Source: Prescottella soli (GTDB lineage: Bacteria; Actinomycetota; Actinomycetes; Mycobacteriales; Mycobacteriaceae). From it: a stretch of 64,000 nucleotides of DNA. The stretch is taken from assembly GCF_040024445.1 (NCBI RefSeq), contig NZ_CP157276.1, forward strand, positions 3,844,001 to 3,908,000, given 5' to 3'. Each line of letters opens with the position of its first letter. The stretch's first letter is position 1. Below the pieces are notes generated by a model that made no database searches, had not been told where the DNA came from, and worked only from the letters and a program-made list of their open reading frames with translations. This document shows positions 1 through 64,000 of the stretch, one piece after another. The position numbers were made by a program, and so were the translations under genes.

Positions 1-80
1 CCGCACTGCCCGCACTCCCGCAGGTTCAGCTGCCGCCGATGCCGGTCCTTCCCGGACTACCGCCGCTGCCGAAGCTCTGA
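1..80 (+). CDS. C-terminal end of a Pro/Leu-rich protein (partial)
   Basis: An open frame entering from the left edge reads a Leu/Pro-rich tail (motifs such as LPALPQVQLPP and LPGLPPLPKL) and stops at TGA 78-80, 9 bp before the stop of the convergent YibE/F gene. The regular proline spacing is typical of the tail of a secreted or wall-associated actinobacterial protein, but only 26 codons are visible, so no family can be named. Confidence 0.4.
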   Translation, partial: ALPALPQVQLPPMPVLPGLPPLPKL

Positions 81-89
81 CAGCTCCGG

Positions 90-1424
<1,335 letters not shown>

Positions 1425-1558
1425 CGGATTGTCCTCCGCACCGGATCAGAGTAGTGGGCACGGAAAGGTAAGCGACGGTGGCGGGGAGCAGGGGGGGTCG
1501 TCCCCGCCACCGATAACCTCGTCGCCCAGGGGGGGGAGGGGCAGGACGAGGCGCTTAC

Positions 1559-1576
1559 TGGCACACAATGGTGCCA
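1559..1576. promoter_or_regulatory. Perfect inverted repeat TGGCAC-N6-GTGCCA upstream of the YibE/F gene
   Basis: TGGCAC and GTGCCA are separated by 6 bases, about 135 bp before the YibE/F start, in a stretch that also has G-runs of 7-8. It could be an operator; no regulator is known for it. Confidence 0.3.
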
Positions 1577-1664
1577 AACGGTGAATCTACCCATATCGGA
1601 GCGATCATGCTGGATTGGGTCGGGATTCCGTGTCGCGTCTCACCCGTGACGTGATACGCGGCGG

Positions 1665-2918
1665 CTACTGCTTGTAGCTCGACAGGAAGTTTCCGAATCG
1701 CTCGATCGCGACCGCCAGATCACGCGCCCATGGCAGCGTCACGATGCGGAGGTGATCGTGGTCGGGCCAGTTGAAGCCGGTGCCCTGGACCATGAGGATC
1801 TTCTCCTGCAGCAACAGGTCCTGAACCAGCTTCTCGTCGTCGTGGATCTCGTAGACGTTCGGATCCAGGCGCGGGAACGCGTAGAGCGCGCCGCGCGGCT
1901 TGACGCACGAGACACCGGGAATCATGTTGAGCCGTTCCCAGGCGATGTCGCGCTGCTCGAGCAGGCGGCCACCGGGCAGGACCAGATCCTCGATGCTCTG
2001 GTGCCCGCCGAGCGCCACCTGGATGGCGTGCTGGCCGGGGACGTTCGGGCACAGGCGGGTGGACGCGAGCAGGTCGAGGCCTTCGAGGAAGCCGGCCGCG
2101 TGGTCCTTGGGTCCGGTGATGGCGACCCAGCCGGAGCGGTAGCCGGCGACCCGGTACGCCTTCGACAGGCCGTTGAACGTGAGGCACAACAGGTCGGGCG
2201 CGAGCGAGGCCAGCGAGATGTGCTTGGCGTCGTCGTAGAGGATCTTGTCGTAGATCTCGTCCGCCAGCAGCAGCAGCTGGTGCTTGCGCGCGAGGTCGAC
2301 GAGCTGCGAGAGCACCTCCGCCGAGTACACGGCACCCGTCGGGTTGTTCGGGTTGATGACCAGCAGCGCCTTGGTCTTGTCGGTGATCTTGGACTCGATG
2401 TCCGCGATGTCCGGGTTCCAGTCGTTCTGCTCGTCGCACAGGTAGTGCACCGGGGTGCCGCCCGACAGGCTCGTCATCGCGGTCCACAGCGGGTAGTCCG
2501 GCGCGGGGATGAGCACCTCGTCGCCGTCGTCGAGCAGCGCCTGCATCGTCATCGTGATGAGCTCGGAGACGCCGTTGCCGAGGTAGATGTCGTCGACGTC
2601 GAGTTCGGGGAACCCGGGCACCAGCTCGTACCGCGTGACGATCGCGCGACGGGCCGACAGGATGCCCTTGGACTCCGAATAGCCCTGCGCATAGGGCAGG
2701 GCCGCGATCATGTCGCGCATGATCACATCGGGCGCCTCGAACCCGAACGGGGCGGGATTGCCGATGTTGAGCTTGAGGATCCGATGCCCCTCGGCCTCCA
2801 GGCGCGCCGCGTGCGCGTGCACCGGCCCCCGGATCTCGTACAGCACGTTCTGCAGTTTGGTGGACTGCTCGAGAGCGCGCTGCGGCCGATGATGGCGGAC
2901 GGAATCTGGAGTGCTCAC
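1665..2918 (-). CDS. alaT: AlaT-type pyridoxal-phosphate aminotransferase
   Basis: 417 residues from a GTG start (VSTPDSV...), chosen because the conserved family N-terminus (ALEQSTKLQNVLYEIRGP) begins soon after, whereas the upstream extension is low-complexity Arg/Pro. It belongs to fold-type I, AlaT/AspC class, and uses PLP to move amino groups between alanine or aspartate and 2-oxo acids. Visible motifs are NPNNPTG (189-195), the ADEIYD strand (219-224) and the Schiff-base lysine in SKAYR (Lys253). It is the positional counterpart of Rv0337c, which also lies beside the EtfD gene in M. tuberculosis, although here five genes separate them. Confidence 0.9.
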   Translation of the reverse strand: MSTPDSVRHHRPQRALEQSTKLQNVLYEIRGPVHAHAARLEAEGHRILKLNIGNPAPFGFEAPDVIMRDMIAALPYAQGYSESKGILSARRAIVTRYELVPGFPELDVDDIYLGNGVSELITMTMQALLDDGDEVLIPAPDYPLWTAMTSLSGGTPVHYLCDEQNDWNPDIADIESKITDKTKALLVINPNNPTGAVYSAEVLSQLVDLARKHQLLLLADEIYDKILYDDAKHISLASLAPDLLCLTFNGLSKAYRVAGYRSGWVAITGPKDHAAGFLEGLDLLASTRLCPNVPGQHAIQVALGGHQSIEDLVLPGGRLLEQRDIAWERLNMIPGVSCVKPRGALYAFPRLDPNVYEIHDDEKLVQDLLLQEKILMVQGTGFNWPDHDHLRIVTLPWARDLAVAIERFGNFLSSYKQ

Positions 2919-3090
2919 GCAACCATGATTCCACTCGGGCGCAAACGGAAATCGCTCGCCTTGCGGCCGGCGCCCCGGTCGGCGCCCGCCCGGACTGGTA
3001 TAGGTCCAGCTAGAGCGCCGATTCGGGCGCCCGGCTGGGGTGCCGCGGGCGCCAGGTCGGCGGCGCCGGCTGTGGCGCACGGCGCTCGGC

Positions 3091-3501
3091 TCAGGAGGCC
3101 GACCAGGACCGGCAGCGGAGGTCGCGCACCGCGACCACGGGGCCCGACGGGCGCATCGACCGATACTGCGGATACTTCGCGACCAGCGCATCGACCGCGC
3201 GTCGGCCCTCGTCGTCCTCCGGGGAGATCACCTGTGCCGCCCCGTCGACCCGCAGCCACCACAGGCGGGTCCAGTCGTCGTCGTAGTGGTCCACGAGCAG
3301 GCTGACGCGGCCCGTCGCGGCGATGTTCGCGAGGCGCCTCAGCCGCCGCGTGGTCTTGGGCTTGTCGTCGACCGCGGTGTAGATCGTGTCGCCGACGACC
3401 ACGAAGACCACCGGGACCAGGTGCGGATCGCCGTCCGCCGACACCGTCGCCATCCGCGCGACGGGGGCGTCGGCGAATCGCTGCGGCACGCGCGCGTCCA
3501 T
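3091..3501 (-). CDS. PPOX-class F420-dependent oxidoreductase, Rv0121c-like
   Basis: 136 residues. This is a short split beta-barrel flavin/deazaflavin enzyme: the N-terminal strand pattern FADAPVARMATVSADGDPHLVPVVFV and the DHYDDDWTRLWWLRVDG segment match the TIGR03668-type Rv0121 family. Members of this fold bind F420 (some FMN or haem breakdown products) and reduce small substrates, which are unknown here. The gene is divergent from the following S9 peptidase, with only 48 bp between start codons. Confidence 0.8.
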   Translation of the reverse strand: MDARVPQRFADAPVARMATVSADGDPHLVPVVFVVVGDTIYTAVDDKPKTTRRLRRLANIAATGRVSLLVDHYDDDWTRLWWLRVDGAAQVISPEDDEGRRAVDALVAKYPQYRSMRPSGPVVAVRDLRCRSWSAS

Positions 3502-3549
3502 GGGGAAACAGTACGTCGACGAGGGGTGTCCGTGGCTAGGGTGTCCTGC

Positions 3550-5499
3550 ATGACGAACGCTGCTCCAGCCGTCGCACCCTACGGCTCGTGGATCTCGCCG
3601 ATCACCGCCACCGACCTAGCCGCAAGCGGTCACCCGGTCGAGGGTGCGCGCTTCGTCGCCGGTCAGGCGTGGTGGTCGGAACAGCGCCCCACCGAGGGCG
3701 GCCGGACTGCGATCCGGTGCCTCGGCCCGGACGGCGGACCCGTCGACGTCCTGCCGCTGCCGTGGAACGCGCGCACCCGCGTCCACGAGTACGGCGGCGG
3801 CGCGTGGACGGTGACCGACGGTGCGGTCCTGGTGTTCGCCGAGTTCAGCGATCAGCGCTTGTATCGGTTCGACGCGTCCGTCGACGCCGCACCCGTTCCG
3901 CTCACGCCGATCCCGTTGGCGGCGACTGCGATTCGCTACGCCGACCTCCGCGTCGTCGGGCGCGACGTGTGGTGCGTCCGTGAGCGTCACGCCGGTGTCG
4001 AGGTGACCCGCGACATCTGCGTGGTCCCGCTCGACGGTTCGGGCGCCGACGACCCGTCCGCGATCCGCTCGGTGGTCGGCGGCTCCGACTTCCTGGCCTA
4101 CCCGCGGCTCTCGCCGGACGGGGCCCGGCTCGCATGGATCGCGTGGAACCATCCACAGATGCCCTGGGACGGAACCGAACTGCGGGTCCTCACCCTCGGC
4201 ACTGGGGCCGTGGAGACGCTGCTCGGTAACCCCGACGAGTCGGTGCTCCAACCCGAGTGGGTCGACTCGTCGACGCTGCACGTGATCAGCGACCGCAGCG
4301 GTTGGTGGAACCTCTACCGCGTCTCGGTGGACGACGGTGTCGTGGAACCGATCTGCCCGATCGATGCCGACTTCGGCGCCCCGCTGTGGCAGCTCGGGGC
4401 CCGCTGGTACGCCGCGCTCGGCGACGGCACCCTGCTGACCACCCGGACGGTCGGTACCGACACCCTGGCGATCCTCGACCCGGGCACCGGCACGCTGCGC
4501 GACGTCGAGCTCGAGGGCATCTCGTCCGTGCAGATCTGCGACGTGGACGGCCGACGGATCCTGTTGCGCTGCGGCGGCGCTCGCGTCGCGTCCGGGTTGC
4601 GGACGCTCGACCTCGACACCGGGACGCTCACCGACGTGCGGCTGGCCGTCGACGACCTGCCCGACGTCGCGTACCTCCCCGAGGCGCGGGCCCTCACCTT
4701 CGCCGGGCCGCAGCGCGAGGTCCATGCGATCGTCTACCCGCCCCGCAACCCCGACTACCGCGCCCCCGACGGCGAACTCCCGCCGTACATCGCGTTCGTG
4801 CACGGCGGGCCGACCGCGCACGTCGCGCCCGCGGTGAACCTCGTGAACGCGTTCTTCACGAGCCGCGGCATCGGTGTCGTCGACGTCAACTACGGCGGCT
4901 CCAGTGGATACGGACGCGAGTACCGCAACCGGCTGCGCGGACAGTGGGGCGTGGTCGACGTCGAGGACACCGTCGCCGCCGTGCGTGGTCTCGTCGACGC
5001 CGGGCTCGCCGACCCGAATCGTCTTGCCATCGAGGGCGGTTCGGCCGGCGGCTGGACCGTGTTGTCGGCGCTGACGACGTCGGACGTGTTCGCGTGCGGC
5101 GTCTCGTACTACGGCGTGGCCGAACTGGTCGAGTTCGTCAAGGAGACACACGATTTCGAATCCCGGTACATCGACGGGCTGATCGGTCCGCTGCCCGAGT
5201 CCGCCGACCTGTACGCGCGGCGGGCGCCCGTGAACAACGTCGACGGCCTGTCCTGCCCGGTGCTGCTGCTCCAGGGGTTGTCCGATCCGATCGTCCCGCC
5301 GTCGCAGGCGGAGCGGTTCCGCGCCGCCCTCGTGCACAAGCGGATCCCGCACGCCTACCTCGCGTACCAGGGCGAAGCTCACGGATTCCGCCGCGTCGAG
5401 ACGATCGTCAACGCCCGCGAGGCGGAACTGTCGTTCTACGGGCAGGTCCTGGGATTCGAGACGCCCGGCATCCCGCGGTTGGAGCTGTCGCGGCCGTAG
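3550..5499 (+). CDS. S9-family (prolyl oligopeptidase) peptidase
   Basis: 649 residues from ATG 3550, chosen over upstream GTGs because the conserved start (YGSWISPITATDLA) follows. The N-terminal half is a beta-propeller (residues about 40-380). The C-terminal alpha/beta-hydrolase domain carries the nucleophile Ser498 in EGGSAGGW, Asp579 in LQGLSDPI and His611 in GEAHGF. Members are cytoplasmic dipeptidyl- or acylaminoacyl-peptidases that trim short peptides. No signal peptide is seen. The 42-bp gap before the MerR gene holds that gene's operator, so the two are separate transcription units. Confidence 0.92.
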   Translation: MTNAAPAVAPYGSWISPITATDLAASGHPVEGARFVAGQAWWSEQRPTEGGRTAIRCLGPDGGPVDVLPLPWNARTRVHEYGGGAWTVTDGAVLVFAEFSDQRLYRFDASVDAAPVPLTPIPLAATAIRYADLRVVGRDVWCVRERHAGVEVTRDICVVPLDGSGADDPSAIRSVVGGSDFLAYPRLSPDGARLAWIAWNHPQMPWDGTELRVLTLGTGAVETLLGNPDESVLQPEWVDSSTLHVISDRSGWWNLYRVSVDDGVVEPICPIDADFGAPLWQLGARWYAALGDGTLLTTRTVGTDTLAILDPGTGTLRDVELEGISSVQICDVDGRRILLRCGGARVASGLRTLDLDTGTLTDVRLAVDDLPDVAYLPEARALTFAGPQREVHAIVYPPRNPDYRAPDGELPPYIAFVHGGPTAHVAPAVNLVNAFFTSRGIGVVDVNYGGSSGYGREYRNRLRGQWGVVDVEDTVAAVRGLVDAGLADPNRLAIEGGSAGGWTVLSALTTSDVFACGVSYYGVAELVEFVKETHDFESRYIDGLIGPLPESADLYARRAPVNNVDGLSCPVLLLQGLSDPIVPPSQAERFRAALVHKRIPHAYLAYQGEAHGFRRVETIVNAREAELSFYGQVLGFETPGIPRLELSRP

Positions 5500-5502
5500 C
5501 GG

Positions 5503-5533
5503 TTGCGTTGGAGTGCACTCCAACGCCTACCGT
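5503..5533 (+). promoter_or_regulatory. MerR-type promoter with 22-bp perfect palindrome
   Basis: A perfect palindrome at 5505-5526 (half GCGTTGGAGTG) overlaps a -35-like TTGCGT (5503-5508), followed by a 19-bp spacer and TACCGT (5528-5533). Long 19-bp spacers filled by a GGAGT/ACTCC palindrome are the hallmark of MerR-activated promoters. The predicted start of transcription falls at or next to the ATG at 5542, so the mRNA would be leaderless. Confidence 0.7.
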
Positions 5534-5541
5534 CGGGACCC

Positions 5542-5973
5542 ATGACGGCAGGGCTGGGAATCGCAGAGGTGTCCGAGGCGACGGGCCTGACACAGGACAC
5601 ACTGCGCTGGTACGAACGCGAGGGGCTCATCCCGCGTGTCGAGCGCGGCAGCGACCGGCGTCGCATCTACGACGACGCCTCGGTGCGCATGATCGAACTC
5701 ATCGTCCGGCTGCGCCGGACCGGGATGCCCGTCGCCGAGATCCGGTCCTTCCTCGCGATGTACGAAGAGGGGGCCGCGAGTCACGGCCGACGCATGACGA
5801 TGCTGCGTGAGCACCGCGAACGGGTGCTCGGCCAGCTGGCCCAACTCCGTCAGGATCTCGGCGCGCTCGACGCCAAGATCGAGCACTACCGCGACCTCGT
5901 CGAACGCGGACTCGATTGCGAGAACAGGCCGATCGCCGACGAGGCGGTCCGGCTGAGGCAACGGCAGACATGA
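5542..5973 (+). CDS. MerR-family transcriptional regulator
   Basis: 143 residues. It has an N-terminal MerR winged helix-turn-helix (GIAEVSEATGLTQDTLRWYEREGLI, residues 5-29), a second wing with DRRRIYDD, and a long coiled coil (about 80-125) for dimerisation. No cysteine cluster is present apart from one Cys near the C-terminus (GLDCENRP), so this is not a classical metal or SoxR type. It resembles the AdhR/YhdM group that responds to aldehydes or electrophiles. It probably controls itself and the aldo/keto reductase that starts 11 bp downstream, through the palindrome just upstream. Confidence 0.88.
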   Translation: MTAGLGIAEVSEATGLTQDTLRWYEREGLIPRVERGSDRRRIYDDASVRMIELIVRLRRTGMPVAEIRSFLAMYEEGAASHGRRMTMLREHRERVLGQLAQLRQDLGALDAKIEHYRDLVERGLDCENRPIADEAVRLRQRQT

Positions 5974-5984
5974 GGGGAACTGAC

Positions 5985-7016
5985 ATGACGACACCGAGCA
6001 TCGAACTCGGTCACGGACTGCGGGTGAGCACGATCGGCCTGGGCGGCATGGCCCTGAGCCACGTCTACGGACCGACCGACCTGGAGCAGGCGGTGCGGAC
6101 GCTGCACCACGCGATCGACGTCGGCGTCACCTTCGTCGACACCGCCGACGTCTACGGCACACCGCGCCCGGGCACCGTCGGGCCCGCGGGCACGAACGAA
6201 GAACTCGTCGCGCAGGTGCTGCGCACCCGTCGCGGGGAGGTACAGCTGGCCACCAAGTTCGGCATCAGCGGTGTGATCGGCGAAGACGGTGGCGGCACAC
6301 CGACCCGCGGCGACCGGGACTACGTCCGGTCGGCCTGCGAGGCGTCGCTGCGGCGGCTGGGGACCGACGTGATCGACCTCTACTACATGCACCGGCGGGA
6401 GATCGGTCGTCCGATCGAGGAGACCGTCGGGGCGATGGCCGAGCTGGTCCGCGAGGGAAAGGTGCGGCACCTCGGGCTGTCGGAGGTGACCGGTGACGAG
6501 CTCCGGGCGGCCGCGGCGGTGCATCCGATCACCGCCGTCCAGAGCGAGTGGAGCCTCTGGTCGCGCGACGTCGAACGGCACGTCGTGCCCGCGGCGATCG
6601 AGGTCGGCGCCGGATTCGTCCCCTACTCGCCGCTCGGGCGCGGGTTCCTGACCGGAACACTCACCCGCGAGGCGGTGTCCGGCTCGATCCTCCAGGGACA
6701 GCACCGGTTCGATGAGCACTTCGACGCGAACCAGGTGGTCGTGGAGCACGTCCGCGCGGTCGCCGCGGAGGTCGGCGCCACACCGGCGCAGGTCGCCCTC
6801 GCCTGGTTGCTCGCGCAGGGCGCGCGCTTGGGTGTGCCGCTCGCACCGATTCCGGGAACCCGTCGCAGCAGTCGAGTCGACGAGAACGCGGCGGCGGCGT
6901 CGCTGGAACTGTCGGCGTCCCAACTAGAGCGGCTCGACCGCGTCGCCGACCTGGTCACCGGCGGGCGCAACCTCACCTTCAACGGCCCCTCATGGATCTC
7001 CTCGGGACGGGAGTGA
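5985..7016 (+). CDS. Aldo/keto reductase
   Basis: 343 residues from ATG 5985, which has a ribosome site (GAGGGGAAC); an in-frame ATG 15 bp earlier overlaps the regulator's stop but has no such site. It is a TIM-barrel NADPH-dependent carbonyl reductase. The catalytic tetrad is visible: Asp52 and Tyr57 (VDTADVYG), Lys91 (ATKFG) and His136 (YYMHR). Co-transcription with a MerR regulator suggests induction by reactive carbonyls; the substrate is not predictable. Confidence 0.92.
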   Translation: MTTPSIELGHGLRVSTIGLGGMALSHVYGPTDLEQAVRTLHHAIDVGVTFVDTADVYGTPRPGTVGPAGTNEELVAQVLRTRRGEVQLATKFGISGVIGEDGGGTPTRGDRDYVRSACEASLRRLGTDVIDLYYMHRREIGRPIEETVGAMAELVREGKVRHLGLSEVTGDELRAAAAVHPITAVQSEWSLWSRDVERHVVPAAIEVGAGFVPYSPLGRGFLTGTLTREAVSGSILQGQHRFDEHFDANQVVVEHVRAVAAEVGATPAQVALAWLLAQGARLGVPLAPIPGTRRSSRVDENAAAASLELSASQLERLDRVADLVTGGRNLTFNGPSWISSGRE

Positions 7017-7160
7017 CGGTCACGCCTGCGGCGTGTGCTCGACGTATCTGCGCGGCGTGGAGGTCCACGTTCGGCATCGTGCCGTCGTCGCGGCGACGTG
7101 GGCGTCGTTCGTGCCGGTTCGGAGGCGGGGCGGGGGACATCCGCGGACCTGTCGATCGTT

Positions 7161-7182
7161 CGAGAACACAGCTGTTTTCTCG
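7161..7182. promoter_or_regulatory. 22-bp near-perfect palindrome between convergent genes
   Basis: Half-sites CGAGAA and TTCTCG flank a core ACAGCTGT, with one mismatched pair. It lies between the ends of the aldo/keto reductase and etfD genes, so it could be a terminator stem for the former or a protein-binding site with no gene assigned. The rest of 7017-7257 holds nothing else recognisable. Confidence 0.3.
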
Positions 7183-7257
7183 AGCTCACACACGTTCTGC
7201 ATAGCGAATTCGTGTGTGCTGCGGAGAAAGGACGTGTGGCGTCGGGGGAGTGCACAG

Positions 7258-7297
7258 ACGACTGCGCCCCCACCGTGGACGGTGGGGGCGCAGTCGT
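7258..7297 (-). terminator. Strong terminator hairpin after etfD
   Basis: An 18-bp perfect stem with a TGGA loop lies just past the etfD stop. It has no U-tract, as is common in Actinobacteria. It could also stop transcripts arriving from the aldo/keto reductase. Confidence 0.8.
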
Positions 7298-7303
7298 GTG
7301 TTC

Positions 7304-10300
7304 CTACTTCTTGCGGCCCGGTGCCTTGGCGCCGGACTTGAAGCCCAGCGCGCCAGGCTTGGCCTGCGGCGGAGGCGGCGTCGATGCCGCCTGCTCGGGC
7401 GCCGGAGCCTCGGCCGGTGCGGCCTCGGCCTGCGGCTCAGGCTCTGCGGCGGGCACGGCAGCCGGAGCGGCCGGTGCCGGAGCAGCGGCGGCGGCGGCGG
7501 GGGCGGCCTTGCGGGCGCCCGGTGCCTTCGCCCCGGTCTTGAAGCCCAGTCCGCCCGGCTTTGCCTGCGGTGCAGGCTTGGCCTCGGCGGTCGGTGCTGC
7601 CGGTGCGGCCGGAGCCGCGGGTGCCTCTGCGGCCGGTGCCTCGGCAACCGGAGCGGCGGGTGCCGGTGCGGCAGCCTTGGCGCCGGGAGCCTTCGCGGCA
7701 CCCTTCATCTGCAGGCCCTTGCCACCCGGAGCCTTCGCTCCGCCCTTCATCGCGAGTCCGCCGGGCTTGGCGGTCGGTGCGGCGGGAGCAGCCGGCGCCT
7801 CCGCAGCCGGAGCTGCGGCGGCTTCAGCGGCGGGTGCCGGTGCGGCGGCCTTCGCGCCGGGAGCCTTCGCGGCACCCTTCATCTGCAGGCCCTTGCCACC
7901 CGGAGCCTTGGCCCCGCCCTTCATCCCGAGTCCGCCCGGCTTGGCGACCGGAGCGGCCGGTGCCTCGGCAGCGGGGGCAGCAGCCTCGGCGGCCGGTGCG
8001 GCGGCCTCGACCTTCGCACCCGGAGCCTTCGCGGCGCCCTTCATTTGCAGGCCCTTGCCGCCCGGAGCCTTCGCGCCGGGGGCCTTGGCCAGGCCCTTCA
8101 TCTGCAGGCCCTTGCCGGCGGCCGGCGCAGCGGCGGCCGCGACGGGTGCGGCCTCCGCAACCGGAGCGGCCTCGGCCTCGGGCTCGGCGACGGGTGCGGC
8201 TGCCGCCGCAGTCTCGGCCACTGCCGGTGCGGCGGCCGGAACCTTCTCGCGCTGCTCGACCTTGAGGTTCGCGGTCAGCTGCGTGGGATCGAGACGCGTG
8301 ACGGACTCGAGCATCATCTGCGCGACGTCGACGACCTCGACACCCTCGCCCTGGCCCTGCTCCTGACGGGCGGTGACGCCGTCGGTGAGCATGACGCGGC
8401 AGAACGGGCAGCCGGTCGCGATCTTCTTCGGCGAGGTCGTGAGGGCCTCGTCGACGCGATCGATGTTGATGCGCTTACCGAGCTGCTCCTCCATCCACAT
8501 GCGGGCACCACCGGCGCCACAGCACATGGACCGCTCGCCGTGACGCGGCATCTCCTTGAGCTTCGCGCCCGACGCCTCCATCAGTTCACGCGGAGCGTCG
8601 TACACCTTGTTGTGACGGCCCAGGTAGCACGGGTCGTGGTAGGTGACGTCCTCGTCGAGCTTGGAGACGGGGACGAGCTTCTTGGCGCGCACCAGGCGGT
8701 TGAGCAGCTGCGTGTGGTGGACCACCTCGTAGACGCCGCCGACCTGCGGGTACTCGTTGCCGAGTGCATTGAAGCAGTGCGCACACGTGACGACGATCTT
8801 GCGCTTGTTGTCCGGGGTGCCGTCGAACACCGTGTTCAGCAGCTCGATGTTCTGCATCGCGAGCTGCTGGAACAGGAACTCGTTGCCCGCACGGCGAGCC
8901 GAGTCGCCGGTGCAGGTCTCCTCGGCGCCGAGGACCATGAACTTCACGCCGGCGGTCGCGAGCAGCTCGGCGACGGCCTTGGTGGTCTTCTTCGCGCGGT
9001 CCTCGTAGGCCCCGGCACAGCCGACCCAGAACAGGTACTCGTAGTCCTCGAAGGAATCGGCGTCCTGGCCGTAGACCGGGATCTCGAAGTCCATCTCGTT
9101 GATCCAGTTGAGCCGGTCCTTGGAGTTCTGGCCCCAGGGGTTGCCCTTGTTCTCGAGGTTCTTGAACAGACCCGCGAGCTCGGACGGGAACTCCGACTCG
9201 ATCAACACCTGGTAGCGGCGCATGTCGATGATGTGGTCGACGTGCTCGATGTCCACCGGGCACTGCTCGACGCACGCGCCACACGTGGTGCAGGACCACA
9301 GCGTCTCGGGGTCGATGATGCCGCCGAGCTCGCCCTCGACGGACTCGCCGACGAGCGGACGCTCGGCCTCGGCACGGGCCGCTTCGGGAATCGCGGCGAG
9401 CTTGTTCTCGAGGACGTTGCCCTCGGCGTCGACCAGGCCGATCTCGTCGCCGCCCATGTCCTTGCGGCCGCCGGCGAGCAGGTAGGGCGCCTTGGCGTAG
9501 CCGTGGTCGCGCAGCGACATGATGAGCAGCTTCGGCGACAGCGGCTTGCCGGTGTTCCACGCGGGGCACTGCGACTGGCAGCGGCCGCACTCGGTGCAGG
9601 TGGTGAAGTCCAGCCAGCCCTTCCACGAGAAGTCCTCGATCCGGCCGGCACCGAGGGTGTCGGTGTCGGGGTCGACGTTCTCCATGTCGAGGGCACGGCC
9701 CTTGGACATCATGGGCTTGGCGGCACCGAGGGCGACGCCGCCGTCGTCCTCACGCTTGAAGTAGATGTTCGGGAACGCCGAGAAGCGGTGCCAGGCGACG
9801 CCCCAGGTGATGTTGCGGCCGACCACGAACAGCCAGATCATGCCGGACATCAGCTTGACGAACGCGAAGACCGAGACCATGACCGCGCTGGCCGGCAGCA
9901 GCTTGGCGACGTTCATGGTGAAGAAGTCGGTCCACGGGTTGGCGTGCCCGTAGGTGGCGATCTTGCCCGACTTCACCATGATCATGCCCAGGCCCTCGAT
10001 GAGGACGACGATCTCGACGAAGTACGCGGGGCCGAACTTGGAGCCGCCGAAACGGGACAGCCGTTCGGGAATCCGCGGGTGGTTGAGCTGGCGGATCACG
10101 ATCAGCGTCAGGATGCCGACGACCGTGCCGATGCCCAGGATCTCGTCCCACAGATGCCAGACCCACGTGTTACCGAACAGCGGCCAGTGGAACTCCGGAT
10201 TGAAGGTCTGGCCGTAGGCCTCGAACCACAGCAGCGCGCCGCCGAGGAAGCCGATCATCACGAGCCAGTGCGCCCAGCCCACGGTGCGGAACTTCTGCAT

Positions 10301-10489
10301 CCGGGTGTGCGCGATGAACTCGACGATCATCTGCTTGAAGCGCGGGAAGAACGGGCGCCAGCGGTCGGGCGCGGACTGCCCGATCTGCACGGTCTTCGCC
10401 ATCCGCCAGGCCCCACTGAGGAATGAGGCCCAACAGACAAGGCTCAGCAGTGCGCCGACGGTGCCCAACGTAATCGTCAGGGCATTCAT
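7304..10489 (-). CDS. etfD: EtfD: membrane Fe-S electron-transfer-flavoprotein dehydrogenase (Rv0338c-like)
   Basis: 1061 residues from ATG 10489. The N-terminal third holds about five membrane segments. Next come two 4Fe-4S ferredoxin motifs (CTECGRCQSQC and CTTCGACVEQC) and two heterodisulfide-reductase CCG-type domains (CAHC..., YHDPCYLGRHNK, CCGAGGARM, GCPFC). The M. tuberculosis homologue Rv0338c was named EtfD; it passes electrons from acyl-CoA dehydrogenases via ETF to the membrane quinone pool and is needed for beta-oxidation. The last 300 or so residues are a low-complexity Ala/Pro tail with eight copies of a G(L)xMKGxAKAPGxK-type motif; the M. tuberculosis protein is shorter (about 880 residues). 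Fatty-acid-linked regulation is plausible from the CCGGTAAC repeats upstream. Confidence 0.92.
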   Translation of the reverse strand: MNALTITLGTVGALLSLVCWASFLSGAWRMAKTVQIGQSAPDRWRPFFPRFKQMIVEFIAHTRMQKFRTVGWAHWLVMIGFLGGALLWFEAYGQTFNPEFHWPLFGNTWVWHLWDEILGIGTVVGILTLIVIRQLNHPRIPERLSRFGGSKFGPAYFVEIVVLIEGLGMIMVKSGKIATYGHANPWTDFFTMNVAKLLPASAVMVSVFAFVKLMSGMIWLFVVGRNITWGVAWHRFSAFPNIYFKREDDGGVALGAAKPMMSKGRALDMENVDPDTDTLGAGRIEDFSWKGWLDFTTCTECGRCQSQCPAWNTGKPLSPKLLIMSLRDHGYAKAPYLLAGGRKDMGGDEIGLVDAEGNVLENKLAAIPEAARAEAERPLVGESVEGELGGIIDPETLWSCTTCGACVEQCPVDIEHVDHIIDMRRYQVLIESEFPSELAGLFKNLENKGNPWGQNSKDRLNWINEMDFEIPVYGQDADSFEDYEYLFWVGCAGAYEDRAKKTTKAVAELLATAGVKFMVLGAEETCTGDSARRAGNEFLFQQLAMQNIELLNTVFDGTPDNKRKIVVTCAHCFNALGNEYPQVGGVYEVVHHTQLLNRLVRAKKLVPVSKLDEDVTYHDPCYLGRHNKVYDAPRELMEASGAKLKEMPRHGERSMCCGAGGARMWMEEQLGKRINIDRVDEALTTSPKKIATGCPFCRVMLTDGVTARQEQGQGEGVEVVDVAQMMLESVTRLDPTQLTANLKVEQREKVPAAAPAVAETAAAAAPVAEPEAEAAPVAEAAPVAAAAAPAAGKGLQMKGLAKAPGAKAPGGKGLQMKGAAKAPGAKVEAAAPAAEAAAPAAEAPAAPVAKPGGLGMKGGAKAPGGKGLQMKGAAKAPGAKAAAPAPAAEAAAAPAAEAPAAPAAPTAKPGGLAMKGGAKAPGGKGLQMKGAAKAPGAKAAAPAPAAPVAEAPAAEAPAAPAAPAAPTAEAKPAPQAKPGGLGFKTGAKAPGARKAAPAAAAAAPAPAAPAAVPAAEPEPQAEAAPAEAPAPEQAASTPPPPQAKPGALGFKSGAKAPGRKK

Positions 10490-10544
10490 GTCGAAGCCTT
10501 TCGTTTCGGGGCAGCACACGTGCCGCCTGTGGGTCAGCCCACAG

Positions 10545-10601
10545 ATCCTAACCGCTCACAAGTTACTAGCCGGTAACCTGGTGCATCTACCAACCGGTAA
10601 C
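10545..10601 (-). promoter_or_regulatory. etfD promoter with repeated CCGGTAAC elements
   Basis: On the minus strand a -10-like TAGGAT lies at 10550-10545. CCGGTAAC occurs at 10570-10577, over the expected -35, and again at 10594-10601, 24 bp away. The first copy also forms the inverted repeat GTTAC-N6-GTAAC (10562-10577). This arrangement fits a repressor or activator site overlapping the -35. Confidence 0.5.
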
Positions 10602-10757
10602 ATAGCGCGAAGCGTCGTTTCCTGCATCTTCGGCTCCCGGTTGCGGCACGGTCGGTGTCGCAAGGGGCTCCGATGCGGGGTCGCGAGGGAGGGCTGAACC
10701 TCGCGAGTCGGGTCGTATTCAGTTAACGGTATGCGGTGCTGGTGTGACTGCTGTCGC

Positions 10758-10776
10758 GTAGGTAGGCCTAACCTGC
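10758..10776 (+). promoter_or_regulatory. IdeR/DtxR-like iron box
   Basis: GTAGGTAGGCCTAACCTGC matches 13 of 19 positions of the IdeR consensus (TTAGGTTAGGCTAACCTAA), with both AGGT/ACCT arms intact. It lies about 220 bp before the 10999 start and 270 bp before the etfD start, so it could serve either gene. Confidence 0.45.
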
Positions 10777-10998
10777 CCCGGGCGCGGGGATTCATTCTCG
10801 AATTGGACATTAGTTCATAAATGCATTTGAAATGAATTGGTGACAATTCCGAGTTCTGCTGCGATATGCTTCGCCCCGAATCGGAGCTTTTGCCGAGATC
10901 GTTCGTGCAGGTAGGGGAAGCCTCGGCGCTTCGGATCGCTCGGACAACATTCGGTCGGGGGGCCATTCGTGGCAGTCACAGAACGGAATGACAGCCTT

Positions 10999-11658
10999 AT
11001 GAAGCTCACGAAATTCGCCGCTACATCCGCGCTGGTTATCGCCGCAATGGGGGTTGGCGCCGGCACCGCGTACGCAGATCCCGCTCCCTCCGCCGACGCG
11101 GTCGGCTACACGGCCCACGTCGACGGGCGTTCGGTTGTCACGGTGCTCGACGCCGGTGGATTCCGGGTCACGTCGGATGGCAAGTTCGTCGAGATTCAGA
11201 ACGCCGCCGGCACGGTATTGCAGGCGCTGCCGCTGTCGTATCGGCTCGGCGACCGCGAGTTCTCGATCGCGCCGCTCGTCGAGGGGCGCACGCTGACGCT
11301 GACGCCCGAGACCGGCCCCGCCAAGGCGAAGCCGGCGGACGTGGCGCAGCCCTTCATAGGGCCGACGAACATCGCCGCACTGGGGGACAACCTCGCGGTT
11401 TTCGACAAGTTGGCCGAAGGTCTCACCAGTGCGGTCACCGTGGGCAGCCTGATCGGAACGCTCGTCGGCGCCGTCATCGGGTGTGTGGCCGCCGGCTCGA
11501 CCATTGCGGCGTGCCCGGCCGCGATTGCAACCGGTGCCGGTGTGGGTGGCGTCGTCGGCACGATCGTCGCCGGCGTTCCCGTCCTCGCCTACAACGGGTG
11601 GCAGGTGTACCAGACACTCAACGCCGCGCCGGCGGCACCGGCGCCCGCCGACGGATGA
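10999..11658 (+). CDS. Secreted hypothetical protein
   Basis: 219 residues from ATG 10999, chosen because it begins a clean Sec signal peptide (MKLTKFAATSALVIAAMG...TAYA, predicted cut before DPAPS near residue 26). The mature part has a beta-rich region (about 30-100), then a Gly/Ala-rich amphipathic stretch (about 135-195) resembling a glycine zipper with two cysteines. It has the layout of small exported proteins frequent in Rhodococcus and Nocardia; no function is known. It stands alone, with a possible iron box upstream and a strong bidirectional terminator downstream. Confidence 0.8.
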   Translation: MKLTKFAATSALVIAAMGVGAGTAYADPAPSADAVGYTAHVDGRSVVTVLDAGGFRVTSDGKFVEIQNAAGTVLQALPLSYRLGDREFSIAPLVEGRTLTLTPETGPAKAKPADVAQPFIGPTNIAALGDNLAVFDKLAEGLTSAVTVGSLIGTLVGAVIGCVAAGSTIAACPAAIATGAGVGGVVGTIVAGVPVLAYNGWQVYQTLNAAPAAPAPADG

Positions 11659-11676
11659 GCTGACAGTCCCCGGACG

Positions 11677-11716
11677 GAGAACGGGCCCGCTTCCTCGAGG
11701 AAGCGGGCCCGTTCTC
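11677..11716. terminator. Bidirectional terminator, 40-bp perfect palindrome
   Basis: Twenty-base half GAGAACGGGCCCGCTTCCTC followed by its exact complement. It lies between convergent gene ends at 11658 and 11731. Confidence 0.85.
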
Positions 11717-11730
11717 GTTATCGGATCGGT

Positions 11731-13053
11731 TTACGATGTCCGGAGCTTCAGTCCGGGGTTCTGCCGCAGGATCGTGTTGATCGGGGTGGCGAACAGTTCC
11801 GGGGCACTGCCCGTGACGGACCCGACGAAGTTCGCAACGGAGCACGCGCCCATGTCGCCGACGTTCGATGCGCTCGAGATGCCGAGGGCGAGGGTGCCGG
11901 TGACGATGGTGCCGCCGCTGTCACCCTGCAGCGCGCACAGGTTGGTGGCGAAGCCGTCGTTGAGCACCCGCTGGCCGACGGGAACGGTCTGGTTGGTGGC
12001 GGTCACGACGCCGCAGTTGAAGCCCGAGGTGTTGCCGGCCTTGCACACGGGCGCACCGACGACGGGGTCGGCGGTGCCGGTGATGCCGAGCGGTGCGGCG
12101 CCCGGGACCCGGACACCGTTGTTCGCGAAGCGCGGGCCGGCTTCCGGTGTGGGCCGGATGATCGAGTAGTCGTACCCGTCGAGACTGGTCTTCTCGAAGG
12201 TACCGATCATCGGTCCGGACAGCTCGCCCACCATGGCGTACGCCTTGGAGGCGTTCTCGGTGCCGGCGAAGGTTCGGTTGGGGTCGCAGTGGCCCGCGCT
12301 GATGTTGACCGGTGCGCCGTTGCCGTCGGTTGCGTTGAACCCGAGCGAGCAGCGCAGGCCCATCCCGCCACCGACCGCGGCGTACGGGTCGCCACCGAGG
12401 AAGGCGTCGGCCGCGTAGTACGCGGACTCGGGGCCCTGGGCCACGGGCTGCAGCGGTGCGAGAGCGGGGCCGAGCACGAGGCGGGCGGCGCCCTGGAGGA
12501 ACGGCGGCAGCAGGTCGAGCAGGTCGCCCGCGGTGTCGTCGGCCCGCAGGATCACGTTGTTGGTGGTGATGTCGATGGCGACGCCCCGCACGAGCTTCCC
12601 GATCTCCGGGGGCAGGGTGCCGATCCAGTCGCTCAGTGCGGTGCGGGCGGATTCGAGCTGGCTCTGACTCCGCTCGACATCCTTGCCCGTGAACCCGGCC
12701 TTCTCGACGGCTGCCCGGGCTGCGTCACGGTCCTTCCCTGCGAGTCCGACGATCGGCGTTCCCGACTGGTCGATCCACGCGCCCGCGAAAGTGTCGGGGA
12801 ACTGGACGCGCGCGATCTCCGCGAACTCCGCCAGTTTCTGGCCCAGCTCCGACCGCTCCAGGTACTGGTCGGGCGAGAGCTGCAGATCACGCTGCAGCGC
12901 TTCGACGAGCTCGATCGGCAGATGTGCCGCCTGGTCGGAGACTCCCGACGGGGGTACTACGGGTTCGGCCTGCGCGACTGCCGTCAGGGGGCCGAGGAGC
13001 AGGAGCGCGGTAGAGCCGAACACCGCGGCACGACGTGCGAGCGAGCTTCGCAT
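11731..13053 (-). CDS. Secreted S1-family serine protease (alpha-lytic type), copy 1
   Basis: 440 residues from ATG 13053. It has a signal peptide (cut near AVAQA/E, residue 29), a long N-terminal pro-region (about 30-225) and a chymotrypsin-fold domain with His255 (NISAGHC), Asp295 (GYDYSII) and Ser379 (LQGDSGG). Cysteine pairs suit an exported enzyme. Such proteases are made as zymogens whose pro-region assists folding. It is paralogous and adjacent to the next gene, with 153 bp between them and no shared overlap; each has its own upstream space. The substrate is unknown. Confidence 0.9.
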   Translation of the reverse strand: MRSSLARRAAVFGSTALLLLGPLTAVAQAEPVVPPSGVSDQAAHLPIELVEALQRDLQLSPDQYLERSELGQKLAEFAEIARVQFPDTFAGAWIDQSGTPIVGLAGKDRDAARAAVEKAGFTGKDVERSQSQLESARTALSDWIGTLPPEIGKLVRGVAIDITTNNVILRADDTAGDLLDLLPPFLQGAARLVLGPALAPLQPVAQGPESAYYAADAFLGGDPYAAVGGGMGLRCSLGFNATDGNGAPVNISAGHCDPNRTFAGTENASKAYAMVGELSGPMIGTFEKTSLDGYDYSIIRPTPEAGPRFANNGVRVPGAAPLGITGTADPVVGAPVCKAGNTSGFNCGVVTATNQTVPVGQRVLNDGFATNLCALQGDSGGTIVTGTLALGISSASNVGDMGACSVANFVGSVTGSAPELFATPINTILRQNPGLKLRTS

Positions 13054-13206
13054 GAGGGCCTTTCTATTGTCCGCCCTGCGCCCGTGGACCCCGAGGCGCG
13101 CAGAGAGGAGCACCCGGCGTATGCGGGTGCTCCGAGTCGCGTTCGACTATATGGGTTCGGTACCCCGATGCCCACCCGTTATGCGTAAATCCCCGTGAAC
13201 GATTCG

Positions 13207-14595
13207 TCAGGCGCCAGCGGCGCCGGTGCGCACGGAAAGACCCGCGCCCAGGCCGCCTCCGGAGGACGCATCCGCCGCACCCAGGATGTTCCGGATCGGA
13301 ATGCCGAGGTTGGACGTTCCACCGTCGAGCGCGAGAACCACGTTGGCCTCGGCGCAGCTGGGCGCGTCGCTGCTGTTGGAGCCGCTGGTGATGCCGAGCG
13401 CCAGCGTGCCCGTGACGATCGCGCCTCCGCTGTCGCCCGCGAGAGTGCATGCCGTTCCGGCGAATCCACGCACCGTGTGGCTGGCACCGTCGAACGTCAT
13501 GAGCTGGGCCTCGACGCGGTCGGCGGACACGACGCCGCACGTGAACGACGACGTCTGTCCGGACTTGCAGATCGGGGCTCCGACGACGGGAACGGCGGTG
13601 CCGGTGACAGTGAGGGTGCTGCCGCCTGCGCCTCGGATCACCGGGCGGTCGAGTCCGACACGCAGACCCGCGTCGTTGAGACGGATCAGCGAGTAGTCGA
13701 TGGTGTCGTCGCCGCCGACCTCCGAGCGAGCGAACGTGCCCACTTCGAGGCTGTCGCCGAGGTTCGCGCGGTTCGGCAGGTACACGCCCGCGTTCGTGCC
13801 CTGGGCGGGGTCGCAGTGACCCGCGCTGATGTTGACGGCATTGCCGTTCCGGTCGACGCCGTTGAATCCGAAGGAGCAGACGCCGATCTCGTTGTGGGGC
13901 GTGTCGCCCAGCGAGTTGGCCGACGTCACGTAGGTGTCGCCGCCCATCGGCGCCCGTTCCACGGTGGCCGGCCCGAAGTTCGAGAGCTGGACCTTGACGT
14001 TCGCGATCAGGGTCGGCAGGTCGAGGGCGCGTCCGACGGGGCTGTTCGCGATGTCGACGACGATCTGGTTGTTCAGGACGTCGATCGACGCGGACCCGAC
14101 CTGCGAGGCGATCTCGCGCGGCAGCTCGGACACCCAACGGTTGAAGTCGGAGACGGACTGCTCGAGTCCTTCGAGGGAGACCGGTGCCATGTGGGTGCGG
14201 TACCCGTCACGGGCCGCGATCTGCGCCGCCTCGGTGGTCGTCACGGCGACGACGGGATGACCGTCGAGGCCCATCCACGCGCCGGCGAACTCCTCGGGAC
14301 GTTCGGTCCTGAACTCGGCCGCGTACGAGCCGAGTTCCTGTGCGCGCGCGGCACGGTCCAGGTACTCCTGCGGGGTGATCTGCAGATCCCGTGTGATCGC
14401 CTCGATCAGGTCGGCGGGCAGCTCGTCGGCCGAGAGCTGGGTGATGCCTGCTGCGGTCGACCCGGCAGGGTCCGCCGGCTCGGCGTGCGCGGATGCTGTG
14501 AGCGGTGCGACGAGCAGGAGCGTCGACGATCCGACGACGGCGGCTCGGCGGGCGAACGACTGCACTGCGGCGCGCGGCGCCAGCGAGGTACGCAT
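13207..14595 (-). CDS. Secreted S1-family serine protease (alpha-lytic type), copy 2
   Basis: 462 residues from ATG 14595, preceded by AAGGA. It has a signal peptide (cut near ASAHA/E, residue 38), a pro-region to about 225 and a protease domain with His260 (NISAGHC), Asp300 (TIDYSLI) and Ser389 (LAGDSGG). The C-terminal tail is Gly-rich. It shares the domain plan and motifs of copy 1, including the PVVGAPxCKxG segment, so the pair arose by tandem duplication. It lies downstream of iniR in the same direction, with 82 bp between. Confidence 0.9.
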   Translation of the reverse strand: MRTSLAPRAAVQSFARRAAVVGSSTLLLVAPLTASAHAEPADPAGSTAAGITQLSADELPADLIEAITRDLQITPQEYLDRAARAQELGSYAAEFRTERPEEFAGAWMGLDGHPVVAVTTTEAAQIAARDGYRTHMAPVSLEGLEQSVSDFNRWVSELPREIASQVGSASIDVLNNQIVVDIANSPVGRALDLPTLIANVKVQLSNFGPATVERAPMGGDTYVTSANSLGDTPHNEIGVCSFGFNGVDRNGNAVNISAGHCDPAQGTNAGVYLPNRANLGDSLEVGTFARSEVGGDDTIDYSLIRLNDAGLRVGLDRPVIRGAGGSTLTVTGTAVPVVGAPICKSGQTSSFTCGVVSADRVEAQLMTFDGASHTVRGFAGTACTLAGDSGGAIVTGTLALGITSGSNSSDAPSCAEANVVLALDGGTSNLGIPIRNILGAADASSGGGLGAGLSVRTGAAGA

Positions 14596-14677
14596 GGAGT
14601 TCCTTCGGTGTCTTCGGGATCGGCCACCAACAATAGGGCACGCGACCGAGTGCAGCTCGGGAAATTTCGCGCGAAGT

Positions 14678-17209
14678 TCACGAGGCGGACGATTCGGCGC
14701 TTCCGTAGCCGAGCGCGCGCAGCATCGACAGCAGCTCCGATCGGGAGTTGGCGCCCAGCCGCCTCCGGATCCGTGCCACGTGGTGCTCGACGGTCTTCGG
14801 GGCGATGTAGAGACGGGCACCGATCTCGCGGTGGGTGAGCCCGAGGAGCAGCAGCCCGGCGACGTCGGCCTCGCGCTCGGTGAGGGTTCCCCCGGCCGGG
14901 TCGGGTGTGGCGGACTCACTGATGGGTTGCGGTGCCGTCGTGTCCCGCAGCGATCGAGCGACCTGGAGCAGCGTCGTGGCGCCGCGGGTGTCCGAGACCC
15001 GAAGCGCGGCTTCGCCGGCCAGGCGGGCACCGTCCCACGGAAGTCCGATGCTCTCGAGCTCCCGTGCCGCGGCCTCCACCTCCGCCGCGTCCGCCTCCTG
15101 CCGGAGCACCCGCAGCCAGACGCGCCCGGCCGAGGCGAGCCCGGCGGAGTAGGCGCTCACCGCCGCGGCCGCGGCGAGCGCCCGCGCGTGCGGCAGGAGC
15201 TGGGCCGGGTTGTCGCCGAGGATCGCGGCCTGCACGCCGTACCAGTGCAGCGCCGCGCCCCACAGCGCCGGTTCGCCGAGCCGGGTCAGCAGGTCCTGCG
15301 CCTGTGTCACCAGGTGCGCGATCCGCGGGGCGTCGCCGACGCGCACCGCGGCCAGCCAGAGCTCGCCCAGCGGCAGCAGGCTGAACAGGTCCACCGAGTA
15401 GCCCGCGACCACGGGTTGGGCCACGGCCCACTCGCGTTGGAGCGCACCGACATCGCCGTTGCGGCGGGCGAGTCCCACTCGCAGGCCGTGGATGAACAGG
15501 GCCTCGCGGGCGTGCAGTGTGCTGTCGGTGGGCAGGGCATCGACGATCGACGCGGCGGCGGTGAGGTCGCCCCCGATCATCGCCGTCCACGCCGACAGCA
15601 CGAGGTGCCGGGTGCGAGCGATGCTCGACGGAGGATCGGATTCCAGGGCCCGTCGGAGCACCGAATCCGCGTGCGCGAGTTCGCCGGAGTGCAGGCAGAG
15701 CAGTGCGGTCACCGCCGTCGCGCTGTCCGGCAGCAGACGGACGTGCGCACTGGTGCTCAACAGCGACATCGCGCGGGTGAGCGAGTTCATCGCGAGCGCA
15801 CCGGAATCCGCGATCGACTGGGCGAGTCCTTCGGCGAGCAGGGCGACGCCGGCTGCGCCGGACGTCGGAGGTCCCTGTCGTCCCGCGGCGAGCAGTTCGG
15901 CCGCGGAATCGGGGCGGCCGGCGGCGAGCAGGACGGTCGCGGCGATCGCGGCGTCCGCGCCGACGCGTTCGGGCCCGAGCCACTCGTACAGATCGGCGCT
16001 GCGCTCGATGGCGCCTCGGCACGCCGCGATGCCGGCCGAGATGCGCACGGCGGAAGCCAACTCCACGGGTTCGAGGGCGGCGGCGCGGTCGAGTACCGAG
16101 TCGGTGAGCGTTTCGGCGGTGTCCAGGTCGCCGGACAGTGCGGTCGCCTCGGAGCGGCGCAGGGCGAGGCAGTCGGCGTCGGCGCCGGCCCGGACCGCGG
16201 CTGCGAGGAGTTCGGCCGCTCGCGCCGGATTCTCCGATTCCGCGCACGTGCACAGGAACCGGGCGAGCCGCGGATCTTCGAGTCCGGCTTCGGCGAGGAT
16301 CAGCGCGGTCTGCGCGTCGAGTGTGCCGGCGTCGAGTCTCGCGGTCAGTACACCGATCTGGAGTTCCCTCAGTCGCGTGACGCCGAGCGCGGCGCCGACC
16401 AGCGGTCGCACCGCGGGCGCCGCGGTGTTCGCGCGGGGGACGAAGGCGCTCGCGCGCACCCGGTCGGTGAGGTCGCGCCCGGCTTCCGGGGTGATCTGCA
16501 GGACGGTGGCCAGGTCCGTCGAGTCCGCACCGAATCCGAACGCGCACAGGGACAGTGCCGCGAGCATGTCCGTGTCGAGGTGGCGCAGCGCGTCGTGCAG
16601 GTGAGACGTCACCGCGGCGTGGATCGCGCTCTCGTCGCCGCCCGAGGCCTCCGCGGCGTCGAGGCCGGCGTCGATGGACGCGAGCACGCCCGCGGTCGAC
16701 TCGTGGAGCGATCGGATGAGGCCCGGCGCCAGCGCGATCCCGCGGCGACGTGCTCGTTCGTCGACCTCGGTCGGAGTCAGCGGCCGGAGATCGATCACCG
16801 GTCCGCGGGCCTGCATGCCCGTCACGAGGTCGGACAGCGGCGTGCGGTGGGGCCGGGGTTCGGTGGCCACCACCACGGTGCGATTCCCGCGCTGCACCAG
16901 TTGCTGCAGGGTGACGAGTGCGGCGTCGGGCAGGGCGTGCGCGCCGTCGAGGACCAGCGGTCCGGAGTCGAGCAGCGCGGACTCGACGGTGGTGTGAACG
17001 CGATCTGTTCTGGCGCTCAACATGTTTCGCACGGAGGCGAGCAGGAGCGACTTTCCGCTGCCCGAGTTGCCTCGTACCAGCACGCAACCGTCGGCGCGTG
17101 AGGTGAGCGCCTCCAGAAGGTCCCGGACACCGGGCACGCCCGCGAGTGCGGGGTCCGACGGCGAGTCGTCGAACGACGCTGCCGACGTTCCTGTTCCTGC
17201 GATCCGCAT
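14678..17209 (-). CDS. iniR: IniR-like LuxR-family regulator with AAA-type ATPase domain (Rv0339c-like)
   Basis: 843 residues. It has an N-terminal nucleotide-binding domain with Walker A GNSGSGKS (47-54) and a Walker B-like LVLDGAHAL, a long alpha-helical repeat (TPR-like) middle, and a C-terminal LuxR helix-turn-helix (LTEREADVAGLLLLGLTHRE onward, residues 776-835). Size, order and position match Rv0339c, reported in mycobacteria as IniR, the activator of iniBAC. It starts 3 bp after the stop of the Hsp70-like gene, so they form one operon, divergent from iniBAC. The effector is not deducible from the sequence. Confidence 0.85.
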   Translation of the reverse strand: MRIAGTGTSAASFDDSPSDPALAGVPGVRDLLEALTSRADGCVLVRGNSGSGKSLLLASVRNMLSARTDRVHTTVESALLDSGPLVLDGAHALPDAALVTLQQLVQRGNRTVVVATEPRPHRTPLSDLVTGMQARGPVIDLRPLTPTEVDERARRRGIALAPGLIRSLHESTAGVLASIDAGLDAAEASGGDESAIHAAVTSHLHDALRHLDTDMLAALSLCAFGFGADSTDLATVLQITPEAGRDLTDRVRASAFVPRANTAAPAVRPLVGAALGVTRLRELQIGVLTARLDAGTLDAQTALILAEAGLEDPRLARFLCTCAESENPARAAELLAAAVRAGADADCLALRRSEATALSGDLDTAETLTDSVLDRAAALEPVELASAVRISAGIAACRGAIERSADLYEWLGPERVGADAAIAATVLLAAGRPDSAAELLAAGRQGPPTSGAAGVALLAEGLAQSIADSGALAMNSLTRAMSLLSTSAHVRLLPDSATAVTALLCLHSGELAHADSVLRRALESDPPSSIARTRHLVLSAWTAMIGGDLTAAASIVDALPTDSTLHAREALFIHGLRVGLARRNGDVGALQREWAVAQPVVAGYSVDLFSLLPLGELWLAAVRVGDAPRIAHLVTQAQDLLTRLGEPALWGAALHWYGVQAAILGDNPAQLLPHARALAAAAAVSAYSAGLASAGRVWLRVLRQEADAAEVEAAARELESIGLPWDGARLAGEAALRVSDTRGATTLLQVARSLRDTTAPQPISESATPDPAGGTLTEREADVAGLLLLGLTHREIGARLYIAPKTVEHHVARIRRRLGANSRSELLSMLRALGYGSAESSAS

Positions 17210-17212
17210 CGA

Positions 17213-18997
17213 TTACTTCCCGATCAGCAGTCCGGTCACCGGGTCGACGACCGCCCCGACGATGTTGCCGACACCCGTTCCGATGCCGGTCACGGCGGCC
17301 CCGAGTCCGGCGCCCACCCCGGTGGCGGCCTTGCCGATTCCCTCGCCGACGTCGGCGGCGGAGGGGCCGGGCGGGAGCGGGTTGGTCACGCCGCCGCCGG
17401 GTGCGGGCGGGTTGTATGCGGGCGGTGCCACCACGCCACCGGGCGCCGGGTCGCCCGGTGCGGGGGCGGTGCGGACGCTCTCCGGGGCGGCGGGGGCACC
17501 GGGCGCGCCCGGGGTCGGGCCCGGGGCGGGGGCCGCGCGTCCGGTGTCGGCGGTCCTGACACGTCCGCTGTCCGCGGTGACCGTGCTGCCGGTGCCGACG
17601 TGGCCCACGGTGACGGTCTCCCCGGCGCCGCCCGGTGTCGCGCCACCGGTCGCCGCGCCGCCGGTTGCCGCTCCGGCCGTCGTCGTCGCACCGCCGGACG
17701 GCGCCGTGGACGTCCCTGTGACGGGTGAACTGGACTGTGCCGGTTGCTGCTTCGACGCCGTTCTGATGGACAGCCCGCCCGCGGTGAGTACCCCGATCGC
17801 GGCTACAGCGGACACGACGATCGCGATTCGGCGGCGGGTCGTGGACCCGTTCCGAGGCGACCGCATCCGCGACGGGAAGCTGGGTACGACCGCCACGACA
17901 GCGGTGTCGTCGGTCGCGTGCTCGTAGTCCGGGAAGGCGGTGGCGGTGGCGGCGGCGGACGCCGGCTCGTCGACGGCGAGGTGGGCCGCTCCGAGCGCGG
18001 CGGTCAGCGCCGGATCCGGTGCGGCCACCACCGTGAGGCCCAGCTCGGACGAGACGAGTTCGGCCACCAGCGGGATCGCCCCGCCGCCGCCGGCCAGCAA
18101 CACGCAGCCGACGTCGGAGACCTCGATCTCGGCCGATCGCAACGCTTCTCGGACCAGTTCGAGCGAGTTGGCGAGTGCCGGCCGGATCAGGTCCTCGAGT
18201 TCGGACCGGACCAGGCGTACGTCGGTGACATACCCGGGCAGGGCGACCGGGATGACGGTTTCGGTGTCGGTGGACAGCGACTCCTTGGCCGCCCCGCAGT
18301 TCCGACGCAGGTCCGAGAGGGCGGTCGTGGTCGCGGTGTCGAAGGGATCGAGATCGCCGGTCTTCTCGGAGACGGTGTCGAGCACGTACCGGGTGATCTG
18401 GTGGTCGAAGTGCGCGCCACCGAAGTCCTCGGAACGGATCGGCTTGCCGAGGATCGACGGTTCGGCGCCGGTGCGGACCACGGCGACGTCGAGCGCGGAC
18501 GCACCGAGGTCGTAGACCACGGCGACGCCGTCGCCCTGCAGATCACGAGACGATTCGAGCCAGCGCACACAGGCGGTGGCCTCGGGCACGACGCGCGCCG
18601 TCGAGAGCCCGGCACGATCGAGCGCGGATTCGAGGGCGTGGACGGTGTAGCTGCTCCACGCGGTCGGATGGGTGACGGTGACGGCCCCGGCGCCCGGGGC
18701 GGCGTCTTTCAGTTCGGCCACGGCGGCGGCGAAGAGGTCCTCGCCGCGGTGGACGCGGCCGGCGTCGTCGAGCAGGCCCACCGGATCCCCGACACGTTCG
18801 ACGAACCCCGCGACAGGGGTGCCGGCGGGGTCGGCGGAGAGATCGGGGAACGTGACGGCACCGTCGGCCGCGACGTGCAGAACCGACGGGCGCGAAGTGG
18901 CGACGAATGCCGTTTCGCCGGTTGCGGTTCCGCTCTCGGAGAAGGCCACGGTGCGTGAATTTGCGGATCCGACAGCAATTCCGAGCCCTGCGGTCAT
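17213..18997 (-). CDS. Hsp70-like ATPase with membrane anchor and Gly/Pro-rich outer tail
   Basis: 594 residues. Residues 1-345 form an actin/Hsp70-type ATPase fold: phosphate loops GIAVGSANSRT and VVYDLGASALDVAVV, and the adenosine motif LLAGGGGAIPLV. The substrate-binding domain of DnaK is absent. Instead there is a basic stretch, one membrane segment (about 393-412) and a 180-residue Thr/Gly/Pro-rich tail that would face outside. It is near-coupled to iniR (3-bp gap). A plausible role is sensing or partnering in the envelope-stress response; this is inference. Confidence 0.8.
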   Translation of the reverse strand: MTAGLGIAVGSANSRTVAFSESGTATGETAFVATSRPSVLHVAADGAVTFPDLSADPAGTPVAGFVERVGDPVGLLDDAGRVHRGEDLFAAAVAELKDAAPGAGAVTVTHPTAWSSYTVHALESALDRAGLSTARVVPEATACVRWLESSRDLQGDGVAVVYDLGASALDVAVVRTGAEPSILGKPIRSEDFGGAHFDHQITRYVLDTVSEKTGDLDPFDTATTTALSDLRRNCGAAKESLSTDTETVIPVALPGYVTDVRLVRSELEDLIRPALANSLELVREALRSAEIEVSDVGCVLLAGGGGAIPLVAELVSSELGLTVVAAPDPALTAALGAAHLAVDEPASAAATATAFPDYEHATDDTAVVAVVPSFPSRMRSPRNGSTTRRRIAIVVSAVAAIGVLTAGGLSIRTASKQQPAQSSSPVTGTSTAPSGGATTTAGAATGGAATGGATPGGAGETVTVGHVGTGSTVTADSGRVRTADTGRAAPAPGPTPGAPGAPAAPESVRTAPAPGDPAPGGVVAPPAYNPPAPGGGVTNPLPPGPSAADVGEGIGKAATGVGAGLGAAVTGIGTGVGNIVGAVVDPVTGLLIGK

Positions 18998-19107
18998 ACC
19001 CTTCTCCCGTCCGTTCTGGGCGGGTTTGCGTGACCGCCGGTGGTATGGCGATTGTCGGTGCGCCGCCGTCGTGCGTTACGGGAACGGATGACGAGCGGTG
19101 CGGGTTT

Positions 19108-19182
19108 GGGGGTGATCCCCCTAATCGGGACCGATCCCCTATAGGGGGAGGCGTCAATCCCCCTGCCGGTTTTCCGGGGGAT
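19108..19182. promoter_or_regulatory. Divergent control region of hsp70-like/iniR and iniBAC with C-run repeats
   Basis: Direct repeats of (G/A)ATCCCC(C)T(A/G) at 19114, 19133 and 19156. They also form hairpin-like units GGGGG-TGAT-CCCCC (19108-19121), CCCCTATAGGGG (19136-19147) and ATCCCCC-N12-GGGGGAT (19157-19182). These are the strongest candidate binding sites for IniR or another ini regulator. Confidence 0.55.
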
Positions 19183-19292
19183 CCGCCCCGTTATCGTCCG
19201 CGGCCCGGATTCGTAGCGTAGAAACCAATCTCGCCGCAGTGTCCCGCTCGGATCTTGCGGCAGCCGGCCTTCCGACTGTCAGGAGCGTTCCC

Positions 19293-21845
19293 ATGGCCAG
19301 CAACGCAGTTCTCGACTTCATCCTCCGGCTTCTCCGTGACGAGGACGCTGCCGCCGCGTACTGCGCGAACCCGCAGGCCGCGCTCAGCGCGGCCGGGCTC
19401 GGCGGCGTGTGTCACGCCGACATCGTCGCGGTGGCGCCGATGGTCGCCGAGTCGGGGCTGTTCGGACCCGCCGCGGGTGACCTGGGCGCGATCCTCGCGG
19501 CCGGCGGGCTCGGCGGTGGCCTGGGGCTGGGCGGTGGCCTGGGACTCGGGGGCGGCGCCGGGCTCGGTGCCGGTGCGGGGCTGGGGCTCGGTGCAGCGGT
19601 GGGTGGCGGGCTGGGCGGCGGCCTCGACTTCGGCGGGGGCTTCGACTTCGGCGGGGAGCTCGCGGCGGCGCTGAGTGCTGCGCTCGCGGCCGGTGGTGCG
19701 ATCGGCGCGCAGTTCGGTGCGGCCATCGGCGGCGCCATCGAGGCCGCAGTCGGGCTGGGCGGCGGTCTCGATCTCGGCAGCCTGACCGGCATCGGGGGCT
19801 CGCTCGATCTCGGTGGAGCGCTCGCCGCGGCCCTCGCCGGTGCGCTCGACGTCGACGGCTCGCTCGTCACCGATCTCGGTGCCGCGCTGAACGCCGCGTT
19901 CGCGGGCGTGGGCAGCCTCGACCTGGACGGACTGCTGTCGGTGGACGGCGGATTGACTGCCGCGCTCGAGAGCGCGTTCGGCATGGGCGGTGAGCTGGGA
20001 GGCGAGCTCGGTGCCGCGCTGGGCGCGCTGTTCGGTGCGGCGATCGAAGCCGGCGCCGGGCTCGATGGGGGGCTCGGCGCCGGCCTCGAGGGGCTGCTGG
20101 CGTTGGGCGGCTCGCTCGGCTCGGCCCTCGGCGGCGGTCTCGGGATCGGCGCGGACCTCACCGCGGCGCTGACCGGCGCGCTCGAGTCCGCGCTGTCGCT
20201 CGGCGGCAGCCTCGGTGGTGGACTGGACGCCGACGTCCTGGGCCAGATCGGCGCCGGGCTCGGCGGGCTGCTCGAATCGGCGCTGTCGCTCGGCGGGTCC
20301 GTCGGTGCCGACCTCGGTGCAGCGCTGGGCGGCGCGCTCCACCTCGGCGGCGCACTCGACATCGCGCACCTCCTCGAGATCGACACCGCACTGGACCTGG
20401 GTGCGTCGCTCGGCGGCCTGATCGGTGGTTCGCTCGGTGCCGACGGGGCGCTCACCGCGCAGCTCGGGGCCGCGCTCGGGGCCGCGCTCGACGGCGTGAA
20501 CAGCCTCGACCTGGGCGCCCTGCTGCAGGCCGGCGGCGGCCTGACCGCGGCTCTCGAGAGCGCGTTCGGAATCGGCGGCGATCTCGGCGCCGCGCTGGGC
20601 GCCGCGTTCGGCGGCATGCTCGACGGTGCCGTCGAGGCGGCCGGTGGGCTGGGCGGGTCGCTCGAGGCGGCGCTCGCGGGTGCGTTGGGCGCGGGCGGCG
20701 AGCTGTCGGCCGCGCTCACCGGCGCCCTCGAATCGGCGCTCGAGGTCGGCGGCAGCCTCGGCACGGAACTGGCCGGCAATGTGGGTGCCGATCTGACGGC
20801 GGCGCTCAGCGGCGCCCTCGGGTCCGCCCTCGCGGCGGGGGGGTCGATCGGAGCCGAGCTGGGGGCGGCTCTCGGCGGGGCTCTGGCCGGTGGGCTCGGA
20901 GGAGGAGTGGACCTCGGCAGCCTGGCCGGCGGCGATCTGGGCGCCGCCGTCAGCGGCGCCCTGGGCGGCGCGCTCGACGTGAACGGCGCGCTCACCACCG
21001 CGCTCGGCTCGGCGATCAACAGCGCCCTCGCGGCCGCCGGCAGCGTCGAGGTGGGTGTCGACGCGAACCTCGGCGGGCTGCTCGAATCCGCGTTCGGCGT
21101 CGGCGGCTCCGCCGGAGTCGATCTGGGCGCGGCGCTCGGTGGGGTGCTCGGCGGCGGCCTCGAGTCCGGGGGTTCGCTCGACCTCGGTGGCCTGCTCGCC
21201 GGTGACGGCGGGTTCGGCACCCAGCTCGGCGGTGCGCTCGGCGGGTTGCTCGGGGCGGGCAGTTCGGCCGGCGGCGACCTCGGCACGGCGCTCGACGCCG
21301 CGCTCGGCGCCGGCGGCGGGCTGGGCTCGACGGGCGATCTCGGTGGGCAGCTGGGCGGCGGCCTCGGCTCGGCCGGTGACCTCGGTGGTCAGCTCGGTGT
21401 CGACGTGGCCGGCGCGCTGAACGGCGTGGTCGATGCCGCGACGGCGGCTGTGGGCGGACTCCAGGCCGGTACCGGATCGTCCGGGTCGGTGGACGGCGGA
21501 GTCGGCGGTGGTGTCGAAGGCGGGATCGGCGGCGGCTTCGGGTCGAGCGGCAACGTCGACGGTGGACTCGGCGCCGGCCTCGGCGGAACCGGTGACATCG
21601 GGGCTGACCTCACGAGCAGCCTGACGTCGGTGTGGCAGGGTGCGGTCGACGGGGCCTCGCACCTGACGGGTGGTCTCGCGGGCGGGAACGCCTGGTCGTC
21701 GATCGACGGTGACGCGTTCGGCTCCGCGCACTCGGATGCGGGTCTGTTCGCCGACGGTGTCGTCGACGCCCTGGGACAGGCCGGTTCGTCGATCCTCCAT
21801 CCGGCCGAGACCCAGCCGGATCTCGGACACGATCTGCTGCCGTGA
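19293..21845 (+). CDS. iniB: IniB-like Gly/Ala-rich protein
   Basis: 850 residues from ATG 19293, which has AGGAG 7 bp upstream. The first 60 or so residues form the conserved IniB N-terminal domain (NAVLDFILRLLRDEDAAAAY...NPQAALSAAGL). The rest is a long run of degenerate Gly/Ala/Leu repeats (LGGGLG, LGAALGGAL) with few charged residues. M. tuberculosis IniB has about 480 residues, so this copy is much expanded. It is the first gene of iniBAC, induced in mycobacteria by cell-wall inhibitors; the molecular role is unknown. The DNA is repetitive and extremely GC-rich. Confidence 0.88.
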   Translation: MASNAVLDFILRLLRDEDAAAAYCANPQAALSAAGLGGVCHADIVAVAPMVAESGLFGPAAGDLGAILAAGGLGGGLGLGGGLGLGGGAGLGAGAGLGLGAAVGGGLGGGLDFGGGFDFGGELAAALSAALAAGGAIGAQFGAAIGGAIEAAVGLGGGLDLGSLTGIGGSLDLGGALAAALAGALDVDGSLVTDLGAALNAAFAGVGSLDLDGLLSVDGGLTAALESAFGMGGELGGELGAALGALFGAAIEAGAGLDGGLGAGLEGLLALGGSLGSALGGGLGIGADLTAALTGALESALSLGGSLGGGLDADVLGQIGAGLGGLLESALSLGGSVGADLGAALGGALHLGGALDIAHLLEIDTALDLGASLGGLIGGSLGADGALTAQLGAALGAALDGVNSLDLGALLQAGGGLTAALESAFGIGGDLGAALGAAFGGMLDGAVEAAGGLGGSLEAALAGALGAGGELSAALTGALESALEVGGSLGTELAGNVGADLTAALSGALGSALAAGGSIGAELGAALGGALAGGLGGGVDLGSLAGGDLGAAVSGALGGALDVNGALTTALGSAINSALAAAGSVEVGVDANLGGLLESAFGVGGSAGVDLGAALGGVLGGGLESGGSLDLGGLLAGDGGFGTQLGGALGGLLGAGSSAGGDLGTALDAALGAGGGLGSTGDLGGQLGGGLGSAGDLGGQLGVDVAGALNGVVDAATAAVGGLQAGTGSSGSVDGGVGGGVEGGIGGGFGSSGNVDGGLGAGLGGTGDIGADLTSSLTSVWQGAVDGASHLTGGLAGGNAWSSIDGDAFGSAHSDAGLFADGVVDALGQAGSSILHPAETQPDLGHDLLP

Positions 21846-21869
21846 CGGCCGGACAGCGGTTGTAACGAA

Positions 21870-21905
21870 CGGGGCCCCGGGCGCGCTAATGCGAGCGGGG
21901 CCCCG
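21870..21905 (+). promoter_or_regulatory. Paired CGGGGCCCCG palindromes between iniB and iniA
   Basis: The 10-bp self-complementary word occurs at 21870-21879 and 21896-21905 and can form one long stem in RNA. It lies in the 147-bp iniB-iniA gap and may terminate or attenuate part of the transcripts, giving more iniB than iniA. Confidence 0.55.
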
Positions 21906-21992
21906 ATTCGTATCCAGCGAAGCGGCGGATCAGTCAGCGCGCGCACGGGATGCGTGCGTAGGTCGGAACAGAGAAGCGGGGCAGCGGGACTC

Positions 21993-23813
21993 ATGAACGA
22001 CGCGATGACGGGTCTGCTCGATCGAACGACGACCATCGCCTCCTCGGCGGGGCGCAGCGATCTGGTGGAGCGCCTGGCACTGGTCCGGACCCGGACGGTC
22101 GATCCCCGGTTCCGGGTCGTCGTGGTCGGCCAGCTCAAGCAGGGGAAGAGCCAGTTCGTCAATTCGCTGCTCAACCTGGCGGTGTGCTCGGTCGGGGACG
22201 ACGAGACCACTGCCGTCCCGACCGTGGTGCAGAACTCCGAGCGGAGCTTCGCGGAGTTGGTCCTCGTCGAGCCCGGCGGTGAGCCGCTCCGGGTGGACCT
22301 GCCGCTCGACGAACTCGAGGCGGTGACGCCGAAGACACCGCGCGCGGAGGGACGCGAGGTACTGCGGATCGAGGTCAACGTGCCGAGCCCTCTGCTCGCG
22401 GACGGTCTCGTGTTCGTCGACACCCCCGGCGTGGGAGGGCGCGGAAATCCGCATGCGGCAGCCACTCTCGGACTGCTTCCGGCCGCCGACGCGGTGTTCG
22501 TGGTGTCCGACGCCAGCCAGGAATTCACCGAACCGGAACTCGCTTTCCTCCGACAGGTGACGGGTCTGTGCCCCGCAGCCGCGTGCCTGATCACCAAAAC
22601 CGACCTCTACCCACACTGGCGGCAGATCGTCGACGCTGATCGGGAGCACCTGCGCCGAGCCGGACTCGACGTTCCGCTGCTGCCGATCTCGTCGATCCTG
22701 CGGTCGCATGCCCTGCGCCTCGACGACCGGGCACTGCACGAGGAATCCGGATTCGACGCGCTGTACGACTTCCTGCGCACCCGAGTGATCGAGTACGCCC
22801 AGGGCGGACTCCGCCGGACGGTGTCCCTCGACGTCCACGCCGTCGTCGAGCATCTCCAGCTTGCGCTCGCCAGTGAGCTTGCCGCACTGCGGGATCCGAA
22901 GAAGGGCGCGGCCGCCGTGGCCGAGTTGCAGCGGGCCAAGGCGGTCACCGAGGAACTGCAGAAGAAGACCGCGCGCTGGCAGCAGACCCTGGCGGACGGC
23001 ATCGCCGACCTCGCGTCCGACATCGATCACGACCTGCGTGACCGGCTGCGGCAGGTGACCCGGGAGGCCGAACGCGCCGTCGACGAGGGCGACCCCGGCA
23101 AGGAGTGGGCGGAGCTGGGTGAGTGGCTCGAACAGCAGATCGCGCAGTCGGTGGGCGACAACTTCGTGTGGGCACACGACCGCGCGCTGTGGCTCGCAGA
23201 GGTGGTGGCCGAGCATTTCGCGGACGCCGGCGCGGTGGAGCTGCCGCAGCTCGACGTCGCGGACCTCGACGGCGTCCTCGAACCGGTCGCGGAGTTGGCC
23301 GATCTGGAGTCCGGCCGGATCGGCATCACGCAGAAGGTGCTGGTCGGCATGCGCGGGTCGTACGGTGGCGTGCTGATGTTCGGCCTGGTCACGACCCTGA
23401 TGGGGATGGCGCTGGTCAACCCGATCTCGGTGGGAGCGGGAGTCCTGCTGGGCACCAAGGCATACCGCGACGATCGGGACGCGCGGGTGGTCAGGCGTCG
23501 GGCCGACGCGAAGGTCGCCATCCGACGTTTCACCGACGACGTCAGCTTCCAGGTCGGCAAGGAATCGAAGGACCGGCTGCGGCTGATGCAGCGTCTGCTG
23601 CGCGACCACTTCACGACCATCTCCGAGCAGACACTGCGGTCGCTCGCCGATTCGCTGCGGGCGGCGCAGGAGGCGGCCACGGTCGAGTCGACCGAACGGG
23701 CGCGCCGTGCCGCCGAGGTGGAGCGGCAGCTGAATGCTCTCGCCGAGCTGAAGGAGCAGGCCGCGCAGCTGTTCCCGGTCGAGCCCGGCGTGGGCGAGGA
23801 GGTGACGGCGTGA
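21993..23813 (+). CDS. iniA: IniA dynamin-like GTPase
   Basis: 606 residues from ATG 21993 (an ATG at 22005 is also possible). It has a GTPase domain with P-loop GQLKQGKS (46-53), switch/G3 DTPGVGG and G4 TKTD, then a long helical stalk with a hydrophobic membrane-inserting stretch (MFGLVTTLMGMALVNPISVGAGVLL) near residue 465-490 and a C-terminal coiled coil. Mycobacterial IniA is a bacterial dynamin-like protein that binds and remodels membranes and is linked to isoniazid and ethambutol tolerance. Its stop overlaps the GTG of iniC by 4 bp. Confidence 0.92.
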   Translation: MNDAMTGLLDRTTTIASSAGRSDLVERLALVRTRTVDPRFRVVVVGQLKQGKSQFVNSLLNLAVCSVGDDETTAVPTVVQNSERSFAELVLVEPGGEPLRVDLPLDELEAVTPKTPRAEGREVLRIEVNVPSPLLADGLVFVDTPGVGGRGNPHAAATLGLLPAADAVFVVSDASQEFTEPELAFLRQVTGLCPAAACLITKTDLYPHWRQIVDADREHLRRAGLDVPLLPISSILRSHALRLDDRALHEESGFDALYDFLRTRVIEYAQGGLRRTVSLDVHAVVEHLQLALASELAALRDPKKGAAAVAELQRAKAVTEELQKKTARWQQTLADGIADLASDIDHDLRDRLRQVTREAERAVDEGDPGKEWAELGEWLEQQIAQSVGDNFVWAHDRALWLAEVVAEHFADAGAVELPQLDVADLDGVLEPVAELADLESGRIGITQKVLVGMRGSYGGVLMFGLVTTLMGMALVNPISVGAGVLLGTKAYRDDRDARVVRRRADAKVAIRRFTDDVSFQVGKESKDRLRLMQRLLRDHFTTISEQTLRSLADSLRAAQEAATVESTERARRAAEVERQLNALAELKEQAAQLFPVEPGVGEEVTA

Positions 23814-25372
23814 CGACCTCGGTGTCCCTGGACCGGGCCCGGACGCTGATCGCGTCCGCACGCGACGCGTATGCGGGAAATGCCGCGGCCCGAACGCAGC
23901 TCGCGGAGTGTGCGGCCCGGCTCGAGCAGCCGCTCCGGGTCGCGCTGGCCGGCTCGCTCAAGGCCGGCAAGTCGACGTTGCTCAATGCGTTCGTGGGGCA
24001 GGACATCGCGCCCACGGACGCGACCGAGTGCACCCGTGTCGTCACGTGGTACCGCAGCGGATCCACCCCCGCGGTCACCGCGCGCTACGACGGCGACCGA
24101 TCGGCGAACGTCGCGGTGCAGCGCCGGCTCGGACGGCTGACGTTCGACCTCGGCGACCTCACCGCCGACCGGGTCGATCGGCTGGACGTCGAGTGGCCGG
24201 CCAGTGCGCTCGCGCAGACGACCGTCATCGACACCCCCGGCACGTCGTCGCTGTCTAAGGACGTCTCGGCGCGCACGTTCGAGATGCTGACGCCGGAGAA
24301 TGCCGCGTCCGGCGCCGACGCGGTGGTGTACCTGCTGCGCAGCCTCAGTGCGTCGGACGTCCAATTCCTCGGCCGGATCGGCACGCACGTCGGAGGCGAG
24401 TCGGGGCCGCTCGGCGTGATCGGTGTCGTCTCCCGGGCCGACGAGGTGGGTGCGGGACGGGCCGACGCGATGATGTCCGCGAAGGACATGGCCGCGCGGT
24501 TCGCCTCGGAACTCGAGCTCACCGGGCTGTGCCAGGCCGTCGTGCCCGTCGCCGGGCTGCTGGCGTTGGGGGCGCGGACGTTGCGGCAGAGCGAGTTCGC
24601 GGCGTTCGAGGCCCTCGCGACGGTGTCGGTGGAAGACCTGCAGCTGGCCATGCTGTCGGCCGACCGGTTCGCGCGCGAGGACGTGCCGTTGCCAGTGGAT
24701 GCGGCGACGCGCCGGCAGTTGGTGGAACGATTCGGGCTCTTCGGGATCCGGCTCGCGGTCATGTTGATCCGTCTGGGCGTTCAGGATTCGCCCACTCTCG
24801 CATCGGAGTTGGTGGCGCGCAGCGGGCTCGACGAGCTGCGTCAGGTCATCGACGTCCAGTTCGGGCAGCGCGCGGACCAGCTCAAGACGCACTCGGCGCT
24901 CGTCGCGCTCGAGCGCGTCCTCGAGGCGCATCCCGGGACGGCGACGCCGCGCCTGCTGGGCGAGGTCCGGCGGCTACTGGCCGACGTGCACGGATTCCAG
25001 GAGTTGCGGATGCTGGGCCGGCTCCGCGGTACCGAGACGAGCCTGGGGCCGGACGATCTGACCGAATTGCAGAGGCTGATGGGCGGATTCGGCATCGATG
25101 CCGCTCAGCGTCTCGGTCTGTCGCCGGACTCGTCGATCGAGGAGGGGCGGGTGGTGGCGCTCGGCGCGGTGCGGAAGTGGCGCGAGCGCGCCGCGCACCC
25201 GCTGGTCGACCAGTTCACGGCACGGGCCTGCCGCGTCGCCGCCCGCAGCGCCGAGGGCGTGCTCGCGGATCTGGGTGGTCCCGGGGGTGCTGACGGTTTC
25301 GAGGGGGCCATGCGGCTCGACCTCGACACCGGATCGGTTCGGGTGACACCGGTTCCGCGGGCCGACCGCTAG
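23810..25372 (+). CDS. iniC: IniC dynamin-like GTPase
   Basis: 520 residues from GTG 23810, which overlaps the iniA stop (translational coupling). It has P-loop GSLKAGKS (48-55), G3 DTPGTSS and an unusual G4 SRAD, followed by a helical stalk; it is smaller than IniA and without an obvious membrane-insertion stretch. IniA and IniC are paralogues and probable partners. The TAG stop (25370-25372) lies within a CTAG that directly abuts an IS5-type terminal repeat, so the native 3' end may have been altered. Confidence 0.9.
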   Translation: MTTSVSLDRARTLIASARDAYAGNAAARTQLAECAARLEQPLRVALAGSLKAGKSTLLNAFVGQDIAPTDATECTRVVTWYRSGSTPAVTARYDGDRSANVAVQRRLGRLTFDLGDLTADRVDRLDVEWPASALAQTTVIDTPGTSSLSKDVSARTFEMLTPENAASGADAVVYLLRSLSASDVQFLGRIGTHVGGESGPLGVIGVVSRADEVGAGRADAMMSAKDMAARFASELELTGLCQAVVPVAGLLALGARTLRQSEFAAFEALATVSVEDLQLAMLSADRFAREDVPLPVDAATRRQLVERFGLFGIRLAVMLIRLGVQDSPTLASELVARSGLDELRQVIDVQFGQRADQLKTHSALVALERVLEAHPGTATPRLLGEVRRLLADVHGFQELRMLGRLRGTETSLGPDDLTELQRLMGGFGIDAAQRLGLSPDSSIEEGRVVALGAVRKWRERAAHPLVDQFTARACRVAARSAEGVLADLGGPGGADGFEGAMRLDLDTGSVRVTPVPRADR

Positions 25373-25386
25373 GGCGTGTCTGACAA
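25369..25386 (+). repeat. Solo IS5-type end: CTAG + GGCGTGTCTGACAA
   Basis: The 14-bp sequence is a 13/14 match to the left end (25986) of the nearby IS element and 13/14 to the complement of its right end (26809), and like them it abuts CTAG. No matching opposite end is seen before 25985, so it is a remnant or a one-ended scar. The iniC stop codon lies in the CTAG. Confidence 0.65.
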
Positions 25387-25390
25387 ATAG

Positions 25391-25410
25391 GCATCGGGAC
25401 GGGGCGATGC
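25391..25410 (+). terminator. Small hairpin after iniC
   Basis: GCATCG-N8-CGATGC, 18 bp past the iniC stop. A weak candidate terminator for iniBAC. Confidence 0.35.
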
Positions 25411-25500
25411 GACGGAGGTCGGGAATGGCCGCGACTTACAATCGCGGGGCGAGCGAAGGCCAGGCCGATATTCCGGCACCGGTGTGAGGGAGGGGTCAGG

Positions 25501-25959
25501 ATGTTCGGTTGGAAGAAGAAGCGCAACGATTCGAAGATGACGCTCGACGATGTGATGGAGAAGCTAAGGCCTGACCTGAGTCGGGAATCGCTCGGCGTCG
25601 GGCCCGACTTCCCGGGCGTCGCCCCGAACCCGTTCATGAGCAGTGGTGCATTGAAGCGCATTGCGGAACTGCGTACGGGGGCGCTTGCGCTCGGCGTTCT
25701 CGTCGACTGGCGGGAGGTCAACAGCAATCCACGTGTGGTCCTGATGTTCGACGTGGAGACCGCCGACGGCATCTCGTTCCGCGGTATCGCAGACGAAGAC
25801 CTCACGCTCACCGAGCTCACCCGGCTCGCCCCAGGACAGACGTTGCCCGTGCGCTTCCGGCCGGCCGTCATGGATCACTACGTCGCCCTTGCCCGGGACG
25901 CGGACCCCGCCCACGTGCAGCAGCTCTCTGACGAGATCGCGAGCCGCAAGCGGACCTGA
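25501..25959 (+). CDS. Hypothetical cytoplasmic protein
   Basis: 152 residues with a good ribosome site (GAGGGGTCAGG). It has a basic N-terminus (FGWKKKRNDSK), no membrane segment, and a predicted beta-rich middle (ALALGVLVDWREVNSNPRVVLMFDVETADG) that resembles small SHOCT/YdhK-like or short beta-sandwich domains only in outline. I do not recognise the family. It sits between a solo IS end and a complete IS copy, which suggests it is accessory. Its composition matches its neighbours. Confidence 0.65.
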   Translation: MFGWKKKRNDSKMTLDDVMEKLRPDLSRESLGVGPDFPGVAPNPFMSSGALKRIAELRTGALALGVLVDWREVNSNPRVVLMFDVETADGISFRGIADEDLTLTELTRLAPGQTLPVRFRPAVMDHYVALARDADPAHVQQLSDEIASRKRT

Positions 25960-25985
25960 CCCGAAGCCATTGGCCGGATCCCTAG

Positions 25986-26809
25986 GGCGTGTCTGGCAAG
26001 GTTGAGCGTTCTGGCTGGAACTCTGGTCCCTGTCGCGCTTTCAGTTGCTCTCGGATGCCCAGTGGTCGTTGATCGAGGGGATGCTCCCGAAGCCGACGGG
26101 ACGTCCGGGCAGGAAGTTCTCGGATGCGCGGTTGATGGTCGAGGGGATCATCTACCGGTATCGGTGCGGGATCGCGTGGCGTGATCTTCCTGAGGTGTTC
26201 GGGCCGTGGCAGACGGTGTGGACGTGGCATCACCGGCATCAGCATGCGACGAACACGATCCGCCCCACAGGGGGATGGGGCGAACTACACGAATCCAGCG
26301 GTCGAGCCGCCTGATCACGGGATCGGCCGCTCGCGGGGTGGGTTGTCGACGAAGATCCATCAGCTCGTCGATGGCAACGGGCTGCCTCTGGTCACGCTGA
26401 TCACTCCCGGCCAGACCGGGGATTCTCCGATGCTGTTGCCGCTTCTGGAGCAGTTGCGCGTCGGACGGGAGATCGGGCGACCGCGCACGAGACCGGATGC
26501 GGTCCGCGGAGACAAGGCGTACTCGTCCCGCGCGATCCGGAAGCATCTGCGCGAGCGTGGCATCAAGGCCGTCATCCCTGAACCCCGAGACCAGCAGGGG
26601 CACCGCAAACGTCGCGGCTCACGCGGCGGCAGGCCCGTCGGGCTCGACGCCGCCGATTACAAGAACCGCAACGTGATCGAACGCCGGTTCTGCCACACCA
26701 AGCAATGGCGAGGCCTCGCCACCCGCTACGACAAACACGCGATCGTCTACCGAGTTGCCGTCTTCATCCACGCCGCAATCGCATGGATCCACGCTTTGTC
26801 AGACACGCT
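25986..26809 (+). mobile_element. IS5-family (IS427-group-like) insertion sequence, deleted copy
   Basis: An 824-bp element with terminal inverted repeats (GGCGTGTCTGGCAA left; AGCGTGTCTGACAA as right complement, 12/14 identical), flanked by CTAG on both sides (25982-25985 and 26810-26813), the target-duplication type of the IS427 group. It encodes one transposase in two frames. It has lost an internal stretch (see the transposase), so it is probably not autonomous. Confidence 0.85.
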
Positions 26810-26813
26810 CTAG
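26045..26813 (+). pseudogene. IS5-family transposase, two-frame, internally deleted
   Basis: Frame A (26045-26314) gives the N-terminal part (LSDAQWSLIEGMLPKP, GIAWRDLPEVFGPWQTVWTW). Frame B (to 26813) gives the C-terminal part with GDKAYSS (second Asp) and NVIERRFCHTKQWRGLATRYDK (Glu). Between TVWTWH and HQHATNT about 40 residues usual for the family, including the first catalytic Asp, are missing; short GGCATCA repeats at the junction suggest slippage. Two-frame coding with a frameshift is normal for this group, the deletion is not. The frame-B stop TAG lies within the CTAG duplication. Confidence 0.8.
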
Positions 26814-28225
26814 CGCTCGAGTCGCCGCAGCGCCGAGCGGGCCGCGTTGTAGCCGCCCATCCCGTGCACGCCCCCGCCGGGCGGCGTCGACGCGGAGCAG
26901 ATGTAGACGCCGGGGATCCCGGTCGAGTACGGGTCGCGTGCGATCCGCGGCCGGGCCAGCATCTGCAGCGGGTCGTTGGCGCCGGACGCAATGTCGCCGC
27001 CTACGTAGTTGGGGTTGTATAGCGGCATCTCGGCTGCGGAGCGGCTGAAGGTGCCGACGATGCGTTCCCGTGCTCGCGGAGCGAAGCGTTCGATCTGACT
27101 CAGGATCGCCTCGGTCGCGTCGCCGGTGTACCCGTGCGGCACATGGGCATACGCCCACACCGGATGCACATTGCCGGCCGAGCGTGACGGATCGGCCAGG
27201 TATTGCTGACCGATCAGCACGAAGGGGCGTTCCGGCATGCGGCCGCGGTGCAGGTCGCGTTCGGTCGCGGTGATCTCGTCGAGCGCGCCGCCCAGGTGGA
27301 CGGTGCCGGCCCGGCGGCACGTGTCGTCGCGCCACGGGAGGCCGTCCTCGACGGCGAGGTCGAGCTTGAACGCGGCCGGTCCGTACCGGTACCTGCGGTA
27401 CGCGCGGGACACCCTGGCCGGCAACCGGTTTCCGGCCAGGTCGGCGACGCCGGTCGGGGACAGATCGAGCATCGTGACGTCGGCGCGCGGTAGTTCCCCG
27501 AGCGACTCGACCCGGCGGCCGGTCTCGACCCGGCCCCCGAGTGCGCGCAGCAGCGACGCGAGCGCATCGGTGATCGAACGCGAGCCGCCGCGGGCGACGG
27601 GCCACCCGTACCGGTGCCCGGCGGCGAGCATCAGCAGACCCGCCGCCGACGTCGTCGGCCTGGTCAGCGGGTAGAAGGTGTGCGCCGCGACGCCACCGAA
27701 CAGCGCGCGTGCCTGCTGGGTCCGCCAGCGTCTCCCGGTCAGGGTCGCGGGCATCAGGGCGTCGACACCGAAGCGCGCCAACGTGATCGGGTGTGTCGGC
27801 ACGTGCGCGATGGGTCGCAGCACCTCGCCGGCGAGGTCGTCGAAGTGCGCGGCGAGCGGCGCGAACAGCCGCCGCCACGGCGGGCCGTCGGGGCCGAGGC
27901 GGTCGACCGTCTGCTCGAGCGACCGGGTGAAGACGCCCGCGACGGCGCCGTCGAGCGGATGCGCGAGATCGACTTCCGGGTAACACCATTCGAGCCCGTG
28001 GGCGGTGAGGTCGAGCGACCGGAAGAACGGTGACGCCACGCCCATCGGATGCACGGCCGAGCAGTCGTCGTGCAGCAGACCGGGCAGGATCCGTTCGGTG
28101 GTCCGGGTGCCGCCGCCGATGGTCTCGGCGGCCTCGTAGACGGTGACCGAGAGGCCGCGGAGCGCGAGCGTCACCGCCGCGGCCAGCCCGTTGGGGCCGG
28201 CGCCGACGACGACGGCGTCGGTCAT
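26810..28225 (-). CDS. Phytoene-desaturase-like FAD-dependent oxidoreductase
   Basis: 471 residues from ATG 28225. It has an N-terminal dinucleotide fold (MTDAVVVGAGPNGLAAAVTL) with the following acidic residue in YEAAETIGGGTRT, and a C-terminal FAD motif near IPGVYICSASTPPGGGVHGMGGYNAARSAL. It belongs to the crtI-like amine-oxidase superfamily, which performs desaturation or isomerisation; the substrate is not predictable. Its ATG overlaps the stop of the upstream membrane-protein gene (ATGA), so the two form an operon. Its stop codon TAG (26812-26810) is in the CTAG copy bordering the IS; as CTAG is palindromic the insertion left the stop intact. Confidence 0.85.
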   Translation of the reverse strand: MTDAVVVGAGPNGLAAAVTLALRGLSVTVYEAAETIGGGTRTTERILPGLLHDDCSAVHPMGVASPFFRSLDLTAHGLEWCYPEVDLAHPLDGAVAGVFTRSLEQTVDRLGPDGPPWRRLFAPLAAHFDDLAGEVLRPIAHVPTHPITLARFGVDALMPATLTGRRWRTQQARALFGGVAAHTFYPLTRPTTSAAGLLMLAAGHRYGWPVARGGSRSITDALASLLRALGGRVETGRRVESLGELPRADVTMLDLSPTGVADLAGNRLPARVSRAYRRYRYGPAAFKLDLAVEDGLPWRDDTCRRAGTVHLGGALDEITATERDLHRGRMPERPFVLIGQQYLADPSRSAGNVHPVWAYAHVPHGYTGDATEAILSQIERFAPRARERIVGTFSRSAAEMPLYNPNYVGGDIASGANDPLQMLARPRIARDPYSTGIPGVYICSASTPPGGGVHGMGGYNAARSALRRLER

Positions 28226-28806
28226 GAGATGCTCCGGCGGCGCAACCACGCCGACCCGGACGTGGTGAAGAGCAGCGCGGTGCCCGCGACGACCAGCGCG
28301 GCCTGGAGCGGGGGCGCCCAGGCGGGCGTCCGGAACGCGAGGTCACGCGCATCGGACAGGACGCTCCACGACGTCACCGCGGCGGCGACGGTGAACACGC
28401 CGACGACGGTGAGCCACGCGCGCCCCCGTCCGCGACCGGAGCGCAGCCGCACGATCCCGAGCACGCCGGCCAGCACCAGCAGCAATCCGATACAGCCCAC
28501 ACCCAGCACGGTCAGCCCGGACACCTGGTCGACCGTCGTCGGATCCGCCGTCGGATCGTCGGTGGTGAGACCCGCGTCGAGAGCGGCGACGACCGCGTCG
28601 TAGTCGGCGGCGAGGGCTGCGGCCAGGCAGGCGAAGACGGCGAAGGACGCGGCCCACACCGCGACGGCCGCGGTCAGGGTCCGCGGTGTGGGGCCGGGAT
28701 CGATGCGGCGGTCGTGCAGGGGGGTGACCACGAGGGCGGGGCGGGGCGGCTGTGCCCGCGGCGGTGCCGATGCACTCGTCGCGCCGGGGTCGCCAGTGGT
28801 GTCCAC
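28222..28806 (-). CDS. Small four-segment membrane protein
   Basis: 194 residues from a proposed GTG start (VDTTGDPG...), because sequence further upstream is low-complexity. A Pro-rich N-terminus is followed by hydrophobic stretches TAAVAVWAASFAVFACLAAA, VLGVGCIGLLLVLAGVLGIV, LTVVGVFTVAAAVTSW and AALVVAGTALLFTTSG, with short loops. No family is recognised. It is co-translated with the FAD enzyme by a 4-bp overlap, which suggests a shared membrane-linked function. Confidence 0.65.
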   Translation of the reverse strand: MDTTGDPGATSASAPPRAQPPRPALVVTPLHDRRIDPGPTPRTLTAAVAVWAASFAVFACLAAALAADYDAVVAALDAGLTTDDPTADPTTVDQVSGLTVLGVGCIGLLLVLAGVLGIVRLRSGRGRGRAWLTVVGVFTVAAAVTSWSVLSDARDLAFRTPAWAPPLQAALVVAGTALLFTTSGSAWLRRRSIS

Positions 28807-28896
28807 GCCGAAATCGTATCGAGTGCGCGGGCTGCGGCGGTGTGATCGACGACTCGGGAACAAACTCGGATTCCTGCCCGTTGAGCCTTTCGAGAA

Positions 28897-28917
28897 CCTG
28901 AGTGAGGGTGACTCAAG
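28897..28917 (+). promoter_or_regulatory. HAIR operator 1 of the dnaK operon
   Basis: CCTGAGT-N7-ACTCAAG differs by one base from the HspR consensus CTTGAGT-N7-ACTCAAG. It lies just upstream of the -35. Confidence 0.85.
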
Positions 28918-28924
28918 TTTCAAA

Positions 28925-28953
28925 TTGACTTCGACCGGGGTCGGATGCAAACT
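28925..28953 (+). promoter_or_regulatory. dnaK promoter
   Basis: TTGACT (28925-28930), 17-bp spacer, CAAACT (28948-28953). The start of transcription would fall about 90 bp before dnaK. Confidence 0.65.
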
Positions 28954-28972
28954 TGAGCCGGATACGCTCACC
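28952..28972 (+). promoter_or_regulatory. HAIR operator 2 (degenerate)
   Basis: CTTGAGC-N7-GCTCACC overlaps the -10 and start site. The left half is near-consensus and the right half weaker. Confidence 0.6.
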
Positions 28973-29048
28973 CGGGTTCATCGGATCCAGCGTACAGAAG
29001 CAAAATCGCAGCTCACAAGGCTGCACAGAAGGAAAGTGAGGGATCACT

Positions 29049-30886
<1,838 letters not shown>

Positions 30887-30890
<4 letters not shown>

Positions 30891-31459
30891 CCGCCGAGAA
30901 CCCCGAGCGTGAACCGGTGACGGTCGACGACCAGGCCACGGACACCGCCGCCCCGGCCGCCTCTGAGGAGGCGGCCGAGGCCGGTGCGGCCGAGGCGTCG
31001 GAGACGGACGAGCTGACCACGCTCACCGCCGAACTCGAGAAGGCCAGCACCGAGCTGGGCTACGCGAAGGCGGAGATCGCCAACATCCGCCGCAACGCGC
31101 TGGCCCGCATCGACCGGGCCGTCGAGGACGAGCGTGCCTCCGTGGTGAGCAAGTTCCTCGATCTGATCGACGACCTCGACCGGGCTCGCGCTCACGGTGA
31201 CCTCGAGACGGGGCCGCTGAAGGCGCTGTCGGACAAGCTCGCCGGAGTGCTCGACGGACTCGGCCTCGCCGGTTTCGGCGAGGAGGGCGAGACGTTCTCC
31301 GCGGATCTGCACGAGGCCGTGCAGATGGAGGGCGACGGCGACAACCCCGTCCTCGGCGCGGTGCTGCGCAAGGGTTACCGCCTCGGTGACCGGGTTCTCC
31401 GGACGGCCATGGTGACCGTCACGGACGGCGAGCCTGCGTCCGACGTGGTGGCCGAGTAG
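30887..31459 (+). CDS. grpE: GrpE nucleotide-exchange factor
   Basis: 190 residues from a GTG that overlaps the dnaK stop (GTGA). An acidic, disordered N-terminus (to about 40) is followed by a long dimerising helix ([29 protein letters not shown]) and a C-terminal beta domain ending in [16 protein letters not shown]. It releases ADP from DnaK. Confidence 0.96.
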
Positions 31460-31493
31460 TTAAACAGGAAACGACGAAAGGAGGAGGCGCCCA

Positions 31494-32663
31494 GTGAGCC
31501 AACGGGAGTGGATCGAGAAGGACTTCTACAAGGAGCTGGGTGTCTCCTCCGACGCCTCCGCCGACGAGATCAAGAAGGCGTACCGCAAGCTGGCCCGGGA
31601 TCTGCATCCCGACGCCAACCCCGGTGATGCCAAGGCGGAGGAGCGTTTCAAGGCGGTCAGCGAGGCGAATGCGGTCCTCACCGACCCCGCGAAACGCAAG
31701 GAGTACGACGAGGCCCGCCGCTTGTTCGCGAGCGGCGGCTTCGGCCCCGGTGCCGGATACTCCACCGCTGGTGGCGGATTCGGTGGCGGCGGCTTCGACA
31801 TCAACGATCTCTTCGGCGGCGGTGCCGGCGGCGGCGACGGCGGCCTGGGCGACATCTTCGGTGGCCTGTTCAACCGCGGCGGGAGTCGGACGACGGCGAG
31901 CTCACGTCCGCGTCGTGGCAGCGACGTCGAGACCGAGACCACGCTCGAGTTCCGCGAGGCCGCGCAGGGCGTCACCGTCCCGCTGCGGCTGACCAGCCCG
32001 TCGCCGTGCACCACCTGCCACGGCAGCGGCGCCAAGCCCGGCACCAGCCCGCGGGTGTGCCCGCGCTGCAACGGAACCGGCATCGTCAGCCGCAACCAGG
32101 GTGCGTTCGGCTTCAGTGAGCCGTGCGACGACTGCCGCGGCACCGGATCGATCATCGACGACCCGTGCCCCGACTGCCACGGCAACGGTGTCACCAACCG
32201 CACCCGGACCATCACCGTCCGTGTGCCCTCCGGTGTCAGCGACGGCACCAAGATCCGTCTCGCCGGACAGGGTGAGGCCGGGCTGCGCGGTGCGCCGTCG
32301 GGCGACCTGTACGTCACCGTGCACGTACGTCCCGACAAGGTCTTCGGCCGCAACGGCGACGACCTGACGGTCGTGGTGCCCGTCAGCTACGGCGAACTCG
32401 TGCTCGGCACGACGGTCTCGGTGCCGACGCTGGACGGCCGTGTGGGCGTGAAGGTTCCGGCCGGAACGGCGGACGGACGCATTCTGAGGGTGCGAGGGCG
32501 CGGTGTGCCCAAGCGCGGCGGAGGAGCCGGCGATCTGCTCGTCACCGTGAAGGTGGCGGTGCCGCAGAAGCTCGACGATCCCGCCACCGAGGCACTCCAG
32601 GCGTATCTGGAGGCGGAGAAGGCCAGCGGATTCGATCCGCGCGCAGGATGGGCCGGCGCCTGA
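31494..32663 (+). CDS. dnaJ: DnaJ co-chaperone (DnaJ1 type)
   Basis: 389 residues from GTG 31494, behind a near-perfect ribosome site (AAAGGAGGAGG). It has a J domain with HPD at 38-40, a Gly/Phe-rich linker, a four-repeat zinc domain ([32 protein letters not shown]) and C-terminal substrate-binding domains. It stimulates the DnaK ATPase and delivers clients. It is the third gene of the HspR-controlled operon. Confidence 0.97.
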
Positions 32664-32695
32664 CGCGCCCGAACCGATCGAACAGGTGAACCATC

Positions 32696-33103
32696 ATGAG
32701 CGACAAGCAGCACAAGCAGTCGGAGGTCCCGCAGGACCCCGACGCGCGCGTGTTCGTCATCTCGGTGGCCGCCGAACTGGCCGGCATGCACGCGCAGACT
32801 CTGCGCAACTACGACCGGCTCGGGCTGGTCACCCCGCACCGCACCACCGGTGGCGGACGCCGATACTCGCCGCGGGACGTGGCGCTGCTGCGTGAGGTGC
32901 AGCGCCTGTCCCAGGACGAGGGCGTCAACCTCGCCGGGATCAAGCGCATCATCGAACTGACCAACCAGGTCGAGGTCCTGCAGAACCGCGTCGACGAGAT
33001 GGCCGCGGAGATCGCGCGCGTTCACGCCAGCTACCGACGTGACCTCGTCCCCATTCCTCGCAGCAACGCGATCGTCGTGTGGAAGCCGCGCAACGAGCGC
33101 TGA
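32696..33103 (+). CDS. hspR: HspR, MerR-family heat-shock repressor
   Basis: 135 residues. MerR helix-turn-helix at about 22-60 (VISVAAELAGMHAQTLRNYDRLGLV, then GGGRRYSPRDVALL) and a C-terminal coiled coil. HspR binds HAIR sites, with DnaK as co-repressor, so it closes a feedback loop on its own operon and probably on clpB at 59.4 kb. It is the last gene of the operon; a 21-bp palindrome starting 54 bp downstream may terminate transcription. Confidence 0.95.
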   Translation: MSDKQHKQSEVPQDPDARVFVISVAAELAGMHAQTLRNYDRLGLVTPHRTTGGGRRYSPRDVALLREVQRLSQDEGVNLAGIKRIIELTNQVEVLQNRVDEMAAEIARVHASYRRDLVPIPRSNAIVVWKPRNER

Positions 33104-33157
33104 CCACGGCCATCTCTCGGGTATCCCGACGACACGACCCGTAACCCCCCATGCCCT

Positions 33158-33210
33158 GAACGGGAATTCACGGCACGCATCGAACCCGAGCGTGCCGTGA
33201 ATTCCCGTTC
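33158..33210. repeat. Palindromic repeat, copy 1
   Basis: A 21-bp perfect stem (arm GAACGGGAATTCACGGCACG plus C) with an 11-nt loop. Related copies lie at 33550 and 38551. It sits 54 bp after hspR and may act as a terminator there. Confidence 0.8.
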
Positions 33211-33441
33211 GTCGTCTATACGGGTGCCCCACATCGCCGCAGCCGACGTCCCAGCGAGCACCCCGCGTCCACCGGACCAGTGCCACACCGCGAGAGCGCG
33301 GATCCGGGCGTCGACCTCGACGTCGTTGTGTGCGTAGGTGTCGGGGTAGACGCGGGTGGAGTGCCGGCGGAGCCCCCGTCGGCTGACCAGTCCGCGATCG
33401 AGGGCCGCGGCGCCGCGAAAAGGTACGAGCAGTGCAGTCAT
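33211..33441 (-). pseudogene. 5' remnant of an AbiEi/DUF559-type gene
   Basis: About 77 codons from ATG 33441 read MTALLVPFRGAAALDRGLVS, then RRGLRR, RVYPDTYAHNDVEVDARIRA and GVLAGTSAAAMWGTRID, the typical N-terminus of actinobacterial AbiEi/DUF559-type proteins (about 300 residues when complete). The frame then runs into palindrome copy 1 and loses similarity. The fragment is bracketed by palindrome copies 1 and 2. Confidence 0.55.
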
Positions 33442-33549
33442 ATCGGCACGCTCGCGCCGCGCGCCGACACGATCCGCCGTCGAATCCCGGTACCGAGCAC
33501 GCCTGTGGAAAGCGTTCGACCTGTGGACAACTCGCGCGTCCCAACCCGC

Positions 33550-33604
33550 GAACGGGAGTTCATGGCACGCCCCGACGTCGATGGTGTGCCGTGAACTCCC
33601 GTTC
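33550..33604. repeat. Palindromic repeat, copy 2
   Basis: 19-bp arms (GAACGGGAGTTCATGGCAC / GTGCCGTGAACTCCCGTTC) with one T-G wobble and a 17-nt loop. Confidence 0.8.
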
Positions 33605-33686
33605 ACCGGATCGGCAGGCACGTTCGGCGCCGTTATATCAAGATCGAATCAGATCCGCACGGCTTCCCGCCTCGTGGCAGGTCCAG

Positions 33687-33757
33687 TTGACGTTACTTAC
33701 GTCACACCCCTATGCTCCCGGTCTAGCAATTGCTTGGTGAGTCAAGCGGTTGCTTGA
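33687..33757 (+). promoter_or_regulatory. Importer promoter with two operator types
   Basis: TTGACG (33687-33692), 18-bp spacer, TATGCT (33711-33716). TGACGT-N5-ACGTCA (33688-33704) covers the -35 and spacer. Just after the -10 lie CTAGC-AATT-GCTTG (33723-33736) and TCAAGC-GGTT-GCTTGA (33742-33757). The same layout recurs before the orphan binding-protein gene at 57.5 kb. Confidence 0.75.
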
Positions 33758-33827
33758 TGGGTCGTGTTCGGAAGGTGAAACCGCCAGGTAGTCGCTTTCG
33801 GTCCGGGCCAAGTTGTGTCCGACTGAG

Positions 33828-33843
33828 TCAAGCTAGCGCTTGG
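33828..33843 (+). promoter_or_regulatory. Third CAAGC-N4-GCTTG operator
   Basis: TCAAGC-TAGC-GCTTGG lies 35 bp before the binding-protein ATG, in the mRNA leader. Confidence 0.6.
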
Positions 33844-33877
33844 TTTGGTGTGTTTCGGGTGTCCTAGGAGGACAGTC

Positions 33878-35095
33878 ATGGGAAATCGGCGTCCAGTTGT
33901 CGTCGCGGCGGTTGCTGCCGCCTCCGTCCTGACTCTCGCGGGGTGCAGCAGCGCCGACTCCGCCGAGGCGGGCGGTGCCGACCAGCCGTATCGAGTGCTC
34001 GTCACCGGCGGCATCAGCGCGCAGGGTGTGCTCGCGGCCAACGCGCAGACGTCGATCCTCGCGACCAAGGCCGGTGTCGAGGTGCAGAACCAGGCCGGGG
34101 GCATCGGCGGCCGGCAGATCGAGCTGACCGTCGTCGACGACGCCGGTGACGCCACGATCGCCGTCACCAAGGTGCGCGAGGCCATCAACAAGCAGAAGCC
34201 GGACCTCGTCCTCAACTCCGGCCCGTCGTCCGTCGGCGCCGCGGTGCTGCCGATCCTCAAGCAGAACCACATCCTCTCGTTCAACGTCGCGCCCACTCCG
34301 GATTCGACGGACCCGTCGAAGTTCCCGCTGAACTTCGACCTCGCGCCCGGCGCCACCGACAACGCGCGTGGCATCGTCGGCTACGCGAAGGAGAAGGGCT
34401 ACACCGACATCGGCGTCATCCACGGCAGCACCGCGTACGGCGAGCTGTTCGGCAAGGAGATGACCTCGGCGCTCGAGAAGGCGGGCCTGAAGCAGGTGGG
34501 CAACGAGGAGTACGAGTCCACCGCGCTCGACATGACCGCGCAGCTGCAGTCGCTCAAGAATGCCGGCGCCAAGGCCCTCGCCCTCGACGCGTACGGCGCC
34601 CCGCTCGGCTACCTCCTGCAGAGCATGCAGCGTCTGGGTTGGGACGTGCCGCTGATCGGCAACACGTCGGTCTCCAGCACCAGCCTCGTCGCGAACGAGC
34701 CGCCGAACGGTGTCCTCGGCACCCCTGAGGTGAAGAACCTTGTCTCGCAGGTGTTCACGAGCACCGTCTACGACCCGAACAACGCGACCGTGAACAAGAT
34801 GGTCGACACCATGGCCTCGCTCGGCGCGATCTCGTCGACGCTGATCATCGCCGACAACTACGACGCGTTCCCGCTCGTCGCCGCGGCGGCCGAGAAGGCC
34901 GGCACCACCACCGACGCCGAGAAGCTGGCCGAGGCGCTCGAGACCGAAGAGGTCCAGAAGAACGCCCAGACGGCCTTCCTGGCGCGTTACAACTTCACCG
35001 CCGACAACCACGGCCCGAACCCGGCGCAGGACGAGATGCGGTTCATCGCGCCCACCAAGGTCCTCAACGGACAGTTCGGCAACCCGCAGGCATGA
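33878..35095 (+). CDS. HAAT-type ABC importer substrate-binding lipoprotein (1)
   Basis: 405 residues with ribosome site CTAGGAGGAC. Lipoprotein signal with lipobox LAGC at Cys23, then a type-I periplasmic-binding fold (Peripla_BP_6 class: YRVLVTGGISAQG..., LNSGPSSVGAAVLPILKQ). This class binds branched-chain amino acids, amides or aromatic and other hydrophobic acids. It is the first gene of the importer operon with livH, fused livM-livG and livF. A paralogue of the same length lies at 56.3 kb under a matching promoter. Substrate unknown. Confidence 0.92.
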   Translation: MGNRRPVVVAAVAAASVLTLAGCSSADSAEAGGADQPYRVLVTGGISAQGVLAANAQTSILATKAGVEVQNQAGGIGGRQIELTVVDDAGDATIAVTKVREAINKQKPDLVLNSGPSSVGAAVLPILKQNHILSFNVAPTPDSTDPSKFPLNFDLAPGATDNARGIVGYAKEKGYTDIGVIHGSTAYGELFGKEMTSALEKAGLKQVGNEEYESTALDMTAQLQSLKNAGAKALALDAYGAPLGYLLQSMQRLGWDVPLIGNTSVSSTSLVANEPPNGVLGTPEVKNLVSQVFTSTVYDPNNATVNKMVDTMASLGAISSTLIIADNYDAFPLVAAAAEKAGTTTDAEKLAEALETEEVQKNAQTAFLARYNFTADNHGPNPAQDEMRFIAPTKVLNGQFGNPQA

Positions 35096-35138
35096 GTTCC
35101 ATGATCTTCGTTCCCAATACTCAGAGGAGGGACCCGCG

Positions 35139-35996
35139 GTGACCATTCTGTGGTCGGGGCTTGCCCTCGGCGCTGTGTATGTGCTCGTGGCCATCGGGTA
35201 CAACATCGTGTTCGTCTCGTCGAACACCTTCAACTTCGCTCAGGCGCAGTTGATGATGGTCGGCACGTTCGTGGCCTACACGGGTCTGGTGACCCTGAAA
35301 CTTCCTGTGCTGGTGGTGGCCGTCATGGCCACTGTGACGGTGATGATCCTCGCGGCGGTCGAGGAGATGGTCGCGATCAGACCGGTCGCCGATCACCAGA
35401 ACCAATTGGTGACGACATTGGGCGCGGCGACGCTGCTCAACGGTGCGACGCAGTTGATCTGGGGCAGTGAGCCGCTCACGGTGCCGTTCTTCGGGTCCAA
35501 CGATCCGATCACGCTGCTCGGTGGACGCACCTACCCGGTCGAGATCGCGCTGCTGGTGCTGTCGATCGTGCTCGTGATCGCACTGGGACAGCTCAGCAAG
35601 CGGACCATGACCGGTCTCGCACTGATGGGCGTCTCGGAGGATCGCGAGGCCGCGATGCTGCGTGGCGTCAACGTGCGCCGCATCGCGATGGGCGCGTTCG
35701 CCTTCTCCGGTGCGCTCGCCGGCGTCCTCGGACTGTTCGTCGGTCCCAAGACGTTCGCGGTCGCGACGCTCGGTGCCGCGCTGGCGCTCAAGGGCTTCGT
35801 GGCACTGGCGATCGGTGGATTCGGTTCGCTGCCGGGCGCACTGATCGGCGGTCTGACCGTCGGCCTGGTGGAATCGTTCACCGCGCTGTGGTTCGGCAGC
35901 CAGTACAGCAACATCGCGGTCTTCACGGTGTTGATCGTCATCCTGATGGTCAAGCCGGCCGGATTGTTCGGCACGGTGAAGGAACGGGTGGTGTAG
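35139..35996 (+). CDS. LivH-type permease
   Basis: 285 residues from GTG 35139, with ribosome site AGAGGAGGG. Eight or so hydrophobic segments with the LivH core pattern (SSNTFNFAQAQLMMVGTFVAY near the start, and GFVALAIGGFGSLPGALIGG). One of the two membrane subunits of the importer. The next gene starts 2 bp after its stop. Confidence 0.92.
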   Translation: MTILWSGLALGAVYVLVAIGYNIVFVSSNTFNFAQAQLMMVGTFVAYTGLVTLKLPVLVVAVMATVTVMILAAVEEMVAIRPVADHQNQLVTTLGAATLLNGATQLIWGSEPLTVPFFGSNDPITLLGGRTYPVEIALLVLSIVLVIALGQLSKRTMTGLALMGVSEDREAAMLRGVNVRRIAMGAFAFSGALAGVLGLFVGPKTFAVATLGAALALKGFVALAIGGFGSLPGALIGGLTVGLVESFTALWFGSQYSNIAVFTVLIVILMVKPAGLFGTVKERVV

Positions 35997-35998
35997 CC

Positions 35999-37822
35999 AT
36001 GCAGATTTGGCGAACTCTCCGCGCGATCCCCAGCTGGATCTTCGCGCTCGTGTTCGGTGCCGCGGTCTTCGTCGCGCCGATGCTCGGCCTGGACGCGTCC
36101 AACACCCGGCAGCTCCAGCTCGCGTGCATTCTGGCGCTGGTGGTCAGCGGTCTGAACCTGAGCCTCGGTTACGCGGGTGAACTCGCGTTGGGGCAGGCCG
36201 CGATGTACGCGGCCGGTGCCTACACGGCGGGTCTGATGTCGCAGGCCGGGCACACCGAGATCCTGCTGCAGTTGGTCGCCGCGGGCGCCGTCGCGCTCGT
36301 CGTCGGCATCGTCACCGGCATTCCCGGTCTGCGGCTGGGTAGTTGGTCGCTGGCGATGACGTCGTTCTTCCTGATCCTGCTGGTGCCGGACATCCTCGCG
36401 ATCTTCGGTGGCAAGACCGGTGGCCGCAACGGCCTGTCCGGGATGGAGCCGCCGACGCTGCTCGGCCAGGACATCGACAAGGACTTCTACTACATCGTCG
36501 TCGCGGTCACGATCCTGTGGTTCGTGGTGATGCGCAACCTCGTGATCTCGCGGCACGGCATCGCGTTCCGCACGCTCAAGCAGTCGCCGGTCCTCGCGCA
36601 GTCACAGGGTGTGTCGGTGTTCCGGATGAAGCTGCTCGGGTACGCGATCGGTGCCCTGCCCGCGGGTCTCGCGGGTGCGTTGTTCGCGAACACCGACCTG
36701 TTCATCTCCCCGGAGGCGTTCGGATTCACCTTCGCGACCGCGGTTCTCGCGGCGTCGATTCTCGGCGGGTCCGCGAGTGTCTACGGTGCGGTGATCGGTG
36801 CGGCCATCATGCAGTTCGGCCCCAACCAGTCGACCGCGTTCCAGGAATACTCGCTGCTGTTCTACGGCGGCTTCCTGATCCTCGGTGGTGTGCTGCTCTC
36901 GGGCGGACTCACCAAGGTGTTTCGGTCGCTGGCCACCAAGCTCGACCGCAAGGCCGGCATCGGGGTGGCGGAGCGGCCGGCACCGCGCGATCCGAACGAG
37001 GTGCCCGTCGTGGCGCCGATCGCCGGCTCCACCCTCGAGGTCGACGGCATCTCGAAGGCGTTCGGCGGCAACCAGGCCCTGAGGTCGGCGACGCTGCGCG
37101 CCGAGGCCGGCAAGGTCACCGCGCTGATCGGCCCCAACGGTTCGGGCAAGACGACCATGCTGAACATGATCTGCGGCTTCTACACCGCGGACGCGGGACG
37201 CATCGTCATCGGCGACACCGAGGTCCAGAAGTTCTCGTCGCACCGGGTGGCACGCGAGGGCGTGGCGCGCACGTTCCAGACGCCGAACATCCCCGAGAAC
37301 GTCACCGTGCTCGAGGCGGTCGCGTCCGGCCGGTACATGACCGACCGCGCCTCGATGCTCTCGGCGGTGCTGCGGCTGCCGAGCTTCCGCAAGGTGGCCA
37401 AGGCAGACATCGCCGAGGCCGAGCGGGTCCTCGAACTCGTCGGGATGTCGCACCTGAAGGGCGAGGTTGCGACGTCGCTGCCCCTGGGCATGCGGCGCAT
37501 GCTCGAGGTCGCGCGCGCCGTGATTGCCGAGCCGCGGGTGCTGCTGCTCGACGAAATCGCGTCCGGCATGGACGAGGACGAACTTGTGCGGCTGTCGGTC
37601 CTGATCCGGGCACTGCGCGACGCCGGGGCCACGGTCCTGTTGGTGGAGCACAACTTCCGCCTGGTGCTCTCGCTCGCCGACACCATCGTGGTGCTGGCGC
37701 AGGGACAGGTCATCGCGTCCGGTCCGCCCGAGGAGATCGAGCATCACCCGCGGGTGCTCAGCGAGTACCTCGGCGTCGACCCCGACAGTGGAACCGCTGC
37801 CGAGCTGGAGAAGGTGGAGTGA
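35999..37822 (+). CDS. LivM-LivG fusion: permease joined to ATPase
   Basis: 607 residues from ATG 35999. Residues about 1-330 form a LivM-type permease (LSLGYAGELALGQAAMYA motif, 8-10 membrane segments). Residues about 345-607 form an ABC ATPase with Walker A GPNGSGKT (378-385) and Walker B VLLLDEIASGMDEDE. The ABC signature, usually LSxGQ, reads LPLGM (494-498), so this ATPase site may be degenerate, with LivF supplying the intact signature (MSGGQ). The stop overlaps the livF start by one base (TGATG). Confidence 0.9.
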   Translation: MQIWRTLRAIPSWIFALVFGAAVFVAPMLGLDASNTRQLQLACILALVVSGLNLSLGYAGELALGQAAMYAAGAYTAGLMSQAGHTEILLQLVAAGAVALVVGIVTGIPGLRLGSWSLAMTSFFLILLVPDILAIFGGKTGGRNGLSGMEPPTLLGQDIDKDFYYIVVAVTILWFVVMRNLVISRHGIAFRTLKQSPVLAQSQGVSVFRMKLLGYAIGALPAGLAGALFANTDLFISPEAFGFTFATAVLAASILGGSASVYGAVIGAAIMQFGPNQSTAFQEYSLLFYGGFLILGGVLLSGGLTKVFRSLATKLDRKAGIGVAERPAPRDPNEVPVVAPIAGSTLEVDGISKAFGGNQALRSATLRAEAGKVTALIGPNGSGKTTMLNMICGFYTADAGRIVIGDTEVQKFSSHRVAREGVARTFQTPNIPENVTVLEAVASGRYMTDRASMLSAVLRLPSFRKVAKADIAEAERVLELVGMSHLKGEVATSLPLGMRRMLEVARAVIAEPRVLLLDEIASGMDEDELVRLSVLIRALRDAGATVLLVEHNFRLVLSLADTIVVLAQGQVIASGPPEEIEHHPRVLSEYLGVDPDSGTAAELEKVE

Positions 37823-38541
37823 TGGAACCGGTTCTGAGCGTTCGGAATCTGCAGTCCGGCTACGGTGACCTGCGCGTGGTCTGGGACGTCTCGTTCGACG
37901 TCTACCCGGGCCAGGTGACGGCGCTGCTGGGGCGTAACGGTGCCGGCAAGACCAGCACCCTGCGCGCCATCTCCGGCCTGAACAAGGTCCACGGCGGCAC
38001 CATCGAGATGGACGGCCAGGACATCTCCGGGGTCGCCGCGCACCAGCGGGTGCGTCGCGGGATGGCATACGTGCAGGAGGGCAAGCGTGTCTTCCACAAG
38101 CAGACCATCGAGCAGAACCTGCTGCTCGGCGGCTACACCCGGAAGATGCGGCGCAGCGCCCTCAAGTCCGACGTCGAGCGCATCTACGAGATGTTCCCGA
38201 TCCTCGGGGAGAAGCGGAACCTGTTGGCGGGCTCGATGTCCGGTGGCCAGCAGCAGATGCTGGCGATCGGTGCGGCGCTGATGTCCAACCCGACCCTGCT
38301 GCTCCTCGACGAGCCGTCCGGTGGCCTGGCCCCGGTCATCGTCAACGAGGTCATGGAACGGGTGCAGCTGCTCAAGGAGTCCGGCCTGGCCGTCCTCCTA
38401 GTGGAGCAGGCCGTCGAGGCGGCGATGAGCGTCGCCGACCACGTCACCGTCCTCGACATCGGCAAGGTCGTCATGGACTCGCCGGCGTCGGAGATCGACG
38501 ACATCGCGGTCCTCAAGGACGCGTACTTCGGTCGCGTCTGA
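37822..38541 (+). CDS. LivF-type ATPase
   Basis: 239 residues. Walker A GRNGAGKTS, signature SMSGGQQQM, Walker B LLLLDEPSGGLAP, H-loop LLVEQAVE. Second ATPase of the importer, translationally coupled to the fusion gene. A long palindrome (38551-38605) follows within 10 bp and may end the transcript. Confidence 0.93.
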   Translation: MEPVLSVRNLQSGYGDLRVVWDVSFDVYPGQVTALLGRNGAGKTSTLRAISGLNKVHGGTIEMDGQDISGVAAHQRVRRGMAYVQEGKRVFHKQTIEQNLLLGGYTRKMRRSALKSDVERIYEMFPILGEKRNLLAGSMSGGQQQMLAIGAALMSNPTLLLLDEPSGGLAPVIVNEVMERVQLLKESGLAVLLVEQAVEAAMSVADHVTVLDIGKVVMDSPASEIDDIAVLKDAYFGRV

Positions 38542-38550
38542 CACACCGTC

Positions 38551-38605
38551 GAACGGGAGTTCACGGCACGCTTCGTTCGCGAAACCGTGCCGCGGGCTCC
38601 CGTTC
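38551..38605. repeat. Palindromic repeat, copy 3
   Basis: 20-base arms starting GAACGGGAGTTCACGGCACG. The right arm carries changes that mostly keep pairing through G-T wobbles. It lies directly after livF and 33 bp before the LLM gene. Confidence 0.7.
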
Positions 38606-38638
38606 GGCGTTTCACGGACAGCAAGAGGAGAGGGACAC

Positions 38639-39535
38639 ATGAGGATCGGACTGGACGTCTTCGGCGCCGAACGCTTCTACGCCGGCGACCACCGCGGGGT
38701 GCTCGACCTGGCGGCCGAGGCCGACCGCCGGGGCGTCGACCTGATCACGACGTCGGATCATCTCGGGTTCTCGCGGGAGGCACACGAGACGCGGGTGCGC
38801 GAGAACGGCTTTCCGTTCGGACTCGAACACCCGTGGCTCGAGCCGATGTCGTTGCTGTCGGCGGCGGCCGCGGTGACCGAGCGGGTGGAACTCGGCGTGT
38901 ACGTGCTCGTGGCGCCGCTGCGGCCGGCACTACTGCTCGCCAAGCAGATCGCGACCCTGGACGTGCTGTCCCGCGGCCGCGTCCGGATGGGGATGGGGGT
39001 CGGCTGGCAGCAGGCCGAGTACCGGGCGGCCGGCGTACCGTTCGAACGACGCTTCGGCCGACTGGAGGAGACGGTGGCCGCGTGCCGTGAACTCTGGGGA
39101 GCGCCGCCGGCGTCGTTCACGGGGACGGGATTCGAGTTCTCGGACTTCCACAGCCTGCCGCGTCCCGTGCAGCCGCGGGTTCCGGTGATCTTCGGTATGG
39201 CGCCGTCCAAGAGCAACTTCGACCGGATCGCGCGGGTCGGCGACGGGTGGACCGTCGCACCCGCCGACCTGCCGCGGCTCGACGAGAGCATCGCGCTGCT
39301 GCGGAACTGCTTCGACGAGCACGACCGCGATCCGGACTCGGCGGAGGTGCAGATCATGCTGCCGACGATCGACAACCCATCCGGTGGCGTGGACTTCGAC
39401 GCGATGACCGCGTCGGCGAAGGCGGCGCAGGAGTCCGGTGTCGACACGGTGCTCGTGCGACCGTCGGCGCTGCCGATCGGTGCGGACGACGTCGACGCGT
39501 TCCTCACCTGGTTGACCGGGCTGAACGTCGGTTAG
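38639..39535 (+). CDS. LLM-class F420/flavin-dependent oxidoreductase
   Basis: 298 residues with ribosome site AGGAGAGGG. Luciferase-like TIM barrel: N-terminal MRIGLDVFGAERFYAG, conserved TTSDHLG, LGVYVLVAPLRPALLLAKQIATLDVLSRGR and GMGVGWQQAEY (the typical GxGxGWxxxE motif). Members use F420H2 or FMNH2 for hydride transfer or oxygenation. Its position between the importer and an IclR regulator suggests work on the imported compound; this is inference. Confidence 0.88.
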   Translation: MRIGLDVFGAERFYAGDHRGVLDLAAEADRRGVDLITTSDHLGFSREAHETRVRENGFPFGLEHPWLEPMSLLSAAAAVTERVELGVYVLVAPLRPALLLAKQIATLDVLSRGRVRMGMGVGWQQAEYRAAGVPFERRFGRLEETVAACRELWGAPPASFTGTGFEFSDFHSLPRPVQPRVPVIFGMAPSKSNFDRIARVGDGWTVAPADLPRLDESIALLRNCFDEHDRDPDSAEVQIMLPTIDNPSGGVDFDAMTASAKAAQESGVDTVLVRPSALPIGADDVDAFLTWLTGLNVG

Positions 39536-39692
39536 GTGGCCCCGGTGGCCGTGGCTCTCGGGAGGAACTTGCTTCCCACTCACCGGGTCGATGGACTGGT
39601 GCCGGACGTGGATCTGCGGTGCGCTGAAGACGCTCGACCCAACTCGATGGCGGCGCGGTCACGCTCATCGTGAAGGCATCGCTGGAGGACGG

Positions 39693-40397
39693 ATGGCAAG
39701 TTCGGTCGGAGACCGTGCAGACAAGGATCTCGAGGGTGTTCCCGCGTCGACGCTCGACCGGCTCTCGTTGCTGCTCGACAGTTTTCGCGACACCGCCCGG
39801 CTGACGCTGACCGAACTGTCGCGTCGTACCGGCATTCCCCGGAGCACCACGCACAGGATGCTCGACCACCTGGTGAGGATGGGGTGGCTGAGTCGAATCG
39901 GCGCCGAGTACGAATTGGGACACCGGCTCGTCGAGGTCGGAGCGCTGGCTGTGTACCGGAATCGCATGGACCGTGCCGTGGATCCGCTCCTGCGTGAACT
40001 GCACCATGCCACCGGGCATGTCGTGCATCTGGGCGTGCTCGACGGATCCGACGTCGTCTACATCGAGAAGGTGGGCGGTCGGTCCGTGCCGGAACTCCCG
40101 ACGCGCGTCGGAGCACGGATCCCCGCGCGGTCGTCGACGATCGGCAAGGCGCTCCTGACGACCACACGCCGAACTGCCCGCGGTCCGCTCGGTGTTGCGT
40201 TCGGGACCTGCTCGGCAAAGCTGGGCTGCATCGGAGTCCGGGTCGGATCGCTGGACGGGGTCGAGGTGGGGCTGTCGGTCAGCGGTCCGCTGAGCCGCGT
40301 GCGATTCGACGACCGGGACGCCGCACCGGTGCGAATGGCGGCCGTCGCCATCGGGCAGTTGCTGGACCTCACGGGCGTGGTCCACGAATCAGCGTGA
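39693..40397 (+). CDS. IclR-family regulator 1 (shortened effector domain)
   Basis: 234 residues from ATG 39693 (GGAGGAC just upstream). The winged HTH at 18-75 (LTLTELSRRTGIPRSTTHRMLDHL) is followed by an IclR effector domain. Compared with its paralogue at 41.7 kb (263 residues) it lacks about 20 residues between GKALL and GVAF, a loop that lines the ligand pocket. It may be an altered or decayed regulator. The 157 bp before it hold no clear operator. Confidence 0.85.
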   Translation: MASSVGDRADKDLEGVPASTLDRLSLLLDSFRDTARLTLTELSRRTGIPRSTTHRMLDHLVRMGWLSRIGAEYELGHRLVEVGALAVYRNRMDRAVDPLLRELHHATGHVVHLGVLDGSDVVYIEKVGGRSVPELPTRVGARIPARSSTIGKALLTTTRRTARGPLGVAFGTCSAKLGCIGVRVGSLDGVEVGLSVSGPLSRVRFDDRDAAPVRMAAVAIGQLLDLTGVVHESA

Positions 40398-40398
40398 A

Positions 40399-40428
40399 CG
40401 AACCCCTGAACTTCTGTTCAGGGGTTCG
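40399..40428 (+). terminator. Terminator after IclR 1
   Basis: Perfect 13-bp stem CGAACCCCTGAAC / GTTCAGGGGTTCG with loop TTCT, starting 1 bp after the stop. Confidence 0.85.
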
Positions 40429-40498
40429 GAAGCGACTACGGGCGGTGGATCGCCTCGCCCGAATGCAGCGCCGAAAGCGCGTACAGGCGAGGGTGATC

Positions 40499-40520
40499 CC
40501 GGCGAGCGGAACCTCGCCGG
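40499..40520 (-). terminator. Hairpin after the small zinc-ribbon-like gene
   Basis: CCGGCGAG-N6-CTCGCCGG, 4 bp past the stop of the minus-strand gene at 40525. Confidence 0.6.
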
Positions 40521-40524
40521 CCGT

Positions 40525-40776
40525 TCACTCGAGGCGGCCGGGCATCGGGTAGCTGCGCAGGGACAGGCCGATCTGCCCGGACAGGATCAGGTCGTCGATC
40601 GACTCCTGAAGCTTGTGGCACGTGGGGACCCACGCGCGGCCGTCCTTGGTTCGCGCCTCGGCGAACTCGGGGCACGCGTTGTCGGCGTCGTCGAGCCACT
40701 GGATGCTGGTGTGGGCCTCGCTGTACTTCTCGACGAGGACTCGGTTGCCGCAGCTGTTGCAGCGCACGCTTTCCAT
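40525..40776 (-). CDS. Small Cys-containing (zinc-ribbon-like) protein
   Basis: 83 residues with ribosome site AGGGAGG. A CNSCGN motif at residues 6-11 plus single Cys residues in NACPEF and PTCHKL look like a small metal-binding fold. The C-terminal half (LQESIDDLILSGQIGLSL) is helical. No family name can be given. It lies between the IclR and PadR regulators and upstream of the oxygenase cluster. It could be an electron-transfer or regulatory accessory protein. Confidence 0.65.
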   Translation of the reverse strand: MESVRCNSCGNRVLVEKYSEAHTSIQWLDDADNACPEFAEARTKDGRAWVPTCHKLQESIDDLILSGQIGLSLRSYPMPGRLE

Positions 40777-40926
40777 GTTCGAACCTCCCTGATTCCACTG
40801 GTGACGGTAGTCACTCTCGATCGCTCACGCTCCCAACCTCCCACGGAGCGGGAGCTTCCCTCCCGGTGAGTGGACGTGTGCTACCGGGCTGTAACCCCCG
40901 TCTACCTGGGCTGTTAGGCTTCGGCC

Positions 40927-41631
40927 ATGTCCGAAACCGAGCCCACCAACGACGCCGACGACGACGGCTACCCGTCGCTTCCCGCCACCAGTTGGGCCGT
41001 TCTGGGCATGTTGACCCTCGGCGAGGGGCTCACCGGTTACGACCTCAAGAAGTGGGCCGACTGGAGCATCGGCTTCTTCTACTGGAGCCCGTCGATCAGC
41101 CAGATCTACGCCGAGCTCAAGAAGCTCGAGGCCGTCGGTCTGGTCGAATCGGAGATGGTCTCGGAGCCGGGGGAGCGCGGTCGACGGGTCTACCGCATCA
41201 CCGGCCGCGGGACGCGAGCCGTGCGGAACTGGTCGCGGGACGCGCCGGTGGAGCAGCCCGTCCTCAAGCACGGGCTGATGCTGCGGCTGTGGATGGGGCA
41301 CCTCAACGAGCCCGACCAGCTGCGGGCGCTCGTGCAGTCGCACATCGAGAACATGGAGGCGATGCGCGAGCGCGCGAAGCTGCACGCCGACCACGCGACA
41401 CGTGAACCGGCGTGGGCGTTTTCGAAGATGAGCCTGATCTGGGCGGAGCGTTACTTCCAGGCCGAGATGGACCTGGCCCGGCAGATGCTCGACGACATCG
41501 ACGAGGCGGCCGAGACGTTCTCCCATGTGCGGGAGCGTGACGAGCTGGGCAACCCGATCCCCGAGGTGGCCGGATCCTGGCGTGATGTCGAGGATTTCGT
41601 CGAAGGCCTCGAGCGGCGCCGGCGGAACTGA
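40927..41631 (+). CDS. PadR-family transcriptional regulator
   Basis: 234 residues. N-terminal PadR winged helix (SWAVLGMLTLGEGLTGYDLKKWAD..., EPGERGRRVYRITGRG) and a C-terminal helical dimerisation domain (Vir_act_alpha type, about 100-185). PadR proteins usually repress genes for detoxification or catabolism of phenolics and lift on ligand binding. A -10-like TAGGCT ends 6 bp before the ATG and there is no ribosome site, so the message is probably leaderless. Confidence 0.9.
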   Translation: MSETEPTNDADDDGYPSLPATSWAVLGMLTLGEGLTGYDLKKWADWSIGFFYWSPSISQIYAELKKLEAVGLVESEMVSEPGERGRRVYRITGRGTRAVRNWSRDAPVEQPVLKHGLMLRLWMGHLNEPDQLRALVQSHIENMEAMRERAKLHADHATREPAWAFSKMSLIWAERYFQAEMDLARQMLDDIDEAAETFSHVRERDELGNPIPEVAGSWRDVEDFVEGLERRRRN

Positions 41632-41682
41632 CCGCCTGAATCCGCCCGAGGCGATCGAATCAGCGAAAGCCAGGGCTCGGGG

Positions 41683-42474
41683 TCAGGCGTACTGCAGGCG
41701 CACTCGCGGCGCGGCGGTGGGCAGGCTCTGGAGTCGGTTGCGGTGCGTGATGGGGGCGGCGCCGCTGCTCCGTCCGGTCAGGGTCTGCAGGACTGCGTTG
41801 GCGGCCATGCGGACCGGCGCGGCGTGGCGGTGATCGAACTTGAGGTGGCTCGTCGGCCCACAGATCGACAGGGCGGCGAGGACGCCGCCGACTGGTCCGA
41901 CGGGGACGGCGATGATGCCGATGCCGCCGGAGATCTGGCTGACCTCGTATGCGACGCCCATCTCGCGGACCTTGTGCAGCTCGGGCGTGAACTCGGAGAG
42001 GTTGTCGGTGCCGTTCGGTGTGTACGCGAGCAGCGCCTTGCCGATTGCCGAGTTGCGCGCCGGGTAGCGGCTGCCGATGCGGGTCGGTAACTCGGCCGCG
42101 AGTCGTCCGCCGATCTTGTCGAGGTACAGCACGTCTGATCCGTCCAGGACGCCGAGGTGCACGACATACCCGGTGACGCGGTGCAGTTCCTGGAGGATCG
42201 GAGCGGCGGCGCTGTGCAGGCGGTTCTGGTGGACCGCGAGCGAACCGAGTTCCATCAGGCGGGTGCCGAGCTCGTAGTCGCGTCCGTCGCGGCGCAGCCA
42301 CCGCATCTCCACGAGGCGTTCGAGCATCCGATGCGCCGACGACCGCGGCAGCCCCGTCCGCTTGACGACCTGCGCGAGGGTGAGACGGCCGGGGCCGTCG
42401 AAGGTGTCGAGAACCAGTGAAACCCGTTCGAGGATCGCGGTCGGGGTGGTGTCTGCAGCAGCTGGTGCGGTCAT
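41683..42474 (-). CDS. IclR-family regulator 2
   Basis: 263 residues from ATG 42474 (GAGGGAG upstream). Winged HTH (LTLAQVVKRTGLPRSSAHRMLERLVEM) and a complete IclR effector domain (VTGYVVHLGVLDGSDVLYLDKIGG..., AIGKALLAYTPNGTD). Paralogue of IclR 1, 2 kb away. It probably regulates itself through TATTTC-N5-GAAATA (42528-42544) and perhaps the oxygenase genes next door, whose transcription runs toward it. Confidence 0.9.
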   Translation of the reverse strand: MTAPAAADTTPTAILERVSLVLDTFDGPGRLTLAQVVKRTGLPRSSAHRMLERLVEMRWLRRDGRDYELGTRLMELGSLAVHQNRLHSAAAPILQELHRVTGYVVHLGVLDGSDVLYLDKIGGRLAAELPTRIGSRYPARNSAIGKALLAYTPNGTDNLSEFTPELHKVREMGVAYEVSQISGGIGIIAVPVGPVGGVLAALSICGPTSHLKFDHRHAAPVRMAANAVLQTLTGRSSGAAPITHRNRLQSLPTAAPRVRLQYA

Positions 42475-42527
42475 CGATGACTCCCTCACTTTTATCGAGC
42501 ATCGCGGTGAGACCCATCTGACGTGGG

Positions 42528-42544
42528 TATTTCGATTAGAAATA
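42528..42544 (-). promoter_or_regulatory. Perfect inverted repeat TATTTC-N5-GAAATA before IclR 2
   Basis: It is AT-rich, 54 bp before the start codon. IclR proteins commonly bind GAAA/TTTC-type palindromes, so autoregulation is likely. Confidence 0.6.
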
Positions 42545-42599
42545 ATGACATACGGATCGACGTTTGTGAAGTGGGTCACCAAGATCGAGATATGCCGAA

Positions 42600-42639
42600 A
42601 GGGGGAACCCAACGGTCCTGGTAGGACGGGGTTCCCCCT
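42600..42639 (-). terminator. Terminator of the oxygenase operon
   Basis: Stem AGGGGGAACCC / GGGTTCCCCCT, followed on the minus strand by a short T-run (TTTCGG), 35 bp past the stop of the dioxygenase gene. Confidence 0.8.
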
Positions 42640-42674
42640 GACGGGAGCAGAGAGTTCAGTTGTGGAGAGGGTCG

Positions 42675-43607
42675 CTACATCGCGGCGAGCGGTTCACTGC
42701 CGGACCAGTCGTGGCCCCAGTAGCTGTCGGCGGTGATCTCCTCGGACGTGTAGAACGTCTCGTCGACCAGGTGCCCGTCGGTGCCGAACTCGACGTCCCA
42801 GCCGCCGGGTGCGCGCACGTAGAAGGACACCATCTTGTCGTTGGTGTGCCGGCCCAGCGTCGAGGACACCGAGAAGCCGTCCTTCACGACGCGGTCGAGC
42901 GCCTGGCCGACGGCGTCGAGCGTGTCGACCTCGACCATGATGTGGACCAGGCCGGGCGCACCGCCGTGCGGGGCCGGGCACAGGGCGAGGCTGTGGTGGC
43001 GCTGGTTGACACCCAGGAACCGAACCCGCAGGGGGCCGAACTCCGGCGGGGCCGGGATCCGGAAGGCGCCGCGCGGCAGGAACCCGAGCACCTCGGTGTA
43101 GAAGTCGAACGTGCCGTTCGGGTCCATCGTCGGCAGGACGACGTGGCCCAGACCCTGTGCGCCGGTGACGAACTTGGCACCGAACGGGGTGACGACGGGG
43201 CTGTGGTCGAGGACCGCGCCGTGGAAGACCTCGAGGGTGGTGCCGGCCGGATCCTGGAAGGTCACGACCTCCTCGACGCGGCGGGCGTCCGCCTCCTCAA
43301 GCGAGAGCGGCTTGACCGGAATCCCGGCGCGCTCGACGGCCTCGGTGACCCGGACCAGTGCGGCGTGGTCGCGGACCTCCCAGCCGACGGTGACGACCTC
43401 GTCGGTCTCACCGGGGACGACGACGATGCGGGCGGCGCGCTCGTCCATGCGCAGGTACAGGGCGTCGGGGTCCGGGCCGGAGCCCTCCGCGAAGCCGAGG
43501 ACGTCGAACGCGAAGGTGCGCCAGCGGTCCATGTCGTTGGTCTGGACCTTCACGTAGCCCAGTGCGCGGATGTCGGTGCCGAAGCCCCCGACATTGGGGT
43601 TCGTCAT
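42675..43607 (-). CDS. Type I extradiol (catechol meta-cleavage) dioxygenase, BphC/HsaC-like
   Basis: 310 residues, two tandem VOC modules. Iron ligands His155 (GLGHVVL), His222 (GLVHIMVEVD) and Glu273 (WDVEFG); second-shell residues His205, His254 (GRHTND) and Tyr263 (SFYV). These match BphC and HsaC, which open catechol rings next to the hydroxyls with Fe(II) and O2. Last gene of the kshA-like to hsaA-like to hsaC-like operon, 44 bp after its neighbour. HsaC itself acts on a steroid catechol; the substrate here is open. Confidence 0.93.
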   Translation of the reverse strand: MTNPNVGGFGTDIRALGYVKVQTNDMDRWRTFAFDVLGFAEGSGPDPDALYLRMDERAARIVVVPGETDEVVTVGWEVRDHAALVRVTEAVERAGIPVKPLSLEEADARRVEEVVTFQDPAGTTLEVFHGAVLDHSPVVTPFGAKFVTGAQGLGHVVLPTMDPNGTFDFYTEVLGFLPRGAFRIPAPPEFGPLRVRFLGVNQRHHSLALCPAPHGGAPGLVHIMVEVDTLDAVGQALDRVVKDGFSVSSTLGRHTNDKMVSFYVRAPGGWDVEFGTDGHLVDETFYTSEEITADSYWGHDWSGSEPLAAM

Positions 43608-43651
43608 GGTTTGTCTCCGTTGTGGATTCGAATGGGGATGGATCCGGCGGA

Positions 43652-44833
43652 TCAGATCATCGCGCGCAGCGGACCCTGCGGGTCCACACCCAGGCCGCTG
43701 AGCGTCGCGGCGTGGTACACGGTGCCGGGGACGTGGATCGCGTGGTGCAGACCGGCGTGCGCGTCACGCCAGAAGCGCTGCATCGGCTTGTCCATGCGCA
43801 GCGCGTTGCCGCCGCAGCGGGCGTACACGGCATCGATGGCCTGCACGGCCTGCCACGCCGCGTTGACCTGGGTCTCGCGGCCGAGGGCGCGCTGTTCGAA
43901 CGTCGGGGTCTTGCCGGCGTCGACCAGGTCCCACATGCGATCGACGTTGGCCAGCAGCGAGTCCCGGGCCGACTGCAGCTTCGCGGTGGCCTCGCCGACC
44001 GCGAACATCGTGTACGGGTCGTCCTTGACCGCGGTGCCCTGCGGGTTGATCCGCTCGCGCTGGTACTCGTTGGCGTGGTGCAGCACGCCCTCGCAGATGC
44101 CGATCGTGGCCGACGTGATGCCGAGCGGGAACATGTTGGACCACGGCATCAGGTACAGCGTCTCGGTGCGGCCGTACTTGCGGACCGCGGTGCCGTCGAT
44201 GACCTCGTCGCAGTCCATCACGCGGTAGTCCGGCACGAACGCGTCCTTGACGACGACGTCCTTGGAACCGGTGCCACGCAGACCCACGACGTCCCACGAG
44301 TCCTCGATGATCTCGTAGTCGGTGCGGGGGATGATCACGTGCAGCATGCGGGGCGGCATCTCCATGCTGCCGTCCGGGTTACACGCCATCGCGCCGAGGA
44401 ACGCCCAGTCGCAGTGGTCCGTTCCCGAGGAGAAGGACCACTTGCCGGAGAACTTGTAGCCGCCGTCGACCGGCACGCACATGCCACCGGGCATGTACGG
44501 CGACGCGAGCCACGTGTCCTGATCCTGTCCCCAGACCTCCTGCTGGACCTTGGGATCGGCGAACGCCAGCTGCCACGGGTGGACGCCGACGATGCCGTGG
44601 ACCCAGCCCGCGGATGGGTTCAGCGACGCCATCCGCATGACGGTCTCCGCGAACTCGCGCGGGTGGACCTCGAGGCCGCCGTGCTCCTTCGGCTGGAGCA
44701 TCCGGATCGAGCCGGCCTCCTTCATCCGCTTGGCGGTGGCGTCGGCGATCTTGCCGATCCGCTCGGCCTCGACGCCCTCGACGAAGATGTCGTCGGCGGC
44801 GGCCTCGATGCGGGACAGGACTTCGTAACTCAT
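43652..44833 (-). CDS. HsaA-like flavin-dependent monooxygenase (acyl-CoA dehydrogenase fold)
   Basis: 393 residues, the length of HsaA (394). An N-terminal helical domain is followed by a beta domain (GMCVPVDGGYKFSGKWSFSSGTDHCDW) and a C-terminal four-helix bundle. This class includes HsaA and HpaB-like enzymes that hydroxylate phenols using reduced flavin supplied by a separate reductase. No HsaB-type flavin reductase is seen in the window. Placed between the Rieske oxygenase and the extradiol dioxygenase, it fits a phenol-to-catechol step. Confidence 0.88.
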   Translation of the reverse strand: MSYEVLSRIEAAADDIFVEGVEAERIGKIADATAKRMKEAGSIRMLQPKEHGGLEVHPREFAETVMRMASLNPSAGWVHGIVGVHPWQLAFADPKVQQEVWGQDQDTWLASPYMPGGMCVPVDGGYKFSGKWSFSSGTDHCDWAFLGAMACNPDGSMEMPPRMLHVIIPRTDYEIIEDSWDVVGLRGTGSKDVVVKDAFVPDYRVMDCDEVIDGTAVRKYGRTETLYLMPWSNMFPLGITSATIGICEGVLHHANEYQRERINPQGTAVKDDPYTMFAVGEATAKLQSARDSLLANVDRMWDLVDAGKTPTFEQRALGRETQVNAAWQAVQAIDAVYARCGGNALRMDKPMQRFWRDAHAGLHHAIHVPGTVYHAATLSGLGVDPQGPLRAMI

Positions 44834-44874
44834 CTGGATTTCCTTCTGGTGGGTGTGGTTCTACGAACCGGGGA

Positions 44875-46044
44875 CTAGGAGTTCGCCGGCGAGTTCGGGG
44901 CCTGCTTGGCCATGTTCTCGGCGACTTCCTTCTCCCAGCTCGCGACCGCCCGGGTGGTGTCGATCTCGAACTCGAAGCGCTTGGTCATGTCCTCGCTGAT
45001 GTCCTCGACATCGACGTAGAACTGCTGGTACCAGCGGCGCAGCTGGTATACCGGGCCGTCCTCCTCGGAGAGCAGCGGGTTGTCGATGGGCGCCTTGTTC
45101 TTCCAGATCTCGACGTCCTGCTCGAAGCCCATCTCGACGCCCTCCGCGAACTGCGCGGCCATGCCGGTCGACTCGTCGTCGGACAGGCCCGGGAGCTTCT
45201 TGACGATCGCGCCGTACTGCAGCACGAACTCGTTGTTGCTCACCGGGTAGTGGCAGTTGATGAGGACCGTCTCGATGGTCTGGCCGTTGGCGTCCGACTC
45301 GAGCCAGTCGATCATGTACGACGGACCGAAGTACGTGGCCTCCGAACGCAGCTCGGCGTTGGGGTCGTCGTAGTTGGTGCCGGAGATGATGTCCTCGCGG
45401 CCGGTCGAGTGCATGTACTGCGTGGCAGTGTGGCCCTCGAAGACGTTCTTGAAGTAGCGCGGGAACGAGTAGTGGATGTAGAAGAAGTGCGCCATGTCGA
45501 CGACGTTGTCCACGATCTCGCGGCAGTGCGAGCCCTTGATGCGGAGGGTCTTCCAGCTCCAGTCCGTCCACTCGTCCGAGCCGTAGCCGGCGATGTCAGG
45601 GATGGTCACATCGGCCGGCGGCGGGTTGCCCTGCGGATCGTTCCAGACGTACAGCTGGCCGTTCTTCTCGAGCGTGGTCCACGCGCGGGTCTTGGCGACC
45701 GGGGGAACGCGGCGGGCGTAGGGGATGTCGGTGCACTTGCCCTTGCCGTTCCAGCGCCAGTCGTGGAACGGACACGCGATGGTGTCGCCCTTGATCTCGC
45801 CCTGGCTCAAGTCACCGCCCATGTGCCGGCAGTACGCGTCGAGGACGTTGAGATCGCCCTTGCTGTCGGCGAACACGACCAACTTGGTGCCGAACGCCTC
45901 GATCGAGTGCGGCTTGCCGTCCTTGAAGTCGCGGAGGAGTCCGAGGCAGTGCCAGCCACGAGCGAATCGGGTGGGGGCAGCCGCGGCCTCGATCTCGCGG
46001 ATCTCGACGTTGTCGTCGTTGGTCGTTGCGGTGTCGATTGACAT
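44875..46044 (-). CDS. kshA: KshA-type Rieske oxygenase (3-ketosteroid 9-alpha-hydroxylase oxygenase component)
   Basis: 389 residues with ribosome site GGAGG. Rieske [2Fe-2S] ligands Cys72, His74, Cys91, His94 (YCRHMGGD and CPFHDWRW). The mononuclear iron site is NVVDMAHFFYIHY, with Asp183, His186 and His191. Very close in motif and length to KshA, the terminal oxygenase that hydroxylates 4-androstenedione-type steroids at C9. Rhodococci carry several KshA paralogues with different substrates. The reductase KshB is not in the window. First gene of the operon; start codon faces the SDR genes across 258 bp. Confidence 0.9.
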   Translation of the reverse strand: MSIDTATTNDDNVEIREIEAAAAPTRFARGWHCLGLLRDFKDGKPHSIEAFGTKLVVFADSKGDLNVLDAYCRHMGGDLSQGEIKGDTIACPFHDWRWNGKGKCTDIPYARRVPPVAKTRAWTTLEKNGQLYVWNDPQGNPPPADVTIPDIAGYGSDEWTDWSWKTLRIKGSHCREIVDNVVDMAHFFYIHYSFPRYFKNVFEGHTATQYMHSTGREDIISGTNYDDPNAELRSEATYFGPSYMIDWLESDANGQTIETVLINCHYPVSNNEFVLQYGAIVKKLPGLSDDESTGMAAQFAEGVEMGFEQDVEIWKNKAPIDNPLLSEEDGPVYQLRRWYQQFYVDVEDISEDMTKRFEFEIDTTRAVASWEKEVAENMAKQAPNSPANS

Positions 46045-46302
46045 GAATTCCTCCGTGCCGTCAGGGGTTGGGGGACCTGTGATGCGCCTCATAGAACTCG
46101 GCGGCGTGTCGCGTGGGAAGTGACTCTCCCGCTGGATGGAACGCGCCCGACTCTGTGGTATAGCGCCTGCTCGGCGCGGGGGTTGCGGGGACCGGGCCGA
46201 GTCGGCGCCTGGCCGCCGGACGTACCTCCCACCACGCGGGAAGATCACTCCCGGCCCCGTGTCGGCTCTGGCTAGCGTCGCGTCACGGTGAAAGGAATGA
46301 CG

Positions 46303-47112
46303 ATGACACGGATGACGGGCAAGGTTGTGCTCATCACGGGCGCGGGCAAGGGGATGGGCCGCACGCACGCGGTCCGCCTCGCGGAGGAGGGTGCGGACAT
46401 CCTCGCGATCGACCTGCCCGGGGAGCAGTCGGAGGCCGACCTGGCCGAGACCGCCCGCCTCGTGGAGGAACTGGGACGCCGCGCGGTGATCGGCACCGCC
46501 GACATCCGCGACTACGACGCGCTCACCGACGCCGTGCAGGCCGGGGTCCGCGAACTGGGGCCGCTCGACACCATCGTCGCCAACGCGGGTATCTGCGACA
46601 ACCCCGGACCGTCGTGGACGATCGACGACGCGATCTGGAACCGGTCGATCGACGTCAACATCACCGGCACGTGGCACACCGTCAAGGCCGGTGTGGCCGA
46701 GCTGAATCCGGCGGGCGGATCGGTCGTCATCGTCAGTTCGACGGCCGCGATCAAGGCGGTGCCCGGGGCGTCGCACTACTCGGCGGCGAAGCACGCGATC
46801 ACCGGACTCGCCAAGACCCTCGCGAACGAACTGGGCAAGCGGTCGATCCGCGTCAACACGATCCACCCCGGTGCCGTCGCGACTCCCATGACGATCAACC
46901 CGGCGACGTTCGCCCGCCTCCGGCCGGACCTCGAGAACCCCACCGAGGCCGACGTCGCGGAGGTGCTCTCGCAGCGGATGCTGCTGCCGGTGCCGTGGGT
47001 GGAGTCGATCGACGTGAGCAATGCGGTGCTGTTCCTGGCATCGGACGAATCCCGGTACGTCACAGGCCTGCAGATGGTCATCGACGCCGGTCAGACCCAG
47101 AAGGTGGCGTGA
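46303..47112 (+). CDS. Mycofactocin-coupled-type SDR oxidoreductase (1)
   Basis: 269 residues from ATG 46303, best placed 6 bp after AAAGGA; other in-frame starts lie at 46288, 46297 and 46312. Rossmann motif TGAGKGMGRTHAVRLAEEGAD, NAG motif (ANAGI), Ser...Tyr-x3-Lys (SSTAAIKAVPGASHYSAAKHA). The insert after the first helix and the IDLPGEQ segment resemble the TIGR03971 group, which holds a tightly bound NAD recycled by mycofactocin. It is divergent from kshA and overlaps the next SDR by one base (TGATG). Confidence 0.87.
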   Translation: MTRMTGKVVLITGAGKGMGRTHAVRLAEEGADILAIDLPGEQSEADLAETARLVEELGRRAVIGTADIRDYDALTDAVQAGVRELGPLDTIVANAGICDNPGPSWTIDDAIWNRSIDVNITGTWHTVKAGVAELNPAGGSVVIVSSTAAIKAVPGASHYSAAKHAITGLAKTLANELGKRSIRVNTIHPGAVATPMTINPATFARLRPDLENPTEADVAEVLSQRMLLPVPWVESIDVSNAVLFLASDESRYVTGLQMVIDAGQTQKVA

Positions 47113-47945
47113 TGAGCGGACGTCTCGAAGGCAAGGTCGCGCTGATCACCGGCGCCGCGCGGGGCATGGGCCGCGCGCAGGCGGTGCGGTTCGCGCAAGA
47201 GGGCGCCGACATCATCGCCGTCGACGTGTGCGCGCCCGTCGAACACTCGACCACCCCGGGTGCGTCGCCGGAGGACCTCGCGGAGACGGTGCGTCAGGTC
47301 GAGGCGCTCGGCCGCAAGATCTGCGCGTTCGAGGCCGACGTCCGTGACCAGCAGTCGCTGACGGCCGCGGTCGACTCCGGCGTCGAGGCGCTCGGGCGGC
47401 TGGACGTCATCTGCGCGACCGCCGGCATCAGCTCGTCGGGGCCCGCCGTCGAGATGGGGGCCGAGCGCTGGCAGACCATGCTCGACGTCAACCTCACCGG
47501 CGTGTGGCGCACCTGCAAGGCCGGCATCCCCCACATCGTCGACGGCGGCCGCGGCGGCTCGATCGTCCTGATCAGCTCCATCGCGGGCCTGCGCGGACTG
47601 GTCAGCGTCGGGCACTACACCGCAGCCAAGCATGGTGTCGTCGGTCTCATGAAGTCGCTCGCGAACGAGCTTGCGCCGCACAGCGTGCGGGTCAACACGA
47701 TCCACCCCGCGAACACGCGCACCACGATGATCCAGAACGAGTCCACGATGCGGACCTTCTGTCCCGGTGTCGAGGAGCCGACGCAGGCGCAGTTCGAGGC
47801 GGGAACGCAGTCGATGCACCTGCTGCCCGTCGCGATGATCGAACCCGAGGACATCGCCAACGCGAGCCTGTTCCTCGCGTCCGACGAATCCCGTTACATC
47901 ACCGGCGTCACACTGCCGGTCGATGCCGGCCACTGCGTGAAGTAG
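47112..47945 (+). CDS. Mycofactocin-coupled-type SDR oxidoreductase (2)
   Basis: 277 residues. TGAARGMGRAQAVRFAQEGAD, an extended loop (VCAPVEHSTTPGASPEDL) typical of the mycofactocin-associated subgroup, and the catalytic SSIAGLRGLVSVGHYTAAKHG. Translationally coupled to SDR 1 and similar to it, so likely a second dehydrogenation or a paired isomer specificity. Confidence 0.87.
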   Translation: MSGRLEGKVALITGAARGMGRAQAVRFAQEGADIIAVDVCAPVEHSTTPGASPEDLAETVRQVEALGRKICAFEADVRDQQSLTAAVDSGVEALGRLDVICATAGISSSGPAVEMGAERWQTMLDVNLTGVWRTCKAGIPHIVDGGRGGSIVLISSIAGLRGLVSVGHYTAAKHGVVGLMKSLANELAPHSVRVNTIHPANTRTTMIQNESTMRTFCPGVEEPTQAQFEAGTQSMHLLPVAMIEPEDIANASLFLASDESRYITGVTLPVDAGHCVK

Positions 47946-47953
47946 GAGACATC

Positions 47954-48778
47954 GTGCGATTCGAGGATCTGACGGGCGGCACCGCCGTCGTGACCGGCGC
48001 CGGCAGCGGCATCGGGGAGAGCGCGGCGCGCCGCGCGGCGGAACTGGGCATGAACGTCGTGCTCGCCGACATCTCCGCCGAGCGTCTCGACGCCGTCGCC
48101 GCCGATTTGCGCGCCGACGGCCACTCGGTGCTCGCGGTGCCCACCGACGTCCGGGACGCCGACGCGGTCGATGCGCTCGCCGACGCCGCGTACGCCGAGT
48201 TCGGTGCGGTGACGGTGCTGCTCAACAACGCCGGCCTCGAATCGCTCGGTTTCACGTGGGAGGTGCCCGCCGAGGAGTGGCGGCGGGTGATCGACGTGAA
48301 CCTGCTGGGTGTCTTCCACGGCATCCGGTCGTTCGTTCCGCGCATGGGCGCCGATCCGCGCCCGTCGCACATCGTCAACACGTGTTCGGTGGGCGGCATC
48401 GCGATCACGCCGCGGATGACGGCGTACGCGGCGTCCAAGCACGGCGTGCAGGCGCTCACCGAGTCGCTGTACCTCGAGTGCGCCGAGGCGTTTCCGCAGA
48501 TCGCGGTGTCGGTGTTCAGTCCCGGCCAGGTCGCGACCCGCATCTTCGAGGACGCTCCCGTCCACGACGCGACAACCGACGACGCCGGGTTCTGGCGCGA
48601 CCAGATCCGGGAGGGCATGACGCCGGACACGGCCGCGAAACTGCTGTTCGAGGGCATCGCGCGGGACGACTTCTGGATCCTCACGCACCCCGACTCGTTC
48701 GAGCGTCTCGCGTCCAAACGCGCGCAGGTCCTGAGCGGGAAACTGCGCCCCGACGCGCTGTTCGACGGGCGGAACTGA
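47954..48778 (+). CDS. Classical SDR oxidoreductase (3)
   Basis: 274 residues from GTG 47954 (AGGAG upstream, 8 bp after the previous stop). TGAGSGIGESAARRAAELG, NNAGLES, and the catalytic CSVGGIAITPRMTAYAASKHG. It lacks the mycofactocin-type insert and has an extended C-terminus (FWRDQIREGMTPDTAAKLLF...) like plant-type/SDR hydroxysteroid or cis-diol dehydrogenases. Third gene of the SDR operon. Confidence 0.88.
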   Translation: MRFEDLTGGTAVVTGAGSGIGESAARRAAELGMNVVLADISAERLDAVAADLRADGHSVLAVPTDVRDADAVDALADAAYAEFGAVTVLLNNAGLESLGFTWEVPAEEWRRVIDVNLLGVFHGIRSFVPRMGADPRPSHIVNTCSVGGIAITPRMTAYAASKHGVQALTESLYLECAEAFPQIAVSVFSPGQVATRIFEDAPVHDATTDDAGFWRDQIREGMTPDTAAKLLFEGIARDDFWILTHPDSFERLASKRAQVLSGKLRPDALFDGRN

Positions 48779-48791
48779 CCGATCCACTGGG

Positions 48792-48805
48792 TGTAACAGG
48801 TTCCA
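48792..48805 (+). promoter_or_regulatory. KstR-like box before the acyl-CoA ligase
   Basis: TGTAACAGGTTCCA fits the KstR motif TnnAACnnGTTnnA exactly at all eight fixed bases, in the SDR-ligase gap, 113 bp before the ligase start. Confidence 0.5.
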
Positions 48806-48917
48806 GTTCTGCGGAAATCCGGTTATCGTGTCGGTGACCCGGACCACACTGGCCGACCCGGCGCGACGGGCGCGCGCAGCGCCGCCTTCGCGTCCCGTGC
48901 ACGCAGAAGGAACACAC

Positions 48918-50495
48918 ATGACCGACGCGCTCGACGACCTTCTCCACCGCCCACGTTTCCTGGCGGACCTGCTGATCACCGCGCTCGAGCGCAACGCCGA
49001 CCGGCCGGCGCTCTACCTCGGCGACGTCGTGCTGACCGGCGGTCAGATGCGCGACCAGATCAGCTGTTTCGGACAGGCCCTCGAATCGCTCGGTGTCGGC
49101 AAGGGCTCGACCGTCGCGATGCTGTCGAAGAACCGTCCCGAGGTGCTCATCAGCGTCGGTTCGCAGATGATCCTCGGCTGCCGCAACACCGCGCTGGCGC
49201 CGATGGGCTCCCTCGACGACCACAGCTACATCCTCGGGGACGCCGAGATCGAGACGCTGATCTTCGACCCGACCGCGTTCGAGGGCCGGGCCGCGGAACT
49301 GAAGGCCGCGGTGCCGACCCTGACGAACCTGTTCTCGCTGGGCCCGTCCGAGGTGGGTGTCGACATCCTCGAACTGGCGCAGAAGTTCACCCCGCAGCGC
49401 CTGGTGGCCGCAGACGTCGACGGCGACGACCCGTCGAGCATGGTCTACACCGGCGGCACCACCGGCAAGCCGAAGGGCGTCGTCAACACGTTCCGCTCCG
49501 GCGTGACGCTGCCGCAGATCCAGATGGCCGAGTGGCAGTTCCCGGACGAGATGCGCTTCCTCGCCTGCACGCCGCTCTCCCACGCCGGCATGGCGTTCTT
49601 CGTGCCGACGCTGATGCGCGGCGGCTCGCTGGTCGTGCTGCCGGCGTTCGAGCCCGGCGCCGTCCTCGAGGCGATCGAGAAGTACAAGATCACCTCGACC
49701 ATGCTGGTGCCGACCATGATCTACATGCTGCTCGACCACCCGGACCTGAAGACCCGCGACGTGTCGAGCCTGCAGACGCTGTTCTACGGCGCGGCCGCGA
49801 TGTCGCCGACCCGGCTGCAGGAGGGCATCGCGAAGCTCGGCCCGATCTTCTTCCAGTACTTCGGTCAGAGCGAGTGCGGCATGACCATCACCGTCATGCG
49901 CAAGGAGGAGCACGATCCGGAGAACGTCGAGCGGCTCGCGTCGTGCGGTCGCCCGGTGCCGTGGCTCGACGTGCGCCTGCTCGACGACGACCTGAACGAG
50001 GTGGCGCAGGGCGAACTCGGCGAGATCTGTGTCCGCGGTCCGCTCGTGATGAAGGAGTACTGGCGCAAGCCGCAGGAGACGGCCGAGGCGTTGCGCGGCG
50101 GCTGGCTGCACACCGGCGACATCGCCCGCGCCGACCGGGACGGCTTCCTCTACATCGTCGACCGCAAGAAGGACATGATCGTCACCGGCGGCTTCAACGT
50201 GTTCCCGCGCGAGATCGAGGACGTCATCTCCGGGCACCCCGCGGTGGCGTCGGTCGCGGTCGTCGGTGTGCCCGACGAGAAGTGGGGCGAGGCCGTCAAG
50301 GCGTGCGTCGTGCTGCGGGACGGCCAGACGGTCGAGGCTGCCGACCTCGTCGAACGTGTCCGTGCCGCAAAGGGTTCGGTGCACGCGCCGAAGTCCGTCG
50401 ACTTCGTCGAGGCGCTGCCGCTCACGCCGCTCGGCAAGCTCGACAAGAAGGCGCTGCGCGCGCAGTTCTGGGAGGGCGCCTCCCGCTCGGTGTGA
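48918..50495 (+). CDS. AMP-forming acyl-CoA synthetase (FadD-like)
   Basis: 525 residues with ribosome site AAGGAA. Adenylation motif YTGGTTGKPKG, aromatic-rich substrate region (IFFQYFGQSECGMT), GWLHTGD, and C-terminal domain with the catalytic lysine in PLGKLDKKAL. It activates a carboxylic acid to its CoA thioester. The KstR-like box upstream and the neighbours suggest a ring- or side-chain acid rather than a plain fatty acid. It ends 9 bp before the convergent PknK-like gene. Confidence 0.92.
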   Translation: MTDALDDLLHRPRFLADLLITALERNADRPALYLGDVVLTGGQMRDQISCFGQALESLGVGKGSTVAMLSKNRPEVLISVGSQMILGCRNTALAPMGSLDDHSYILGDAEIETLIFDPTAFEGRAAELKAAVPTLTNLFSLGPSEVGVDILELAQKFTPQRLVAADVDGDDPSSMVYTGGTTGKPKGVVNTFRSGVTLPQIQMAEWQFPDEMRFLACTPLSHAGMAFFVPTLMRGGSLVVLPAFEPGAVLEAIEKYKITSTMLVPTMIYMLLDHPDLKTRDVSSLQTLFYGAAAMSPTRLQEGIAKLGPIFFQYFGQSECGMTITVMRKEEHDPENVERLASCGRPVPWLDVRLLDDDLNEVAQGELGEICVRGPLVMKEYWRKPQETAEALRGGWLHTGDIARADRDGFLYIVDRKKDMIVTGGFNVFPREIEDVISGHPAVASVAVVGVPDEKWGEAVKACVVLRDGQTVEAADLVERVRAAKGSVHAPKSVDFVEALPLTPLGKLDKKALRAQFWEGASRSV

Positions 50496-50504
50496 CCGGG
50501 CGCC

Positions 50505-53500
50505 TCATCCGGGAAGTCTTTCGGCGCGTTCCGGGGTGGCGTCCTGCCGGTACGCGTCGATCAGGTCGACCATGCGCGGTGCGGCGTCGATCGCGGTTCG
50601 GGGGAGTCCGAGGTCGGCGCACCGCAGCAGCGGAGGTTCGAGTGCGGTGAACGCGGCCGGCCGATCACCGGCGGAGAACAGGCATGCGGCGTGCAGGAGC
50701 TGTGCCCGCAGGTGCTGCAGCGGCCGGTGCCGGCCGGCGATGCGGTCCACTCGTGCGCGCGCCATCCGGACCGCTTCGTGCTGCGCATCGGATGTCTTCT
50801 GTGTCAGGAGGTCTCGGATGGCGGTGTCCTCCAGGAGGTCCGCGGTGATGATCGCGATCCCGTCGTCCGGGGGCCAGCGGAGATCAGCCGGGTCGACCTT
50901 CTCGTGGGGCAGTCCGCATCGTGCGCGATCGTTCTCGATCCGCGCCGCGAGCCGGGACAGCCCGAGAGTGCGGGCGATCGCGGCGCCTTCCGACAGGCGG
51001 GTCGTGGCCCCGCCGGGGTCGCCGCGCAGGGCCTTGACTCGCGCGCCGGTCCCGTATGTGAGAAGCATGAAGTCGACGGCCCCGCCCTCCGCGCCGAGCA
51101 GGTGGCATTCGTCGAACAGCTGATCCGCATCGTCGAGACGTCCTTGCTGGTAGAGCCGGTCGCCGGTGAGCGCGCCCACCAGCCGTGCCGCATACGAGCG
51201 CCGTCCTCCGTGCTCGCGTGCGAGCTGTCCGGCTCGCCGGTACAGACCGTCGGCGGCCTCGTAGTCGAGTTGCTCGCCGGCGGCGATGCCGGCAAAGCAC
51301 GAGCCGTACATCGAGACGAACGGGCCGCTTTCCGCGGTCGGGAACTCCACCGACTGGCGCTCCTGCCAGCGCCGTACGGAGTCGAAATCGAAGCGGTACA
51401 AGGCATCGAATTCTGCGAGATTCACGGCGCCGGCCAGGACGAACGGGCTCAGGGTGTCTCGACGCCTCAGGCATGCGTCGGAGAAGTCGGCGAGGCGGCC
51501 GACCCGATCCGCGAACAGGTCGCACACTCCGTCGACGAGGGCACTCTCGGCGAGCAGGTCGGCTGTCGAGGCGCCGTCGGGGGCGTCCGTCAGCAGTGAG
51601 CGGGTCTGTTCCAGAAGCAGTTTCACGGATCGGGGCGGGTGATGCAGCAGCACGTGTGCCCACGCCTGGGTGAGCAACAGTCGGGGTCGGGCAGTCGCGA
51701 TCTGCGGCGGGAGTTTGTCGACCAAGCCCAGGACCGTTGCCATCAGCGAGTGCTCGACCAGACCCATGCCGTGGTGCTCGACGAGGTCGGTCGCCTGTTC
51801 CGCGTCCCCTGCCGCGAGGGCGTGGTCGACGGCCTCCCGCAACATCGAATGGTCGAGGAACCAACTCGAGGCACGCCGGTGCAGGTCGGCGACACGGTCC
51901 GGATCGCGTTCGAGCCGCCGCCGCAGGTAGTCGGCGAAGAGTTGGTGATAGCGGAACCACGAGCGGTCGACGTCCTCGGCGCGCAGGAACAGATCGCGTT
52001 CCTCGACCTCCTCGAGGAGCGATTGCCCGTCGGGGACGTCGGCCAGCCGTGACGCGAGCGGTCCCGAGACGCGCTCCGGAACGGACGTGCACAGCAGGAA
52101 GTCGAGCAGGTGCGGGTCGAGCGCGCCGACCACGTTGTCGGCGAGGTATTCCCCGATGGCCCGGCTGCGCCCCGACAGGTGGGTGATGACATCGACGGGG
52201 TCCTCGCGGCCCCGCAGCGACAACGACGCCAACTGCAGTGCGGCGGCCCACCCGTCGGTGGTGGCCTGCAACGCCTGCACCGTGTCCGGATCCAGGTCCA
52301 GCGCGGCCCGGTCGACCAGGAATCGGCGCGATTCCTCGGCGTCGAAACGGAGGTCGGACTCGTCGATCTCGACCAGTTCGTCGCGGACCCGCAACGATCC
52401 GAGCGGCAGGCCCGAGCGGGTTCGCGTCGTCACGACGAGCCCCAGGTGGTGACAGGCGTTGCCGAGCAGGAAGTTCAGGGCCGCGACGGTCGCCGGGTCG
52501 GAGACCCGATGCCAGTCGTCGATGACGACGACGAGCCGGGCGCCGCTGTCGTGCACCCGGTTGATGAGCGAGGTCAGCACGAACCGCTCGGCCTCGACCC
52601 CGAACTCCTCGATCGCCTGCCCGAGTTCGTCGGTCAGTTCGGGACGTACCTGTCGCACCGACTGGAGGAGATGGCCGAGGAACCAGGCGACGTTGTCGTC
52701 CTGGGAGTCCAGGCTCAACCACGCCACGGAGACCCCCGCGTCGAGGAGGACGTCACGCCACTGGGCGGCGAGGACGGTCTTGCCGAATCCCGCCGGAGCG
52801 TGGATCACACTCAACAGGCGTGGCCGGGTGTCATCGAGCATTCGCACCAGACGGGCACGCTCGACGAAGGCGTGCTCGGCGACCGGCGGCCGGAACTTCG
52901 TCACCGGGGTGGGCGGCTGCGGTGGCTGCGTTCGCCGAACCGGCCCGCTCGGCCGCGGCGTCGGTACGTCGGTGGTCAGCTCGTGACCGCGTTGGACATC
53001 ACGGAGTTGTTCGGCGAGGTCCGCGGCGGTGGCGGGACGGTCGGCCGTGTCCACGCTCATCGCCTGCTCGAGCACCCGGCACAGATCGTCCGGCACCCCG
53101 GCCGGACGCAGGTCGGGAATCGTCTCGGTGACGAGACGCCGCAACTGGGTGGACGGTTTCTCGCCGCGACGCAGTTGGAAGGCGGCATGGCCGGTCAGCA
53201 GATGGAAGATCGTCCCCGCCATGCTGTAGACGTCGGACGCGGGCGTGGGGGCGGCGCCGACGAGGATCTCCGGTGCGGTGAAGTCCGGAGTGCCGACCAC
53301 GTCGCCGGCGCGGGACTCGAACGCGTCGGGCACGCGCGCGATCCCGAAGTCGCTCAGCTCCGGATCGCCGTAGTCGGTGATCAGGATGTTCGCGGGTTTG
53401 ATGTCGCGGTGCAGGATGCCGAGCCGGTGCGCGGTGTCGAGGGCGTCGGTCAACTGGACGGCCAGGCGGAGGGCCTCCGGCCAGTCGAACGGCCCGTCCC

Positions 53501-53867
53501 GCCGGATCGCCGCGTCGAGGGAACCGAGGCGGCGGAACGGCATCACGATGTAGGGCCGCCCGGTGGCCGTGACCCCGACCTGCAGCACCTCGACGACGTG
53601 CGGGTGGCCCGTCAGCTTCCCCAGTGCCCGCTGTTCACGGAGGAACCGTTCGCGACCTTCGCCGCCGACTTCGGTGCGCGCGATCTTGACCGCGACCGTC
53701 CGGTCGAGCGACGACTCCGTGCAGCGGTAGACGACGCCGTATCCGCCACGACCGATCTCGACCGCGTCCTCGAAGCCCTCCATCGCGAGCTCGGTCTCGA
53801 TCGCGCCCGGTCCACCGCGCTGCGTCGCCTGGGGATCCCCAGCCGCCTGTGTCGGCTCGTCGCCCAT
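50505..53867 (-). CDS. pknK: PknK-type Ser/Thr kinase with MalT-like ATPase/TPR region
   Basis: 1120 residues. Kinase domain about 33-290: glycine loop GRGGYGVVY, Lys61 (VAVK), catalytic LHRDIKPAN (Asp155), SDFG (Asp173) and activation loop VGTPDFTAPE. After a Pro-rich linker, an NTPase domain with Walker A APAGFGKT (357-364), winged helix (GEYLADNVV..., YHQLFADYLRRRLE) and TPR-like helices to the end. No C-terminal LuxR HTH. Size and order match mycobacterial PknK (Rv3080c, about 1110 residues), a signalling kinase that slows growth and affects transcription. It stands as a single gene. Confidence 0.92.
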   Translation of the reverse strand: MGDEPTQAAGDPQATQRGGPGAIETELAMEGFEDAVEIGRGGYGVVYRCTESSLDRTVAVKIARTEVGGEGRERFLREQRALGKLTGHPHVVEVLQVGVTATGRPYIVMPFRRLGSLDAAIRRDGPFDWPEALRLAVQLTDALDTAHRLGILHRDIKPANILITDYGDPELSDFGIARVPDAFESRAGDVVGTPDFTAPEILVGAAPTPASDVYSMAGTIFHLLTGHAAFQLRRGEKPSTQLRRLVTETIPDLRPAGVPDDLCRVLEQAMSVDTADRPATAADLAEQLRDVQRGHELTTDVPTPRPSGPVRRTQPPQPPTPVTKFRPPVAEHAFVERARLVRMLDDTRPRLLSVIHAPAGFGKTVLAAQWRDVLLDAGVSVAWLSLDSQDDNVAWFLGHLLQSVRQVRPELTDELGQAIEEFGVEAERFVLTSLINRVHDSGARLVVVIDDWHRVSDPATVAALNFLLGNACHHLGLVVTTRTRSGLPLGSLRVRDELVEIDESDLRFDAEESRRFLVDRAALDLDPDTVQALQATTDGWAAALQLASLSLRGREDPVDVITHLSGRSRAIGEYLADNVVGALDPHLLDFLLCTSVPERVSGPLASRLADVPDGQSLLEEVEERDLFLRAEDVDRSWFRYHQLFADYLRRRLERDPDRVADLHRRASSWFLDHSMLREAVDHALAAGDAEQATDLVEHHGMGLVEHSLMATVLGLVDKLPPQIATARPRLLLTQAWAHVLLHHPPRSVKLLLEQTRSLLTDAPDGASTADLLAESALVDGVCDLFADRVGRLADFSDACLRRRDTLSPFVLAGAVNLAEFDALYRFDFDSVRRWQERQSVEFPTAESGPFVSMYGSCFAGIAAGEQLDYEAADGLYRRAGQLAREHGGRRSYAARLVGALTGDRLYQQGRLDDADQLFDECHLLGAEGGAVDFMLLTYGTGARVKALRGDPGGATTRLSEGAAIARTLGLSRLAARIENDRARCGLPHEKVDPADLRWPPDDGIAIITADLLEDTAIRDLLTQKTSDAQHEAVRMARARVDRIAGRHRPLQHLRAQLLHAACLFSAGDRPAAFTALEPPLLRCADLGLPRTAIDAAPRMVDLIDAYRQDATPERAERLPG

Positions 53868-53887
53868 GCCGAATCACCTCGGAAGTC

Positions 53888-53935
53888 CCGCGGACCCGTG
53901 TCCGGTCCGCGGCGGCATCGTGCCCGGCACGATGC
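53888..53935. terminator. Two consecutive hairpins between the reductase and pknK
   Basis: CCGCGGACC-N7-GGTCCGCGG (53888-53912), then GCATCGTGCC-C-GGCACGATGC (53915-53935). Together they probably terminate the reductase transcript; they also lie in the pknK leader. Confidence 0.6.
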
Positions 53936-53992
53936 GGTTGCGCATCCAATACTAGGTCGGCTGTCGCAGACCGGACCGTCGGAAATCGGTGC

Positions 53993-54760
53993 TCAACCCA
54001 CCGGATCGAACCGGATCGACTCGGCCGGGGTGCCGGTGGCGACCAGTCGGTCGCGGGTGCTGCGCACCATTCCGGGCGAACCGCAGACCAGCACCTGGTG
54101 GTCGACGAACGCGCCGTGCGCGGCGACGACGTCGCCGAGCGTGCCCTCGAGCAGGTAGTCGTCGTCGAACCCGGTGAGCGCGTCGTCCCCGATCTCGGCG
54201 CGGATCCGCTCGTACCACTCGTCGGGCGCACCCGGGTCGGTGACGTCCTCGACGACGGGAATGGTTGTGAGCCAGGGTAACTGCTGCGTGAGGATCCACA
54301 GCATGTCGGACGCGTACAGGTCCTGAACCGTCCGGCCGCCGACGAACAGGTACACCTGCGGCGGATTCTCCACCTGGGTGAGATCGAGAATGATCGAGCG
54401 TAGCGGGGCCAGACCTGTTCCGCCGGCGACCATCACGACGGTCGGACCGTTCTCATCGACGGCGAGTTCGCCTCGCGGCGATGCGAACCGCCACTGGTCG
54501 CCGGGCACCGTGTCGGCGACGATGCTGCCGCTCACCCAGCCGCCGGGTACCGCCCGCACGTGGAATTCCATCTTGCCGTCGAGCGACGGGGGCAGCGCGG
54601 GGGACAGGCGTCGCGGCAGCCGCGGGTGCCGGGGAACGGTGACGTCGACGTACTGGCCGGGGTGGAACGGGACGGGCTCGCCGATCAGGCGCACCACCGC
54701 GAGATCCCTACGCAGGCGGTGGTGTTCGACGACCGTGGCGGTCCAGGTCTGCTGCTCCAT
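53993..54760 (-). CDS. FNR-type FAD/NAD reductase (stand-alone)
   Basis: 255 residues from ATG 54760. FAD-binding barrel with RRLSPALPPS and PGGWVSGSI, then an NAD domain with VAGGTGLAPLRS and the C-terminal CGSPGMVRSTRDRL. It equals the reductase half of the flavohaemoglobin at 57.9 kb but has no globin and no 2Fe-2S domain. It could feed electrons to a partner such as a globin or oxygenase. No ribosome site; TAACAAT ends 6 bp before the ATG, so the mRNA is probably leaderless. Confidence 0.88.
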   Translation of the reverse strand: MEQQTWTATVVEHHRLRRDLAVVRLIGEPVPFHPGQYVDVTVPRHPRLPRRLSPALPPSLDGKMEFHVRAVPGGWVSGSIVADTVPGDQWRFASPRGELAVDENGPTVVMVAGGTGLAPLRSIILDLTQVENPPQVYLFVGGRTVQDLYASDMLWILTQQLPWLTTIPVVEDVTDPGAPDEWYERIRAEIGDDALTGFDDDYLLEGTLGDVVAAHGAFVDHQVLVCGSPGMVRSTRDRLVATGTPAESIRFDPVG

Positions 54761-54766
54761 GCCGCC

Positions 54767-54773
54767 ATTGTTA
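54767..54773 (-). promoter_or_regulatory. -10 element of a leaderless promoter
   Basis: TAACAAT on the minus strand, 6 bp from the ATG at 54760. Confidence 0.5.
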
Positions 54774-54795
54774 CCGGTGGGCTGTTGCGCCCCTG

Positions 54796-55650
54796 TCACT
54801 GCCCCGATCCGAAGGCTCGGCCGGCCCAGTCGGCGAAGGACGTCCATCCGATGTCCGGGAACTCGGAATGCAGCCGTTCCAGGTCGACCTGGTAGCCGGG
54901 GCCATTGAGAAACCACCACATCGCGTGCATGTCGGGATCGGCGATCGAGCCCAGGGGAACCTGCTCGAGATGGACCGGAGATCCGAGCGCTGTCGCGAGA
55001 GCCGCCGCCATCGTTTCGGGAGTGGGTGCGTCACTTGCCAGTTCGATGCGTCGTCCGCGGTACCGCTCGGGCGAGAGCAGGACGTGCGCCGCGAACGAGC
55101 CCAGGTCTGCGCGATCGAGCTGCTGCAGAGGACGGTCCGCCGGCAGCGGCAGGTCGAGCACTCCCTCCGTGCGGATCCGGTCGGCGCCGCCGAGGGCGTT
55201 GTCGAAGAAGTACGTCGGTCCCAGGATCGTGTGAGGCAGCCCGCTGGACTTCAGCTCGGCCTCGATGACGGCCTTGCTCTCGAAGTGCGGAACGCCGCTG
55301 TCCTGATCGGCGCTCGCCACCGAACTGAACACCAGATGTGGTACCCGTGCCCGACCGGCGGCGGCGATGATCGTGCGGCCCTGGGCGATCTCCGCGTCGA
55401 CACCGGACTCGAACGGAGTCGTCATCGCGAACACGGCCGCGACGTCGCGCATTGCCGCGGCGAGGGAATCCTCGTCGTCCAGTGAGCCGGTGACGACGTC
55501 CGCGCCTTTCTCGGCGAGGGCGCGGGCGCCGGCGGAAGTCGGGTTGCGGACCAGTGCCCGCAGCGGCGCGCCCCGCTCGAGCAGGGCGGCGCTGACTGCG
55601 CGTCCCTGTCCGCCGGTGGCAGCGAGAACCAGTATCGGACGGTCGGCCAT
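54796..55650 (-). CDS. NmrA-like NAD(P)-binding protein
   Basis: 284 residues with ribosome site GGAGGAG. N-terminal dinucleotide fold (ILVLAATGGQGRAVSAALLERG), FSSVASADQDSGVPHFESKAVIE, and the TILGPTYFFDN pattern of NmrA/HSCARG-type atypical SDRs, which often sense NADP redox state and lack the catalytic Tyr-Lys pair. It is a separate gene, 35 bp before the reductase start. Confidence 0.85.
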   Translation of the reverse strand: MADRPILVLAATGGQGRAVSAALLERGAPLRALVRNPTSAGARALAEKGADVVTGSLDDEDSLAAAMRDVAAVFAMTTPFESGVDAEIAQGRTIIAAAGRARVPHLVFSSVASADQDSGVPHFESKAVIEAELKSSGLPHTILGPTYFFDNALGGADRIRTEGVLDLPLPADRPLQQLDRADLGSFAAHVLLSPERYRGRRIELASDAPTPETMAAALATALGSPVHLEQVPLGSIADPDMHAMWWFLNGPGYQVDLERLHSEFPDIGWTSFADWAGRAFGSGQ

Positions 55651-55738
55651 CGGATCTCCTCCGGTCGGCTCCAGTCGGTGAAGGGCGCGGTGCTCTCGAC
55701 GCGAGCGTACCTCCGGCGCCGACGTCGACACGACGAAA

Positions 55739-55780
55739 CGGGGGCCGTGAATCGTGCCCGATGCACGATCACGGCCCCCG
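55739..55780 (-). terminator. Terminator after the SnoaL-like gene
   Basis: An 18-bp stem (one bulged A) built from CGGGGGCCGTG/CACGGCCCCCG and ATCGTGC/GCACGAT, starting 11 bp past the stop. Confidence 0.8.
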
Positions 55781-55791
55781 GTTGTGCGAGG

Positions 55792-56301
55792 TCAGTACGA
55801 ATGGAACCAACTGCGGTTCCGGCCGACCGCCACCTCCCTACGGTGCGCGATCCGCCACCCGTCGGATGTCCGCCGATACCGGACCGTGTAGTGGCCCGCG
55901 ACGTGCGCATGCCGTGTCTCGGCTTCGCCCGTCGCGCCCGACCGGAACTCGAAGTGGATTCGGGCCGTCGCCTCGTCCCCGTCCAACACGATCGACGGGG
56001 TGTTCAGCAGGTGGATGCCGGACGTGTGCGCGGTGAACTCGACGCAGAATCCGCGCAGCGCGTCCCCACCCCGGATCGTCGCGCCGGGCACGCCGCCGAC
56101 CTCCGCCAGTTCGAAGACCCCGTCCTCGGTGAACTGGCCCGCCCACGCGTCGGCGTCACCGGAATCCCACGCCGGTGCGTAGGCGCCCTCCAACTGGAGG
56201 ATGGCGAGGGTGTCCTCCACCGCGGCAAGGCGCTCCTCGAGCGAACCGGTGGACGCCGGCCGCGGCGCGTGAAGTGCTTGCTTCGTCATGCCGTTCGCCA
56301 T
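55792..56301 (-). CDS. SnoaL/NTF2-like protein
   Basis: 169 residues from ATG 56301; an ATG at 56289 is an alternative. Cone-shaped NTF2 fold: LEERLAAVEDTLAILQLEGAYAPAWDSGDADAWAGQFTEDGVFEL at the N-terminus and HYTVRYRRTSDGWRIAHR at the C-terminus, as in scytalone-dehydratase-like, ketosteroid-isomerase-like and hydroxylating-dioxygenase small subunit-like proteins. It begins 5 bp after the stop of the binding-protein gene, so the two share an operon, which suggests the enzyme acts on the compound the binding protein captures. Confidence 0.82.
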   Translation of the reverse strand: MANGMTKQALHAPRPASTGSLEERLAAVEDTLAILQLEGAYAPAWDSGDADAWAGQFTEDGVFELAEVGGVPGATIRGGDALRGFCVEFTAHTSGIHLLNTPSIVLDGDEATARIHFEFRSGATGEAETRHAHVAGHYTVRYRRTSDGWRIAHRREVAVGRNRSWFHSY

Positions 56302-56306
56302 CCGCG

Positions 56307-57524
56307 TCAGGCGGCCGGATTGCCGTACTGGCCGTTGAGCAGCTTGCTCGGCGGCACGAACCTGTAGCCGTCGTCCGCGAGGTTGGGCGCGTGCGACTCC
56401 GACGAGTAGTGGTAGCGGGGCAGGAACGCCGTCTTGGCGTTGTCCAGCACCTGCTGATCCTCGAGGGCCGCGGCGAGCTTCTGCGGATCCGACGTCGACC
56501 CCACCTTGTCGGCAGCGGCAGCGACCAGGCCGAACGGGTCGTAGTTGTCGGCCAGGATCAGCGTCGACGGGATGGAGCCCATCGACGCCATCGTGCTCAC
56601 CATCGTGTTGACCGTCGTGTCGGCGGCGTCGTACACGGTGCTCGGGAACACCTGCATGACCAGGTTGGACGCGGCGCGGGTGCCCAATGCTCCGTCGGGC
56701 GCCGGCTTGGCGATCAACGCGGTGCCCGAGACGGACGTGTTGCCGATCAGCGGGATGTTCCAGTCGAGTCGCTCGAGGCTGTTGAGCAAGTAGCCCAACG
56801 GCGCGCCGTAGGCGTCGATGACGAGGGCCTGCGTTCCCTTGTTCTTCAGCGCCTGCAGCTGGGCGGTCATGTCCAGCGCCGCCACGTCGTACTCCTCGGT
56901 GCCCGACATGCTGACTCCCTCGGCGGACAGCGAGGAGGTCATCGCCTTGCCGAAGGCCTCACCGTAGGCGCTGCTGCCATGGATGACTCCGACCTGCTGG
57001 TAGCCCTTGCTCTTCGCGTACCGGGCGAGGGACACCGCGTATTCGGTGGGCGAAGGGGACAGGTCGAAGTTGAGGGGGAACTGCTCCGGATCGGAGGAGT
57101 TGTCCGTGGGACCGACGTTGAACGACAGGATCTTGTTCTGCTTCAGGATCGGCAGCGTCGCTGCCGAGACCGTCGACGGACCCGAGTTGAGGTAGAGATC
57201 CGGCTTCTTCCCGGAATTGACCGCGTCGCGCAGGTTCGAGACGGCCTTGGTGGCGTCACCGCCATCGTCGACGATCGTGAGTTCCACTTGGCGCCCACCG
57301 ATTCCGCCGTTCTTGTTGACCTCCTCGGCGCCCGCTTTCGCCGCGAGGATCGAGGTCTGCGCGTTGGCGGCCAGCGAGCCCTGGCCGCTGATCGCCCCGG
57401 TGACCAGTACCCGGTACGGGCCGCTGTCGCCGGCGTCGTCGCCGGACGCCGAGCCCGAACAGCCCGCGGTGGCGAGGGCGCACACGGCCAGCGTCGTCAC
57501 GAGCGCAGAATGCCGAATCTTCAT
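56307..57524 (-). CDS. HAAT-type substrate-binding lipoprotein (2, orphan)
   Basis: 405 residues from ATG 57524 (GGAGG upstream). Lipobox ATAGC with Cys22, then the same Peripla_BP_6-type fold as the 33.9-kb protein; shared blocks include YRVLVTG, IGGRQ, SGPS, LPILKQN, LDMTAQLQ and IDAYGAPLGYLL. No permease or ATPase genes are adjacent, so it may use the importer at 35-38.5 kb. Expression is probably joint with that operon because the two promoters match. Confidence 0.92.
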   Translation of the reverse strand: MKIRHSALVTTLAVCALATAGCSGSASGDDAGDSGPYRVLVTGAISGQGSLAANAQTSILAAKAGAEEVNKNGGIGGRQVELTIVDDGGDATKAVSNLRDAVNSGKKPDLYLNSGPSTVSAATLPILKQNKILSFNVGPTDNSSDPEQFPLNFDLSPSPTEYAVSLARYAKSKGYQQVGVIHGSSAYGEAFGKAMTSSLSAEGVSMSGTEEYDVAALDMTAQLQALKNKGTQALVIDAYGAPLGYLLNSLERLDWNIPLIGNTSVSGTALIAKPAPDGALGTRAASNLVMQVFPSTVYDAADTTVNTMVSTMASMGSIPSTLILADNYDPFGLVAAAADKVGSTSDPQKLAAALEDQQVLDNAKTAFLPRYHYSSESHAPNLADDGYRFVPPSKLLNGQYGNPAA

Positions 57525-57850
57525 GCCAGTTTCCTCCAATGGAGACACGACGGATCACAAGCATGTGCTTGGGTGCCGCAGACGCTAAGGGTGTGACGTG
57601 GATTACGTCAAGACGGTTCTTCGCTCGCCGGGATATCGAAAGATGTTATGCGCCAACCGTGTTGGACATCCTCGACGCACGCGATCGACCGACGCCCCGT
57701 TCGGGCGTCGGTTCGCGGTCGGTCTTCGGTTCCGTGGGTGGGCGCCCGTCGCCCAGCTCGGTCTGCGAGGGCGGCGCGGTACTCGACGACGACGCTAGGG
57801 CTGCGGAAGCGCGGTTCCTACGGGGCCTCCCGCTGACCGGTCGGTTTCCG
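57525..57850. other. 326-bp intergenic region
   Basis: It holds the orphan binding-protein promoter (57558-57611) and a hairpin GACGCCC-N5-GGGCGTC (57691-57709) that may end the flavohaemoglobin transcript. The rest shows nothing recognisable. Confidence 0.6.
57558..57611 (-). promoter_or_regulatory. Orphan binding-protein promoter, twin of the importer promoter
   Basis: On the minus strand TTGACG (57611-57606), 18-bp spacer, TAGCGT (57587-57582). TGACGT-N5-ACGTCA covers 57594-57610. CAAGC-N4-GCTTG (57558-57571) lies just downstream of the -10. After the inverted repeat both promoters continue with CACCC before the -10. Confidence 0.75.
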
Positions 57851-59014
57851 TCAGCGCAGCGGGTCGTAGGCGATCGACTCGACCGGCGTGCCGGCCAATT
57901 GCAGCGCGTACGCGGTGGTCTTCACCATCGACGGTGATCCGCAGATCTGCACCTGGCGGTCGGCCCACGACCCGAACCGGCTCACCACCGTGCCGATCGG
58001 TCCACGCAACCGCTGGTGCATGCCGTGCGGCGGCTCGAGCGCGGGATACGGGTGCCACCACGGATTCTCGTCCTCGGTGGTGATCGGGACGATCGTGAGC
58101 CACGGATTGCTCAGCGACAGGTGCCACAGGGTCTCGATGTCGTACAGGTCGCACGGGTATGCGCCGCCGACGAACAGATGGACCCGCGGATTGATGCCGC
58201 GGTGGGCCATGTCCATCACCTGGGCGCGGAGCGGGGCCAGGCCGGTGCCGCCCGCGATCATCAGCACGTCCTTCCCGCTGTCGAGGTCCACGTGGAGGCC
58301 GCCCAGCGGCGAGCTGATCTGCCACCGGTCGCCGACGGCGGTCTCGTTCACCATCGCCGGGCTGACCCATCCGCCGGAGACCCGGCGGACGTGGAACTCG
58401 AGCTGCCCGAACGGGTTGGTCGGGATCGCCGGAGACAAGTAGCGCCACATCTGGGGACGCTGCGGGATCTGCACGCTCAGGTACTGGCCCGCCGCATATG
58501 GGATGGGTGAGTTGCTCTCGAGGCGGATGATCGCGAGATCGCGCAGCACCCGCTCGTGGCTGACGACCGTGGCTTCCCACAGTGCGGGGTAGTCGTCGGC
58601 GTCAGCGGCGTCGGACATCGTGGTGGTGACCAGCGCGACCAGTTCCCGCCACGCGGAATCGGCCTGGGGGCTCCACGGTCCGTCGCAGTCGGCGTCGCGG
58701 ATCGCGTCGAGCAGTGCGTTGCCGGCGGCCGCGTAGTGGTCGCGTTCCACGCCGTACTTGCGGTGGTCGCGGCCGAGCTGGGCGAGGAACGGCAGCAACC
58801 GGTCGATGTCGTCGAGCCCGCGCACGATGTACTCGACGGCCGCGACCAGCTTGGCGCGCTGGCTGTCCATGCCGGCCGGGAACAGCGAACGGGACTGGGG
58901 GATCCGCGCGAAGAACTGGGCGTAGAAGGTGTGGGCGAAGCGGTCGCGATGGTCGTCCGACGCGGTGACGGCAGCGAAATGTGAGCGGATGAGCCTGATC
59001 TCGGCCGTGTCCAC
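57851..59014 (-). CDS. Type II flavohaemoglobin (Rv0385-like)
   Basis: 387 residues from GTG 59014, behind GGGAGGAC; upstream sequence lacks globin similarity. Globin domain about 1-150 with probable proximal His84 (LGRDHRKYG), then FAD barrel (RYLSPAIPTN, SGGWVSPAM) and NAD domain (IAGGTGLAPLRA, CGSPSMVKTTA). M. tuberculosis Rv0385, next to clpB in the same divergent arrangement, is a type II flavohaemoglobin reported to oxidise D-lactate rather than act as an NO dioxygenase. The conserved position supports the same assignment. Confidence 0.88.
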   Translation of the reverse strand: MDTAEIRLIRSHFAAVTASDDHRDRFAHTFYAQFFARIPQSRSLFPAGMDSQRAKLVAAVEYIVRGLDDIDRLLPFLAQLGRDHRKYGVERDHYAAAGNALLDAIRDADCDGPWSPQADSAWRELVALVTTTMSDAADADDYPALWEATVVSHERVLRDLAIIRLESNSPIPYAAGQYLSVQIPQRPQMWRYLSPAIPTNPFGQLEFHVRRVSGGWVSPAMVNETAVGDRWQISSPLGGLHVDLDSGKDVLMIAGGTGLAPLRAQVMDMAHRGINPRVHLFVGGAYPCDLYDIETLWHLSLSNPWLTIVPITTEDENPWWHPYPALEPPHGMHQRLRGPIGTVVSRFGSWADRQVQICGSPSMVKTTAYALQLAGTPVESIAYDPLR

Positions 59015-59399
59015 GACGTCCTCCCTCGCGCGTTCTGCAGTCCCCGGCCGGCGAATCGTGCCGGGACACCAACAAGTGTGCACCGGAAGTCCGACCGTGC
59101 TGTTTGAGGGGTTGCCGGCATGCGGGCATTCGGGGGCGCCGACCTCGGGCGTTTGCGGTGTGGGGATCATCGGCCTCAGCGCCCGCTCTTCCGCTGTTCA
59201 CGCGGGAATCGGCGCGCGCCGCGAAGGAATGGGTGCTCAGGCCGAGCCCGTCGGATCGCACGTGGCGCAAATCTCCTCGAGATTGTCGAAGTTGAGTGGA
59301 ACAGACTCAACATTTCGTTCGTTGAGGAGAACGACAGGCCGGGCGATTCCCTTCACCCGGCACAATGATCTTGTTGGTTCGTCTCGAGGAAGGTGACCA
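59015..59399. other. 385-bp divergent intergenic region, flavohaemoglobin / clpB
   Basis: It contains the clpB HAIR (59291-59311) and ribosome site. The left 270 bp hold no clear element. Confidence 0.6.
59291..59311 (+). promoter_or_regulatory. HAIR operator of clpB
   Basis: GTTGAGT-N7-ACTCAAC, a perfect inverted repeat one base per arm from the HspR consensus, 89 bp before clpB. Confidence 0.85.
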
Positions 59400-61952
<2,553 letters not shown>

Positions 61953-61981
61953 TCGTGGCCGGGTAGTTGCGGTATCACCGT

Positions 61982-62009
61982 GCCCCGCACCGGATTTCCG
62001 GTGCGGGGC
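61982..62009 (+). terminator. clpB terminator
   Basis: Perfect 13-bp stem GCCCCGCACCGGA with a TT loop, 29 bp past the stop. Confidence 0.88.
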
Positions 62010-62099
62010 TCGTGTGAGCCGCTTTCGCGTGACTGGAGCTTCCTTCGGTACCCTGTCGTGTCACTTGGACCGCGATCTTGGCTCGAAACGAGGAACCCG

Positions 62100-62939
62100 A
62101 TGTCCTGCACCAGGACCACGCCCCCGAACCTTTTCAAGCAGCGACTCATGGCCGGCGAGCAACAGATCGGGTTGTGGTCGGTCCTGGCGAACGGGTACAC
62201 GGCCGAACTGCTGGCGGGGAGCGGCTATGACTGGCTGCTGATCGACGCCGAGCACGGACCGAACGACCTGCGCTCGGTTCTGCAGCAGTTGCAGGGCATC
62301 GCCGCCGCCGGGGCCGTGCTGGGCACCGACATCGCGGAGCTGTCGCAACCGGTCGTGCGACTGCCGCACGGTGACACCGTGCTCATCAAGCAGTACCTCG
62401 AGATCGGTGTCCGCAATCTCATGATCCCGATGGTCGACACCCCGGAACAGGCGGCCGCCTTGGTCCACGCCGTGCGCTATCCGCCGCACGGCGTGCGCGG
62501 GATGGGCAGCGCTCTCGGCCGCTCGTCGCGGTGGGGGCGGCTGAACGACTACGTCGAAGCATCGGACGAGAACGTCTGTCTCATAGTGCAGGTGGAGACA
62601 CGAAGGGCGCTCGACAACGTCGAGGCCATCGCGGCACTCGACGGCGTGGACGGCATCCTGCTCGGCCCGGCCGACCTCGCCGCCGACCTCGGATACCGCG
62701 ACCAGCGCGAACACCCGGAGGTCATCGCGGCGCTGCGGTGCGCCATCGAAGCGATCCGGCGGGCCGGTAAGCCCGCCGGCATCATGCTCACCGATGTCGA
62801 GGCCACGCAGGAATGGCTCCGCCAGGGAATCACTTTCGCCGGTGTCGGCGTCGACTCCTCGCTCCTGGTCCGCGCTGCGGACGACCTGCTCCACCGGTTC
62901 CGTCCGGCTCGTGCAGGTGCCCCCGCCGCGGCGTACTGA
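62100..62939 (+). CDS. HpaI/HpcH-family class II aldolase
   Basis: 279 residues with ribosome site GAGGAA. TIM-barrel of the HpaI type: LFKQRLMAGEQQIGLWSVLA, LIDAEHGPNDLRS (catalytic His), LIKQYLEIGVRNLMIPMVDTPEQA, metal ligand Glu in VQVETRRAL and Asp in LLGPADLAADLG. Members split 2-oxo-4-hydroxy acids into pyruvate and an aldehyde using a divalent metal, often as the last step of ring-cleavage pathways. Its 3' end abuts the broken monooxygenase gene. Confidence 0.9.
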   Translation: MSCTRTTPPNLFKQRLMAGEQQIGLWSVLANGYTAELLAGSGYDWLLIDAEHGPNDLRSVLQQLQGIAAAGAVLGTDIAELSQPVVRLPHGDTVLIKQYLEIGVRNLMIPMVDTPEQAAALVHAVRYPPHGVRGMGSALGRSSRWGRLNDYVEASDENVCLIVQVETRRALDNVEAIAALDGVDGILLGPADLAADLGYRDQREHPEVIAALRCAIEAIRRAGKPAGIMLTDVEATQEWLRQGITFAGVGVDSSLLVRAADDLLHRFRPARAGAPAAAY

Positions 62940-64000
62940 ACCGACGTCGGCCACCCAGTCGACGTGCAGTTCGGAGTGCAGCACCATGTTCGCCAGCACC
63001 GACGGGCTGCCCGGTCCGGTGAGGTTGAAGAAGTTCGGGAAGCCGTCGATGCCGAGACCGAGGTAGGTCTCCGGACCCGCGGCCCACTTGTCCTTGAGGC
63101 TGCGCCCGCCGCGTCCGACGATGTCGAGCTTCTCGAGCGAGCCGGTCATCGCGTCGAATCCGGTTGCCAGGACGATCGCGTCGAGGTCGTAGTGCGCGGC
63201 GGTGGTGTTGATGCCGGTCTCGTCCATGCCGACGATCGGCGCGGCCTTGAGGTTGACCAGTTCGACGTTGTCGCGGTTGTAGGTCTCGTAGTAGCCGCTG
63301 TCGGTGACGATGCGCTTGGCGCCGATCGCGTGATCGCTCGGGATCAGCAGCTCCGCGACGGCCGGATCGTCGATGACGGCGCGGACCTTCTCCTCCCAGA
63401 ACTCGCGGGCGGTGTCGTTCGCGGCCTGGTCGGTGAGCTGGTCGGGGAAGGTCTTGGAGTAGAGGACACCGCCGAGCTTCCAGCGCTCCTCGTACGCGGC
63501 GCGGCGCTCCTCCTCGGACGCCTCGAGCGTGCTCTTGGGGTAGGTGCGGTGCGGCGAGCCGCCGCCGCTCTGCCACGACAGCTCTCGACGCTCGGCGTAG
63601 GTGGCCTTCTGCTCGGCGCGGGTCGCGTCGTCGAGCGCGGCGTTGCCGGCCGGGACGCTGTAGTTCGCGGAGCGCTGGAAGACGAACAGCTTGTCGGCCT
63701 GCTCCGCGATGAACGGGATCGACTGGATGCCGGACGACCCGGTGCCGATCACGCCGACGCGCTTGCCGGTGAAATCGACGCCACCGTGCGGCCACTGCGC
63801 GGTGTGGTAGACGTTGCCGGCGAAGCTGTCCAGGCCGTCGAACGCGGGGGTGTTCGCGTTCGACAGCGGCCCGGCGGCGACGACGAAGAAGCGTGCGGAG
63901 ACGACGTCGCCGCGGTCGGTGCGCACGGTCCACCGGAGGGTGTCCTCGTCGAGCGTCGCCGAGGTGACGCGGGTGTCGAACTGGATGTCGCGACGCAGGT
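62940..64000 (-). pseudogene. Baeyer-Villiger-type flavin monooxygenase, C-terminally truncated and partial at the window edge
   Basis: The visible part covers about 350 residues of the middle and C-terminal region: BVMO fingerprint FAGNVYHTAQWP, the NADPH fold GVIGTGSSGIQ, DAIVLATGFDAMTG and FFNLTGPGSPSVLANMVLHSELHVDWVAD. In this family about 70-90 further residues normally follow (including a PRVFMPY-like block). Here similarity ends near 62945-62950 and the frame continues, with no stop, antisense through the aldolase gene to 62061. The gene is therefore probably broken by a rearrangement. The N-terminus lies beyond 64000. Confidence 0.75.

Follow-up and report, generated by a model that had tools for sequence, protein, structure and literature searches.

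Paired operators at the twin promoters of two HAAT-type binding-protein genes in Prescottella soli: a probable link to the KstR2-type steroid regulon

Two genes for HAAT-type substrate-binding proteins, SBP1 and SBP2, stand apart in a 64,000-nucleotide stretch of the Prescottella soli genome (the window), and the likeness of their promoters raises the question of which regulators they share. A previous reading of this DNA, made from the sequence only, had described the proteins as paralogues of identical length, and both are indeed 405 aa long and are 62% identical to each other. The features which that sequence-only reading listed as common to the two promoters can also be read directly: TTGACG, the inverted repeat TGACGT-N5-ACGTCA, an 18-bp spacer and CACCC before the -10 (Table 1). 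The SBP1 promoter (33687-33716, + strand) combines TTGACG, 18 bp and TATGCT, and the SBP2 promoter (57611-57582, - strand) TTGACG, 18 bp and TAGCGT. Because an 18-bp spacer is of ordinary length, a MerR-type reading of the promoter was set aside by reasoning. The palindrome CAAGC-N4-GCTTG is likewise found at both promoters; its described position just after the -10 fits the copy at 33723 rather than that at 33743.

Table 1. Features of the twin promoters and their surroundings in the window
Feature	Position	Strand	Basis
TTGAC-N10-TCACA element, SBP1 promoter (-35 + spacer), with TGACGT-N5-ACGTCA	33687..33706	+	kept in 11/11 SBP1-type genes of genus
-10 TATGCT, SBP1 promoter	33711..33716	+	18-bp spacer; sequence
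CAAGC-type site A (CTAGC-N4-GCTTG, one mismatch)	33723..33736	+	window scan and promoter comparison
Site B, CAAGC-N4-GCTTG, 20 bp away from site A	33743..33756	+	exact
CAAGC-N4-GCTTG site C, near ribosome-binding region	33829..33842	+	exact
SBP1, HAAT-type substrate-binding lipoprotein, 405 aa	33878..35095	+	PF13458
LivH-type permease	35139..35996	+	PF02653
Fused LivM-LivG permease-ATPase (ORF; start not fixed exactly)	35888..37822	+	PF02653 and PF00005
LivF-type ATPase (start approximate)	37822..38541	+	profile match
PadR-family regulator, candidate reader of TGAC element	40927..41631	+	same 11/14 genomes as transporter
Second IclR-family regulator (ORF with uncertain start), candidate reader of TGAC element	41683..42612	-	55% identical to first IclR
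HsaC-like extradiol dioxygenase	42675..43607	-	profile match
HsaA-like flavin monooxygenase	43652..44833	-	profile match
KshA-type 3-ketosteroid 9alpha-hydroxylase oxygenase (start approximate)	44875..46104	-	PDB 4qdc, E 2.3e-259
Flavin/ferredoxin-type reductase downstream of SBP2	53993..54919	-	homology
NmrA-like protein downstream of SBP2	54796..55731	-	homology
SnoaL-like protein downstream of SBP2	55792..56301	-	homology
SBP2, second binding protein, 405 aa	56307..57524	-	62% identical to SBP1
CAAGC-N4-GCTTG site, SBP2 promoter	57558..57571	-	exact
-10 TAGCGT, SBP2 promoter	57582..57587	-	18-bp spacer; sequence
TTGAC-N10-TCACA element, SBP2 promoter	57592..57611	-	sequence and genus scan

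The SBP1 promoter carries three CAAGC-type sites, of which those at 33723 (site A, one mismatch) and 33829 (site C, exact) were missing from the sequence-only reading. Exact copies of CAAGC-N4-GCTTG in the window are limited to 33743-33756, 33829-33842 and 57558-57571, and with up to one mismatch there are five, against 1.06 expected. In the 5.48-Mb genome the exact site occurs at nine places, where a dinucleotide model built on the window predicts 2.4: three are those described here, five lie before other catabolic genes and one is inside a predicted ORF. Downstream of these five are a gene pair for an enoyl-CoA hydratase and a CoA-transferase (by context echA20/ipdA), a fadD (acyl-CoA synthetase) gene beside a KstR2-like TetR gene, aceA (isocitrate lyase), an SDR pair and an NMO-family gene. 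The 66 genome places of the reversed pattern weigh against the KstR2-type reading, although this pattern is a poor control because composition itself predicts about 16 copies. Across the 12 promoters compared, site A lies 15-16 bp 3' of TCACA in 11 and is lost in genome G142, while site C is exact in nine and could not be found in Rhodococcus sp. P-2.

The second element holds up as well, but its conserved core is TTGAC-N10-TCACA and not a fixed TGACGT palindrome. Only two exact copies of TGACGT-N5-ACGTCA are present in the window (33688-33704 and 57594-57610), and it is only the exact copies that stand out, since six are found against 4.05 expected when two mismatches are allowed. The genome holds three exact places against 0.65 expected (dinucleotide model), the third falling within a long predicted ORF. 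What relatives preserve of the right arm is just TCACA, and the exact palindrome is thus not what is conserved. Of the 22 SBP genes compared, 19 are preceded by TTGAC-N10-TCACA. The element is nearly confined to SBP1/SBP2-type promoters: TTGACG-N8-GTCACA gives 20 matches in 14 genus genomes, 18 of them at such promoters and the remaining two within long open frames in a single genome, with 10 matches for the reversed control in the same genomes.

The co-occurrence of both site types at the twin promoters is far from chance; given three and nine genome places, 0.0006 pairs within 60 bp are expected by chance. Nor is the joint pattern scattered over unrelated promoters, as a relaxed form of it gives 25 matches in 18 of 401 family genomes, every one at an SBP promoter, and none in the reversed control. 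In the window scan, the genes between the two promoters have no exact copy of either site, as had been claimed. The proposal that the two genes form one regulon under two types of operator is well supported; the CAAGC site, however, is probably not read by the local IclR or PadR.

The recurrence of the CAAGC site before echA20/ipdA, aceA, fadD and, with one mismatch, kstR2, together with a published R. jostii form, points instead to a distant TetR as the most likely reader, probably KstR2 and/or one of its paralogues, which regulate the catabolism of the steroid C/D rings. A KstR2 orthologue is encoded at G000:C1:2152352-2152921, adjoining a thiolase gene that its context marks as fadA6, and its best named PDB match is the solved KstR2 4w1u (E 3.2e-78). 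In the 14 genus genomes ten kstR2 promoters were read, some of the loci being identified by the adjacent thiolase gene, and all ten carried the CAAGC-N4-GCTTG form, eight of them with one mismatch; the sequence is CTAGCAATCGCTTG in eight and CAAGCAATCGCTTG in two. In R. jostii, ACCGAACCAAGCGATTGCTTGGTA (ro04652/53) is an instance of the KstR2 motif with this form (Kendall 2010, Table 3; PMC3068626), and the M. tuberculosis Rv3549c/Rv3550 probe reported to be bound by KstR2 contains CAAGC-AAGT-GCTTG. That probe also contains the published consensus form AnCAAGnnCTTGnT, so that its binding by KstR2 cannot be credited to the N4 form alone. The consensus AnCAAGnnCTTGnT has another half-site spacing (N2; PMC3068626), and its strict form is found at one place in the genome, before a FadD3-family ligase gene, and at neither of the SBP1 and SBP2 promoters. 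Six KstR2-like TetRs are encoded in this genome, and any of them could read the CAAGC sites. In favor of KstR2, genomes G105 and G118 have one KstR2-family TetR each (E<=1e-30; KstR2), yet three exact sites are kept in each, among them one read at echA20/ipdA in G105 and one at an SDR gene in G118. Against KstR2 as the reader counts site C of G173 and G130, which has two mismatches although both genomes have KstR2. BkaR was rejected as the reader because the core published for it, GTTA(N)T(N4)A(N)TAAC, is different (PMC3920632), and a term search of PMC10398937 did not find an operator motif for KstR3 of Mycolicibacterium.

A division of labor, in which the paralogue G000:C1:4043699 rather than KstR2 reads sites A and B, KstR2 reads site C and the transporter answers two ring metabolites, is a serious possibility but falls short of being probable. 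The stretch GILSGSLYH is common to KstR2, this paralogue and the TetR G000:C1:2908770. Among 11 genomes, the fadD promoter beside the paralogue has an exact N4 site in seven and one with a single mismatch in two more, often as ATCAAGC-N4-GCTTGAT, the form that site B takes in several relatives. Moreover, the sole genome without the paralogue among the 11 with the transporter, G142, is also the only one in which, at up to two mismatches, neither A nor B is present although C is retained. This co-loss is a single event only, however, and the paralogue is present in G130 and G173 (66%) with no N4 site found at its fadD promoter, in G075 with two mismatches in site B, and in G163 with the transporter absent. 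The window's site A is also nearer to kstR2's own operator than to the fadD site.

The reader of TTGAC-N10-TCACA is plausibly the local PadR or the second IclR. Both are encoded in all 11 transporter-bearing genomes of the 14 in the genus, and for PadR the three genomes without the transporter give no match. The first IclR (39591-40397) was rejected for this role, as its sole close orthologue (91%) in the 13 other genomes of the genus is that of G075. The element could instead be a CRP/GlxR-like cAMP receptor site (CGnnA-N6-TCACA) conferring carbon-source control, which we consider unlikely. TCACA presumably fits the CRP half-site consensus, and a comparison of 22 distinct promoter sequences shows that column 9 (A, 21/22) and column 11 (C, 19/22), both within N5, exceed arm columns 13-15 in information. 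These sequences were selected with TTGAC-N10-TCACA, however, so that columns 1-5 and 16-20 are invariant from the outset, and the left half is never GTGA and overlaps the -35, which alone would keep TTGACG. That the likeness reflects only duplication of the promoter along with its gene, with no second regulator, is very improbable: SBP1 and SBP2 are paralogous, but at their level of protein identity unselected upstream DNA would be expected to have drifted, and the shared blocks are TTGAC-N10-TCACA, the -10 region and the CAAGC sites, a combination that recurs in three genera.

The genes after the SBP1 promoter make up a complete HAAT (Liv-type) ABC set of binding protein, LivH, LivM, LivG and LivF (PF13458, PF02653 twice, PF00005 twice), with LivM and LivG in one ORF, whereas no permease gene accompanies SBP2 in its gene run in this genome. 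The likely role of the importer is to take up products of steroid breakdown, because one of its control sites resembles that of a steroid-breakdown repressor; the proposed substrate rests further on the neighboring KshA-, HsaA- and HsaC-like genes between the two promoters. The HsaA and HsaC assignments score below the NCBIfam cut-offs (354.8 and 368.2, respectively, where 450 is required), whereas the cut-off for biphenyl-2,3-diol dioxygenase is passed by the HsaC-like protein. Having neither exact site, these catabolic genes are not under the same double control as SBP1 and SBP2. Homologs of SBP1 and SBP2 with solved structures bear the names Leu/Ile/Val-binding or extracellular ligand-binding protein, which counts against a steroid substrate.

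From the observed sites, their rarity, conservation and gene context, we consider it fairly likely that both promoters are part of a KstR2-type steroid (C/D-ring) regulon, with binders, effector, substrate and direction of control that we infer as follows. CAAGC-N4-GCTTG 3' of the -10 would be the operator of a KstR2-family TetR repressor, KstR2 (G000:C1:2152352) and/or the GILSGSLYH paralogue (G000:C1:4043699), which when bound would block transcription of the four-gene importer SBP1-LivH-LivMG-LivF and of SBP2. A CoA thioester from steroid ring breakdown, which for KstR2 is published as HIP-CoA (PMC6593523, PMC8399759, PMC6678751), would release the repressor and permit uptake of extracellular ring intermediates. 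The TTGAC-N10-TCACA element, which spans the -35 and spacer, would be the target of a second regulator, for which the local PadR and the second IclR are plausible candidates, and the importer genes would then answer two signals. More speculative, and in our view rather doubtful, is a three-input gate in which KstR2 and the G000:C1:4043699 paralogue sense two ring CoA thioesters beside a dedicated local TTGAC-N10-TCACA regulator, one importer with two exchangeable binding proteins scavenges leaked ring intermediates, and aceA follows the same signal, the glyoxylate shunt rising with ring breakdown.

If the KstR2-type reading is true, a regulon so far known for enzymes that break down rings C and D would gain an uptake function, giving a concrete regulon in Prescottella/Rhodococcus of two binding proteins, the importer, aceA and several KstR2 paralogues; the operator TTGAC-N10-TCACA, with two local candidate readers, is also singled out. 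The KstR2 regulon of Mycobacterium and Rhodococcus (PMC3068626) is similar in its CAAG/CTTG palindromes, one R. jostii instance being exactly CAAGC-N4-GCTTG, and here the echA20/ipdA promoter has the N4 site and the kstR2 promoter the one-mismatch form. It differs in its N2 consensus spacing, and the available text names neither a HAAT transporter nor a second -35 element. In the accessible KstR2 literature touching ABC transporters, branched-chain amino acids and Rhodococcus, no description of this transporter control was found; that on KstR2 and branched-chain amino acids concerns BkaR. CamABCD of R. jostii RHA1 (ro04888-ro04885), an ABC importer for cholate ring intermediates (PMC8399759, PMC6678751, PMC6498646), is comparable by description only, having four genes by name and locus range in a close relative; unlike the importer presented here, it has no description of its control in the available text of these accounts. 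In an R. equi strain, a branched-chain-type binding protein and livF, genes not matched to those here, were raised in two of three estrogen treatments in the portion of PMC7471831 available.

The promoters of SBP1 and SBP2, the two genes for HAAT-type binding proteins, match their earlier description when re-read, and both products have 405 residues, with 62% identity. In the 5.48 Mb genome (window at G000:C1:3844001-3908000), exact TGACGT-N5-ACGTCA occurs at three places, two in the window and the third within a long predicted ORF, and exact CAAGC-N4-GCTTG at nine, three of them in the window; a dinucleotide model predicts 0.65 and 2.4 places, respectively. Given the observed three and nine places, 0.0006 chance pairs of the two elements ≤60 bp apart are expected. 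The twin-promoter observation as such holds. An inverted repeat, GAACGGGAGTTCA ... TGAACTCCCGTTC, lies 5' of the SBP1 promoter, is partly retained in several relatives and may serve as terminator for the heat-shock genes that precede it.

Binding-protein genes (22) were found in 11 of the 14 genomes of the genus. The TGAC element, TTGAC-N10-TCACA, is upstream of 11/11 SBP1-type and 8/8 SBP2-type genes, the latter including the fragmentary SBP2 of G183, whose promoter was read separately. It is absent before the remaining three genes, extra paralogues in G009 and G039 (L038, L039, L048) with neither promoter element in the stretch read. Of 20 matches to TTGACG-N8-GTCACA across the 14 genomes, 18 are at SBP promoters and two within long open frames of G009; the three genomes lacking SBP genes have none. 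Individual matches say little, as the reversed control gave 10 in the same genomes and the dinucleotide model predicts ~0.7 per genome; chance does not seem to account for 18 of 20 falling at a single promoter type. A relaxed version of the joint pattern was present in 18 of 401 family genomes and 3 of 31 genera (25 rows), with zero matches for its reversed control in the 401; an SBP gene lies downstream in 8/8 genomes outside the genus. In R. jostii, also outside the genus, an SBP2-like gene (L024) has the CAAGC site, and the TGAC element was not found in the 330 bp read. Across 22 distinct promoter sequences, picked by TTGAC-N10-TCACA itself, the right arm is reduced to TCACA (preceded by G in 16) and an A at column 9, within the supposed N5, is kept in 21. 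The inverted repeat proposed from the sequence alone is therefore a real element, though what is conserved is not the exact palindrome.

Three CAAGC-type sites lie at the SBP1 promoter, more than were first seen. Among 12 SBP1-type promoters, site A lies 15-16 bp 3' of TCACA in 11 and site B is present at an offset of 34-38 bp in 11 (two mismatches in G075); both are gone in G142. Site C varies in position; it is exact in nine of the 12, carries two mismatches in both G173 and G130, and was not seen in Rhodococcus sp. P-2. Of the six exact CAAGC-N4-GCTTG places beyond the window, five precede other genes and one falls within a predicted ORF (table).

Location of the promoter sites and related features
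Feature	Position	Context
SBP1	33878..35095 (+)	
SBP2	56307..57524 (-)	
First IclR	39591-40397	
PadR	40927..41631	
Second IclR	41683..42612	
Site A	33723	CAAGC-type, one mismatch
Site B	33743	CAAGC-type, exact
Site C	33829	CAAGC-type, exact
Inverted repeat	33550-33604	
Kinase-ATPase-TPR gene	50505-53867	between SBP operons
CAAGC-N4-GCTTG	L008	before acyl-CoA synthetase adjoining KstR2-like TetR
CAAGC-N4-GCTTG	L009	before isocitrate lyase (aceA)
CAAGC-N4-GCTTG	L011	before enoyl-CoA hydratase/CoA-transferase pair (echA20/ipdA by context)
CAAGC-N4-GCTTG	L012	before SDR pair
CAAGC-N4-GCTTG	L013	before NMO-family gene
CAAGC-N4-GCTTG	L014	within predicted ORF
CAAGCAACTGCTTG	L009 5001-5014	5' of aceA
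34-base palindrome	L013 4993-5026	before NMO-family gene
CAAGCGATTGCTTG	L191 1324-1337	
CAAGCGATTGCTTG	L192 1394-1407	

The 14-mer at aceA recurs in other genomes of the genus (counted anywhere in the genome), and the L013 palindrome reads ATCAATACCAAGCAA-CTGC-TTGCTTGGTATTGAT.

The regulon with two operator types holds in part; the CAAGC operator is most likely of the KstR2 type. A passage of Kendall 2010 (PMC3068626) gives an R. jostii KstR2 motif instance that is exactly CAAGC-N4-GCTTG, and reports that M. tuberculosis KstR2 bound a probe containing this sequence plus the N2 consensus form, so that the probe is not clean proof for N4 binding. The KstR2 orthologue of G000 matches 4w1u (E 3.2e-78), and the strict N2 consensus occurs at one place in its genome, before a FadD3-family ligase gene. 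Ten kstR2 promoters read from the 14 genus genomes carry CTAGCAATCGCTTG (eight) or CAAGCAATCGCTTG (two). G105 and G118 each encode a single KstR2-family TetR (E≤1e-30), KstR2 itself, and keep three exact N4 sites, one of which was read per genome (at echA20/ipdA and at an SDR gene, respectively); retention of the sites with KstR2 alone favours KstR2 as a reader. An inverted repeat, CCGAATGTCACATCGG ... CCGATGTGACATTCGG, lies 5' of kstR2 in G000 (L054).

G000 encodes six KstR2-like TetRs, three sharing GILSGSLYH, which makes the paralogue at G000:C1:4043699 a serious second candidate reader. It is present in 11 of the 14 genomes, and the N4 site at the adjoining fadD promoter is exact in seven of these, has one mismatch in two and was not found in two. 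G142 is the sole transporter genome without the paralogue, and has lost sites A and B and kept C; this co-loss is a single event. At the fadD promoter (L093-L095, L097-L099, L102), a long palindrome surrounds ATCAAGC-N4-GCTTGAT, reaching TGGTCA ... TGACCA in some genomes. In G039 and G009, CAAGCGATTGCTTG lies ~22-24 bp 5' of the matched start of orthologues of the KstR2-like TetR of L052, a placement that suggests autoregulation.

Among candidate readers of the TGAC element, PadR shares the transporter's distribution (present in the 11 genomes that have the transporter, no match in the other three of the 14), and the second IclR gene is beside it in 11/11; both lie within the 20 kb read in 5/7 genomes of a second genus. 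G021, from a third genus, has the element, and both genes are absent from the 20 kb read, which counts against PadR and the second IclR unless they are encoded elsewhere. A CRP-like regulator is a possible reader. The first IclR is not seen beside PadR in all 11 genomes; with a close orthologue in G075 alone among the other 13 genomes of the genus, it was rejected as reader of the element.

SBP1 together with LivH, a fused LivM-LivG and LivF makes up a complete HAAT importer. Downstream of SBP2 come genes for a SnoaL-like protein, an NmrA-like protein and a reductase, with no permease gene in this run in the window; LivH, LivMG and LivF genes do come after an SBP2-like gene in R. jostii (L024) and G021. 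The genes between the promoters include PadR, the second IclR, HsaC-, HsaA- and KshA-like genes, three SDRs and a FadD8-like ligase. The HsaA- and HsaC-like proteins score under their own NCBIfam cut-offs, the latter scoring above that for biphenyl-2,3-diol dioxygenase. The KstR2-type operators and these neighbours point to, without proving, uptake of steroid ring intermediates by the importer. Excerpts of PMC8399759 and PMC6678751 describe uptake of cholate metabolites by CamABCD of R. jostii RHA1. Also between the SBP operons is the gene for a 1120-aa Ser/Thr kinase-ATPase-TPR protein.
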